Part shown: positions 1-64,000 of the stretch, one piece after another
Numbering within the stretch: position 1 is the first letter of the stretch
How the letters are laid out: each line of letters starts with the position of its first letter
Assembly: GCF_035083965.1 (NCBI RefSeq)
Contig: NC_089725.1
Span: 32,553,024 to 32,617,023, forward strand
Direction: 5' to 3'
DNA from: Branchiostoma lanceolatum
Taxonomy: Eukaryota > Chordata > Leptocardii > Amphioxiformes > Branchiostomatidae
Length of the DNA: 64,000 nt
Notes under the pieces: model-generated
Database searches by the model: none
What the model saw: only the letters and a program-made list of their open reading frames with translations
Told to the model about the DNA's origin: nothing
Made by a program: the position numbers and the translations under genes

Positions 1-573
1 AAAAATTATATCGTTCCAGACATGGCGTTATTGTCCGACACATGCATATACTTGCAATCAAGTAAATCACTCTCCAAAATATGGTGTACTGCTACACTAC
101 TATAATCAGGTCCAGGTCCTGAATTTTCTGTACCGGTCCCCACCCCTAGCTCAAACCATGGATGATGCTCAAATGCTGATGTCAGTTACTCTGGAATTCT
201 ACTCAGTTTATATCTTTGCAGAATTCTACTCAAAGATCTTGTGGCAAACTCCCCTAGATTCTCCAGACTCAGTTTATATTTTTGCAGAATTCTAAGATTT
301 GGTGACAAAACTCCCCTAATTTCTCCGGATACGCAGGGTGGAAAGTCCATAAGCCAAGTGACATGGTCACACTGCAGTTATCACTCATGTTGGACACTGG
401 AGTTCCTGTTTTGAAACTGGTTTGAGTCAGCCACTCTAGATTTGGGTGTTTTGCATGTCAGCCTCTCTGGTGCTAGTCGCAGTTTGCTTACGGGGAATGA
501 GGGGGCTGAAACCACTTAATGGCCTTTATTAGTGGACTGATGCTGGGACTGGACTCTTAAGCCACAACTGAAG
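1..573. other. Non-coding, nothing recognised
   Basis: I see no convincing exon. Two partial copies of a short segment (tttgcagaattctac, about 220 and 285) suggest a small local duplication. Confidence 0.4.
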
Positions 574-695
574 TCACAAGAGATCTACTCCGGAGGCGCA
601 CAGATAGTCTCCCGAGACTGGACTGCCAAAGGAGAAGATGCTGGGACGAACAAACCTTAAATTTCCTGCCAAACACAGAAACAGTGTAGCCTCAC

Positions 696-810
696 CAAAC
701 ATGTCTGATAGTTCGTCTTTCGGTTTTCGCTTCCCAGGCATGGGACTGGGCTGATTTCTGGGCATGTTGGATAAATTGCTGTAGCCCACATCTCCGTAAG
801 GCTTAATCAT
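696..810 (-). CDS. Possible isolated first coding exon
   Basis: On the minus strand an ATG at 810 opens 38 codons that end at a good donor (TTTG|GTGAGG, last exon base 696). The peptide includes NMPRNQPSPMPGKRKPKDEL, which has the Ser/Pro/Lys-rich composition of a nuclear protein. I cannot assign a family. No partner exon is seen between here and the left edge, so the rest of the gene, if real, would lie outside the window. The call rests only on the donor and composition. Confidence 0.25.
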
Positions 811-3194
811 ACACGAGGAAGTTTCATAAAATATCTGTGTTGGACCAAATCCAAAGTTTGATCACGTCACCTTCCAGCACAGATGAGGTTTCATTCAAAG
901 GCTGAATTGATATTTGCAATTCTGGAACTGTTCTCAATTCACAGTTCGGATTCCAATGCTTTTAAGGTCTGAAATATGACCTAATATGTCAGTTGTAGCA
1001 GATCATTACACCATTTTGGGTACAGTGCAGGAACAAGTGGATTCTAAATGGGATTGTAAAGCCAGTGTAAGACTAGGATGATAGCGAGGCATGCCTGCAA
1101 AGCTGGTGTGTTACGCTGAAGGGTATTCAGATACAAATGATTATAAAGTCTAATCTAATAGTAGTCGCTGTGAACTGTACTTGGTGTGTCAAGCTGCATA
1201 TCCACTGCAAGAAAATATGTATATATTAGTTAACAAGAGTTGTAAATGTATTTTTGGCGTATTTTAGACCTGTAAATATTGGTCATTGGTGTACAGTGTA
1301 CTGTAATGATGTCTGTTAGTTGTAACAGTTAAAAGACATTTGCCAAACGGGTGTGCCTTCTCGGTGAGTTGTTCTGGAATCCAGACAGCCCAAAACTTAT
1401 CAAATCGAGCAGCTATGCAAACTTTTGTTTTCAATCTTGATGGAGCAGAACTGCATGTATTTTTACATTCCGATACACAAACAATTTTCACATTTTTCAT
1501 GTATGTATGTATTATTTTACTAAGGATTATTTTGTGTCATACATGTGGAACGGTTCAACCGCCAGAATTCACCACTTAAGCACCGTGACGTGAGAATTGC
1601 AAAGGAAAATTAAATGAATGATCCAGTCAGTCAGTCAGTCACAAAGGCTTCACTTCTTTTGACCTTTCTTAGAGTACCCACCAGACTTGGTGGCTGAAAA
1701 ATGGCAAAAATGGGCACTCTCTTTTGTCTTCTTTGGTCAACGTTGCATCAGAGTAAGGGACGTTGCATAAGATGTTATCTTTGGACACAAGTGTATGAAT
1801 CTGTGTACCAGATGTTAAAAGGAGTCCTAAGAGGGGGGAGTTATTTTCGAATAGATGATAATTTTGGGAAGTAAAAATGAATGCTTATTTCAGTATACGA
1901 TAAAGTACCCACTGGTACTTTGCATCAAAAAGCATCCAGTACTCCACTAAATTCCCCAGGTGACCTTCTATTTTCTTATTAAGTAAATTAAACAACCTCA
2001 GCCTATGACTGAATACAATGTACCTAACAAGACAAAGGTTACAAAAAAGAATTTCAGGGGTGATAAGAAAAACTTGTATTCTTATGTGTTCCTTTATATC
2101 TTATTAACAACTGGCCTTATTGTGCTTATCACCCCTCATTTATGCCAAAAATATTCGCGATGAAGGAACTGGGTATGCGTCTAGGGAATACATGGGTAGG
2201 GTCTGCACGGGTTTAGTGAGTTACTTATCATTTTACAAAACACACCTTGTGTAATTCACCACGAGCGGAATTCTATAAAAGTTGTTTGATTATGTATTCA
2301 TTGATACATAATCTATGGGAAAATAACACTCCCTTCCATAGTTTAGGACTCCTTTTAGGTGGGGCGTATAAGTCACAACAGCACAAGTTTCGGCCATAAG
2401 AAAATCAAACTGCGGAATGCCTATAGTCCGGAGATGCAACCGTGTTACCCAACTTGCCAGGCATACTTTTTTGTACAGACACTAGCCTAGCAAGCTGGGT
2501 TAGACTGATACACGGTACAGCGCATCGTAGGGTCTTGCGTTTGACGCTGGTCCTGATGATAGAACAAAGATAAAGATATTCGTTGTGTGGTTCTGTGACA
2601 TAGCCATAACTTCATAGGAACATCTAATGTCTTCCATCTAGGCTTACCGTGATGTCTTGTCCGCGAAAATGGATTCACAGTATATCTATACAAGCCGTGC
2701 GGGTGTGCTTGTCGGCACATGTTTACACACCTGGCACAATCAAGATATATCTTTTCTGTGTGCACATCTTGCTAAAGGACTTTTTGTATACCTTTTCGTA
2801 ACCTTGGATGACTAAATCCATGTCAAACTGGTATAAAAAGAACACAACATTTTCAACCTCAAGAATCTATGGAGATTTAAGTCTAAATTTCTTGTTTTTA
2901 TTGACTTCAGGGGTATTTTTCTTGTTATTTTAAGAAAATATTAGGAGTTTTTTCTCCCCTTTCTTGAATAATCTTACTTCAAGACAAATTTTCTAAGAAA
3001 AAAACTCGGGGACAAAATGTATTTTCTTAAACACAGAAAGTTTTCCTCTAAGATTTTTTTCCTGCTTATAAGAAGAAACAAGAAAAATAAGAAAATCATT
3101 TTTGGTAGTGAGGGAGTTGTCAGCCCAGGGAGTTGATAACTGAACAACCTGTTCAGTGATCAAACTGTTCAGATCAGCTATCGTGTTATTATCT
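811..3194. other. Non-coding stretch with a LINE 3'-end remnant
   Basis: No gene is visible. Positions about 1089-1140 (gcatgcctgcaaagctggtg, then tgttacgct and a GATACA trace) match the 3' end of the complete LINE at 29.1-32.1 kb (32049-32126). This is therefore a 5'-truncated copy of only the extreme 3' tail. The rest is AT-rich without recognisable structure. Confidence 0.45.
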
Positions 3195-3600
3195 CCATGA
3201 AAAATGGAGATATTGTTTTTGGCGTGTTTGTGTGTGTGTTTGTGTTTCCGGACTATTGTAGGCAGCATAACTCAAGAACCTCTGGATGGATTACGATGAT
3301 ATTTGGTATGTGGGCGGGTGTTGTGAGGCCGAAATTCAAGGTCGATTTTGGGCCCCCTGGTATGTGACCTTGGTACTGCAGCAGAACTTCCGTTTTTGTA
3401 TCTTTTGACCTGGAGATGCTGTGGTCTTGATTTTTAGGTGGCAGATAGCTTGTGATGTAATTAAGAAATGGTGTAGGTTTGGGCCTCCTAGCAGCTTGCT
3501 CTGGAACTGCAGGGGCGTTATTGTGAAAATCTTCTAAGGAGAATAACTGAACAAAGGGACAACGGATTTCCATGATATTTAGTATGCAGGTAGCTTAGAC
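3195..3600. repeat. Probable dispersed repeat
   Basis: The text around 3195-3600 (an inverted ctccat...atggag pair at its left end, then gggccccctgg and a ggtggcagata stretch) has a diverged relative in an EPRS1 intron at about 59915-60110 (gggccccagcagg, gggtggtagata). It looks like a dispersed repeat family rather than a gene. Confidence 0.35.
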
Positions 3601-3760
3601 AGAGATGTACACAATGAAGTGCAAATTATGCTAATTGGGAATTAATTTGCATACATAATGAGGAAAATCTATATTTGCTGTATTTTCCATTATAAGACTC
3701 AAATACATGTAACATATGTAGTTTATGGAAAGTGGAGCATCAGCAAATACTAATTATGCA

Positions 3761-4850
3761 GTACAAATTTCCCAAATGCTTGTGACCAACATAGATATCT
3801 ACAGCTTATTTCAGCTATTCCCGGTAAATGGAAAAAACTACTTAGTACTGAGAAGCGTAAAGACCTTGTGTGCCTGCCCTTTCAAAAAAATTATAAATGG
3901 TTACGAAATATAAAAATCAATAAAAGCATGTATATCTACTTTCTTACGTCCATGAACGAGGTCAGCCTTGCACACAATACTAGACTTTCTTGGTTCTATT
4001 ATTTTGACAAACCTATACCATGGCGAGATGTATTTACAAACTTATATAGATGTACTATTGATCCAAGTACTAGATATTTTCAATACCGATTAATTAATAA
4101 ATTTTTACCTTGTAACAAAATTCTACATATATGGAAATTAATAGACTCTAGCTCTTGTTCTTTCTGTCATGACGATGTAGAATCCTATATTCATATTTTC
4201 TGGGAGTGTCCGCATGTAGTATCATTTTGGAACGATGTAAAAAATTGGTTGAAAGTAGAAACTTCTATAGAGTGTTACCTAAATTCCTTTATTATCATAT
4301 TTGGAGATACATGTAACGATGCGCCCCCCCTGAAAAATCTGATTATTTTGTTAGGTAAAGTTTTCATCTTCCGGTGTAGACGCGTAAAAATAATAAACTT
4401 CCAGGCCTTTAAAAGACTAATATCTACTTTTGAAAAAACTGAACGTCTCATTGCATCTCGGAGAGGGAAGCTGGAGAAGCATCGGGGTAAGTGGGGAACT
4501 TTGTGTTTAATTTGAGTTTGAAATGTAGAAATAATCATGAAAGAATATAGAAATGACATGATAATGATATTTGATTACAATACTGAAATGATTATGCGAG
4601 TAATGATACAATGCTTATATGAAAAGATGATATGTAATGTGATAAAATGATATGTAATGACTTGATAACCAATATGAATAACGTTAGCAATGACATAATA
4701 ATAATCATATTATATGAGCTGTTAAGTCTACAATGTGGCTGTTAGACTTGGATAGGTCAATATTTAAGGGAGGTTCTTCATTTTCTGTTGTGTGATTGTT
4801 ATATTTATCAGTGAAAATATAATAAAGAATAATAAAGAAAAAAAAAAAAA
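3761..4850 (+). mobile_element. 5'-truncated LINE (Tx1/L1-like), 3' fragment
   Basis: An open frame from about 3795 to 4515 encodes the C-terminal end of a LINE ORF2. It includes LYRCTIDPSTRYFQYRLINK followed by a zinc-knuckle-like C-x2-C...H-x4-C segment (SCSFC...HIFWECP), typical of L1/Tx1-type elements. A poly(A) run ends the element at about 4838-4853. AAATACTAATTATGCA at 745-760 of the 3-kb block (3745-3760) recurs as AAATACTTATTATGCA at 4851-4866, 15 of 16 identical, which I read as the target-site duplication. The catalytic reverse transcriptase part is absent, so the copy is dead on arrival. Confidence 0.7.
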
Positions 4851-5564
4851 AAATACTTATTATGCAAATAAATTTCTAATTTGCATAATTAATGCCAAAA
4901 CACCAAAATTCATCAAATTGGAAAATTATAGGACTGTCTATATTGCAACATGTGTAAGTACGATAAAGGTGTTTATGATTAAGCATATATTATGTAAATG
5001 TGTAAGTCATTTGCATAAAACGAATTGTTCATGGAGATATGAGGTCGCGGAACTCTTGTTTCCAATGGACTGAGAGAAACAGTTTTTAAGTCTTTTGATA
5101 ATCAATAAATGCACTACGTTTAGTTTCTCTCGATATAGAATCTGGAAAAGAAACTTCAGTGAACAGATGTTCATACATAGACAACATTTGATGAATCTTT
5201 ACTTGTCTAACTGACTAGCACGATTGATCGGGTGCCATTACAGAGTCATCAACCTGAGGCCAGGATTTTACACAATGAGTCCCTGGTTATGTATAATCAT
5301 GCCAAGCAGTAATTACAGATGCTGGTGAAAATTCCATCTAATTGAACTACTTGAAGTAGTTGTCTACTCATGTGATACAGTCCCAGTGCTGTGGGCGTGT
5401 GCTGTTTCATTTTGGAATAACATGGACCCCCTCAATCCATAGGCAGCTCTGCCTTTACATAAACGGAATGTAAGTTTGATACCCTAAAAGGTACGTGGGT
5501 TAGGTGGGCTATCATGCCTTGGCAACATGCAGTATGTCCTGCTAACCTCTCATCAAATACTTGA

Positions 5565-6320
5565 TTAATTGCCTACTGACATAATTGCTACCCCAGAGCT
5601 CACAACATGGCAGCCACAATCTACATCAGTACAGTCCAGATGTAGTAAAAGCTTAACTTTGAGTCAAATAAGACCCGTGTAAAGTCATACGTCATTGATG
5701 ATAGCACTTATGTCGATAAAAGGCATCTACCCGTAGAGTTACTGCACCGATCCAAGAGCTACATTTCAGTCTGGGCACTGATTAACGAACGGGAGGATAC
5801 TCGCTTCACACGGTGGGGCCAGGAACTACTAGGCATGGTTAGGACTTTTGCGTGCTGGAAGCCACATTCATTAGGCAACAAGAAGTAGCAATGCGGTAGG
5901 GTTTTGCTTGGAGGTTCTTTTTTTGGTTTCAGTTCAGTCGAGTTAGAAAGTCTGTGTGAAGTGCCTTTCTGGGGGACACACCAAACTGCCCCAGGGTGTG
6001 AGCAGACAACATTCGTAATTAGCGGAGGAGACAAAAAACATAGTTTCAAAAGTCATTATACTGGAATTTGCGTTAGGCTGTACGTTTCGAATGATTGTGA
6101 GTTGTTCTACCATATCTATCAGCCACAGTGTAAAACAAGACAAGCAACAAATGAATGACAGACAAGATTGCTAGTTCACCAACCAATCAGAAGTATCCAT
6201 TATGGCTCATTTGCATGATTCCAGTGGAAAAGAGTATATATGTAGGCTTCCCGTCTCTGTTTTTTATCGCTTCATTCCGAATTCTTCAGACGCAAGTCCG
6301 TAGTCTACTGACAGGTAGGA
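5565..6320 (+). promoter_or_regulatory. Duplicated promoter-like segment, copy 1
   Basis: This segment aligns with 7960-8460. At 6183 there is a CCAAT box (AACCAATCAG), at 6209-6216 an octamer ATTTGCAT, and at 6235-6242 a TATA-like TATATATG. About 30 bp later comes cgcttcattccgaattc, then a donor-like GACAG|GTAGGA at about 6318. The order CCAAT, octamer, TATA, initiator, donor looks like a working promoter plus a non-coding first exon. No coding exon that it would drive is visible before copy 2, so it may be an orphaned or alternative promoter. Confidence 0.45.
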
Positions 6321-6929
6321 ACTGTTTCAATATTTCCTCAGCCAAACTTTGGAAAATGAGCATTGTGTGTAAGGGCAGCCGGTCTAGTAAATCTCATACA
6401 CCAGGTACAAATATTTTCGCGATGTCACTTAGATTCGAACCGGGGTCTCCCTAGCCTGGAATCCATACCCTCGGTGGCTCTCCGATATCTATACGGCCCT
6501 TGGAGTGACCCCGCCCGCCAAGACAGCTTATCCCGCTCGGGGTGTTGTTTAGGCCTTGATTAAATTAGCTAGCCACCGTAGCGGCAAAACTACTGTGGCT
6601 GCGAAACTATATGGCAGCTAAGAAGATAATCTAACAGAAACGGGTCAATTTAGCAGACTGGGCCCGGTAAAACACACCTAAGCCGACCCGTAGAGACTGG
6701 TGACCAGGCTAGGGTCTCCCAGTTAACAGCTCCTATAGCTAGAAGCAGGAGCTCAACTGTGAAGCTGCTACCAGTTAAGCTACAGGGGCAGCTTTCATCT
6801 TACCTCGCTGGCCCGCAAAAAGTCAGTTTAATAAATCGATGATTAGAGTGGCCAAAAGTTATACGTGATGAAGGTCCTATATTAGCACCATCCAGCTATT
6901 ACTAAAGACAGTGGAATGTTTCCAGGACC

Positions 6930-7380
6930 AAGGTTCTAGCCGCATTCATGTATGCGTGACCGTTGATTGTTGACTTCCATGGCAGTAGTTTTGCCCTCAT
7001 TCAGGTATAGCCAGACACCGTGGATTGTTAACTCCCACGGCAGTGGATTTGCCCTCATTCAGGTATAGCCAGACACCGTAGATTATTGACTTCCACGGCG
7101 TGGTTTTTCCCTCATTCATGTATAGCCAGACACCGTAGATTTTTTACTTCCACGGCAGTGGTTTTGCCCTCATTCATGTATGGCCAGAGACCGTGGATTG
7201 TTGACTTCCACGGCAGTGGTTTTGCCCTCATCCAGCCCAGGTATAGCCAGGCACCGTGGATTTTTTACTTCCACGGCAGTGGTTTTGCCCTCATTCACGT
7301 ATGGCCAGAGACCGTGGATTGTTGACTTCCACGGCGGTGGTTTTGCCCTCATTCATGTATAGCCAGACACCGTGGGTTTT
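6930..7380. repeat. Minisatellite, about 60-70-bp unit
   Basis: Six to seven imperfect copies of a unit containing tagccagacaccgtggatt, gttgacttccacggcagtgg and ttttgccctcattcatgta. Open frames on both strands here only reflect the repeat. Confidence 0.8.
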
Positions 7381-7439
7381 TGCGATGTTACTTATACGCA
7401 GTGGCATCATTTGTTCATAAAGGACGGACTGGCCCCTGT

Positions 7440-7740
7440 GATAAGCATATATTCAAGTGCGGTATAATGGGCTCCGAGCCGTTCAGTTTCCTCTTCTTTG
7501 TAAGGGTGACGACGAATGGGACCTGTTCCGCGTTGAAATCCTATCAAACGTGCGACGCGAGGGACACTTCCAAACAGGAGCGCAGTGATTCTCTGGCCGC
7601 CTTGAAGATTTTTTCAAGAGTTCATAGAAGGGGGTGGCGATATTTTTATTGTACTGGAGGGACAGACGTTCCGTGCCAGACTGGAGGCCTGATATCATAG
7701 AAGGGGGGTGGCGAGATTTTTTTTTGTACCTGGAGGGAGG
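7440..7740 (+). repeat. Copy of a locally duplicated segment
   Basis: This stretch (ataagcatatattcaagtgc, ggtataatgg, gttcagtttc, ggtgacgacgaa) is shared with 12161-12290. Its first part and the gccagactggaggcctg piece at about 7676 are also shared with 8525-8610. The three copies lie around the two secreted-peptide genes. Confidence 0.5.
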
Positions 7741-7959
7741 ATCATGGAAACATTTCTTAACCCGACCCGCTAAATGTCGTACAGTCCCTTAGAATAAACT
7801 GGTTGTGTCGTGGTTTCCATACTAACTACAGATGTCTTAGGGACTAAATTCAAATCACTGCGTGCAGAGCAGGTGTTGCCGACGATCACAAATGCACGAT
7901 AAGATGCGTACAAGACGAGCATTGGCAAACACCTGGCAAAAACCTGACAACCTCTCGTT

Positions 7960-8460
7960 AATTACTTGACTGATAACCAGTACCCATAATTGCTAACTGA
8001 CATAATCGCTGCCCCAAAGCTACATGGTAATCTACAATCTACGGCAGTACAAACCATATGTTGCAAAAGTTTCACTTTAAATGAAAAGAGACCCGATTTT
8101 GTCTTAAAGTAAGTACGGAGAACACCGCTACCAAGGCTAAAGTGCACTCCATCATATCATAATGACTTAGAACATAAGAAATAGACTAGTAAAAGACTAA
8201 TACACGAATGCGCATCTCTGCCATTATGTCGGAACGTGTCATCATGTTGGAATGTGCAATCATTTCCAAACGCCAAAACTTAGAAAATAGACTACTATAA
8301 GACCACTACCCTACAACCAATCAGCAGTATGCATCATTGCTCATTTACATAACTTAGGTGTGAGAGCTCTATTTTCCTCCCGTTGCCGATTCTTTGTCAC
8401 TTAATTCCGCCAGGGTCTTGGGCACCCCTCTTGGGTCCGCAAATCACCTTGGGTAGGTGC
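7960..8460 (+). promoter_or_regulatory. Duplicated promoter-like segment, copy 2 (secreted-peptide gene)
   Basis: Homologous to 5565-6320. It keeps the CCAAT box (8317-8321, CAACCAATCAG) and a degenerate octamer (ATTTACAT, 8343-8350). The TATA of copy 1 is replaced by ctctatttt. A donor-like CTTGG|GTAGGTG at about 8454 could end a non-coding first exon that joins the strong acceptor cccctcag at 8956, just before the coding exon that starts at 8971. Exon and promoter roles are inferred from the motif order and the conserved copy. Confidence 0.45.
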
Positions 8461-8769
8461 CAAGCCAATTTTACCCTACAGGGACAGCATCATATACATA
8501 CATATATATCCAAGCATACATTCATTCAAGCAAGCATTTGTAAGCATATATTCAAGCGTGTTATAATGGGGCCGAGCCATTCAATTTCCGGGCCAGACTG
8601 GAGGCCTGCCCGACATGCCACGCCCCCTCTCACACTTTGCCCTTGACGGGGTTGTCTGTGTGTCAAAATAATTTTTTTTTTACAGACAAGGACGACGTGG
8701 CACTGCACTCAAGTTTTTATAACTTGTATTAACAGTGCCACGCACAGATAACAACATACCCATGCATTT

Positions 8770-8883
8770 TTATCTTTATACACCTGGGCGAAGTGAGGAA
8801 ACAGCAGTGGTGTCGGGGAGATTCAAACTCGGGACTTGGTTCCGAGTCGAACACCCTGCCGTTACGCCACACGACCCCTTCAA
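8770..8883 (-). mobile_element. tRNA-derived SINE
   Basis: Read on the minus strand, gtggcgtaacggcagggtg resembles an A box and gagtttgaatctcccc a B box, as in a tRNA-derived SINE head. A second member lies at 40430-40627. Confidence 0.55.
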
Positions 8884-8970
8884 AATAAGTTGAAGGTTTA
8901 CCGAGTCCGTGCGGTTGAAAACGTCCCACTTAACATCACTGTTCCTTTTCCCCTCAGTTGGAGCTGCACC

Positions 8971-10207
8971 ATGAAGCTGTCTGTCTGCACGCTTGTGACG
9001 ATGGTTGTCATCGCAATGCTGATTGACGACTCCGATGCGTGGTTTTGGCAAAGAAAGAAGTGCAAGCCGGCTCTTTGCAAATGCGAAAAGCCGAAAATCG
9101 CCAAATATTTCATTCGCAGTGGATGTAAAGTTTGCTGGTGCGAGCGTCCCCCGTATTGGAATTGTAAGTATTCCCACTGTTGATTCTCAAGGTTACAATT
9201 TCGAGTAGCGGTTATTCTGTTTGCATGCTTGCATGTTTGCATGCTTACCCGGTAAACTGCCTGATGGCGCAAGACGCCAGGTTTGTATTGTACAAGCTTT
9301 GTTTCCGGATAGACTTCTTTGATATATTTAAATAAGATATGGAAGAAAAGGTTGAAAAGAAACAACAGCTTGGGGCTTGGGTACAAGCTAAAAGGAAAGC
9401 TGGTCGATTGGAAAATAACTGGAGTGATTTGGGATGGTTTTGAAATACAGTACTTCATTTCTGCAGAAAGGCACGTTTGGAAGGGCTGATTTCCCCCATG
9501 GAATGCCCTCGGAAAAGTCCATTCTTGCACCGCGGTCAAAATCAAGAAATGTCCATTCTGGACTACAATGATTCTGGCTGAAAGTCACTTTGAGGGCAAA
9601 AGTAAGTCCGAAATGCTCCGGTTCAGGACGGGGTGTTTTTAGAACAATTCATTTTGCACGAGTAGATTGTGTCTGCATTAATATCTTTTCTCATGCCCGC
9701 CTTTCTATAGATAATGATAAGAAGCGAGGAGAAGAGCTTGAGGAAGAGGAGAGGTCGCTCCTGGATGGACTGGATCAGAAGCTGGACGCTCGGCAGTTGG
9801 AGGGTCTGGAGAAGGAGGTGAAGTCGCTCCTGGACGTCCTGAAGGTCAAGCTGGACGCTCGGGAGTTGGAGGGTCTGGAGGAGGAGGACTGTAAGAAATC
9901 TCACCTTTTGCTCCTTTTTACCTTCATGAAAAGTGTGGAGGTATTGTTATGGCCAGGTGTTTTTTTTTATGCCTCTGTCTCTTGCCATGGGTGTAACGTT
10001 ACGGGAATTGTTTGTATTTGACTGTCCTTCACTCGAGACCTTCGTGCACAATACGAAATTGTTTATTTGTACACCCAAACGCGCAGGTAGGAAGTTGCTT
10101 CTACGTGTACTAGGATTTCATTCCTGGCCTCACCATAGAATGATTTTCCTATTTTCCTATCACTGATAGAGATGTCCTTATTTACAGACTCCCGGAGGCG
10201 ACGCTAG
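8971..10207 (+). CDS. Secreted cationic Cys/Trp-rich peptide precursor, antimicrobial-peptide-like
   Basis: Three exons, 8971-9163, 9711-9890 and 10188-10207, join in frame to a 130-residue precursor. All introns are GT/AG and all junctions are phase 1. Residues 1-23 form a signal peptide ending IDDSDA. The core begins WFWQRKKCKPALCKCEK and has six cysteines in two clusters (C31, C36, C38; C52, C55, C57) with excess Lys/Arg. A KKR processing site at 68-70 is followed by an acidic tail containing two copies of a 22-23-residue unit (SLLDGLDQKLDARQLEGLEK, then SLLDVLKVKLDARELEGLEE). The protein ends SRRRR. Signal, cationic core and acidic propiece is the layout of many antimicrobial-peptide precursors, but I recognise no family. 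A 5'UTR intron is implied by the acceptor at 8950-8956. AATAAA at about 10524 fits the 3' end. If intron 1 is retained, translation stops at 9183 and gives an eight-cysteine peptide. Confidence 0.65.
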
Positions 10208-10522
10208 CTCCTGTAACCTGCAACCGACCGGACGACCTGAAGACCGGAGTGTTCAGTGGCGTCAAAAGGGCAGGATCAAACGTTAGGTTGATGAATGAAA
10301 CTCGTGAAAAAATGTAGTCTTGTAATGTTCCTTATCCATGTTTTGTTTTCTCTCGTTGATGTTGAGTACTTCTAATATCGCTTGCCTCGCACAAGAGACA
10401 ATACAATATAAACAATCTGAAAAAACAGTTCTTTGCTTAAATGTCGAACAGTGGATATACACCTTGATACCCTAAATACCTTTGAACGACATAACAAGAA
10501 TACTCTGTACACGGGAATTATT

Positions 10523-10529
10523 CAATAAA
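10523..10529 (+). terminator. Probable polyadenylation signal
   Basis: ttcaataaaacc lies about 320 bp after the stop of the Cys/Trp-rich peptide gene and is the first AATAAA downstream of it on this strand. Confidence 0.5.
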
Positions 10530-10709
10530 ACCTACTGAAGAAAACTTGGGATTGAAATGGCCTTTGTTCGTATTTTTTTAGAGAACAGCATACATGGCAT
10601 AGATAACCAGCTTTTCTACATTTCTACAATACCATCCAGTATAGTGTAGTAGCAAAGCAATACGGTTTTATAACTTTTAGCTACCACATAGGAAAAATAC
10701 GCAATAATT

Positions 10710-11303
10710 GTCCTGACAGACTCTTTCACCTACTTGGGAAGCACGATCACAGCAAATGGGCATAGTCACAAGGAGATCATGAGAAGAATTGGGAAAGCCA
10801 GCTCAGCCTTTGGGAAAATACAAAAAGTGCTGAAGAATGGAGTGCTAAGTCTACAGAACAAATTAAGGATATATCAAGCAACAGTACTGTCAATACTGCT
10901 GTATGGGAGCGAAACATGGCAGATATACGCAGCAGACCAAAAGCGCCTGAATGCCTTCCACACAAGATGTCTAAGGAAAATACTGGGGATCTCATACAGA
11001 GATAGAATAACGAACAAAGAGGTTTACCACAGAACAAAGCAGAGAGAAGTGGCCGACATGGTAAGAGAGAGAAGACTAAGATGGCTAGGACATGTCCTGC
11101 GAATGGAAGAAAACAGAACAGCGAAGAAGATCTTGGAATGGAAGCCACACGGTGGACGAAGAAGTAGGGGAAGGCCAAGGCAAACGTGGAAAAAGACCTC
11201 CAAAGCATGGGAAGCTCCTGGCATAGAGCCAAAAGGGAAGCACAGAACCGAGGAAGGTGGAAAAGGACTGCCCGATGTGCCTCAAAGGCACGGGAGGAAC
11301 TAA
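10710..11303 (+). mobile_element. Degenerate LINE fragment, reverse transcriptase C-terminal part
   Basis: The frame reads DSFTYLGSTITANGHSHKEI, then LLYGSETWQIYAADQKRLNA, RCLRKILGISYRDRITNKEV and RRLRWLGHVLRMEENR. This is the region downstream of the catalytic motif in many RTE-like and related LINEs. Near 11190 the conserved reading shifts frame (VEKDLQSMGSSWHRAKRE continues in another frame and stops after EELRC), so the copy carries a frameshift. The 5' part and the catalytic residues are missing. Confidence 0.75.
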
Positions 11304-11566
11304 GGTGCTAATGTAAGGTCCTGTAAAAGTCAGCCATGCCCTCATGCGGAGAGTTCATGTCTTGCAAGGATTAATAGCTGCGGAGGCCCTGGCAGGGAGA
11401 ACGCCACTAATGACGTCACGAGGCTCCGGTCCCCCCAGGCTACATCTCCAAGCAGATGTTAGATTCCGCAAAGTCGGAACGTTTCGGAATCAGGAGTCCA
11501 AATCGAGGGCGAACTGCCAAACAAACAAAAATTGGGCGACAGTCGTTCTAGTTCTGTAAGGAATGC

Positions 11567-11839
11567 TAGCCTCCTTCGCAGACTTCCTATGAACAGCGGT
11601 GTTTATATTGGGGGGGGGGGGTGTGCAAGGTTCTCTAAAGGGAGTTGTGTAGCCGAGCAAGGAGGTTTTATATAAAACCTCCTTGAGCCGAGGGACGCTG
11701 TTCATATCCAGTCTACTTCAAGTCGTCCCTCGGCTACACAACTCCCTTGGCTACACAACTCCCTTTAGACTTAGAGAACCTTGTCCCCCCCCCCCCAATA
11801 TAAACATCGCTGTTCATAGGAAGTCTGCGAAGGAGGCTA
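11567..11839. mobile_element. Foldback/MITE-like element with long inverted repeats
   Basis: The left arm (tagcctccttcgcagacttc...) and right arm (...gaagtctgcgaaggaggcta) are inverted copies of about 90 bp, each with a run of G or C (11609-11621, 11787-11800). The element starts and ends with TA, as in Tc1/mariner-type insertions. In the middle lies a perfect 28-bp palindrome at 11658-11685 (caaggaggttttat and its complement). A second small inverted pair, gccgagggacg/cgtccctcggc, sits at 11687-11734. There is no coding capacity. Confidence 0.75.
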
Positions 11840-13160
11840 AAGGGATGCATCCATTCCCCATGATCATCGTCCAAGGGGTTTTATTCATTTCAGCATGAGT
11901 ATTTTTGTCTAAGCAGATCGGATGGAATGTAACGTTGTCTAAGGTCGTAACTTTGCCCAATTTTTTTGTACAGTACTGAATTTTAATAGCGAGGAGTGAG
12001 TTAGTTATAAGGCATGGGAAAGCACGATAGCCATTCTTTAAGGGACTGTACAATATTGTATTAAACGGGATGGGAGATTGTTATTGGGTATTGGGTATTG
12101 TGAATAAGTTGAAAATCGCGAATCAGCGCTTACCAACCCCGCCCTCCCCAGTCAACGCCATACATTCATTCGAGCAAGCATCTGTAAGCATATGTTCAAG
12201 CGTGTTATAATGTGCTAAGAGCCTTCAGTTTCTCTATTGTCTAGAGGTGACGACGAAGAGGTCTGCCTCGTTCTGAAATCCTATGAAACAGAAACCGAGG
12301 GCAATAGAACAGATGCGCCATCAGAAAAGAAAGTCAGACTACTAGAGCCTGCTAAAGAGGCTACAACGCTCCCTTCTCTTTTCATATGGTTCAGAATCAA
12401 ACATGCGTCGAATTTATAGTCTCACTGGTGATCACGCATGCATTCCTCCGAGTGGGTACCTAAAAGAGTCCGGCCTAAAAATTAGATGGCTACAAAAAAA
12501 AGAATATTATTATCGATAAGAAGGTCACAATCTTCCCCCACCAACCTCTGCTTGGAGAGTATGTTGTATGACGAAATCCGTCCTTTTGTCAATGTCGACC
12601 CAAGGACTTGGTCGACCGAACCTTCACCGCACCCTCACCGATCCTAGAGGAAGAATCTCGATAGACCGGCCAGCTCTTTGTTCTGTTAGAGGTGACATCA
12701 CCTCGGAACGGTCTGGTGCGCGCTTGTGACAATACCGAAAATTGTCGCCTGTAGAACAAAATCTACGCACCAAGTCGGACTCCCCGCGTAGATCCGTACG
12801 ACTGAAGCTGACCATCACTGTTTCAAGGTAAGGGTCGCTAGAATGTGCTCATCAGTCAATAGATACGGGAGGGGGTAAGGTAAACAGCCTATAGGTATGT
12901 CCACCACGATAGCGACCCACGGTATGGTAGAAAGTACGCATGATGTTTTCAGTTGAAAATGTGGCGGGAACAATCTGCAAGACGCACATTTGAGCAAGAC
13001 CAACCTGCATTCATTGGCGACACAAAGGCCAGAGAAGCAAATAACAACCGGTTCCGATTGGAATGATCGTAGCATTTGTCACAGCATTGCTTATCACTAT
13101 GTTCTGAAGGTGTACGATCCACTGTCATTTTATTATTTTTTTTATGTCTCAAAGTTGTAG
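11840..13160. other. Upstream region of the Pro-rich gene, no exon identified
   Basis: It contains the third copy of the 7.44/8.53-kb segment (12161-12290: ttcaagcgtgttataatg, ggtgacgacgaag). The signal-peptide exon expected for the gene at 13161 was not found. A donor-like TTTCAAG|GTAAGG at about 12827 has no convincing signal peptide in front of it. Confidence 0.4.
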
Positions 13161-13762
13161 GAGCACCACGGCCAGCACCATACCGGCCACCAAAACCAGC
13201 ATACCGGCCACCACCTCCGCCGCCGCAGAGACGGAGTCTCCAGGATGCCCGTGCTGAGCTGGCGGAACTGCTACGTGGAGCGGAGAGTGATTCCGCCCGG
13301 AATCTGATGGAGCCGTTTGAGAGGAGTGATGGCGATCTCGATGGTGCGTAGACATAGACTTCTTTAATCAATAGTTCAATTTCACAAGCACAAACAATAC
13401 AATACAATTTCAAAATGTAAAGTTTGTTGTCAACTCCCAGACATAGGCTGAACTGTACATACCACAAAACACTTCGTTAGCAAAATCGCAATGATGGAGT
13501 CGATGCTCGGTGGGCGGGTTTGGGGCTTCTGTCGCACTCCTCTATTCCCTCAAGCAGGAACGATTTCATAAAGTCTTCATTTCACTTCTTATGTCTTTCG
13601 TTTACCCGTTACCTATGATTTTCGTATTTCACAGGCGACGCCTTCGAGAAGAAAGCGGCAGGTCCTTAGGAGGCTGCAGCTGAGCTGGATGAGAAGGTGG
13701 AGGAAGCGGAGGAAGATGCCACCTTGGGTCAGCTGGAGGAAAACTACGGTCCTGAAGAGTGA
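13161..13762 (+). pseudogene. Pro-rich cationic/acidic peptide gene, N-terminus not found, in-frame stop
   Basis: An exon at 13161-13343 (acceptor gttgtag, donor GATG|GTGCG) encodes APRPAPYRPPKPAYRPPPPP followed by QRR and the acidic SLQDARAELAELLRGAESDS. It joins in phase 1 to an exon at 13635-13764 that reads GDAFEKKAAGP and then TAG at 13667. After this stop the same frame stays open for 30 codons of the same acidic character (EAAAELDEKVEEAEEDATLG...) to a TGA at 13760, just before a donor. The cationic part, basic site and acidic tail mirror the neighbour at 8971. It may be a gene broken by one nonsense change, or a real gene that ends at the TAG. Further exon-like sequence lies at 14145-14198, and AATAAA is at about 14595. 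Confidence 0.45.
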
Positions 13763-14629
13763 AGGTAAGGAGAACTCTTGAAACCCATGTACTGTTTTAT
13801 AACACATCGGAGTTGACAGAATTTTCGTTCAACGAGGCGATGGAGCAGCCTGAGTGTCAGCCTAGTTAATCCCAGACTCAGTTCACAGGGGAGAGCCTGG
13901 AACTAACTAAGTAAAGTAAAGTATCAGTAACTAGGAAGACACTAGCGATGGCTAGCGATGGAGAACCACATGGAACTGTAACGTACAGGAGACGAACAAC
14001 AAGAACAATACATTACACAGAATGCACAACGACCTAACAATCCATATTAATATAGGAAATAGACACAAAATTTATGTATACATAGGAAGAACTACGCGGC
14101 CTTTTCTGATTGAAATGATTGCCCAACTTTTCTTTATTCCTCAGGGACCCAGTGGCCCAGACTGCGGCAAAGTCTACAGGTAGAAGACCTGTACAAGCAG
14201 ATTCTAAAAGCTTTAGTCTATTGATAGTACAGCAAACTGCCTTCCTAGCGAGGTGCCGTCGACGATAAGGTTCTAGCTTTGTTTTAGAAATTCGTTGTTA
14301 AGACAGAATAACCGACAGAAGTCCTACATTTTTCAATTTTCCGTCACCGATTAAAATAGGATATACGTTACTGCGTTTCTTCCACCGTAGTTCTTTTTTT
14401 CGTGTCATATCATTTTTTTTCAATTTTCCGTCACTGATTGAAATAGGATGTACGTTACTGAGGTTCCTTTTACTGGAGTTTCTTGTTTGTGTCTTCTAAA
14501 ACTTAAACATTTTGTAAACATCAATGATCAATCTTGATAAATTTTCTTGTAATGTATTCTGCTTGTCTGCCTGTGCAAAAGGTAGGTGTGGAGAATAAAG
14601 GTTCTTCCCGAAACTGTTAACCTGGTGTT

Positions 14630-14668
14630 TGGATTGATTGATTGATTGATTGATTGACTGGCGGACTG

Positions 14669-14703
<35 letters not shown>

Positions 14704-14735
14704 CATCCATGCATTCATTCATTCATTTGTTTATT
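14630..14735. repeat. GATT microsatellite
   Basis: Two runs of (GATT)n separated by gactggcggactg, then (CATT)n. Confidence 0.9.
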
Positions 14736-14739
14736 TGTT

Positions 14740-16030
14740 GAGATTTGCCACCTTCGTGAAAAGATTGACATAACAGGTGGCTAGGCTTTTTTAAGTTGTC
14801 AACCCAGAACCTAGACTGTAAGGTTTGAACCACTCAAACAGGGAAGGGTCCCTGCTCTTTTCGATCCGTGTGGCGGGAGTTTTAACGTTCTCCATTTGTG
14901 GCTCTCCTCAAACATGAGACCTTCAGCTTTACGTCCCGTCTGACAGAAGGTTTTCTAGCTTCTCAAGTTCTGACCCAAATAATGAATCGTGAGACAAAAA
15001 GGCAAGATACTGCAACGTCGTTTCAGACAGTGAATTTTAATTTACTAATCACTTGAAAGATCGAAAATAGAATAGTGCTGAGGATATATTTGTCGCTAAT
15101 TTAGGAATGTTAGTCAACTCTGACCTCCAAGCAGACGTGCGGCGCCGGCCTGTCGTCCACTGTTGTGCAATTTCCTTTCGTCTCTCTGCCGATGCACGGT
15201 TTTCTGTTTACCTTAACGTTTGCTGCAAAAGGATGGGCAGCACAAGCCAGAACCCTACATCTGCTTGGATATACGTAAAGCCAGCCTAGCCAGGGAATTA
15301 CTGGCGTATGTAGTTCATATCCTCTACAGGTTAGTAAGTACTATACTGTACATAAACAACAGCACTCTACAGCTGACCACAACTGAGTGGTGTCGCGAAA
15401 TTGTCCTCGCTATTGCACGTGTGCTTTGATTGACCACTAAAACATTGCCACATTGGAAATCAGACATACTACTTAAACATCATGATAGCATAATGTACCG
15501 TATATACATATTCGATTTATACAATGCTGAGAGGAACTATTCTACAGAGCGGTCATTGGAAAGAGAGAACTTCTGAAGAGGCTACGTATGATTTCTGGAG
15601 TGAATACCTGATGCTAGAGAGATGGGTTTGGCATAATTTGAAACCTTAGCTCATGACTTACAATAAAGGAATCTACGCGGAGCTCATAATCAACACTACG
15701 CAGCACTAGATAAACGTTTCCACCCACAGGTCAGTCCAACATCACAGGTACGAGACGGTCTGTTTCCCCATCAGCGGCGGTAGCACGTCCTGTTACAAAA
15801 GTAGAAATTCGCACGCACGGCCTACTTCACAAAACCATTGACCTCCATCCACAGCTGCAAACACAGCCCAAAACCAACTCAGCGTGACAAACACACACAC
15901 TCGGGAGGAATGTAAGGATGAAGTAACTGTCAAGCTCATGGACTTAAGAATGACTTACTGAAACGAATGCACTTTTTACAGATGGTTATGACTTGTGTTC
16001 TTACTCGTAATCTTACTCGGATGTACGCGT
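14740..16030. other. Intergenic, no gene seen
   Basis: There are only degenerate repeat traces, including ccctacatctgcttggata at about 15255, a motif that recurs elsewhere in the window. There is no convincing exon on either strand. Confidence 0.4.
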
Positions 16031-16035
16031 TTATT
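16030..16035 (-). terminator. Candidate polyadenylation signal of the granin gene
   Basis: AATAAA on the minus strand (tttatt on +), about 1.27 kb past the granin stop. If it is used, the 3'UTR would contain the whole 16.1-17.1-kb minisatellite. Confidence 0.3.
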
Positions 16036-16109
16036 TACTTTGTAATGTAGATGATGTCAGCACAAGCTGAGGAAATGGAGGCTATCGGATACATGTTTAT
16101 AATACAAGA

Positions 16110-17125
16110 GCGAGTTGAGAGGATGTAGGAGGGGGTTGAGAGGATGTAGGAGGGGTTGTGAGGATGTAGGAGGGGGTTGAGAGGATGTAGGAGGGGGTTG
16201 AGAGGATGTAGGAGGGGGTTGTGAGGATGTAGAAGGGGTTGTGAGGATGTAGAAGGGGGTTGAGAGGATGTAGGAGGGGGTTGTGAGGATGTGGGAGGGG
16301 TTGTGAGGATGTAGAAGGGGTTGAGAGGATGTAGGAGGGGTTTGTGAGGATGTAGGAGGGGGTTGAGAGGATGTAGGAGGGGCTGAGAGGCTGTAGGAGG
16401 GGTTGTGAGGATGTAGGAGGGGTTGTGAGGATGTAAGAGGGGTTGAGAGGATGTAGGAGCGGGTTGTGAGGATGTAGGAGGGATTGTGAGGATGTAGGAG
16501 GGGTTGAGTAGATGTAGGAGGGGATTGTGAGGATGTAGGAGGGGTTGTGAGGATGTAGGAGGGGGTTGAGAGGATGTAGGAAGGGTTGAGAGGATGTAGG
16601 AGGGGTTGAGAGGATGTAGGAGCGGGTTGAGAGGATGTATGAGGGGTTGAGAGGACGTAGGAAGGGGTTTAGAGGATGTATGAGGGGGTTGAGAGGATGT
16701 AGGAGGGGGTTGAGAGGATGTAGGAGGGGTTGTGAGGATGTAGGAGGGGTTGTGAGGATGTAGGAGGGGTTGAGAGGATGTAGGAGCGGGTTGAGAGGAT
16801 GTATGAGGGGTTGAGAGGATGTAGGAGGGGATTGAGAGGATGTAGGAGGGGGTTGAGAGGATGTAGGAGGGGTTGTGAGGATGTAGGAGGGGTTGTGAGG
16901 ATGTAGGAGGGGTTAAGAGGCTGTAGAAGGGGGTTGAAAGGATGTAGGAAGGGGTTTAGAGGATGAAGGAGGGGTTGAGAAGATGTAGGAGGGGTAAAGA
17001 GGATGTAGGAGGGGTTAAGAGGATGAAGGAATGTGTTTAAAGGATGTAGGAAGGGATTTAGAGGCTGTAGGAGGGGTTGAAAAGATGTAGGATGGGGTTG
17101 AGAGGATGTAGGAGGGGTTGGGAAG
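16110..17125. repeat. Minisatellite, 20-21-bp unit, about 50 copies
   Basis: Tandem copies of gaggatgtaggaggggttgt with variants (gagagg/gtgagg, one extra G). The strand bias is strong: G-rich on +, pyrimidine-rich on the granin sense strand. Its edge is about 180 bp downstream of the granin stop codon. Confidence 0.95.
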
Positions 17126-17303
17126 GAGTAGGAGCACGGGTTTTGGTAAAGCGTTATTCTTAGCACATCCAGTGCGGCCCCTGCTGACGTCAGTTTACCA
17201 GTGCCGGCACCTTCCAACATTCCCCATGGTTACCGCCAGTATTGACATGTCTACTGAGCGGTCAGCACGTCCTCCCGTCAGCGGCCGTGGAGGCGTGACG
17301 TCA

Positions 17304-17408
17304 TCACTTCCGCCGTTCCTGGCTGCGGCGCTGCGGGGCCTGCGCATGCGCGACTCGGTTCAGCTCGTCCTGTAGCTCCTGCTGAGCCACCAGAGCGTCC
17401 AGCTGCGC
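17304..17408 (-). CDS. CHGA-like: Granin exon 9, conserved C-terminal motif
   Basis: Phase-0 exon with acceptor TCTCGCGCAG. It encodes residues 546-579: AQLDALVAQQELQDELNRVA, then HAQAPQRRSQERRK and TGA. An alternative AG six bases in would remove only A and Q. This is the position of the PROSITE-type granin C-terminal signature. The exact pattern is not met, but ELNRVAH followed by an RR matches the chromogranin A end. Confidence 0.85.
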   Translation of the reverse strand, partial: AQLDALVAQQELQDELNRVAHAQAPQRRSQERRK

Positions 17409-20400
17409 CTGCGCGAGAAATTGGGATGTGTCTATTAATGTCATCTGACTATGCCAACTGCATCCTGGAAAAAAACTAAGATATGATACTACAAAAGTTA
17501 CTCGAGCAATTGGATATATTTTATAGACAGTCAGACGTCTCAGACAGCGTCCACTGACTTCTGCAGTTGCTTGAGTAACTTTTGTACTGTGTATTTCATT
17601 ACCTGGACGTCTGACCTTCATCGACGTATCAAGATATAACAATTCATCTAACCCCATGTCACTGACATGCCTTGATTTACAATGTTGTAACCTACCGCTG
17701 ATTCTATGAATATTTACAGTATGCCCATAGTATAAAAATGCTTCTTTTTCTCTTTTTCCCTTGATATGTGTTTCCTACTGCAGACAAAGATGTAAAGTAA
17801 GAATATGTTGGTCATTACAAACTTACCACAGTGTCGTCCTTGTTGCCACCGCTGCCGTCAGCTTGGACTTCGCTGCTGTCTGTGCTCTCGTTACTCTCAT
17901 TTTTCTTTTCCTCCTCCTCTTCCTCCTCCTCCTCTCCTCCCCCTCTCCGCTGGATGTTGTTGATGTCTTCCCCGTTCGCTTTCTGGTCGCCGCTGGCCTC
18001 GTCGCTCTGGCTGGCTCCCTCGGCTGACTCGTAGTCTGGTGCTCCGTTCCCGCGCTCCTCCTCAGGAGACCCCTCCTCTTCCTCAGGTGACTCCTCCCCT
18101 CGCCGCTCCTCCACATCATCCCCGTCTCCTCTCCGCTCTTCATCTTCCTCCTCTTCGTTATCATCTGCCTCATCACTATCTTCTTCCTCGTCTCTTTTCT
18201 CCCCCTCATCCGCTTCTCCATCGTCATCTCTCTTCTCCCCCTCATCTTCTTCATCATTTTCATCTCTCTTATCATCCTCCTCATCTTCGTCTGAATCTTC
18301 ATCTCTCTTATCATCCTCATCTTCGTCTGAATCTTCATCTATCTTATCATCATCATCATCAACGTCGTCGTCGTCGTCGTCCTCCTTCTTCTCCCCTTCA
18401 TCTTCTTCTCCATCATCATCTGTCTTATCATCATCATCACCATCCTCATCGTCGTCATCTTCATCTCCTTCTTCTCTCTTATCACCATCATCATCGTCGT
18501 CGTCGTCATCATCATCTTCCCTCTTTTCCCCCTCATCTTCTTCCCCGTCATCATCCCTTAGTTTCAACTCCTCTGATTGCTTCTCTTCGTCCTCTTCCTG
18601 TGATTCCTCGTCGCTTCTCGTCTCTTCTTCTTCCTCTTCTTCTTCATCACCCTCCTCGTCACCGCGTTCATCTTCTTCTTCATCATCCTCATCATCATCG
18701 TCATCTCCTTCATCGTCATCCTCGTCTTCTTCATCGCCTCGACGATCGTCCTCTTCCTCACTTGGTTCCTCTTCTTCCCGTTTGTCATCCTCTTCATCTG
18801 ACCTCGTCTCTTCATCTCCATTGCCCCCTGTTTCAAACAAAACATTTCATCAACATGCTGAAACACGCACAGGAACTCAATACCAAAGTTAATGACCATT
18901 CTTGGTAGGCATTGCATTACTTAAAAACAAAATTCACTTTCAGATAAACCATCGGGCAACTCCAGATTTGAAAAGCATAATCGGGCCACCGGAGACAGAG
19001 GCTGAAAACAGAGCGTGCTGGAAGTCTAAGGGCCACCCACGAAGGCCGTCAGATATGGGACATATCAGATACCAACCACATAATGAGAGGAATCAGGATG
19101 TTCTGACATCGAACTTAAAGCAAGAAATCACCTTCCTCTGCCTCGTCCCCAGCGTCTGCCTTGGCGTAGATCTGAAAGTCCTGTCGGGTCTGCTCGGGGG
19201 CATCGTCCTCCAGGTCATCGTTCCCCGCGAGGAACTCATCCTCTGCGCTGTCTGTAAAACACAGGGAAAGTGAAGGTAATATCGATCCATTTTAGCTCAC
19301 GGAGGAGCTGTTCTTCCACTGGTTGTGACAGAGAAGACAGACGCTTTGTACATCAGTTACAGGTTCATTGTACTGGAGACTTTCCCCTAGATCATTTAGA
19401 GTACAATGGGCAGTAGACCACGGCTTATCGTCCCGTCCTAAGGACTGCAACCCTGTCCGGTAGCGTGCATGTCGGGTGAGTAACAACCGGGATCGAACTC
19501 CCGGCTTCTAGTTCCAGAGGCAAGGCCGCAAACCACTGGACTATGCGAGCTACCTCTCAGCTGAGGCCCGGTCACATACGTCCTGACATCGTCGTACGAT
19601 TACAAACTTAGGGATGGTCGTGAATATGTCGAGCAGCTGTCTGGTTACGGACAGGGCTATCTTAGATCCTTGTCGGCGGCTGCTTTAGTCACGGTCTGCT
19701 TGGAAACTCTACGGCATCAAAATCGTACGACGACCCACGACGAATGTGAAAGAAGAATGAATTTCGGTACATCCCGACGTTTGTGTATAGGGCTGATGCA
19801 TCACAAGAAACGGGTCTTTTAACTTCCACTGCTACGATGCTAATCAATACACCAGTCTGCCAATACATCGGAATCCATTGGTATTTTTGGTACAAACGCC
19901 AGTGGCTCTACGTATCTTACGTTAAACAATCTGATCTTGAACCAAAATGGTGCCGACCAAAATACTCTCCAACAAGAGAGCTCAGCGGAGTTGCTTACCT
20001 CTGTCCTCTACATCTTCTTCATCCGACCGCAGGTCCACCTGTCCGTCATCCCGGGTACTGGCGGCCAGCTCTGAAAAACAGCAGCAGCACCAAAATAACA
20101 CCAATAACAACACCACGAGTACGTTGGCGAATGCCAGGTAAACAATATTTAAAGACAACTCAGCCTCTACAACTGGATAAGATTCGGAGATTACTTCTGG
20201 GCGTTTCGAATGACATCCACCACTCTTCTTCAGCGTCACTAGAATGAACTGGCAGAACACAGCAAGACTAGTACATGAGATGTAACAGGAGGAAACTGTT
20301 GAATGCTAACTCGTAAACATCGTATATGAAAGTAGGAGTGTGTGGAGTTCACAAATGATGGAGTTGAAACTTGCAAGGCCGCAGCTGTTTCATCAGCACA

Positions 20401-23400
20401 ACCGGCCGTCTTAGGTCAGCTTCTCATACCGAGCGTTCTGCCTTATCATACGATGGGAGCATACATCAATTCATAATAAACTGTTTGCAAATAGCATAAC
20501 AAAGCTGAGAATCAGTGCACATTGCTTAGAAGTTGAAAAGGGTCGACACCACAACACACCAGCCACTCAGAGATTGTGTCCCACATGTAATGGAGGTGTT
20601 GAAGATGAATTCCACTTTGTGATGAATTGTCCAACTTATAGCAAAGAGAGAGATATGCTTTTACAGAATATTACTACTAAGACAAACTTCACCCTATTTG
20701 GTACACAGAGCGATATTTTCTATGTACTGTTGTCATGTCCGACTCCTATATCCATGTACATAGGTCAATTTCTCCATAAATCATTCGAAAAGCGAGACAG
20801 AATTACCCATACATGACTATATATATAACAAATACACTAGTTTCGAAAATATTTTGTAATTAGAATTGTAGGATAGATTAGCCTTGTAGTATTGTTGATT
20901 TCATGCCATACATCGTACCATGTACGATTGTTGAGCAATAAAGTTCACTTCACTTCACTTCACTTCACTTCACTATGAAGTCTGAAGCAGCGAGGTTTGT
21001 TTTGCATGGATCAATGTTGGCGTGTGACCGTGCAATGCCGTTGTTTCTCATCATCAATGTGATTGGGGATGATTTCAGATAAAGAATGCTGCCCTATTAT
21101 ATTACATCAGCCCTCTGGTATGAGAATCTACCCCCAAAGATAATCCCCATCTTCTATTGTCCTTTTCTCTTCTGTAGCAATATCTTTATCCGGCTGGCCT
21201 ATCTTTGCATCGTTATAGATGAAAAAAGCTGGGGGCAATGTTACCATGTTTGTGCTCAGGGTCTATGTAAGCCATGGTGGTACAGACATTACAGCTAGAT
21301 ATAATTCAGTTGTAACTTAGTTTGGCATCATTGGGCCAAACTAACTTAAACACCAGAGGTTTTGTCCATTCTGTCCAAATGAGATTGAAGATGAACGACA
21401 CTTTATCCTAGATTGTCCACGATATCATGATAAGCGCTCAAAGCTGTTCAACCTTATTTCCGCTTGCTCAGCAGAATTTGATACATTCCAGTCTATAGAT
21501 AAATTCAAATACATTCTAGGAGACAACCCTTACTGTGTACAAATAGGTAAATATATCAAAGAATGTTTAGATCTTAGAACTAGTAGTGAAAGTGATAGTT
21601 TAAACTCGACATGTTGAAGTATTCATATATTTGTTATACTTGTCGCTGTACTTTTGTTGTGTCAATAAAGATTTCTATTTATGTGGCGGAATGCCACTTG
21701 TAAGCCTGAAGGACAGCAATAACAGAGAGATGAGGACCCTTTAAGGAGGTAGAAGTGGACTTAGTTTTGAGAGTACTTTTTCATGGAAAACTAGAATGTG
21801 CTTTGCCGTTGTAGTGAGGAGAGAAAAGTTGACCGTTTTAATGAGAGGACACGACGAGCCCAGCCAGGCAGAAAACAAGTGTAGGACGCGGTTAGTAGAG
21901 AAGGGCAGGAGTTAGAAGGGACATGTGGTCTATTTAAACCATTGTCGTAAAATTATGAGTGGTTTAAGGAAGCATGATTTTATCAGTGAGGTAACATTCA
22001 ACTGAAGTGTTTGATATGTCGATGGTGGTTAGACATCCAGGTAGAAAATAATGTCATACAAAATGAATAAATCAACACATCCTCTTAAGAGTCAGACGTT
22101 TCAGATAGCATCCACTATCTTTCATCGGTTTTACATGCAGCACACAATGCTCAGTCATCCTACAAGATGTTCTTAAAAAGTACGTGCAGAATTGCAGATT
22201 GTGGATTCTCATGTCCAAAAGTCATGCAAGTCAAACGTCTATGACAACACCGTGCAGTCCAGGGTCTAGGGGAAGGGAGATGTGTTAAAGGATCATGCGG
22301 ACAAGATGTCTAGCAATAGGTGCTTGGGGTGGGGATGGGAGGGGGTATCATTGAGGAGAGGTTGAGTTTGTGGAGGGGTGTTGAGAGTGGTGGGTTGTGG
22401 AGGGGAATGGAGAGAGATGGGTTCGGCTGGGGTCTGAGGTGGATTTGGGAGGCATTGTGGAGAGGGTACGGTGAGGGGGTGTTTGTCCTAAATGCTGCCT
22501 GCCCGTCGCGCGCGTGTCCTCACCTGGCCGGCCCATGTTCTGCAGGAGCTCCTGGAGCACCTGGTGATCATGCTCCACCTGCCGCAGCATCGTCTGGATC
22601 GTCCCCATCACCTCCAGCTGACTCTTACCTACCAACACAACCGGTATGTTACTGGATCGTCCCCATCACCTCCAGCTGACTCTTACCTACCAACACAACC
22701 GGTATGTTACTGGATCGTCCCCATCACCTCCAGCTGACTCTTACCTACCAACACAACCGGTATGTTACTGGATGGTCCCCATCACTTCCAGCTGACTCTT
22801 ACCTACCAACACAACCAGTATGTTACACTCACCTGTGGTGCGGCTACTTGCGATCTCATAACTAGTTGTATAATTTTTGATGTAATATAAGTGTAACTTA
22901 CATGAATGATACTATTTGAAGTAGTATTCTGCTGATCATTTTCTATCCATCTAGCCATCAATTAAGTGTTTAAAGAAAATGAATGTCATGACAAAACAGG
23001 TGTTGCCACCTTTTAATTCTACGCCGCACATACCACAATCTAAACTTTTTTTGATATTTGACACTTGTCAGTTTGAGACCTGTCTGCAGCAGATGGCCCT
23101 ACTTTACTTATCTTCCTGAAGGGGCAAAGCCCTGTGTCCCGACACCCCTATGTTAAGGTTTGGGTTAGGGTTAGGGTAAGGGTAAGGGTAAGGGTAAGGG
23201 TAAGGGTAAGGGTAAGGGTAAGGATTAGGGTTAGGGTTAGGGTTAGGGTTAGGGTTAGAGAGTGTTGAAAAATAGGGGTGTCGGAACAAAGGGGAGTAAT
23301 CCTAACTGATACTCGTCAGGCCAGTGGCCTCACCTTTCTTGGCCTGTTCCACTGCTTTGAGCACCTCGTTGGCATCGGGGATGAGGTCCTCCTCCACGGC

Positions 23401-26400
23401 ACCTAGCGACTTCAGCTGGTTCAGCAGCTTCTCGTTCTTCATCAGGTCAAAGATGCGGCCATCTGAAATACAAACAGGTAACGTTGGCATCAGGGTTTAA
23501 AACTGGGTGGTGGAAGGAAGGTCTTGAGGTGGGGTGGTGGTTGTACGGTACACTTCAGGTGCTGGGACTGCAGCTGTCTCGTTCTTCGACATTCCTCAGG
23601 GCAAAGGTCAAAGATGCAACCTTCTGGATGATGCGGTAAATAATGGCGCAAATGTCGTGTTAGCGATACTTGTAGATAGTGGTGCATAGTGGGGGTGTAG
23701 CTCAAAGTGTCGGATAATATACCGTTTGCGATATATTTATTTTCAGGCAATCCTTCCTAGAAACCGCACGTTGTTGCCAATGAACGACAAGACAAACACA
23801 CATAACGGTAACATATATATATATATAGCACATAAAATCACGTGACGTAAGGAGGAACGTGCATAAGAAGTCACGTGATGTGACGTTAGACGCACCTTTA
23901 GCGATGATCTTCTCGCACTCCGGGTCGGCAGGTGTGGTGACCTTCCTGAGGTGAGAGGTCACCAGCTCCACGATACAGGCCGTCACCTGGGGAGGAGGAC
24001 ACACCTTTGTTAGAAAGTGAAAGTGTTATCGAACTAGTTTAGAAGAGCTAATCTTCCACTGGTCGTGACAGGGAAGACAGACGTTATGTACAGTATTTAC
24101 AGGTTTATTTATATACACCGGGGAAATTCCCCTAGCTCTTTTCGATAAACACAATGAACAGCGGAGCAGAGCTTAACGTCCCGTCCTAAGGACTGCGACT
24201 TTTCCCAGTAGTGCGCATGACGGGTGAGCCAGCTGGGATTTGAACTCCTAAACTCTTGGTCCAGATGTAGGATCGCTAACCACTGGACCACGCACGCTAC
24301 AGACAGGAGCCAACACACAGCACTGGGCACTTTGGGTTTGGAAAGTCACTAGGAAGCAGGAAAACCTTTTTGCACGGATCAAACTATTAGGGAAACCCAA
24401 TTCTCCCGTCTTGTAGTTGTTTGCTACCCAGCCTCACGTTGTAAATGTAGGGAGAGCTGCTAGGGGCGCTGTTACATCACGTAAATGTAGGGAGAGCCGC
24501 TAGGGGCGCTGCCACATCACGTTGTAAATGTAGGGAGAGCCGCCATGGGCCCTGTCCCGTCACACTGGAGCCTTGCCATTCAGTTAAGTATAGCGGGTGA
24601 GGACAAAAGTCCGAACACCTTCATCCACACCGGGATATAGACAGACAGACAGGAGTATAGACAGAACGAAAGTGTGTGTTGGGGGGGGGGGGGGGGTGCA
24701 TATTTCCCAGCTGCTGTTTTTTCATTTTTTTGTAGAAATGGTCCCGGTCACATTACAAGATCACGCCCCGTGCTTTAAAATAACATCACACATGAGTATC
24801 AGTCCGGTCACCTATCTGAGATGATACGAAGGGACGCCCGGGTGGTTTAATATCAGATATGATGAGTATCAGCCCGGTCACATATCTGAGATTATACGCA
24901 GGGACGCCTGGGTGGTTTAATATCAGATATGATGAGTATCAGCCCGGTCACGTATCTGAGATGATACGCATGGACGCCCGGGTGATTTAATATCAGATAT
25001 GATGAGAATCAGCCCGGTCACGTATCTGAGATGATACGTAGGGACTCCCGGGTAGTTTGAAATCATATGTGATGAGTATCAGCCCGCTGCCGCCATGACG
25101 GATGAGCTGATGTAAAGGAAAGGAAAGGAAAGTGATCTCGATCAGGTTTAGCTCCTGAAGAGCTATTCTTCCACTGGACATAAGAGAGAAGTCAGACTAG
25201 AATGGAAACATTTTCGGGAAAATGCAGAATATTCCCCTCCCATTACCTACACCTCAAATATAACATCCTTAGCATTGACTGTAAGGATATGACAAAGTTT
25301 GTGCATAAATTATGCAAAGGAGGTCGGCATTAGCATAATGTATGGCCAGGTGTGTTCGGCCTTTCCTAAAGGTACCTACATCTCAAATATGACATCCGTG
25401 CTTTTATGGTTAGGGATATGCATAAATTATGCATAATGCACTCATTAGCATAATTTATGGCCAGGTTTTCTGACCTTTCCTAAAGGTATCTGCATCTCAT
25501 CCGTAGCCTTTACAGTAAGGGAAAAAACAAGTTTATGCATAAATTATGCAGATGAGGTCCGCATTAGCATAATTTATGTACAGGTGTGTTCACCTCTCCT
25601 AAAGGTACCTACATCTGAAATATGCCATCCGTAGTCTTTACGGTAAGGGATATACATACATTATGCAAATGAGGTCCGCATTAGCATAATCTATGTACAG
25701 GTGTGTTCACCTCTCTTAAAGGTACCTACATCTGAAATATGTAATCCGTAGTCTTTACGGTAAGGGATATACATACATTATGCAAATGAGGTCCTCATTA
25801 GCATAATTTATGTCCAGGTGTGTTCACCTTTCCTAAAGATACCTACATCTCAAATATGACATCTGTAGCTTTTACGGTAAGGGAAATACAAGTTTCTGCA
25901 TAAATTATGCAAATGAGGTCCTCATTAGCATAATTTATGGCCAGGTGTGTTTACCTTTCCTAAATTTATCTACATCTCAAATATGACATCTGCAGCTTTT
26001 ACTGTAAACGCAATACAAGTTTTTGTATAAATTATGCAAATGATGTCCTCATTACCATAATTTATAGGTACCTACATCTCAAATATAACATCCGTACATT
26101 GTAACATAAGGTACATATAACTTGCTGCAATACCATTAGTAGAGCTACCACCGCACATCTACTTGGTTTTTGGCAGAAGAAGAAGAAAGAAGAAGAAGAA
26201 GAAGAAGAACAGGCAAGCAAAAACAGTATATCCCCCTTCCCACTGGAAGGGGAATATAATTATGTATATATTATCTACATGTTCATTGCACCGGGGAAAT
26301 TCGACAAGCACAATGAACAGTGTACCACAGCTATAAAGACAGCGACCCTTTCCGGTAGCCTGCATGTCGGGGGATCAAACTGGCGGCTTCTAGTTCCAGA

Positions 26401-29400
26401 GGCAGGGCCGCTAACCACTGGACTACGCACTGATGTAGCCGTACTGACGGATGAGCTGGTGTAGCCTGGATGCTGGCATGATGGAGCAGTGCTGCCGGAC
26501 TAACGGATGAGCTGGTGTAGCCTGGATGCTGGCATGATGGAGCAGTGCTGCCGGACTGACGGATGAGCTGGTGTAGCCTGGATGCTGGCATGATGGAGCA
26601 GTGCTGCCGGACTGACGGATGAGCTGGTGTAGCCTAGATGCTGGCATGATGGAGCAGTGCTGCCGGACTGACGGATGAGCTGGTGTAGCCTAGATGCTGG
26701 CATGATGGAGCAGTGCTGCCGGACTGACGGATGAGCTGGTGTAGCCTGGATGCTGGCATGATGGAGCAGTGCTGCCGGACTGACGGATGAGCTGGTGTAG
26801 CCTAGATGCTGGCATGATGGAGCAGTGCTGCCGGACTGACGGATGAGCTGGTGTAGCCTAGATGCTGGCATGATGGAGCAGTGCTGCCGGACTGACGGAT
26901 GAGCTGGTGTAGCCTGGATGCTGGCATGATGCATGATGAATGACGGGGTTGTCGGCTGCATCTCAGGAGCAGGATTACCTCAGCGGGTGCGCGGCAGGTC
27001 AAGACCTTTGCTCCACGCACCATGGCTGACGTGCACTCCAGGTTCCTTCGACCACGCCAAAGCTCCCCAGTCGTCGTTGGTTACACGCCTTTCCCTCTAG
27101 GTGCCGCGACCGCCGGGCGACCGCCGGGCGACCGCCGAGCGACCGCCGAGCGACCGCCGAGTGACCGCCGAGCGACTAAAAACTTGACAGATCGCTGAAC
27201 GAATAGATAGATAAAGATTCATAGATAGAGAACAATCTTATGTTTTGAGATAATTTCTCATCTTGCATCAGATTTTCAATTGCAATTATAAAAAAACAAG
27301 GGTCGCACAAATAGCGGACGCTCATCAGCGGTCGCTCAGCTTCGTTTAGTGTAAAATAATCTCTGAACAGATAAGATCTTCCTCATGCAAAATCGTAACC
27401 ATACAGGGCTGATTTCCAAGGGAGCACATAATAGTGGAAAGCATTTGATAGTGGACAGGGATCCAGGCCGTCAGTTCCCATCGTGGAGGACGTGAAAAGA
27501 TTCGTCAGTTCAGTTCCGGAGAGGATTGCTAACAAGCAGGACATTTTATCTAATGTGAGGCAGCAATAAGGAAGCTTGATACAGAATCGACTGCCCGGCG
27601 TCCGGATCGATGGAGAAGAAACGAGGCACCCGCCGTGTGACGTAAATCTGCCGAGTCTTAGCCGTGACCTTCGGGCGGGTGGAGCCCGTATTCAGGGCAC
27701 GTGTAACATGTAACCTGAGACGCCACGTGTAACATGTAACCTGAGACGTCACATGCAACAGGTAACCTGAGACGTCATGTGTAACATGTAACCTGAGACG
27801 TCACGTGTAACATGTAACCTGAGGCGTCATGTGTAACATGTAACCTGAGACGTCACGTGCAACATGTAACCTGAAGCGGGTTATGATTTATACAGGCTGA
27901 TGGGTTGACAAATGAAGGAAGTTTTGGACATTTCTTTGGCCCATTTTTCAACGCTGGCCTTCCTCCCTTCCGTCACGATGTCTCTCAATATTTGGTAGGC
28001 GAGCAATCAGAAACGGTTCGTAATTAGCCCAAAATCCAATTAAGATATTGAGCGGGAGCCAGAAGCGGTTTGCAGAGCAGGGGGAGAATGCGGTGTCAAA
28101 CCAGAGTGGAGTAACTGAGCACCGTCGTTATTCTCTGTGGACGCTTTTGTGAAATTAGATTGAAGTCCGTGCAGCGCGATGCGGGGTCAAACTGGCGGGA
28201 GCACCCTGGAGAGCACGTGACGGGCACGTGACCGCATTCTGCCAATCACGCGGGCCGGCAGCTGTGCATGAAATATTGAGGGATCGACTCCCGTGGCACG
28301 AACGGTAAATTGTTGGGCCTCACTTATGTGCGTGTCTGAAGTCAATATTTCATGCGAGGATATGAATTTCTGAAAGAAAGTGTAGCTTATGACTTTGCTA
28401 CGGCGTAAATCCCATCCAGCAGGTTTTATTCGCTTGCGTGAAACAAGCAAGCACCGCAGTCTGTTGATTTGGCCATTCTGATTTGATTCCATGGGTGACA
28501 TCATCTGGGGACACCAAAACTGATGCTAACGTGCGAATTAAAAAAATTTGGCCAAAAAAGGTGCCTTCATTATGAAATCTACGTGGCCAGGAAGGTTGAA
28601 CAAATGACTTAACAGACAGGGAATGGTAAACCAAATCATGGATTCTTCATTTTTGTTACTTGACTTCTTTGACTATGGCCTTCATTAGTATCCATTTTCC
28701 GAAATATCTGTTTGCAATTTACAGCATATATTTGTTCATTTTGTAGATGCTTTGCATGATTTACAGTATGGCAGAAAACTTTGTTTTATTTTTGGGCAAA
28801 TGGACAAGAATTGATGCGCTCGCGGGTGTCACCTATATAATCAAATCAACATGGCCTTACTTCCAAACGCAAAAGATTGGTTACTGTTTCCATTGTGTTT
28901 TAATGTGTTAGCGCTGGGCAGCCGTTAGCTAATCAGATACTTCAAAATTAACGCAAGAAATACTTTATACCCCATAAACCACGACATGAGCGGCAAAACG
29001 TTTCTCCTCTGTTTTATTCAACTCTGGTAGACAAACGCTAACCTCAACCAGGCCTTCCCACGGGGGCACGGATAGTAGAATTCGGCAAAAAGGGGAATAA
29101 GTGGCCAAGAGACTAGGTCCGCGGGAACCCTGCGGTGGATAAACTCCTCTGGCAAATATTCTCCCTACAGCCAGCGTAGAATATGAGGGGTCGTGGTTTC
29201 AAAAAGACCAATGGTAAACTCTTACTGGTAAACTGCCAGAGTATTCGAAACAAAAAAGCCGAACTGGCGACTGTAATTGACACGTACAAACCAGATATAA
29301 TAGCAGGCATAGAGTCATGGCTCAATCAAGACATAGCAAGCAGTGAGATATTCCCTGACAACTACATAGCTCACCGTAAAGATAGACAGACTGGCCCTGG

Positions 29401-32400
29401 AGGTGGTGTATTCCAGGTTAACAGGGATGATTTGATTGTCACACACAGGCCAGATCTAGACACAGACTGTGAGATCATTTGGACACAGACTCAACTAGCA
29501 GGAAAGAAACCACTAATGATTGGTACATACTATAGACCTCCATCGGACCAGGGCAATAGCCTGGATGAACTGGACAAGTCCATAAGTAAGATGGGACCTA
29601 AAATTAACTCTGACAACGTGATCATCCTTGGAGACTTTAACACACCTGGTATAAATTGGGATGCTAGCACTACAGATAACACTCAGAGCAATTCAGGACA
29701 GGCACAGAAGCTACTGCACTTAGTGGATAACCATGGGTTATTCCAAACAGTTCAAGAGCCCACTAGGAATGGTAATCTCTTGGACCTGGTCTTAGTTAAT
29801 AACCCAAACATAATCGAAAAGACCACAGTAGTTCCTGGAATAAGTGACCACGACATGGTATTGGTGGATGTCAACCTTGCACCCAAACAAAACAGGAAAC
29901 CCAAGAGAAAAGTGTACATTCGAACTAAAGCTGATGAACCGGCCATCAAGAGTGACCTAAGTGATTATGCAACGAACTTTAACAAACGAACCGAGGATAT
30001 GTCCGTGACACAGAAGTGGGATGATTTTAAAGACAAAATAAAGCACACGATGAACTTGCACATCCCTAGTAAAACAACATCAAGCAGATACAACCTGCCT
30101 TGGTTCAACAAAAACCTAAGAAGGCATTGTCGTAAGAAACAACGTCTTTACAACAAAGCTAAGAGAACAGGGCGAGAGGAAGACATGAACAAATACAAGA
30201 GAGTTAAGAAGGGCGTACAGAAAAGCATAAGAGCAGCACATTCAAAATATGTGGCAGACATACTGGGGGAAGCCATAATTGACAAACCCAAAACATTCTG
30301 GTCATACATAAAAGGCCTAAGAAGAGACCTTGTCGGCGTAGCCCCTCTAAAGATTGGTAATTCCATTGTCAGTGATAGCGAGAAAAAAGCAGAGGCACTC
30401 AGTTCACAGTTTAAAAGTGTGTTCACAGAGGAAGACACAACAAACATGCCAACTCTCGGACAGCCCTGTACCCCTCCCATGGAACACATAGTGATTTCCC
30501 CTAATGGTGTCGAAAAAATGCTCCAAGGTCTCAATCCATCTAAAGCATCTGGTCCAGACCAAATACCTCCTTGGTTCCTCAAAATGACAGCCACCGAAAT
30601 AGCACCTGTGTTAACCAATATTTTCCAACACTCGTTAGACACAGGAGAAATTCCCAAAGACTGGAGGGATGCAAATATATGTGCCATTTTTAAAAAGGGA
30701 GATAGAGCTGTCCCCGGCAACTACCGACCTGTATCACTGACCTGTATATCCTGCAAACTACTTGAACACATTATCCATAGTCATGTCATGAAACACTTAG
30801 AAAGTTTCAACATATTGACTGACTACCAACATGGATTCAGAGCAAAGCGATCCACAGAAACACAGCTTATATTGAAAGCTCACGACATAGCTGGCGCACT
30901 GAACAGTAAAAAACAGGTAGATCTAGCAATTCTTGATTTTACTAAAGCTTTCGATAAAGTCCCACATAGCAGACTCATCACTAAACTAGAGCACTACGGA
31001 ATTCAAGGCACCACACTAAATTGGTTGAAGGCTTTCTTGACCAATAGGGAACAGACGGTAGTGGTAGAAGGCAAGGCCTCATCTCCAGTTAGAGTTGCGT
31101 CAGGCGTACCACAGGGAACTGTTCTGGGACCGTTACTCCTCCTCCTGTACATAAATGACTTACCAGACCAGCTTGATTCAAATGTTAGGTTATTTGCCGA
31201 TGACTGCCTGTTATATATAGAGTTGTCCACACAGAGTGATTCACAGCTTTTGCAAGAAGATTTGAACACACTCGAAGAATGGCAAAGCAGATGGCTAATG
31301 CAGTTTAATCCGGAAAAATGTTACATCATGCATATAACAAACAAACGAAACCCAATTGTAACCACCTACCAGTTCTGTGGACAGGCTCTAGCAACAGCAA
31401 AGAGCCACCCGTACCTAGGCGTTACATTAACAACGGGGCTAAAGTGGAACACCCATATCAACAAAGTAACAACTAAGGCTAAACAGACATTGGGAGTGAT
31501 CAAACGTAATTTGTGGGCATGCCCAGCAAAGGTAAAATCACTTGCATACACGTCTCTAGTAAGACCAAACCTTGAATATGCTGCAACAGTTTGGGATCCA
31601 TACACAAAGAAGGATATAGATAAACTCGAGAGGGTGCAGAACCAAGCTGCCAGATTCTGCACGAACAACTATGAAAGGGGCGCCAGTGTAACAAAAATGA
31701 AAGCAGACCTGCAATGGATGTCACTTGAGGACAGGAGAACAATGTCCAGACTTTGCATGATGTACAAGATGACTAATAAACTTGTGGACGTACCGACTGA
31801 TAAGTATCTAATGCCAGCTCAGAAGAGGACCAGAAATAGTCATGCTTTTAAGTATCAGAGTTATCAGCCAAGGATTGACGTGTTCAAAAATTCGTATTTC
31901 CCGAGAACCATAGTAGAATGGAACTCGTTGTCATCAAGTACTGTAGGAGCTTCATCACTAAGTAGCTTTAAAGAACGGTTGCAGTCAGATATGCAAAGAC
32001 TAGGTGTAACAGACCGTTCGGTGTAATATGACCAGCTGCTGCCGCGCCGCGTGCCTGCGAAGCTGGTGTGTTACGCCTGATGGCGGTTATACCGGCTATA
32101 TAGATACAGATACAGATACAGACAGAAAGTTTGAGTCAATGACGTAATTTGCTGAAACAGACCGGATCAGCCGAATGGTCTGAAGCCGACTCTCCTCCCC
32201 AACATTGATCTTCCGCCAGTCACTGCTCGGCCCCAAGCCGGAGAACCAACTCACCAAGCAGAGTTAATGTAGACATGGCGGCTTCCCAGCAGGCGCCTGT
32301 AAGGGGCCTGAGTAATGAGCTCGGCGGAGCGAGGAGGGAGGGACCCCGCCGAGAGAAGCACCATTAAGCCCGGCTTCCCCGCTGATGTTAAAGTAGAGCC

Positions 32401-35400
32401 TGAGTGAAGAGGCAGTCCCGCAGTTGTGGTGATAAAGTAGTCAGATTGAGTGGTGGAGTGATGACAAGATCCCGGTTGTACCATTAAGGACGTGATGAAC
32501 AAGTCAGAGTGAGTGCAGAGTGGGGTAGTGAGTGTGTGCGTGAGTGGGTTATGATTACAGCTGGGTAAAGGTGTAGACATAGGAGTTAGGGTATAGAGTT
32601 TGGTAAACGTTTGGGTTGGATTAGGACAGTGGTAGGGGTAGAGTTGGGGTAGGGTTAGGAGTTAGGGTATAGAGTTTGGGAAAAGGTTAGGGTTGGGTTA
32701 GGACAGTGGTAGGGGTAGAGTTAGGAGTTAAGGTAAAGAGTTTGGTATAAGGCTAGGGTAAGGACAGTGGTAGGGTAGGGGTAGAGTTAGGGTTACGTTA
32801 CAAGACGTAAAGATCCGATGACGTTTGCTGGCTACAGCGTGTTTGCGAACCACGGTTGTACCATTAAGGACGTGGTAAACTAGTCAGAGTGAGTGCAGAG
32901 TGGGGTAGTTTGTGCGTGAGGGTTGGGTGAAGACAGTGGTAGGGGTAGGGGTAGGGTTACATTACAAGTTGTTAATATGACGTCTGTTGGCCTCAGCACG
33001 TTTGCGATCCCCGGTTTAAGTTTGCTCGGACTGGTTGACAGTGTGGTGCAGACACGAGCGGCGCTTCCGCGGCGTCAGCCAAACACACGCGCCCGTTTAC
33101 TGCACCTTCTTCCGCGTCAAGTCTTTTGTCGGCGACTTTATTACACACATAACACAATCACGCTTCCTCCCCAGAGGCGCGTTCCCAGCTACAGGCACCG
33201 ACCCGACCCAGATACAGTAATAGCCTGTGTCATAATCTGCCCCAAACGGTTTATAATTGAGTTATGTCTCGAACGGAGCCAACATTCAGCGTTGATCTAG
33301 TTCAGCAGTTCCGTTGCTATGGCGCTCTACTGTGCATTGTCAAATGTAGGTCAAATGTTACCGTAACCAACTCAAAACCTGTCAGTTTTACCCCACACTA
33401 ATCCAGAAACCCATATTAGACAATGCAGGCCTTAGTGTTGCATGGCGATGATATTTCATGTGGGGCGCTATCTTTGAGCATCCCGAGACACACAGAATTC
33501 CATTGACGCGATAGCGGCACATGCTGCACATAACAGCAGCGAAATCAGTACCAAGGACAGCACAGCCAGAGCAAAGGACGGCACCACACAATCGGCACCA
33601 CACAATCAGCACCAGGGACGGCACCACACAATCAGCACCACACAATCGGCACCAGGGACGGCACCACACAAACAGCACCACACAATCAGCACCACATAAT
33701 CTGCACCACAGAATCAGCACCACGCAATCTGCACCACACAATCAACACCACACAATCAGCACCAGGGACGGCACCAGACAATCTGCACCACACAATCAGC
33801 ACCACGCAATCTGCACCACACAATCAACACCAGGGACAGTACTACACAATCTGCACCACACAATCAGCACCAGGGACGGCACCACACCAGACGTTCATGT
33901 CCCGTAATTCACTGCGCACTACTTAACGCAAACGCTGGCACGTCACCATCTCCGGCTGCGCGTGCTGGCTCTGCCTGCGAACACAATTAGCGCGAGTGCC
34001 GCGGCTGATTTACGCGCAAGTCTATAAACTCCAGACCGGCTACATTTCACAACGTCGGACTGGGGCTTCAAGGTACCGAAATAACACAAATACGTGACTC
34101 TGGCATGGCTAAGGAGCCAAATAAGAAAATGCTGTGTTTAAGTCTGAGGACAGAATTCCAGCGTAGACTGTATTCTGACACGACTATAGTTTGAGCAATA
34201 ACATATGAAGCCATCCCTAAGTCCTGGAGCGGTTTAGCATTATCAAATGAATTATTAAAAGTAATCAGATGGCCAAGTAAGTCAGCACGTTTGCTAGGCG
34301 AAGACTAGCGTTGGCGACAGTAGAAAGGACATCTCTACAAAGGATAACAGGGCGGCACGCTGGCCTTGTGGGTAGGGTTGTTGACTAAGAACACTGAGTT
34401 ACAAACCCTGGCTGGCAAGGCCCAATTTAAATGCTAGGGACGTCCCACGGATAGGACTTTAAATGGGGGTCCCGTGTTTGAGGAAAGCCACACAACGAGA
34501 AAGTTAAAGGGGATGACGCACGGCCTCACGCTCCCGGCGGGAATCCGGCCCCCTCCCCCTCAGCGTCCTCCCCCTCGGAACACACACACACCCTCATTGC
34601 CCCCCCCCCCCCCAATGCGCCCTGCCCAGCTGCTGAAGTATGACCTCGCGCTCCCGACGGGGATCACGCCGCGTCCCCAGCCCCCCTTCCCCTCAGCCCC
34701 CTTCCCCTCAGTGCTCCACCCCCAGCTAACAGCTCACCCCCTGCACGCTCACCCCCCTCCCCACGGGCGCCCTGCCCAGCTGCATGAAGCACGTCCCGCG
34801 ATATCACGCTGCCAGGGCGGATCGAAGCGAGCTGATCCCGCGGGCCAGACCTATACACCTCCTGCCCCTCACAGCTCCCCCCACAGCTCCCCCCTTTAGC
34901 GCTACCACCCCCCACCCCCACTCAGCCCTGCTGAAGCATGAAGCACGTCCCGCGCTTCCAGCGGGCACCACGCCGCGCGGATCGAAGCGAGCCCGCGGGT
35001 CAGTCCCCCCAGCCCCCCCCCCCCCCCCCCCCCCCCCCAGCTGCTGGAGCATGACGCACGTCCCGCGCTTCCAGCGGGCACCACGCCGCGCGGATCGAAG
35101 CGAGTCCGCGGGTCAGCCCCGGACACGACTCCGCCATTAGCGGGATTACATTCACTCCCGCAAATTAGATAAAGGCGCAGGAAAGCACCCGGGACGCACG
35201 CACGTATAGCCGGCAACCAATCCCGGTAATATGTCACGGGGGCGACTGCTGCAATCTGTTTCCCCTGATCAGGTCCCGTCTCACACACAGCTGGCACTGA
35301 CACCGGCCCCGACTCCAGAATGTTCGGTCCTTCATACCAGAAAGTGGGACATAAGGCACGTGCATAGTGGCACATAGGTCAGCAACTTTCCTTTCTGTTT

Positions 35401-38400
35401 TAGTAGGTGGTTATATCTATTACAAGGAGGGGTTGCTAGCCCTTCCCCTTTAACATGCTCAAGGCACCTCCTCGAATACGGGGCCCCCATTTTACGTGCC
35501 TTCCGAAAGACGGGTGCAGCCCCAGCCAAAATGTCCTGGCCAGGATTGACCCGGGGTCCCCCAGTTAGTAACTAATTGGAACCAGGAACTCACATATGAG
35601 GCCACTACCAGAGATCCCTGAGTTTTCTAAGTCAATGGCGAAAGACAGCGGATGCTGTCTGAAACGTCTGTTTCAAAATTGTATCCAGTTGCTTGAGTAG
35701 CTATTTTGGCGTACCTTATTACCTGGATGTTAAACATTCGTCAACGTATCCCTTAGTTTTGTCTGTTTGTGGCTGATATAGTATTGAGATAGTCGCTGAT
35801 GAATCCAGTTAATCGCTGAATATGAATCATACAGAGGAGCCGAAATGGCGGATAAGGACTAGGGAGAATTGTCCGCCCTGTACTTCCAGTGCTTTTCTTT
35901 CCACTACCGAGCCGAGGCCGGCTGTGATCTATCACCTCCGGCGCAGCGAGCCGTGAACAATATGGCAAAGGGCACGAACGTTATGAGTTCATCATGGCGA
36001 GGGCGGGTTACTGCAGACCAGCGGAACGGGACTGGACTGGCGGGGAGGGCGGGTTACTGCACACCGGCGGAACGGGACTGGACGGGCGGGGAGGGCGGGT
36101 TACTGCACACCGGCGGAACGGGACTGGACGGGCGGGGAGGGCGGGTTACTGCACACCAGCGGAACGGGACTGGCGGGGAGGGCGGGTTACTGCACACCAG
36201 CGGAACGGGACTGGACTGGCGGGGAGGGCGGGTTACTGCACACCAGCGGAACGGGACTGGACGGGCGAGGAGGGCGGGTTACTGCACACCAGCGGAACGG
36301 GACTGGCGGGGAGGGCGGGTTACTGCACACCAGCGGAACGGGACTGGACTGGCGGGGAGGGCTGGTTACTGCACACCAGCGGAACGGGACTGGACGGGGA
36401 GGGCGGGTTACTGCACACCAGCGGAACGGGACTGGACGGGGAGGGCGGGTTACTGCACACCAGCGGAACGGGACTGGACGGGCGGGGAGGGCGGGTTACT
36501 GCACACCAGCGGAACGGGACTGGACGGGCGAGGAGGGCGGGTTACTGCACACCAGCGGAACGGGACTGGACGGGCGGGGAGGGCGGGTTACTGCACACCA
36601 GCGGAACGGGACTGGACGGGCGAGGAGGGCGGGTTACTGCACACCAGCGGAACGGGACTGGCGGGGAGGGCGGGTTACTGCACACCAGCGGAACGGGACT
36701 GGACTGGCGGGGAGGGCGGGTTACTGCACACCAGCGGAACGGGACTGGACGGGGAGGGCGGGTTACTGCACACCAGCGGAACGGGACTGGACGGGCGAGG
36801 AGGGCGGGTTACTGCACACCAGCGGAACGGGACTGGCGGGGAGGGCGGGTTACTGCACACCAGCGGAACGGGACTGGACGGGCGAGGAGGGCGGGTTACT
36901 GCACACCAGCGGAACGGGACTGGCGGGGAGGGCGGGTTACTGCACACCAGCGGAACGGGACTGGACGGGCGAGGAGGGCGGGTTACTGCACACCAGCGGA
37001 ACGGGACTGGCGGGGAGGGCGGGTTACTGCACACCAGCGGAACGGGACTGGACGGGCGGGGAGGGCGGGTTACTGCACACCAGCGGAACGGGACTGGCGG
37101 GGAGGGCGGGTTACTGCACACCAGCGGAACGGGGCTGGACGGGCGGGGAGGGCGGGTTACTGCACACCAGCGGAACGGGACTGGACGGGCGAGGAGGGCG
37201 GGTTACTGCACACCAGCGGAACGGGACTGGCGGGGAGGGCGGGTTACTGCACACCAGCGGAACGGGACTGGCGGGGAGGGCGGGTTACTGCACACCAGCG
37301 GAACGGGACTGGACTGGCGGGGAGGGCGGGTTACTGCACACCAGCGGAACGGGACTGGACGGGCGAGGAGGGCGGGTTACTGCACACCAGCGGAACGGGA
37401 CTGGACGGGCGAGGAGGGCGGGTTACTGCACACCAGCGGAACGGGACTGGACGGGGAGGGCGGGTTACTGCACACCAGCGGAACGGGTCTGGACGGGCGA
37501 GGAGGGCGGGTTACTGCACACCAGCGGAACGGGACTGGACGGGCGGGGAGGGCGGGTTACTGCACACCAGCGGAACGGGACTGGACGGGCGAGGAGGGCG
37601 GGTTACTGCACACCAGCGGAACGGGACTGGACGGGCGGGGAGGGCGGGTTACTGCACACCAGCGGAACGGGACTGGACGGGGAGGGCGGGTTACTGCACA
37701 CCAGCGGAACGGGACTGGACGGGCGGGGAGGGCGGGTTACTGCACACCAGCGGAACGGGTCTGGACGGGCGGGGAGGGCGGGTTACTGCACACCAGCGGA
37801 ACGGGACTGGGCGGGCGGGGAGGCAGGGTGCTCACTCGGAGTGTAGAGGGTGAGAGGCAAAGCGGGTGGGAGGATGACGTGCTGGTTTGAAAGATAAGCC
37901 TTCATAAGGTTGATGGTTCGATCTACCAGAAAACATTAAACTTTGCCATAAAAACACAGTCCGACACTAATACTGGCTCCATGCGGTAGCCTTGGTGGAT
38001 AGGGGGGCTGTAGGGTGGTTGCGTGTGTAAGATGTGTGTAACGTTACTGTAAGATGTGTGTGGTATGCTGTACGTGTGTAAGATGTGTGTACTATGTGTG
38101 AAGCAGGCAGTGCGTGTGTAAGATGTGTGTACTATGTGTGAAGCAGGCAGTACGTGTGTAAGATGTGTGTACTATGTGTGAAGTAGGCAGCGCGTGTGTA
38201 AGATGTGTGTACTATGTGTGAAGCAGGCAGTGCGTGTGTAAGATGTGTGTACCAGGCGGTACATGAACGTGTGTGAGTTTTGTGTACCACGTGTGTGAGA
38301 TGTGTGTACCACGTGTGTTAGATGTGTGTACCACGTGTGTGAGATGTGTGTACCATGTGTGTAAGATGTGTTTACCACGTGTGTTAGATGTGTGTACCAC

Positions 38401-41400
38401 GTGTGTGAGATGTGTGTGCCATGTGTGTAAGATGTGTGTACCACGTGTGTAAGATGTGTGTACCACGTGTGTTAGATGTGTGTACCACGTGTGTGAGATA
38501 TGTGTACCATGTGTGCAAGATGTGTGTACCACGTGTGTAAGACGCGTGTACCACGTGTGAACGTAAGACTGACCTGGTTGGTGGCGTCGTCCGACCCCGT
38601 CCCGTCCGGCAGGGAGAGGTCCAGGGGCGACGGTCTGCCGAGCGCTGAGGAAACACAGGAGCGGCATGTCAACTCTGTCCTTCTACCAGCAACGTTCAAC
38701 ACAGGAGCGGACATGTCAACTCTGTCCTTCTACCAGCAACATTCAGATAGCTTTAGGACTTTACTAATGCAGCAAGTCATTGTGTTATAGACGTGAAATA
38801 TCCATGATCATTTTTAGTCATTATAGTTTGTTTGTAACGGAAGAAAAGTAGCAGCAACAAATTGAATAAGTTTCCCTTCCATGAAATGATTGATAGTCGT
38901 TTGCATATTCATGCCAAGGGGGCTAGATGCACACGTGGTCTAAAGGATGTAAAATACAAAGCATGAAATACTACAATACTACATTCTTATGCTAAATGCA
39001 GTGTATTAAAACATCTATTTACATACTCATGTTAATCTATATACCTATCTCTCATTCTAAACACATGGAAACATAACTGCATACTGTTTCCACTATTTGT
39101 TCACTCGTGCATGACTTCAGGTACTAGAATGTATCCTGCTATGACATTTTCTTACATCTCTTGTCTAATTGAACTGTCTTATATATAAGACGCTTCCCTG
39201 TCTGCGCCGAGGCGCGGTGAAGGCCGCTACAAACGCGGCGTGCTTTGATTGTAATTATGGTCGATCCTTGCAAAGAAACGTACTCAAACGATGCAAAATT
39301 AATATTTGTGCATCAATGTCGAATTTGACATTTTGCGTTTATAGACAAGTCCCATAGAATTACTATCAAGAAGATGCAGCTGCCGCATCTCATGTAATTG
39401 TCGAACCATAAAGTTGAATGAGTAACAAAGTTCTTTATTCACAACCAGATCTCTAACGTTACATCAGCTGACGCCAAAAATAGTTACTCAAGCAACTGGA
39501 TAGAATGTTTAAACAATCAGACGTTTCAGACAGCATCCGCTATCTTTCGTCAGTGACTAAAGAAGGATCTGGTAGAACTAGGTTTTATGCCAAAGCTCTG
39601 AATAGGTATGTTAATGAAGTAAAGACGATTCCAGATGGTTCCATAGAATAGCAAGTTAAGACAAGGTTGTATGCTAATAAAGCAATTAGCTCCTGATGTT
39701 TTAGGAGCTAATGTTGCTCGTCGGGGAGGGGGGCGAGTGCGTTGACCCAAGTGCCTTAAAGTTAGATGCGTAGACCTCCTATCCTGTTGAGGGCGGGATT
39801 GCACATTCTCTCATATATTGCTTCTATAACTCCCCGTTCGAACCGACGCCGTTCGCGGTCTAGGATATCTGTAGATTCTAGATGGAATGAGTGTCCCTGG
39901 TTGTGTTGTGTTGTACATCAGCAGACGTTTCGGTGAGCGTAAGGAATGTGACAGACAGAATTGCCCTGAAGATTTATAGAAGAAGCCTCCCTGCCTGCGC
40001 TGCTGCGCGGTGAAGGCCGCTACAAACACCTGATTTATCGCAGCATAGTGGGTTTAGCTGCGGGCCTGGCGGGGAAGAGTTAGCGGCGCGCTGCCGGATC
40101 GTTACGTGCTGCATTAGCGAAATTGCCACAGCCGCCCCGAACATGTAGCAAATTGGATACCCGTAACCGCGCAAATAGGGTCACCTAAACTCCCGCACCC
40201 TCGCCTGAACCGGAACCGACGCCTGGGCTGCAATAGGAACTTTTACCGCGCGTTTCTGTACGTGGGCCCTGCTAATGGCTGATTCCGTTAAGAGATGTGT
40301 AACTTTCAGCATTGTGTGCCTAACGCGGTGCATAACGGAACAGGCCTAGGTAAAGATAATCCAATAGCCTTTTGTGAGGCTGTAGTGGCAGTGGGTTGTT
40401 ATCCCCTGCGTCTAGGGCACGGTATTGGAAGGCAGAGCCCATCCCTCTCTTTTCACCTCCCCAACCGAGGTCAGGTACCCATTTTTGATTTTTACACCTG
40501 GGTGTAATGAGAAAAGTCGTGTAAAGTGCTTTTACCAAGGACACAACATCGGTTGCATGTCAGGGGCTTCGAACCCAGGACCTCTGGATTCTGAGCCAAA
40601 CACCCTAACCGTTACGCAACACGACTGCACACGCTGCTTACAAATGTTGTATCGCTTCTGTAATGTTACTTTCAATTATTGTTTTGAATGATTATGATGT
40701 TGTGATTTTAACTTACGTTTATTCTTAAAAAATGGTGGTGGTGAATGAAGTTGTGGAAAAAAAATCTTTAAAAAAAAACGACTGCACACGCGGCCCGGGT
40801 ATATAATTTACAGAAACAACACACGACACGAGCCAACAGCCAAAGTCAAAGTTACCGGCTCCCAATTAAACCCTGCCCGCAGCAGCCCGATCAGACACGA
40901 GAGCGCCACGACAGCCTCGCCCCGGGATCCGTTCCCCCAGGAACGAACCTGGAGGGGGCTCTCAAAGAACTAAGTTTAGACTATCCTACGTCTTGTAGCT
41001 CCTAATTGTCTGTCGCGTCGTTCTACCCGCAGCAGCCCGCTAAGATATAAAGGCGTCACGACAGTCCAACCCCGGGATCTGCTCTCCGCAGAAACGAACC
41101 GGGAGGAGCTTCGCCCTCTCAGAAGACTGAATTTAGAATATCCTGCTTCGTGTAGCTCCTAATCAGTCTGTTGTATTGTTCTACCCGCAGCAGCCCGCCC
41201 GCTCAGACATGGAAGCGTCACGACAGTCCAACCCCGGGACCCATTTCCTGCAGTAACGAACCGGGAGGAGCTTCGCCCTCTCACTCTCAGAAAACTAAAT
41301 TTAGAATATCCTGCTTGTTTGTAGCTCATTGCCGTCGTATTCCGTAGTCTGCTGTGTTGTTCAATTAACAAGGAACAAAGGTGATATTTCTGAAGAACGG

Positions 41401-44400
41401 TGTGCTTTGGTTCTAATTCTGGTAGATCCTTGCAAAGAAACGTACTAAAATGATGCAACAGTTGTTGATTCGTGTCAAATTCGACATTCTATGTTTATAG
41501 ATCAAGCCAATAGAGTTACTATCACGTAGATGCAGCTGCCGCGTCTCATGTAATAGTCGAACCTTACAGTTTATTCATTTATCCGTGAACTAATGTCAGG
41601 TTAGTAACTGACGAGTAACAATTTGAAAGTTCTTCAGACCCAACCTGATAGTCACACCAGCTGACGTTTCGGGGATTATAAGGAAGGTGAATCACCGATA
41701 CTTTGGCTCATGTACATACCTGACGGACTTGAACATTTGAAAATTCATGTAAGTAGTTGATACTTTACCAGGTAATGCTTTTATATGTCTTTTGCTTAAT
41801 GGATCTCCTTTTTTATCTTCACATTTCAATGCGAAAATTCTATCTGTAACCCAACTGTACATATTAGATAATGAGCGTTTTCATAATTAAGCTTATGTTT
41901 GTTTTCATTATATGTACCATTCTTTCTTTGGCACCTCGGTCAGTGTTCCCGTACCGTTATTGTTTTATACTTCATTACATTTTTTTTGCTTCTTGTGTTC
42001 AGTGATGCCTCTTAAAAATCGCGTTTTGCTTTTTGATTTTGATTTGTTGCAATAAAAAAAGATATACATGTAGAAAAAAATATCTGGTTGTGGAACTTTT
42101 GTTATTCATTTATTCAGTCATGTTTCTCTTCTCTGTCTCCGCTCCGACATGTTCTAGTTCCGGACGATGACATCAGAGCGGCATTCTGCTCGTGTCGCGC
42201 GTCTGAGCGAACCCGCGTTTATAACCGGTACTGATGTGTAATGCCGCAAAGCCCCAGAGATTTACGCCGAACGTCGAAACGTCCGTAAATTGAAACCGCT
42301 GTTGACGCCGCTAATAGGCGCGCTCTGTCACTGTGTGTGGGAGGAGCCAAAATGTGCTCATGCGACGCTGATTAGACGGCGATCGCTGTGCGACAAAAAT
42401 TGTATCTATGTCTCCTTGATTCTATCATTTAGATAAGATGTTCGGTACAAATGTAGGATTAAAAAGACAACAAAATACGTAATGCGTAAATTAATTAAAT
42501 ACGGCTGAATAAATCTCTTGGTTGTGTAAAGAGAGTCTTTTTATTCAGTGACTTACCAACCTGATGAAACTATTCACGGACAATGAAATTCATTGAGCGA
42601 TCTGCCATGTTTGGCATCTGGCGTGATTGTGTTTGCTGTCCCCGTTAGTGCGCGTTATTTCAGCAGCTGTCTCGGTTAGTGCGCGTTATTTCAGCAGCTG
42701 TCCCCGTTAGTGCGCGTTATTTCAGCAGCTGTCCCCGTTAGTGCGCGTTATTTCAGCAGCTGTCTCGGTTAGTGCGCGTTATTTCAGCAGCTGTCCCCGT
42801 TAGTGCGCGTTATTTCAGCAGCTGTCCCCGTTAGTGCGCGTTATTTCAGCAGCTGTCTCGGTTAGTGCGCGTTATTTCAGCAGCTATCCCCGTTAGTGCG
42901 CGATATTTCAGCAGCTGTCTCGGTTAGTGCGCGCTATTTCAGCGCGTTACCCGCGGTGGCTGATTGCAGGTTGTGTAACCGGCGCGTCCTGTTCGCGGAA
43001 ATGCAGCGATTAGCTTTACACGGGGACGGCCGTTAGATCACAGTAATAACGACCCCATAAAGGCCCGGATATTGTACCGACGTCGTGACCTGGGTTCAAC
43101 ACAAAGGGACAGACGTCATCGGCGTGAGCTCCAGGAAAAGGCCAATGAAACCATCGCCACATCTCCGCTCCAGGAAGAGGCCCATGAAACCATTACGTAT
43201 ATCTAAAGACAATTCAAACTGAATTCGGAATGAAATCTCAGAATTTTTTCCAGTTGTAAAGTTTGAATTTTCTTTATATATTGTTTACCTAGATGTCTAA
43301 CCTTCATAAACGCATTACGTATATCCGCTCCAGGAAAAGGCCCATGAAACCATTACACATATCCTCTCCAGGAAAAGGCCCATGAAACCATTACGCATAT
43401 CCTCTCCAGGAGAAGGCCCATGAAACTATTACGTATTGTCCGCTCCAGGAAAAGGCCAATGAAACCATTACGTATTGTCCGCTCCAGGAAAAGGCCGATA
43501 AAACCATTACGTATATCCGCTCCAGGAAAAGGCCCATGAAACCATTACGTATTGTCCGCTCCAGGAAAAGGCCCATGAAACCATTACGTATTGTCCGCTC
43601 CAGGAAAAGGCCCATGAAACCATTACGTATATTTGACTATTTCAAAAATTCTATCCAGTTGCTTGAGTAACTATTTTTGGCTTATGTTTTGTTATGTTAT
43701 GTATTTTAGCTTTTAATGTACAGGTTTTGTTATTGAAAAGAAATTTGAAGAAAAAGATTATAGAAAAACAAGATGCACTTTATTGGGAGGTTACGCCTTT
43801 CTGGCAGCAAGTTCAATGCCTTGTTGGTAGACTTTAAGCAATTTGCCACCGGTATTAGATACTCGCTGTTGTAAGTATTTCAGGTACAGCCCGTCTGACA
43901 GAGCACTTGTAATGGCGCTATGACTGATACTCTGGGTTTATGAATTTATGAGTGTCCTTACTTCCAGTTCCACCGAGAGCGCGCCATAGAGAGGCTCCTT
44001 ACAGCACCGGTCCATTAACCGTGTTGACGGATCTCTTCATACGAGGGTCATAAACGAAGAGGGTGTGTATCAGGGACGCGATAGGACAGAATATGCGCGG
44101 CACGCTGTCCGACAAACTCCTCGCCAAAACTAGAACTGGGGCATTGTGTGGCGTTGCAGTGTTTGGCCCACTTCGACTCCATTGAAACACCTTGACGCTG
44201 TGCCCTTGGGAAAGGCACTTTACACGAATTTCCTCACTCGAATCAGGTGATGACGAGTACCTTGCTTCGGTTAGGGACGTCCCTTGGATAGGACGTTAAA
44301 TGGAGGTCCCGTGTTTGAGGAGAACCACACACCCAGCACGTAAAAGAACCCACCACACCTCTGAAAAGAGTAGGGGCCCTTCCCGGTGTGAGTGGACTTA

Positions 44401-47400
44401 TTGCAGTTTGCATTCCTTACGTACCGCGCTTGCAGCCCTCAAACTAATGGGGATTAGCACGTGACATTAAATGAAAACTGTATTTGTTTGTTTGTCTGCT
44501 TGCATTGCATTACCCTTTAAGCTGCCTGATGACGTAACACATCAGCTTTGTACTGAACAGTATAAGCTGCATATCCGCACATGTATATAACTCCTCGCCC
44601 ATGCACGTCTGATCTGTGTGATAACTCCTCAATGTTATCTACCCCGAGTGAACAGTATAGCTGTATATCCGCACAGATGTATAACTCCTCGCCCATGTCT
44701 TATCTGTGTGATAACAATGTTATCTATCCTGAGTGAACAGTATAAGCTGCATATCCGGACTAATATGTATAACTCCTCGCCCATGTCTGATCTGTGTGAT
44801 AACAATGTTATCTATCCTGAGTGAACAGTATAAGCTGCATATCCGGACTAATATGTATAACTCCTCGCCCATGTCTGATCGGTGTGATAACTTCTCAATG
44901 TTATCTACCCCGAGTGAACAGTATGAGCTGCATATCCGCACAGATGTGTAACTCCTCGCCCATGTCTGATCTGTGTGATAACAATGTTATCTACCCCGAG
45001 TGAACAGTATAAGCTGCATATCCGCACAGATGTATAACTCCTCGCCCATGTCTGATCTGTGTGATAACAATGTTATCTATCCTGAGTGAACAGTATAAGC
45101 TGTATATCCGCACAGATGTATAACTCCTCGCCCATGTCTGATCTGTGTGATAACAATGTTATCTATCCTGAGTGAACAGTATAAGCTGCATATCCGGACT
45201 AATATGTATAACTCCTCGCCCATGTCTGATCGGTGTGATAACTTCTCAATGTTATCTACCCCGAGTGAACAGTATAAGCTGCATTTCCGCACAGATGTAT
45301 AACTCCTCGCCCATGTCTGATCTGTGTGATAACAATGTTATCTCCTCCGAGTGAACAGTATAAGCTGCATATCCGCACAGATGTATAACTCCTCGCCCAT
45401 GTCTGTTCTGTGTGATAACAATGTTATCTACCCCGAGTGAACAGTATAAGCTGCAGATCAGCACAGATGTATAACTCCTCGCCCATGTCTGTTCTGTGTG
45501 ATAACAATGTTATCTACCCCGAGTGAACAGTATAAGCTGCATATCCGCACAGATGTATAACTCCTCGCCCATGTCTGATCTGTGTGATAACAATGTTATC
45601 TACCCCAAGTGAACAGTATAAGCGGCATATCCGCACAGATATATAACTCCTCGCCCATGTCTGATCTGTGTGATAACAATGTTATCTACCCCGAGTGAAC
45701 AGTACAAGCTGCATATCCGCACAGATATATAACTCCTCGTCCATGTCTGATCTGTCTGACAACTCATCAGCGTCATCTCTCCCCGGAGTGACGTATATGA
45801 TAACGTAAGACCGATGACTGGACAGTAAACCCCCTTATCTACCCTCATGAGTGGCGTAGTGATGATAAAGTAAGACCGATGACTGGACAGCAAACCCCCT
45901 TATCTACCCTCATGAGTGACGTAGTGGTGATGAAGTGAGACCGATGAGTGGACGCTAAACCCCCGATCCGCTCCCACGACGGCAGCTCCGGTCATGACGA
46001 GATTACGGCACACAAAAACAATTTCAGCCGGGTTGACCTTCAGGAGGAAGGTCGCGTGTCTCGCAGATGACTGTCGGGAAGGTTCTCTCCAGTCTGTCAT
46101 ATTTTACAGTTTAAAATCCTAAGCCCCCCCCCCCCCCAGCTTACAGGTATACTGTAAATTCAGAAATGTTCGCGATGGTTTTATGTTCGCTGTTTTTGCG
46201 GCGACCGTTTCACCGCGAACTTAAAACCACCGCGAACATTTTTGTCCAATACTGTAGCAGTACTTGACTATAGCGCTGCCACCAACTTAAAACTACCGCG
46301 AACAGTCCATTTTAGCCTTAGCGCGAAATAAAACCACGCGAACTTAAATGCATTTACAGTATTTAGGGCCCCTTTCTACTACACGGCCCTCGCAGGTCGG
46401 CCTGAGCACGACCACCAAAATTGAATTTGTGTGACCCCTGATTTCATAATTGGAATATAATCCAACATGCAAATGAATAATTCATCAGAGAACAAAGCGC
46501 ATAAAACGTGAAGAAATTCGTGTTTTATCAATGAAATTGGTTGAGTGATGGGTGAAATCTTTGGGCGCTCAGCGGTTGCAACGTCTAGTTGAGGGGGGGG
46601 GGGGGTACTGATGTTGTGCCCGCGTGTCTTTGGGGGAGGGGGGGGGGGGTAGTGCTGCAGGAAAACGTCCTGTATAAAAGCGTGACCTGGCCCAACCCGT
46701 TTCCCGTACTCCGGAATGTCGCCTGACAACCGCACCTACGTACGGTATGAATTATTAATAACTCAATAACACCGGGATCGCGATGTTGTTATTATAAGAT
46801 GACGCCGTCAAATTTTTCTGCTCGGCTCTTCTGAAAACGTCCCGAACACAAAGGTGGTCTGCAAATGTATGAAGACATTGATGATATGCGAGCCGCAAAA
46901 CTGTCTTATGGGGGGGGGGGGGGGGAATCAAAGTAAACACGACACCGGGCCTCATTAATATTCATGACATCACCGCGACCCGCCGACACCTGTCCGGGGG
47001 GATGCAGAACGGGAGTTTCTTTCCTCTGAGGAAATAGCTCGAAAATATGTCAAAGTTCGCTGTATGATATTTGTTTCCTTTTGGGTAATCACTTCGGTAT
47101 AAACCCGCTGTATCGGCTGCTGGCGGCGGTGCCAAAGTCAGTAAGTCAGCAGGGGCAACGGTACTCTGTTTAATGACTCTGTCCTTGTGGAGCGACTGTT
47201 GTTGACATTATTCGCGATGAAAGGTCCTGATGAAGGGTTTATTGCTAAGAACAAGTACATAGCAGCCAACTGGCTGAATTGCGCACTTATTGTAGTTTAC
47301 CGTTGGTAGACACTTCAATACTCATAGTATGACTGTAAAAGACAATTAAGCACACTTAAAACAACTGGTCAGATCAGAAATGGTCCGCAGTAATGTGCAA

Positions 47401-48276
47401 AGAGCGCGACTTCAGTATGTTCAAATGTACAGTTTGAAAATACAAATTCTCCTTTGCACGAGAGGCTGCGACCGCCGTGTGAAGAAAAGCACAAACATAT
47501 CGCTCAACACATTTTATGGATAAGAACGATATTTCAGACGATTGGCGTGTTTTGTTGTACTGTAGATCATACTTTTACATCGTGCGTGATATTTCAATTA
47601 TGAAAAAATGAGGGGTCACAGAAATCCAGTTTTATCGCTGTCACAATCGCTCAGCGTTCGCCGTGTAGTGGAAAGGAGGGGTTGAAGTTTCTGGGTGTAA
47701 CGCAGGTTTCTGTTAAACGGAAACCCGGTTTCCTCTGCGGAGACTATACCGCACAGCCCCAGACGTAATCACACCGGCCTTCATCCGAACATCATTTTCA
47801 CTTACGCTGCTCCCAGCTGAGCCTGCTGCGGAATGACAGCCGGGTTATTAGTTTATCTCCTGCGATTTGTATCCGCGGTCCCGGAAAGGACGGGTTCCCG
47901 AGTGACGGGGAACCGGAGGACACACAGCTTAATAACCTTCTCGTGCCGACCCGGCCGGACAGTTGGGTCCGCTCGCGCCGTTACGGACAGGAAACCGCTT
48001 CCCAGGAAAGTTAGTTTGGTGCCGGCGGGAGTCGGGACGGGGCAGACGTGACGCTATACCAGCCGAGCAGGGCGGTACTGAGGTGTGCCTACCTGGGGGC
48101 ACCTGGCAACCGGCGGCGCTTTTGTTGTGACACTGCCCTGGGGCACGGTCCTAACGGTACACCTGTTTAAGAGGGAGGGAAGGAGATATGCAGGTGTGAT
48201 GTACAGGTGTGGTGTACAGGTGTGACTCACCTTGAGACAGGCAGACGAGCAGGAAGGCGAACGTGGCGCGTCCCAT
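17304..48276 (-). CDS. CHGA-like: Granin (chromogranin A/B-like) precursor, 579 aa, nine exons
   Basis: Coding exons (minus strand, 5' to 3'): 48276-48231, 38644-38574, 23986-23896, 23462-23334, 22628-22524, 20070-19999, 19251-19132, 18827-17827, 17408-17304. All have GT/AG borders, and the 1,740 nt stay in one frame from ATG to TGA. Residues 1-16 are a signal peptide (MGRATFAFLLVCLSQA). Cysteines 43 and 63 enclose a loop starting CIVELVTSHLRK, the equivalent of the chromogranin A/B disulfide loop that directs sorting to secretory granules. Then comes DGRIFDLMKNEKLLNQLKSL, which aligns without gaps to the vertebrate segment after the loop. Residues about 165-545 are Glu/Asp-rich with many KR/RR sites, expected prohormone-convertase targets. 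The C-terminus carries ELNRVAH, close to the vertebrate ELEKVAH. Expected role: calcium-binding matrix and peptide precursor of dense-core granules (family knowledge). It could be the CgA/CgB ancestor rather than an orthologue of one of them. Confidence 0.88.
17441..17645. repeat. Dispersed repeat, Penelope-like 3'-end type
   Basis: It lies in the last granin intron. It contains gttactcgagcaattggat, agacgtctcagacagcgtcc, gttgcttgagtaac and ttacctggacgtctgacctt, and its two halves are partly inverted. The same words recur at about 22.1, 35.65, 39.5, 43.25, 43.65, 51.1 and 55.6 kb. Confidence 0.6.
17827..18827 (-). CDS. CHGA-like: Granin exon 8, acidic Glu/Asp-rich exon
   Basis: A single 1,001-nt exon gives residues 212-545, mostly Glu and Asp with Ser, Gly and Lys/Arg pairs. 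Repeats of DEDSDEDEDDKR and EDEGEKRDDD type show it grew by GAT/GAA/GAC triplet and short-unit expansion. At least ten KR or RR pairs occur, e.g. DDKREEEE, DDRRGDEED, EKREDDDD, ERRGDGDD, QRRGGGEE. The last part (SNESTDSSEVQADGSGGNKD) is less biased. The opposite strand is open by base composition alone. Confidence 0.85.
19296..19556 (-). mobile_element. tRNA-derived SINE (family B)
   Basis: Read on the minus strand it starts with gtagctcgcatagtccagtg (A-box like) and has gagttcgatcccgg (B box), then a body with tccttaggacgggacg. Relatives in the same orientation are at 24040-24300 and 26270-26435, all in granin introns. Confidence 0.65.
20190..20250. repeat. Short dispersed-repeat fragment, Penelope-like 3'-end type
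   Basis: gggcgtttcgaatgacatcc followed by accactcttcttcagcgtca: the paired (gaagaag...gaaacg) words often found near the 3' ends of Penelope-like elements. It has no coding capacity. Confidence 0.4.
20470..20975 (+). mobile_element. LINE 3' fragment with TTCAC tail
   Basis: The frame reads LRISAHCLEVEKGRHHNTPA, then LCPTCNGGVEDEFHFVMNCP, the C-terminal zinc-knuckle region (C-x2-C...H-x4-C) of a LINE ORF2. It stops at about 20816. The fragment ends in a (TTCAC)n run at 20945-20974, a microsatellite tail in place of poly(A). The 5' end is truncated. Confidence 0.7.
21349..21675 (+). mobile_element. LINE 3' fragment, related C-terminal domain
   Basis: An open frame to 21617 reads RFCPFCPNEIEDERHFILDC, then PRYHDKRSKLFNLI, and ends LNSTC before TGA. 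It is the same type of C-terminal domain as at 20574, but a different element. AATAAAG follows at about 21666. It lies within granin intron 5. Confidence 0.7.
22524..22628 (-). CDS. CHGA-like: Granin exon 5
   Basis: Encodes residues 113-147, including QLEVMGTIQTMLRQVEHDHQ and VLQELLQNMGRP, probably helical. The acceptor is GTTGGTAG at 22629-22630, the choice that keeps the frame from exon 4. The start of this exon and its acceptor are copied three more times upstream in the intron (see the 58-bp repeat). Confidence 0.8.
22595..22826. repeat. 58-bp tandem repeat spanning a splice acceptor
   Basis: Four copies start at 22595, 22653, 22711 and 22769 (tggatcgtccccatcacctc ... ccggtatgttac). The first copy contains the first 34 bases of granin exon 5 and its acceptor. 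The others lie in the intron just upstream in the gene's direction, and each carries the same acceptor. Confidence 0.9.
23133..23288. repeat. Interstitial telomere-like array flanked by inverted repeats
   Basis: About 100 bp of (TAAGGG)n followed by (TTAGGG)n at 23152-23259. It is bounded by TGTCCCGACACCCCTAT on the left and its near-complement ATAGGGGTGTCGGAACA on the right. It sits 45 bp from the donor of granin exon 4. Confidence 0.85.
23334..23986 (-). CDS. CHGA-like: Granin exons 3 and 4, N-terminal conserved module
   Basis: Exon 3 (23986-23896) encodes VTACIVELVTSHLRKVTT and the second cysteine (DPEC). Exon 4 (23462-23334) encodes DGRIFDLMKNEKLLNQLKSL and LGAVEEDLIPDANEVLKAVE. The junction is phase 1. 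The two cysteines are 20 residues apart (vertebrate CgA, from memory: 21). After the second Cys, the D, R-I, L-L, L and L positions match CgA without gaps. The tail KKGK is a basic processing site. Confidence 0.88.
24040..24300 (-). mobile_element. tRNA-derived SINE (family B), second copy
   Basis: Shares cttccactgg-cgtgacaggg, cgtcccgtcctaaggactgc, a B-box-like gggatttgaactcc and ctaaccactggaccacgc with the copy at 19296-19556. Confidence 0.65.
24440..24560. repeat. Short tandem repeat, about 50 bp, three copies
   Basis: Three copies of cacgttgtaaatgtagggag followed by agccgctaggggcgctg. Confidence 0.75.
24680..24697. repeat. Poly-G run
   Basis: An uninterrupted G run in a granin intron. 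On the gene's sense strand it reads poly-C. Confidence 0.9.
24790..25090. repeat. About 72-bp tandem repeat, four copies
   Basis: Copies of gatgagtatcagcccggtca, cgtatctgagatgatacgca and gggtggtttaatatcagata. Confidence 0.85.
25240..26110. repeat. About 115-bp tandem repeat, seven to eight copies
   Basis: Each unit carries tatgcaaatgaggtccgcat, tagcataatttatg, caggtgtgttcacctttcct and aaaggtacctacatctcaaa. Many units contain ATGCAAAT, the octamer in reverse orientation. Confidence 0.85.
26160..26215. repeat. GAA microsatellite
   Basis: Run of agaagaagaagaagaag. Confidence 0.85.
26270..26435 (-). mobile_element. tRNA-derived SINE (family B), third partial copy
   Basis: gcctgcatgtcgggggatca, ggcttctagttccagaggca and gctaaccactggactacgca match the copy at 19296-19556. 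Its right end runs straight into the 56-bp array, which may have started from this junction. Confidence 0.6.
26443..26935. repeat. 56-bp minisatellite, about nine copies
   Basis: Nearly identical units of ggatgagctggtgtagcctg, gatgctggcatgatggagca and gtgctgccggactgac. Period 56 was measured between 26451 and 26507. Confidence 0.95.
27105..27175. repeat. Short tandem repeat gcgaccgccg(a/g)
   Basis: About six copies of an 11-12-bp GC-rich unit. Confidence 0.8.
27700..27875. repeat. 26-bp tandem repeat, about seven copies
   Basis: Units of gtaacatgtaacctgagacg followed by tcacgt or tcatgt. Some junctions contain CACGTG. Confidence 0.9.
27876..29040. other. Granin intron 2, non-repetitive stretch without exon
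   Basis: No exon or recognised element. The sequence looks ordinary compared with its repeat-rich surroundings. Confidence 0.4.
29041..32126 (+). mobile_element. Near-complete non-LTR retrotransposon (CR1/L2 group-like)
   Basis: An intact endonuclease/reverse-transcriptase ORF (29183-32026) is followed by about 70 bp of 3'UTR and a (GATACA)n tail at 32100-32126. A microsatellite tail instead of poly(A) is usual in CR1/L2-type LINEs. The 5' boundary is a guess. It lies in granin intron 2 in antisense. A 3'-tail-only relative is at 1089-1140. Confidence 0.8.
29183..32026 (+). CDS. LINE ORF2: AP-endonuclease plus reverse transcriptase, 947 aa
   Basis: The protein nicks target DNA and copies the element RNA (target-primed reverse transcription). 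Residues about 11-228 are an EEP/APE-like endonuclease: LLLVNCQSIRNKKAEL, the Glu of GIESWL, GTYYRPPS, GDFN (150-153) and the catalytic SDHD (221-224). Residues about 480-760 are the reverse transcriptase: NYRPVSLTCISCKLLEHII, HGFRAKRSTETQL, ILDFTKAFDKVPH, GVPQGTVLGPLL and the FADD catalytic motif (671-674). The C-terminal part reads YTSLVRPNLEYAATVWDPYT. No internal stop or frameshift is seen, so the copy may be recent. ATG at 29183 is the first in frame. A first ORF (ORF1) was not found upstream. The clade (CR1, L2, Crack or similar) is uncertain. Confidence 0.9.
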   Translation: MRGRGFKKTNGKLLLVNCQSIRNKKAELATVIDTYKPDIIAGIESWLNQDIASSEIFPDNYIAHRKDRQTGPGGGVFQVNRDDLIVTHRPDLDTDCEIIWTQTQLAGKKPLMIGTYYRPPSDQGNSLDELDKSISKMGPKINSDNVIILGDFNTPGINWDASTTDNTQSNSGQAQKLLHLVDNHGLFQTVQEPTRNGNLLDLVLVNNPNIIEKTTVVPGISDHDMVLVDVNLAPKQNRKPKRKVYIRTKADEPAIKSDLSDYATNFNKRTEDMSVTQKWDDFKDKIKHTMNLHIPSKTTSSRYNLPWFNKNLRRHCRKKQRLYNKAKRTGREEDMNKYKRVKKGVQKSIRAAHSKYVADILGEAIIDKPKTFWSYIKGLRRDLVGVAPLKIGNSIVSDSEKKAEALSSQFKSVFTEEDTTNMPTLGQPCTPPMEHIVISPNGVEKMLQGLNPSKASGPDQIPPWFLKMTATEIAPVLTNIFQHSLDTGEIPKDWRDANICAIFKKGDRAVPGNYRPVSLTCISCKLLEHIIHSHVMKHLESFNILTDYQHGFRAKRSTETQLILKAHDIAGALNSKKQVDLAILDFTKAFDKVPHSRLITKLEHYGIQGTTLNWLKAFLTNREQTVVVEGKASSPVRVASGVPQGTVLGPLLLLLYINDLPDQLDSNVRLFADDCLLYIELSTQSDSQLLQEDLNTLEEWQSRWLMQFNPEKCYIMHITNKRNPIVTTYQFCGQALATAKSHPYLGVTLTTGLKWNTHINKVTTKAKQTLGVIKRNLWACPAKVKSLAYTSLVRPNLEYAATVWDPYTKKDIDKLERVQNQAARFCTNNYERGASVTKMKADLQWMSLEDRRTMSRLCMMYKMTNKLVDVPTDKYLMPAQKRTRNSHAFKYQSYQPRIDVFKNSYFPRTIVEWNSLSSSTVGASSLSSFKERLQSDMQRLGVTDRSV
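32580..32960. repeat. Degenerate G-rich tandem repeat
   Basis: Repeated gttagggtatagagtttgg, gacagtggtaggggtag and taccattaaggacgtg blocks. Two longer copies (about 32475 and 32858) share cggttgtaccattaaggacg. Confidence 0.7.
33540..33895 (+). repeat. Short tandem repeat rich in RE1-like motifs (granin intron 2)
   Basis: 12-bp (accacacaatca-gc) and longer units combine into atcagcaccagggacggc. This is one mismatch from the RE1/NRSE 17-mer consensus and occurs several times (e.g. 33606-33621). The first unit, atcagtaccaaggacag at 33544-33560, also has one mismatch. Left half-sites TCAGCACC are very frequent. Confidence 0.8.
34340..34505 (+). mobile_element. Dispersed repeat copy A
   Basis: gggacgtcccacggatagga, ctttaaatgggggtcccgtg and tttgaggaaagccacacaac are shared with 44260-44340. 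Confidence 0.5.
34530..35110. repeat. GC-rich tandem blocks with poly-C runs
   Basis: Two to three copies of a block with gcacgtcccgcgcttccagc, gggcaccacgccgcgcggat and cgaagcgag. It includes uninterrupted C runs at about 34599-34612 and 35013-35038; the latter reads as a long poly-G in granin pre-mRNA. Confidence 0.75.
35630..35757. repeat. Dispersed repeat, Penelope-like 3'-end type
   Basis: aagacagcggatgctgtctg, aaacgtctg, atccagttgcttgagtagct and ttacctggatgttaaacatt. The gacagcggatgctgtc core is a short hairpin. Confidence 0.6.
35995..37830. repeat. GC-rich minisatellite, 41/42/46-bp units, about 42 copies
   Basis: Units of gggcgggttactgcacacca and gcggaacgggactgg plus a variable linker (acgggcgaggag, acgggcgggg, cggggag, ctggcgggg). 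Units of 46 and 41 bp alternate regularly around 36750-37110, giving a higher-order dimer. All three forward frames are open, so the 619- and 673-codon frames are artefacts. Confidence 0.95.
38020..38565. repeat. 24-bp tandem repeat next to granin exon 2
   Basis: Many copies of gtgtgtaccacgtgtgtaag and variants, starting about 10 bp inside the intron after the exon 2 donor (38573). Confidence 0.95.
38574..38644 (-). CDS. CHGA-like: Granin exon 2
   Basis: Acceptor TTTCCTCAG, donor CAACCAG|GTCAGT. Encodes residues 16-39, LGRPSPLDLSLPDGTGSDD and ATNQ: the start of the mature protein and the short spacer before the cysteine loop. The 71-nt length fits the phase-1 end of exon 1 and the phase-0 start of exon 3. 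Confidence 0.8.
39236..39412. repeat. Local duplication, copy 1
   Basis: About 175 bp (ggcgtgctttgattgtaatt, gatccttgcaaagaaacgta, gatgcagctgccgcatctca) also occur at 41398-41572. The preceding word ggcgcggtgaaggccgctac recurs at 40004. Confidence 0.7.
39470..39560. repeat. Dispersed repeat, Penelope-like 3'-end type (inverted copy)
   Basis: agttactcaagcaactggat, cagacgtttcagacagcatc and cgctatctttcgtcagtgac: the same words as at 35.65 kb in the opposite orientation. Confidence 0.6.
40430..40627 (-). mobile_element. tRNA-derived SINE (same family as 8770-8883)
   Basis: On the minus strand it begins gtcgtgttgcgtaacggtta and carries a B box in cctgggttcgaagcccctga. The body contains acacccaggtgtaaaaatc, matching cccaggtgtataaag at 8782. 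Confidence 0.65.
40870..41345. repeat. About 155-bp tandem repeat, three copies
   Basis: Copies start at cccgcagcagcccg (about 40877, 41030, 41186) and contain cgtcacgacagtccaacccc, gggaggagcttcgccctct and tagaatatcctgct. Confidence 0.85.
41398..41572. repeat. Local duplication, copy 2
   Basis: Partner of 39236-39412. Differences are mainly substitutions. Confidence 0.7.
42640..42950. repeat. About 30-bp tandem repeat, ten copies
   Basis: Units of gttagtgcgcgttatttcag and cagctgtccccgttagtgcg. Two sub-types (ccccg, ctcgg) alternate in a three-unit pattern. Confidence 0.95.
43120..43630. repeat. About 39-bp tandem repeat, interrupted
   Basis: Units of cgctccaggaaaaggcccat and gaaaccattacgtattgtc. 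The array is broken at about 43205-43320 by the inserted dispersed repeat (gtttacctagatgtctaacc). Confidence 0.9.
44190..44470 (+). mobile_element. Dispersed repeat copy B
   Basis: Longer copy of the element at 34340-34505: gggacgtcccttggatagga, cgttaaatggaggtcccgtg, tttgaggagaaccacacacc and aagaacccaccacacctctg. Confidence 0.55.
44560..45780. repeat. Satellite-like array, about 85-bp unit, about 14 copies
   Basis: Units of gaacagtataagctgcatat, ccgcacagatgtataactcc, tcgcccatgtctgatctgtg and tgataacaatgttatctacc. Each unit holds the near-perfect palindrome gataacaatgttatc. Confidence 0.95.
45785..45965. repeat. About 65-bp tandem repeat, three copies
   Basis: Units of gaccgatgactggacagtaa, acccccttatctaccctcat and gagtggcgtagtgatgataa, directly after the 85-bp array. 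Confidence 0.85.
46148..46364. mobile_element. MITE with ATACTGTAAAT inverted ends
   Basis: About 215 bp bounded by tatactgtaaattcagaaat and its near-complement catttacagtattta. It is filled with gttcgcg/cgcgaac words in both orientations. There is no coding capacity. A fragment with the same ttcgcggtggttttaaattc words is at about 53770-53815. Confidence 0.7.
46400..48220. other. Granin intron 1, gene-proximal part
   Basis: No exon. It holds poly-G runs at about 46593-46606, 46637-46650 and 46910-46926, and turns GC-rich from about 47700 towards exon 1, consistent with a CpG-rich promoter region. Confidence 0.5.
48231..48276 (-). CDS. CHGA-like: Granin exon 1, signal peptide
   Basis: ATG at 48276, donor TCTCAAG|GTGAGT. 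Encodes MGRATFAFLLVCLSQ, a compact signal peptide with its cleavage point near the exon 1/2 junction. I found no in-frame upstream ATG in the codons just before it. Confidence 0.8.
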
Positions 48277-48660
48277 CGCGAAGTCAGGGCGGCACCGGTG
48301 CGCTCAACACGCGGAACGGCGGCGGCAGGAGTACGGTACGGCCGGGAGGCTGCAGGGCGGCTCGCTGCGGGCGCGTGCCGGGGGCTGAGGGCGCTGTTCT
48401 CGGGGCTGGAGCGGACTGGCGCCGTGAGGTGCAGGCGGTGCGGAGGCGGCGGCTAACGGCGATCTGCCCGTGGGTTCCCGGAGAATGAAAGCGAGGCTAC
48501 ACCAGCCCGACGGAGATACAGCGGGACCGTGAGCTGAGCATGCGCACACGGGCCTGCCGAGAGATGACGTCACGGCGTGAATCACGCAGATTATCGTCCA
48601 ATGAACGAGACGCTTCATTCAGGCCAGGACGGCGCACGGTGCAGGCGGGCGGGCATGGTG
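48277..48660 (-). promoter_or_regulatory. Granin promoter region, CRE and CCAAT box
   Basis: GC-rich sequence upstream of the granin ATG. A perfect CRE palindrome TGACGTCA lies at 48565-48572 and a CCAAT box at 48598-48602. A GCGCATGC-type (NRF1-like) word is at about 48538-48546. Vertebrate chromogranin A promoters depend on a CRE near the start site (family knowledge). No clear TATA box is seen. Confidence 0.55.
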
Positions 48661-48950
48661 AGGTGCACCTGGTTGTACGTCATACCTGAGCTGATTTGTG
48701 TTTCGCGCGTTTCCATGAAATAATTCTGACGCGCGTCGCGTGTACCACTGCCCAAAATACCGGATTCGACGTTGGAATTGACGTTCTTACTTTTATTTTT
48801 GAGTAAAACGTACAGCTTTTGGCGCATTGGGCACCTTTCGCATCGTTTTCCGTCTTCTCGGGTGGATAAGACATAAAAAGAATACTAAACGGTATCACCT
48901 TCGGTCCCAGCCCTGGGTCAGGCTTGTGCCGCGGGTGGTATGGAATACAC

Positions 48951-49215
<265 letters not shown>

Positions 49216-49259
49216 ACTCTAGTTTTCCACTCTCTCACTCCTCTGTCACTCTATGATGG

Positions 49260-50856
49260 ATAGATCGATCAATATATAGATAGATACATCTAAAGTTAGG
49301 TTTATTGGTTGATTGATGTAAAGCTACCGAAGTTATAGAATGCGTACACAGACTGTCCCGTTTTTCTGATACACAACTCCCACAGCCAGATTGAGAAGGG
49401 GTGACGGCATCCCCTCGCTACATCTGCTTGGAGATTACACGAGCCTCCCGGCAGCACGCTATCTCATCAGGCAAGGCCAACGTGAAAGGTAGGGGGGCGT
49501 GTTGATGACGTCAAGTTCCCATCGATCCCGTTGCCATGGCGACCAGCTGGATAATAGTCCCCTGACAATACCGTCTGTCAGGCGATGCTCGGGCCAACTC
49601 CACCGCCCAGTTATGAGCTTAGCCTCTAAAGGACTCCATGGGGGGCTGGAAATAGTAGAAACTGGCCCGATAGAATAACGGAAACAGAAGTCGAACCCAA
49701 TATGCAGAATTCAGTATCAGTAGATAGACTTAAGTAGTCACATGCTATACTGTTCCTCGTTGTCAGCCCATCCTTTTCATGTGACATGTACTAGTACTTG
49801 CAATTAGCCCACGGGCAAGAACTTGCAATAAACTTTCAATAACATCGCAGAGGGGATGCAGTAGAAAGGTATATAAGTGATAACCTCATGTACTTGTGTC
49901 ATTTAGTCCGTACACTTGAGAGATCCGTCACAGCGAAACCGGTCGTGGTATTAGATAGTCTGATTAAAAGTTCTAAACGGGAACTATGCGGCCCCAGATG
50001 TTTTACTGAGGGACGACTGCGGTGTGAAAGCTGTCGATGGCGGAGGAGTACAGTTCGCAACCGATGGGGAAATGTTACCGTCACCGCGGTCTCGCTCTCC
50101 TGGTTCATCGTGCGCGCGATTTGTGTTGAATTCTGCTCTCTATTGCCCCTTATAGGAAGGCCTGTTGGAGGCTACTCAGAGCGCCATTCACGCTCCCATC
50201 CCAACATCGCGCCCGGACAATCGGAAACATTCCTGCGTGACGAGGACTGCATCAGGGGATGATTAACTCCGTTCTAACGTAAACAGCCTCACAATGGTGT
50301 TCATCTGTCCTTTGAGCGGCGCTCTTCGCTGTAATAACAGCGGGATTGAGAGTGAAAGTGGACAATTACACAAAGGAAAGTGATCTTTTCATCGTTCATC
50401 GCGATCGTGTCGTCATGACGGTCTCCTGGCAACGGTGACGTCATTTTGGAGGACTGACATTTAAGTAGAGAAAGGCGCCTGGTGGTGTTTCTATGAGCCT
50501 CTAAATCACCCTGCATCGTTGTCAGGGAATCACGTTGTTTGTTTTGTGGACGTCATTGCTGATACAAAACATCGAAACTTACCTCCGTCGGTCAGTATTG
50601 ACCATGGTAACATCGAAAACTTACCAACCGCCGAGAAACGGGCAAAGTCATCGTGCCGGGTGCTTTAATACTTGCGTTGGGTTAACAGATACTTCACTGA
50701 GGATTTGTCACAAAAATTAAAGCTTGAAAATGGAAACTATGAGTAGCTTCGATGCCAACGGTGGTGACCCGTGGCAACCGTTACTCAGCTGTATATTTGA
50801 GGACAGGATGACTTTGAATAGTAACCTCCCCACCCTGCCACTGTAGTATGGTAACC

Positions 50857-50890
<34 letters not shown>

Positions 50891-51230
50891 GTCGATCAAT
50901 CAATCAATCAGCAGTCTGGCCTTAGGTCTAACTGAGGACTTCAGTGGCGGATATCAGTATAAACAGCCTTTCCAACTAATTTACCGTATAGCGTACATGC
51001 TGACACTGTCTTATATTTCGCGGCCTATAAAAAAATGTCACATTCTTCGCTGAAGGTAAGAAACGTAATGTAACAGTTACGGAAGAAAGACAGCGGATGG
51101 CCGTTTCCAAATTTTATCAAGTTGCTTGGTATTCACGGAACAAGAGTGCAGTGGCCTGTGTTACACCACTAGCTGACGGTGCATCCATCACCTGCTAATC
51201 GGGAACGGACAGTTCGCAGTTGGGCAGGAG
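49260..51230. other. Intergenic, no gene seen
   Basis: Holds small GATA and AATC repeats (49258-49290, 50855-50910), a ctacatctgcttggagatta word at about 49420 and a Penelope-like 3'-end type repeat at about 51085-51135. No exon could be supported. Confidence 0.4.
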
Positions 51231-51234
51231 GGAG

Positions 51235-51380
51235 GGGGATGCCCCGTTAACCCCGCAAAGGGCGGCACACGTCACGTGCTGACCCCGCAAAGGGCGGCAC
51301 ACGTCACGTGTTGACCCCGCAAAGGGCGGCACACGTCACGTGTTGACTCCGCAAAGGCCGGCACGTGTCACGTCGGAAGG
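51235..51380. repeat. 30-bp tandem repeat, four copies
   Basis: Units of gaccccgcaaagggcggcac and acgtcacgtgttgac. Each carries CACGTG (E-box) and CGTCACGT. Confidence 0.85.
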
Positions 51381-51409
51381 ATAAGTGATTACCGCGTGTC
51401 ACTGGAGGT

Positions 51410-51640
51410 CAGCGCAGCCACCTGTCAAACTCCAGGTATTCCATCTTCCAAACAGCAGGTTCTTTACCTGTCAAACTCCAGGTGTTCCATCTTCCAAACA
51501 GCAGGTGTTTTACCTGTTAAACCCCAGGTGTTCCACTTGCTAAGCTCCATGTGTTCCACTTGACAAACAGGAGATGTTTTACCTGTTATACCACAGGTGT
51601 TCCACTTACCAGGTAAACCCCAGGTGTTCCGAACGGCGTA
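51410..51640. repeat. Degenerate tandem repeat (tacctgtcaaactccaggtg)
   Basis: Five to six imperfect copies of acctgtcaaactccaggtg plus ttccatcttccaaacagcag, each containing CACCTG/CAGGTG E-box words. Confidence 0.75.
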
Positions 51641-52329
51641 GTCACTTGTAAAACCGTAGGTGTGCCAGGTGACATGGAAGGGTGCGGGGGAGGATGGCAT
51701 GTTTGTGTAGTGAACCGTGAACGTGTACTGTATGGACTCGGGCCCTTCATTCAGTGTAATAATGTGACTTGACACACCACCAATCAAGCCTCGATAGCAG
51801 CGGGCGTTTTGTTTTTTTTCAACCGTTTTCTGATTGCCACCGTATTCTGATGGGTCATTAAGCAATCCGAAAACGGCAGTAAATAATCAGAATACGGCGC
51901 GTAATCGAAACAAATCGCGACATAGAACCCCCCCCCCCACTCAGTCTGAGGTCGTTTCGAAGAAATTACTTGCTTCACGTTAAGGTTTCTGTAGCAATGG
52001 CTCACACTGTTGGGGTACTTTTCGCAGTAGCAGTTTTTGTACATGTAATTAGAACTACATGTAGTATGCTGTTCTACAGCTGTAAGTCGTGTTATATGTG
52101 TATTGTTATTATGTATGTACAAGCTTTGGCTATATGAACAGAAGTAAGAGTAGATTAGATATTTTCTAATCTGATGGATATATCATAGATTATCAAGATT
52201 ATCAAACAGTGAAAACTCGCTTTGAAAAAAAAGCTTGAGATGGAGTTTTGTTGGCTAGTTACGCAGACTTCGGATGTCTTAACGGACTAAATTAAAGCCT
52301 CATTGCCACGTCCGTTCCTGTCTCAATTT

Positions 52330-53300
52330 GCCGTCTGCAGCGCCGAACAATATTCTGACAAATGAGAACAGACCTCGGACAAAAGGCTCTTCCCGCGGCC
52401 TGACAAATGAGAACAGACGTCGGACGAAAGGCCCTTCCCGCCCCATCAGCCCGGCCGTTCGTCTTCCGTCTGGCCGGACTGACGTATCGATTTTCCAACT
52501 CGCGCAGATTATCAAATATGAGACGCTCAGACAGGACTTCCTTCTCATCTCCGGTAGGGGCTCGGCGGCTGGCTTCCTGCCACAGTTTCTGTTCCTTGCC
52601 ACGGTTCCCACAACTATCGGAAAATCAGCACCAAGGACAGACGCTGCTTCTCACCTCCGGTAGGGGCTCGGTGGCTGGCTTCCTGCCACAGTTTCTGTTC
52701 CTTGCCACAGTCCCCACAACTATCGGGAAATCAGCACCAAGGACAGGACAAGTGTGTAACAATAAGTGAGAACTCGCGCAGATGATCAAATATGAGACGC
52801 TCAGACAGGACGCGGCTTCTCATATCCGTTAGAGACGCCTTGGCTGGCTCCCTGCCACAGTTTCTGTTCCTTGCCACAGTCCCCACAACTATCGGGAAAT
52901 CAGCACCAAGGACAGGACAAGTGTGTAACAATAAGTGAGAACTCGCGCAGATGATCAAATATGAGACGCTCAGACAGGACGCGGCTTCTCATCTCCGTTA
53001 GAGACTCCTTGGTTGGCTCCCTGCCACAGTTTCTGCTCCGTTCCACAGTTTTTGCTCCTTGCCAGAGTTTCCACAACTATCATTAAATCAGCACCAATGA
53101 CAGATGTGTTACAGTAAGTGAGAACTCCCGGGGATGACTGAATATGAGACACAGTCAGAACGCGGCTTTTCATCTCCGGTAGAGGCTCAGTTTCTATTCC
53201 TTGCCACAGTTCCTAAAACTATCGGGAAATCAGCACCAAGGACAGGTGTGTTACAGAGTGTAAAAACTCCCGGAATGATCAAATATGAGACACTCAGACA
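52330..53300 (+). repeat. Tandem repeat with RE1/NRSE motifs, upstream of granin (proximal block)
   Basis: Units of about 105-170 bp: cagatgatcaaatatgagac, gctcagacaggacgcggctt, ctgccacagtttctgttcct, cacaactatcgggaaatcag and caccaaggacagg. Full RE1 17-mers (NTYAGMRCCNNRGMSAG) are at 52624-52640, 52730-52746, 52899-52915 and 53229-53245, with a one-mismatch copy at 53087-53103. Confidence 0.85.
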
Positions 53301-53744
53301 GCGCGTTGCTTCTTTTGATATAAAATCTAAATATTCATGAAGGTTTTTACGATTCAAAGAAATTACAGAGCATGGCACACCAAATGATAGATTCTCCTTT
53401 TCTTTGTTCATCAATAAGTTCATGGAAAACTTCGCTCAGGATTCGAAATACATTTTTGCAAGAAAGCAGAAACAGTACGTTTCACGATGTGAAACTAGAC
53501 ACTGTAGGACATTCCCCGTTTTACGATATTTTTAAAGTTTTACGGCATATACTCGCTCATTTTCTGGCTCCTTTGCACGATTTACTTTATGGTTGCCTTT
53601 TTGTTTTGGAAACGGACAAAAATTGATGCCCACGCTGATGTCATCCATATAATCAGCGTGGCCTTATGAGAAAGAAATATAAAAAGAAAACGGTAAATCA
53701 TCATAAACCAGCAGGTGCTGTAAAAAGGAAATTTCAAGGAGATT

Positions 53745-53815
53745 CCATTTGACCTTAGCGAGAAAATGGACCTTTCGCGGTGGTTTTAAATTCGCGGTTG
53801 AAATGATCGCGTACG
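53745..53815. mobile_element. MITE fragment
   Basis: tttcgcggtggttttaaatt, cgcggttgaaatgatcgcg: internal words of the MITE at 46148-46364, without its ends. Confidence 0.45.
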
Positions 53816-53824
53816 CAGGAAGAG

Positions 53825-54345
53825 GACAGACCAAAAACCACGCTCTGCGTTCGAGAGGCTGCAACGGAAGTCGGATCCTTCTCATTTCCGATAGGAGTTG
53901 TTGGTTGGCCCCGAACCACTACGTATCACAATTACTGGAACTATCGGGAAATCAGCACCAAGGCCAGGTTTGTAAGAGAAAGACGTTGAGAAAGCATTGC
54001 GGTGCCTTGCTCCTCTTGGGAAGTGTGTGTAAGCACCATTTGTCGTAGCGCACTGACTCCGTGCCACAGTTTCTAGCACTGTCGGGAAATCAGCACCAAG
54101 GCTAGATTTGTTAGAGAAAACAAGACGTTGGTGAAGCAGGGCGGTTCCTTGCTCCTTTTGGGGAGTGTGCATCAACCAGCACGGTGTAAGCACCATTTGC
54201 AAACACATTCCGTGCCAGAGTTTCTAGAACCATCAGGGAATCAGCACCAAGGACAGGCGTGTTACGGAAAGCACAGCGGTTTCCAGCTTCTGTGTGTGAG
54301 TCTGTACGACACCAGCAGGGGTGAACACCCTTTGACGTAACACAC
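53825..54345 (+). repeat. Diverged repeat units with RE1/NRSE motifs (distal block)
   Basis: Three more, diverged units of the 52.3-53.3-kb repeat. Full RE1 matches are at 53951-53967 and 54240-54256, with one mismatch at 54089-54105. AATAAAG follows at about 54411. Confidence 0.75.
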
Positions 54346-54589
54346 CTGTCTGCTTGCTACCGCAGTGTAGCGACATATAAAGTAGTGCTCAGTTGTTTCA
54401 TGAATGCACAATAAAGGTCTTTCATTCAATAAAATCACCCGGCGCTCGTTCACCGCACGTGCTCTGTTGTATATGTTCTGATACAGGTACATTGAACAAC
54501 ATTAACTCTTATTCTGTTCCCCACAAACGAGTGACTCATCGTGAGTCAGCAGAAAGAATGTAATTTCCACAGAGAGCTCTCTGGGGCCG

Positions 54590-54700
54590 ATGGAGGGGTT
54601 TGATGCATGACAGCTGAGTTCTGAGGGTGATGAAGGGGGTTTTGATGTACGACGGATGAATTGTGAGGGTGATGAAGGGGGTTTTGATGTACGACTCTCC
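54590..54700. repeat. Short tandem repeat (gatgaagggggttttgatgt)
   Basis: Three copies of gagggtgatgaagggggttt followed by tgatgtacgac. Confidence 0.8.
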
Positions 54701-54839
54701 CCCCGGTACTTAAATCATGTGGCAGCTGTGGGGAGTAATTTCCGGCGGCTCCTGATGAGATGAGTTTCCGCCCACGCCGCGGTACGAACATGACCTGCCC
54801 TTCCTATGGGGGGGGGGGGGGTCGCAGAGAGGGGAAGAG

Positions 54840-57023
54840 CAATAGAAAGATCCAGAAACATGAATAACCATAATGTCAGTTATTTAGACTATTGGGTTTC
54901 TTGTTGATAAGTTCTACTCTTATGTGACCCGTTGTATTTTTGAGTGCTCTGTAATGTCCCTGTGTTTCGAGGAAGACATGAAAAACACACCATGGACCTG
55001 AGTGTGGTAAATCTGTGATCTACTGGTGAGATAAATGAACTAATCATTGATTGATTGATTGGTTGGTTGATTGATCGATTGGTTGGTTGAACAGACGGAC
55101 ACGGACAATGCGCTACTTCTAAATGCCATAACGGTCAGGACTCGGGAATATCCCGAGATGGCGGCTTGTTGTGTGACAGGCGGCTTGTGCAGTAAGTCTA
55201 TATAGATACCCTTCCGCTGACATGTCACGACAACGATCCTCGCGGATTCCCTGCCGGGCTGAATCTGTGCCCCGCAGCTGCCGTGTATAACACCGCGAAA
55301 TGTCAGAACGGTTATATCCGAAACAGCAACATTTGGAGCTGATGGTCTGTTAGCAGATAGCGAAGTTGTGCACTGAGTCTCTATATGCCATCTAACTGAT
55401 GAGGCAGTTTGAAATGAAAGATGAAATCTGCAGGAATGGGTAGGCGGTTTCTGATGCCAGCATCCTACATAGATGTCTTCTGGAAAGTATGCTCCAGTGG
55501 AGCGATTTTTGCTTCTCTAGCAGAACTAAGTTTAAGATGATCTTTAAATAAGGTAGATACCTCTAGGACTTCAGTGAACGACGGAAGACAGCGGATCCTA
55601 TCTGAAACGTCCAATAGTTTATAAAATCGATCTAGTTGCTTGAGTAGCTTTTCTTTTATGAATCGTCACATGAATTCTGCATAAACAGATGCAGGGGAGA
55701 GGACAGAACATTCTGATAAACTACTATAACGCTCTACAGAAGGAATAGAGGCAATTAACTACGAACAGGTACATGGTATGACAGTGACGAGAAATTAAAG
55801 GATTTATTTGCACCTTGGGAAATGACATTGGCTGCTCAACATTTCAGCATAAAGTAGGAAAACTTCTGGCATAACCATTAGGCGAAAATATCAATGATAG
55901 ACAAAATATTCTGAATAGTTGGTTACAAAATTCAGTCCTGATTCTGTTAAATATAAAGCTTTTGGTCTCCTGTATTACACTGCAATGTCTTAAAACCTTT
56001 GACTTTTTGTTAAAAACTGATACTTGGATCCTGGTGACGATGTGATAGACAAACACAGGGTATACTCAAAAACAGACCTGAATGTGCAGTATCAAACTGA
56101 GCATAACATCTTCAAACAAGGTAGAGTGGGGAAAGCTTGCAGATGAAGTAACAAAGCATAACTTTAAATCTCAGTTCATTAATTACCTGTGAAATTAGGA
56201 GATTCCTACCAGTCAACGTTGCCAGGATTGCGTGATATGACACTGAGTATACTTTATCAAAACATATCATGCTCCTTGTGTATAGAAAGCTGTGAGTTTG
56301 GGATATTTGTAGTTACGTAAGACAATGTACATTCTGATTTTGACAAAAAATACAAGAGCTAAACACAGTATATACAGGCCATGATTATTTACAGCATGTA
56401 TGTGAACCACTAAGGAGTGTAGATAACAGGTGGGACTGGGCAAAACCAGCAACATCCAGTGGACTGTTGGTCACTGTTCTCTCTGTACTGCTGTGGAACA
56501 TTCTGCATTTCGGTAGGAATTCAGTTTCACGTACGTTTCCCAGCTGCCTGTTTCTGTGTCAAACTGCCTTGCAGCTAGGGAAAAGTTATGATTTAGCCTC
56601 CCCCAACATCTGCTTGGAGATAAGGAATTACAACATAGCCAGAAAAAATGGCTATCAACTTGAGAAGGCTGACTTTGGGAAATATTTCAGCAAACATTTT
56701 GGCTGTTACCTCTCTTCAACAGGCATTTTCATTTTTCATTGAGATATGTTTGAAGCAACAACAGTTACTGATGTTTTGGCCGAGTCCCAGCCCACAACTC
56801 CCTGAGGTTCCAGCAGGCACATGACTTACACTGCCAAACTCTGACACTGGTCACTCTATACTTCAAGAAATAACTTTCCTCATTTCAAGGGTACCTTGTT
56901 ACAAGCCACGCAGTTCTGACTGCTGCTGCCTCTGCACATTCATTGCAATTTTACATCGCCTTTGTCGTAGCGTACTGTCATTATGGAATTTCCATAAAAA
57001 CAAAAATAGCACATTTCATTCAT
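54840..57023. other. Intergenic, no gene seen
   Basis: AT-richer sequence. It contains a Penelope-like 3'-end type repeat at 55565-55655 (aagacagcggatcctatctg, ctagttgcttgagtagct) and tcccccaacatctgcttgga at about 56598. No exon with good borders was found. Confidence 0.4.
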
Positions 57024-57029
57024 TTTATT
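57024..57029 (-). terminator. Candidate polyadenylation signal of the 105-aa gene
   Basis: AATAAA on the minus strand, about 350 bp after the stop at 57377. Confidence 0.35.
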
Positions 57030-57376
57030 TCAGAGGTATAGAGGTGTTTGAGTTTAACATTTGTTGAAATCTAAAAACATCCAAAGTGACCAGTGTCAGG
57101 CGCTTTTCACTACTTATTACTTGTATAAGCTAATTCACATTTCTAACTGCGCATGTGAAATGGGATGCATTGTGGGTAATATGTCAAAGTTGAAGGCCCC
57201 TGGCAATTCTTACCCAAAGTGCATCACACCTTGAAGTAGCTTACGCTATATTGGACCCCTAAACTCCTCATTATCTACTCTATGACACATTCTACATGAC
57301 TGTATGTCTGCAATAACACATGACAGTTTATATATGATCAGGGCACAATATTAGAAACGGATTCCTGAGATGTTCA

Positions 57377-58999
57377 CTAGAGCGCGTCGACTCTGGCAGC
57401 GAAGATGACGATCTGTTTCCCCACCTCCTTCCGCAGGTCCTCCTTGGAGGCGTTCGGGTGTTTCTTGCAGTAGTCTGCGATGGCCAGGATACACTCTTTC
57501 TGCAGGGGAGGGGGGGGTCAGGTTAGGGAACATTTGTGACTTACTTACTTCTGAACAGCACTGCACTGGCAACACATTTAGCACCAAGGGTTTAGTTGAA
57601 AGCTCATTAGTACTAACTCTTGCCATTGTTTTTTACACTTAGATGACAGGTGTGAAATTGTTCCTCTGTTCTTCTGACCACCATAAGGTTTAATGGTTTG
57701 GCTGAGACAAATAACACACGAGACAGCCGAGGTGTACTAAAATGTTCTGTAGTGTCTTTACACTGCCCTTCAGAGCAAGTGGTTTGAACTAACTTGATTT
57801 TAAAGTGTCCAAAGTAACTATCTGGCTCTGTGTATTTATTACTTTCTCTGTTTGTTTGTTTGTTTGTAAGCTAGTACCTTGTACTTGTCTATCTGGTCCT
57901 GTGTGTGTGTTTGTTTGCATGTGAGTTAGTCCGTACCTTGTACTTGTCTATCTGGTCCTGTCCTGTGACCCGCTGGAACAGTTCGTACCCGACGCGGGCC
58001 TGTGTCACGGTGCTCAGCAGTTCTGCGCCCTCTGAGTTCTTCTCCAGGTAGGCTAGCAGGGCGATCTGTGGGGGACAACATCATCATCATCATCAACAAC
58101 ATGCAGGTTGTAAGTAACTGCTACTCCCTGGGCATCTCCAGATAACATCTTTAATTTTTGTAAAGCTTCTTTGAAACCTCCCTAGAGGTGTGCCTGGGAA
58201 GTCACAGCTACAATTTTCAACTCCTAAAGACGGGAAAATTTTATAAATATCCCTTCTTTCCGGAAACTATTAGTGACTGGAACCCTCTGCTTCTTCCACA
58301 GTCGAGCTGTTCAGACCCAGACAGGGATACTGCCTGCCCTAACCTACTCACCCCCCCCTCCTGGTAATGTTTTACGTTTTATTGCGATCGATGAGTAATA
58401 AGGTAAACATCATGGTTGCAAAGATGATAACTATGGAATGATTTTTGAAACTGATTAACAACATCGTGAAAGTGGAATACAAAACAGTACAAAACCAAGA
58501 AAAGAAACAACTCCTTATTTACATCAAGGACATTTAAAACTTAAAATCTTCCTTGACTCATCATATATTATGTTTTGACAGGACCAGCTGCGTCATCATC
58601 CCTGCCCTAGTAACCAACTTGTTCTTTCTCCAAACGCAAATCACTTCCTGCCGTGCTTTACATTTCTGTCGGCTTCTGTGCTCAGAAATACACCTGGGAA
58701 ATTAACACAAAGCTCCTCTGTGTGTGTATACCGGTAAGGACGGTCTTCATGTTGTTTTCTCTCTCCATATTTCCGTCTTGTTTATGCAGAAGACGCGTTT
58801 TCAGGGCGGGGTCAGAGTGAAACAAATCTGCTGTTTATGCGATCAAACTAAGTTTTCTTCGCTGTTGAAGAGCCTAATATCTTCAGCCCTGCTCCAGGCT
58901 CATTTTGACTCGTGTAGAATTGAGGTAACGAACCTGCTGCAGGAGTTCAGCGTTATTCTCTATCCGCAGTCCGTCCGCCAGGTCAGTTAGGGAAGCCAT
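57377..58999 (-). CDS. Small conserved-looking protein of unknown function, 105 aa, three exons
   Basis: Exons (minus strand) 58999-58934, 58065-57937 and 57499-57377 join at phase 0 with GT/AG borders. The protein begins MASLTDLADGLRIENNAEL, continues IALLAYLEKNSEGAELLSTV and VGYELFQRVTGQDQIDKYKK, and ends QIVIFAARVDAL. It has no signal peptide or membrane segment and looks all-helical, so it is probably cytosolic or nuclear. Balanced codon use, strict third-base GC preference and perfect exon joining argue for a real gene. I do not recognise the family. It lies head to head with EPRS1, 335 bp between ATGs, which suggests housekeeping expression. The donor of exon 2 is duplicated 59 bp downstream. 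Confidence 0.8.
57874..57960. repeat. 59-bp tandem duplication covering a splice donor
   Basis: gtaccttgtacttgtctatc-tggtcctg occurs at 57874-57901 and 57933-57960. The right copy is the 3' end of exon 2 of the 105-aa gene plus its GT. The left copy is an intronic duplicate with its own GT. Confidence 0.85.
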
Positions 59000-59334
59000 C
59001 TTGGAATCTAATGAAATCAACATACGGCCGGTTCCAACTATGACCAAAACAGGGGGTAACACTAGATCTACTTTAAATCATTTTAAGTGACTTAAAGTTG
59101 TGAACAGTTCAAAATTATAGATTTGTAGATAAACATGGACCTATTCTAATGACTTATTATCTTAGATATTTCCATTCTATGATATGATTAGACTTTAAAT
59201 GAAACTGTGGTGGAATCGTCCTTTCACCTTTGACCTGATTGATGGCAGTGCCTGTCCGCTCAGACACGACATTTTCCCGTCTTTAAAGCCCGATTTTCGC
59301 CCCGATTTCGCCGGAATCTGCGCTCGTCCGCGAC
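59000..59334. promoter_or_regulatory. Probable bidirectional promoter (105-aa gene / EPRS1)
   Basis: 335 bp between two divergent start codons, with no repeat. No TATA or CCAAT box is obvious. The EPRS1 side (59260-59334) is rich in CG dinucleotides. The role is inferred from the arrangement. Confidence 0.5.
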
Positions 59335-62300
59335 ATGGCTGCGACCGTGAGCATCAACCCCGCCAGCCCGCCCATAGGTGAGTCTCACGTACCGCACAGA
59401 TCCGTCCTGTTATCCGGACAGTTCTGCGTGTCTGGTCCGAGGTGATTTCATCATGCCGCCTTGTGACTCCATGGTGTAATCCGGACAGGCCGACATGCAA
59501 CTCCACATCATGTTGGTGCCTGGGCTTTTTCCCTTCCTCGTCTTTAAATGTCATGCCCTGTTATTGTCGCCACTAAGCCGATTTTTCCACCGGGTTTGAT
59601 CAAATGTGATTTGTAGGCAATAGTTTATACCTTCAACTGATGATTCCTTATAATTACCCCTCCCACCACACCGGCCTGTACTTAAATATTACCTGTCCCT
59701 CACATGTACCAGGTGTGCTGCTGGCTGTAGAACACCTGAAGGACTCCGTCCCAGTCCAGGTGCAGGAAGGCAAGAACACTGGACTCAAGGTCAACGGGTA
59801 TGTTACTGCCCTTAACTTTTTATTACGTCTGCAAAGGAGGATAACTTTCCAGTGCAGTGTGTGTGACTGTTGGTGAACAAAATAGTTCAAGAAGTGTAGG
59901 ATGGTAAATCTACATATGATTTTGGGCCCCAGCAGGTTCCTCTAGAACCACTCCGGGACTGCTTTCTTTTTCAGTTTTTGGGTGGTAGATATGTAACACG
60001 TTAGTCCTCCTACCAACTTTCTTTAAAAGCACAGGTGTGTTTTTGTTAGCGCCTTGAAAACAGGATGATACAGAAAGTAATGGATCATATGTTTTCCATG
60101 GAAAGTTGAAGGAAAGCGTGAATTGAATAAGACTTTCAGAAATTCCACATGTCCCTTTTTTTTTGCAAATTTGTTGCAGGGATGTGACGTTCACCACGGT
60201 CCCGTCCATCTGCCGCTACCTGGCGCGGCTCGCACCTGGGAAACACCTGTACGGCACCAGCAGCCTGGAGGCAACCGAGGTACAGGTGTCCTCTGGTTAC
60301 TAAGTTAGTGTGCAGCAGGTATCATATTTAGTGTGCAGCAGGTATATCATACTCATAGTTTGTGTGCAACAGGGAGAGATTTTCCTCAATGTGCCACCTG
60401 CAGTCTTGTATAATGACTTCAATAGGACACTTGGAACTCTGTTCCTGCATCTTCTATCTCAGCCTCCCCACAGACTCTACAGTGCACCATCTTCAATTCC
60501 CCAGGAGGGTTTCAGAAAGCCTTCCAGACTAGCAGGAGTTTTGAATGGCACCTTTTGTGTCAGTCGCTCCAGGTTTCTCCAAACCTGCCAGAGAGATTTC
60601 AATGTTTATTGCTTTAGACCTATTCTTCTTGGATGTCCATCGTGCAGCGATGATGACGTCAATAGACTGTAGGCCTAAGTAGCAGCAAAAGGGAGTTGGT
60701 TCAGAAACTGGATCTGGTTCTTTCCCCTTTAACATGTCTAACCTATGACCCTGTGACCCCAGGTCGACCACTGGCTGGAGTTCAGCGTGGGGCGGCTCGG
60801 CTGTCCCGCAGACTTCGCCGACGCAGTGCAGTACCTGAACCAGGTGCTAGGGCCGCGCACCTTCCTGATTGGTCATTCCGCAACCCTGGCCGACTTCGCC
60901 GTGTGGGGAGCCCTGAGAGGTGAGTTATGAAATTGCAAACTGCAGAACAGTTGTACAGTCATCAATCTTTATCCATATGGTGATAATGCAGCATCAAAAA
61001 TCATGTACCATACAGGACAGGTACCATACAGGACAGGTACCATACAGGACAGGTGTACAGCAGCATGGAAAATGGTTGCTACGGCCACTACCATTACCTT
61101 ATTCGTTTATGATTGTAAATTTTGCTGCAACACGTTTGAGAAATGATCAAAAACGGTCACCAGATAGATTAAGGTTAGGGAATGAGTAACTGGTCCATTT
61201 TTTATACCAACAGCATGTTCCTTTGTCACTTTTGTTCTATTTCAAGATTATTTCACTATGTGTGTTCTGATATTCTGAGAATCTGAGGCATTTTGAAGAA
61301 GGTTGACTCCATGTTAAAGTGAAAGTAACGCAATGTTCTCCCCCAATAGGCAACAATGTGTGGCTGAACCTGTTGGATCGTGGGAAGGCACCGCCCCACG
61401 TGGCTCGCTGGTTCCGCTTCCTGGAGGAGCAGGCGGAATTCAAGGCCGTTGCCATGGCGCTGCCCGCCAAGCCCGAGGCCAGCAAGTCTGAGGTCAGTCT
61501 CACATGATGTGATGGTCTTTCCTCTGTCGTGGTTAAACCTAGTCGATTTAGGAGAAGATACAGTGTGTTTCTTACTTTCTTTGTCTAGTAAGTTATGTTT
61601 TTCGGATCAACAATATTCCTTCATCCAAACAAACACAAACCAGAAACTTGGCATGATTTGTGTTATAATCTCTTTGCTCCATTAACTACTTTGTCCTTCT
61701 CTGTGTTTCTCTGTCTGTTCATGCCGCCAGGGCAAGAGGCCTGGGCAGGTACGGTACCTACTACTCTTCCCGTCATCTGCACATCTGTCTGCTATCGTCC
61801 CATGGTGTTTCATTCAAGTTTTCTCCCTTACACTTCAAGTTCTTGTAACGTGAATAGATACAAAAGACGCATGTAATGCTCCTGTCCCTTTAGACATGTA
61901 ATAAGGCGGACGGTAGCGTTCCTATCCTTCCAGACAAGGAAACAGACTGTCAGAAAAGTTCTTATTACTTTAGATGCATAAACAGATGCATGGTAATGTT
62001 CTTATTCCTTCAGACGCGCGAAAGACTTCAGAAACAACATTCTTATTTCTTTTGATGGTAAATTCTTATTTCTTCAGACAGATAAAAACACTTACGTAAA
62101 CAGTCTTATTCCTTTAGATTTTAACGGACTTGTAATAATGTTCTTCTCCCCTCAGACCCGTAAGCAGGACCAGGGGAAGTTTGTGGAGCTGCCGGGGGCG
62201 GAGATGGGGAAGGTCGTGACCCGCTTCCCTCCCGAGGCCAGCGGGTGAGTAAAGGGCAAACAAACAAACAGACATATTTGTAAGTAAAGTGCACATCACC

Positions 62301-64000
62301 ACGGTTTAAATATGCAGTCCCATAAAGTATAGCAGCGACATCTGTAGCTGCAGTGGAATGTAAACCAGTCAGAATTGCCCTGAGGAAGGTGACAGACGGT
62401 TGCAGAAATGTTGATAGAATAAAACACTTGCTTGTGTACAAAGAGTCTTTTTGTTCAGGGCACTTCACCATTTGTATCACACGATAAATGTGTGAGAATG
62501 GTTGGCTTTATGAGTGTGGTATATCTAGGTTATTCTAACCTTCATGTACTGTGCATTATATTGGTCGTTTGTGCCACGACCAGTGAAAGACAAGCTTTTC
62601 CGTAAGCTGAAGTGGATTGAAAGACATTTCCATTTTTCTTGTTCAGATTCCTGCACGTTGGCCATGCGAAGGCGGCCCTGCTGAACCAGTACTACCAGCA
62701 TGCCTTCCAGGGGAAACTCATCATGCGGTTCGACGACACCAACCCTGCTAAGGAGAGCGCCGAGTTTGAGAAGGTACGGCCGGGGGACTGTGGGTTATTC
62801 CTGATAACTTAACAATGCTTTTACTCAAAGTTTGATGGATAGAAATGACTCTGAGCCCAAGTTAGCTTACCTTACTGTCACAACAGTACTTACAGGTTTG
62901 TTGTCCTAGGAAATAGACTGATCCCATAGCCCCACCCACCTCCATAAAAACGTAGAAAAGCAAAAAAAGAGCAACATACTGATGCAAATATTTGACGGGC
63001 ATGCAGCCACTCTCTCATTGGTGGAACCACAAATTGCCATGCTATCATTGGTTCAACTGCAAACTGTGATGGACAGTCAGGGTCAGTCCATTCCCGAATA
63101 TGCCAGGGTGTCCAGAAGAAGTGTTGCTAACCACCAGACCACAATCATCAACAAAATTCAACAGTCCTGAGTGCTTCCTTCTCCTACTCCCCCAGGTGAT
63201 CCTAGAAGACATCTCCATGCTGGACATCAAGCCGGACATCTTCACGCACACCTCCGACCACTTCGACCGTATCCAGGGTTACGCGGAGAAGCTGATCCGC
63301 GACGGGCTGGCGTACGTGGACGACACCGACCCCGAGGTCATGAAGCAGGAGCGCGAGCAGAAGGTCGACTCCAAGAACCGCGCAAACGGTCAGGCTTCTT
63401 TGTTTATCTATTATCTTGTTTGTTTTTAGTATTCCATTGATTTTGCTTACATACAGCTGATGCTGCACAACTAACTAGTCACAGGTTAAAAGTTACGGAC
63501 GGTCCAAATTTCTGGAATGTTGCTGGATCTTCCATGGTTTGCATAGTAATGAAAATGATGTACTGTACTGTATATGGAGTAATGTGGGATGTTTGTTGAG
63601 GTCAGGCCTCAGGTTGCATGTTGGTGACTGTTATGTGTGTGTTTGCAATTCAAACCAAAACAAACTTGGTCAGAAAGGACCTGACAGAATAAAGGAATGA
63701 CAGACTGTACTGAATGATGATGTTGATAATGAAAAAGAATCATGGTAATGGTGATGGTGACTGATGATGATGAAAATGATGAGGAGGAGGAAGGCCGAGG
63801 AAGAGGACAATGAGCATGATGATGATTATGAATAATGATGATGCTGAAGAATGATGATTGTTGATGATGATGATGATTAGTGGTGATGCTGATGATGGTT
63901 GGTGATGATGATGCTGATGATGATGATGTGTTTACAGCTGTTGAGAAGAACCTGGCCATGTGGGAGGAGATGAAGAAGGGGTCAGAGGTCGGACAGCGGT
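59335..64000 (+). CDS. EPRS1: Glutamyl-prolyl-tRNA synthetase, 5' part (runs off the window)
   Basis: Ten exons: 59335-59377, 59713-59797, 60180-60279, 60763-60919, 61350-61492, 61731-61748 (18 nt), 62156-62244, 62647-62773, 63196-63388 and 63938 to the edge. All have GT/AG borders and give about 339 residues in one frame. Residues about 1-175 are the GST-like appended domain ([40 protein letters not shown]). After a short Lys-rich linker the GluRS catalytic domain begins: [40 protein letters not shown] with the HIGH-type motif as HVGH (215-218), and [10 protein letters not shown]. It charges tRNA-Glu and, through a ProRS half outside this window, tRNA-Pro, in the multi-synthetase complex. 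The ProRS fusion is inferred from animal EPRS, not seen. Confidence 0.9.
61003..61055. repeat. Small tandem repeat in EPRS1 intron
   Basis: Three copies of accatacaggacaggt. Confidence 0.9.
62365..62470. repeat. Dispersed repeat in EPRS1 intron
   Basis: attgccctgaggaaggtgac, agacggttgcagaaatgttg, ttgtgtacaaagagtctttt. Related words are at 39925-39975 and 42515-42545. Confidence 0.5.
63710..63930. repeat. GAT microsatellite in EPRS1 intron 9
   Basis: Long imperfect (GAT)n/(GATGAA)n run that ends just before the acceptor tttacag at 63937. Confidence 0.95.

Follow-up and report, generated by a model that had tools for sequence, protein, structure and literature searches.

A probable chromogranin A-type granin gene in amphioxus, most likely the one ancestor of both vertebrate chromogranins, A and B

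Introduction

Chromogranin A (CgA), which assists in packaging hormones in secretory granules, enters the endoplasmic reticulum (ER), is sorted by means of its N-terminal loop, condenses under the influence of Ca2+ and pH, and is cleaved at dibasic sites. To our knowledge, CgA and chromogranin B (CgB) are regarded as vertebrate proteins. The gene for CgB, CHGB, has fewer exons than the gene for CgA, CHGA, and secretogranin V (7B2) belongs by sequence to a different protein family.

A role for CgA in the formation of dense-core granules is described in PMC5296320. According to a 2005 paper (PMC1215479), BLAST searches confined the granin SCGIII to vertebrates. Secretogranin V is comparable to the granins in being a neuroendocrine secretory protein, and its sea urchin orthologue is described in PMC6209648. 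PMC5787515 mentions a chromogranin in connection with a zebrafish-coelacanth rate. Among the open-literature matches listed, as far as their extracts extend, none described CgA or CgB from amphioxus.

Here we describe a locus in a stretch of 64,000 nucleotides of Branchiostoma lanceolatum DNA (the window). It is probably a CgA-type granin gene of amphioxus, and most likely the single forerunner of the vertebrate chromogranins A and B.

Results

Nine exons on the minus strand encode an acidic protein

A sequence-only reading of the window had proposed that nine exons join into 579 codons without a frame break. This held exactly, in coordinates and in length: the joined exons run on the minus strand, which that reading had not named, from position 48276 to position 17304, and their translation gives 579 amino acids followed by a stop. 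All eight introns are of the GT-AG type, with phases 1, 0, 1, 1, 1, 1, 1, and 0.

Exon 1 (48231..48276; all exons are on the minus strand) carries the ATG and the leader MGRATFAFLLVCLSQ in 15 codons plus 1 base, which makes 46 coding bases ending in CAA G|gtgag, and is followed by a phase 1 intron. The N-terminus of the product reads MGRATFAFLLVCLSQALG; the leader was judged by eye to be hydrophobic, and cysteines lie at positions 12 (within the leader), 43, and 63. Exon 2 (38574..38644) encodes the mature N-terminus through the codon preceding V40, where a phase 0 intron follows. The loop from Cys43 to Cys63, VTACIVELVTSHLRK...ECEKIIAK, is encoded by exon 3 (23896..23986), which is followed by a phase 1 intron in the codon for D70. 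Exon 4 (23334..23462) encodes the segment DGRIFDLMKNEKLLNQLKSL, the counterpart of DERILSILRHQNLLKELQDL in CgA, plus a longer tail. Exons 5 (22524..22628), 6 (19999..20070), and 7 (19132..19251) have no CgA counterpart that was recognized by sequence; exons 6 and 7 are acidic. Exon 8 (17827..18827) encodes the strongly acidic, dibasic-rich body, and exon 9 (17304..17408), downstream of a phase 0 intron, encodes the C-terminal segment AQLDALVAQQELQDELNRVAHAQ... and the stop. The whole product has 255 D/E and 64 K/R residues, 18 dibasic pairs, and a pI of 4.05. Of the 334 residues encoded by exon 8, 203 are D/E, in agreement with the acidic middle noted in the earlier reading.

At 22594 to 22826, a 58-bp unit present four times places further copies of the acceptor of exon 5, together with the opening bases of that exon, within intron 4. 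The copies may serve as alternative acceptors, or they may be an artifact of the assembly.

An unnamed protein of Branchiostoma belcheri corresponds to most of the gene model

We scored residues 1 to 215 against about 5.8 billion proteins, which gave 2990 candidates. At a threshold of E ≤ 1 the sole match was the hypothetical protein Bbelb_346460 of B. belcheri (P0001; E = 1.9e-99, 87% identity), and no vertebrate granin reached that threshold in this search. Bbelb_346460 is, judged by its sequence, the orthologue, already deposited as a hypothetical protein without a name. In B. lanceolatum or Branchiostoma floridae the gene may already be named in the annotation.

Identity to B. belcheri over the aligned residues was 20/21 in exon 2, 30/30 in exon 3, and 42/43 in exon 4 (92 of 94 for these three exons together), followed by 29/35 in exon 5, 21/22 in exon 6, 33/39 in exon 7, 221/275 in exon 8, and 28/32 in exon 9. 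The join from exon 2 to exon 7 is therefore backed by an independent gene model. Because the B. belcheri protein is 87% identical N-terminally, and 92 of 94 residues agree in exons 2 to 4, the joining of the nine exons is beyond what chance would give when the two gene models are compared. The B. belcheri model, of 745 amino acids, also differs from ours. Exon 1 was identical at just 3 of 7 residues because the B. belcheri model opens with an unrelated sequence; that model also has longer acidic repeats, deviates near the end of exon 8, where a different stretch precedes the C-end, and has KARRLQ within the last segment. It does not corroborate exon 1, the end of exon 8, or part of exon 9.

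The Cys loop and the segment after it match CgA

BLASTP against gorilla CgA gave an alignment spanning the loop and the next segment (37.7 bits; single-comparison E = 1e-7). When residues 18 to 150 were aligned to gorilla CgA by the Smith-Waterman method the score was 88, and the top of 5,000 shuffles was 71. The loop, with the acidic body, is also shared with CgB: the same residues scored 67 against human CgB, and no shuffle among 5,000 exceeded 59.

We built a profile of the vertebrate CgA N-terminal domain from 229 CgA proteins, which were among the Pfam Granin matches listed (120 of 683 and 120 of 126). The pattern was present in 219 of these and 10 were dropped; 31 domains remained at 90% identity, a few mis-spliced isoforms among them. 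The amphioxus protein scored 21.2 bits with this profile, a value that none of 100,000 shuffles reached (top, 16.1 bits; the 20,494 shuffles that HMMER did not report were counted as below the observed value). As controls, B. belcheri scored 20.1 bits, human CgB, a true relative, 30.1 bits, and the reversed protein 1.5 bits. HHalign against the CgA profile gave a probability of 91.5% and a score of 37.6, compared with at most 15.3% and 21.6 for 200 column-permuted profiles. The two-Cys N-terminal loop claimed in the earlier reading is thus upheld by the 21.2-bit score, the shuffles, and HHalign. That reading had also named what would count against it, namely, that neither end of the protein scored above other sequences; the Cys-loop end scores clearly in the CgA profile.

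The same reading had placed the D-x-R-I...LL..L..L segment in ungapped register with vertebrate CgA. This is correct for the segment after the loop, where DGRIFDLMKNEKLLNQLKSL aligns with DERILSILRHQNLLKELQDL without a gap, but the loop itself is one residue shorter than in CgA: 19 residues lie between its cysteines both in this protein and in B. belcheri, compared with 20 in all 219 of the pattern-matching CgA proteins among the matches listed. Human CgB, the one CgB sequence compared, has no clear counterpart of the segment.

The Pfam family model Granin (PF01271; cut-off, 25 bits), which was built from known members, gave no match at E ≤ 10, whether to the full-length protein, to its first 211 residues, to the products of exons 8 and 9 taken separately, or to the reversed sequence. 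A 52-residue excerpt covering the loop region and the protein of B. belcheri likewise went unmatched. Human CgA (444 bits), skate CgA (49.6 bits), and bichir CgA (59.2 bits) were matched as controls. The missing match lowers the likelihood that the protein is a granin without excluding it. The profile search recommended in the earlier reading for the joined protein was accordingly positive with the CgA N-terminal loop profile but negative with Pfam Granin. Its expectation that annotation can overlook such a gene was justified, both by the failure of Pfam Granin on this protein and by the B. belcheri entry that has no name. A search of NCBIfam, a prokaryotic library, with the granin protein gave no match. 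The N-terminal part found no match in the PDB, where human CgA as the query retrieved just two peptide entries.

Introns 1 to 3 share codon and phase with those deduced for CHGA

The exon borders of vertebrate CHGA were deduced from isoforms and read-through models among the 229 listed CgA proteins, not from gene records. The resulting phases are 1, 0, 1, 1, 1, 1, and 0, compared with 1, 0, 1, 1, 1, 1, 1, and 0 here, so that amphioxus has one additional phase 1 intron. Introns 1 to 3 occupy the identical aligned codon and have the identical phase in the amphioxus gene and in CHGA as deduced. By our own arithmetic, the chance that 8 random introns among 1,737 positions would match three given ones is about 6e-8.

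For CHGA intron 1 there is a single model, lemur P0047, which continues past Q15 as GERARG, consistent with CAA G|GT GAG and phase 1; this gives CHGA an exon 1 of 46 coding bases, the same as here. Intron 2 is placed in phase 0 by models that have unrelated sequence before the V of V-M-K-C (15 of 216 on a count by eye), and five of these 15 replacements end in Q, the residue expected from a CAG acceptor. Intron 3 is placed in phase 1 inside the codon for D63 by tuatara P0217 (LKG-GTIS) and by three dog-family models, P0086, P0102, and P0162 (LRG-GT-DERI); cattle P0228, which skips to GAKER, agrees, and P0201 is an unexplained exception. Exon 3 has 91 coding bases here, versus 94 deduced for CHGA.

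Three bird models, monkey P0005, and four models that skip exon 5 put CHGA intron 4 at codon 86 in phase 1, and many models that skip exon 6 give phase 1 for introns 5 and 6. For the last intron, P0013, P0076, P0196, P0207, and P0228 have a V past the final E, as expected of a GT donor in phase 0; the read-through of P0050 differs. P0121 would require another frame, and we regarded it as a prediction error rather than as intron evidence. The last amphioxus intron has the same phase as that of CHGA and lies just before the C-terminal segment, with a two-residue offset relative to ELxxVA.

The C-terminal segment resembles that of CgA weakly

The C-end reads ...DELNRVAHAQAPQRR... here, ...AELEKVAHQLQAL... 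in mammals, ...SELENVAQKLHELRKG in gar, and ...DELNNVAQAPQRR... in B. belcheri, which has ELNNVAQ at the place of ELNRVAH. Aligned to gorilla CgA, the C-end gave a score that 279 of 5,000 shuffles reached, a weak match; against human CgB its score was no better than that of shuffled sequence (3,950 of 5,000). With a profile of the CgA C-end, 767 of 50,000 shuffles reached the observed score (4,612 that HMMER did not report were taken as below it), compared with 699 of 50,000 when B. belcheri was set against its own shuffles and 200 of 50,000 for human CgB. With the alignment anchored where the last exon begins, the score was reached by 49 of 5,000 shuffles here and by 526 of 5,000 for B. belcheri. 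The C-terminal ELNRVAH noted in the earlier reading is present, but its likeness to the CgA C-end is weak, equaled by about 1 to 6% of shuffles against CgA and by 79% against CgB. ELNRVAH is suggestive and by itself proves no homology; its position after a phase 0 intron fits CgA.

Other features of the window

Intron 2 contains a LINE-type retroelement at 29180 to 32023. It lies on the plus strand, opposite in orientation to the granin gene, and has an open frame of 948 codons in which Pfam finds endonuclease and reverse transcriptase domains. In the same intron, a G+C-rich minisatellite at 35992 to 37850 has a unit of about 41 to 46 bp (a 92-bp reference recurs in 41 overlapping copies), and an array of the GTGTGTA type from about 38034 to 38574 extends to the end of exon 2.

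Synteny with CHGA was considered and was uninformative in a Pfam scan of 10 selected open frames in the window, nine of them flanking. At the right edge, an exon on the plus strand (63070 to 63426) encodes a glutamyl-tRNA synthetase fragment (Pfam tRNA-synt_1c, 57 bits; PDB glutamyl-tRNA synthetase, 3.5e-21) and probably belongs to an EPRS-type gene that continues past the window; we take it to be no neighbor of CHGA. Two further plus-strand frames had no Pfam match: 8797 to 9180, which encodes MKLSVCTLVTMVVIAMLIDDSDAWFWQRKKC... and resembles a small secreted Cys-rich peptide, and 13073 to 13348, which combines a hydrophobic stretch with a region rich in proline and an RR site and may be an exon from the gene for a secreted peptide precursor. 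Retroelement pieces lie on the plus strand at 3754 to 4512 (zf-RVT, over the Pfam cut-off) and at 10692 to 11300 (DUF6451, under the cut-off). Scans of the window for prokaryotic promoters and tRNAs gave nothing useful.

Discussion

The loop, the segment that follows it, and the introns carry the case for a CgA-type gene; the C-terminus and the composition do not. Homology with CgA is supported by the protein comparisons, and the positions and phases of the introns are independent support. Shared with CgA are the Cys loop with its CIVE motif, the D-x-R-I...LL..L segment, a body rich in acidic residues and dibasic sites, and, as deduced for CHGA, the codons of introns 1 to 3 and the phase series; ELxxVA near the C-end is a weaker likeness. 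There are also differences from CgA: the loop is one residue shorter, exon 4 is longer, there is an extra phase 1 intron, and neither a pancreastatin nor a catestatin region is recognizable by eye. Among the 147 listed CgA proteins of more than 350 amino acids, the D/E fraction has a median of 0.23 and a maximum of 0.30, compared with 0.44 here, and the median pI is 4.68, compared with 4.05. Human CgB differs in being without the segment after the loop, and its C-end compares with exon 9 no better than shuffled sequence does.

The relationship to CgA and CgB was judged from about 50 alignable residues of the shared domain, too few for a tree, and with a single CgB sequence in the comparison. 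One alternative is that the gene is an orthologue of CgA alone, the CgA/CgB split having preceded the split between amphioxus and vertebrates and CgB having been lost in amphioxus. The match of the segment after the loop to CgA and its absence from human CgB (one sequence) are in keeping with this, as is an exon-rich structure that resembles CHGA, but loss of the segment from CgB after a vertebrate duplication explains the same observations equally well and is the simpler account. We consider a CgA-only orthologue improbable.

It is likewise unlikely that the gene is real but has been given the wrong ends, with another first exon that lacks this leader or a different join between exons 8 and 9. 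The extra copies of the exon 5 acceptor, and the differences of the B. belcheri model at its N-terminus and in the stretch before the last segment, would agree with such an error; however, no leader is visible by eye at the start of the B. belcheri protein, and exon 1, in its 46 coding bases and its CAA G|gtgag end, is like exon 1 of CHGA as represented by P0047. That the protein is an unrelated secreted acidic protein of the matrix or mineral-binding type, granin-like by composition and a chance pair of cysteines, is also unlikely, since, for all that its D/E fraction is far above that of CgA (0.44 against a median of 0.23 among the 147 listed) and that neither a Pfam Granin match nor a vertebrate granin in the database search was obtained, the signal sits in the nonacidic exons 3 and 4 and exceeds 100,000 shuffles and 200 permuted profiles, and three introns share codon and phase with the deduced CHGA introns (about 6e-8 by chance).

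We therefore return to the reading of a CgA-type granin. That the CgA/CgB type predates vertebrates, as the sequence-only reading had it, is made probable by the N-terminal loop profile and the intron positions and phases; the C-end, which that reading also invoked, is suggestive. Going further, we think it somewhat probable that amphioxus has a single, preduplication chromogranin with the intron skeleton of CHGA, that CgB is the derived, exon-losing copy, and that chromogranin-driven formation of dense-core granules predates vertebrates.

By analogy with CgA, the amphioxus granin would act in the regulated secretory pathway. Its leader would direct it into the ER, and a disulfide loop between Cys43 and Cys63, together with the adjoining segment, would mediate self-association and binding to the trans-Golgi membrane. 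The very acidic product of exon 8 may bind Ca2+ and condense at the low pH of the trans-Golgi, and the condensed body would then help to form dense-core granules and retain peptide cargo. Convertases would cleave the dibasic sites, with the release of peptides.

The sequence-only reading was largely right: the gene is probably a member of a known family, a CgA-like granin, in an unexpected lineage beyond the vertebrates. With a member at the chordate level, the chromogranin type would be older than the genome duplications of vertebrates. The ancient parts would be the leader exon, the Cys loop, the next segment, the acidic body, and probably the C-end. Amphioxus would permit tests of the granule-forming role that are free of the redundancy between CgA and CgB. 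If the proposed ancestry is true, granule formation by a chromogranin is older than the adrenal medulla and the vertebrate pituitary.
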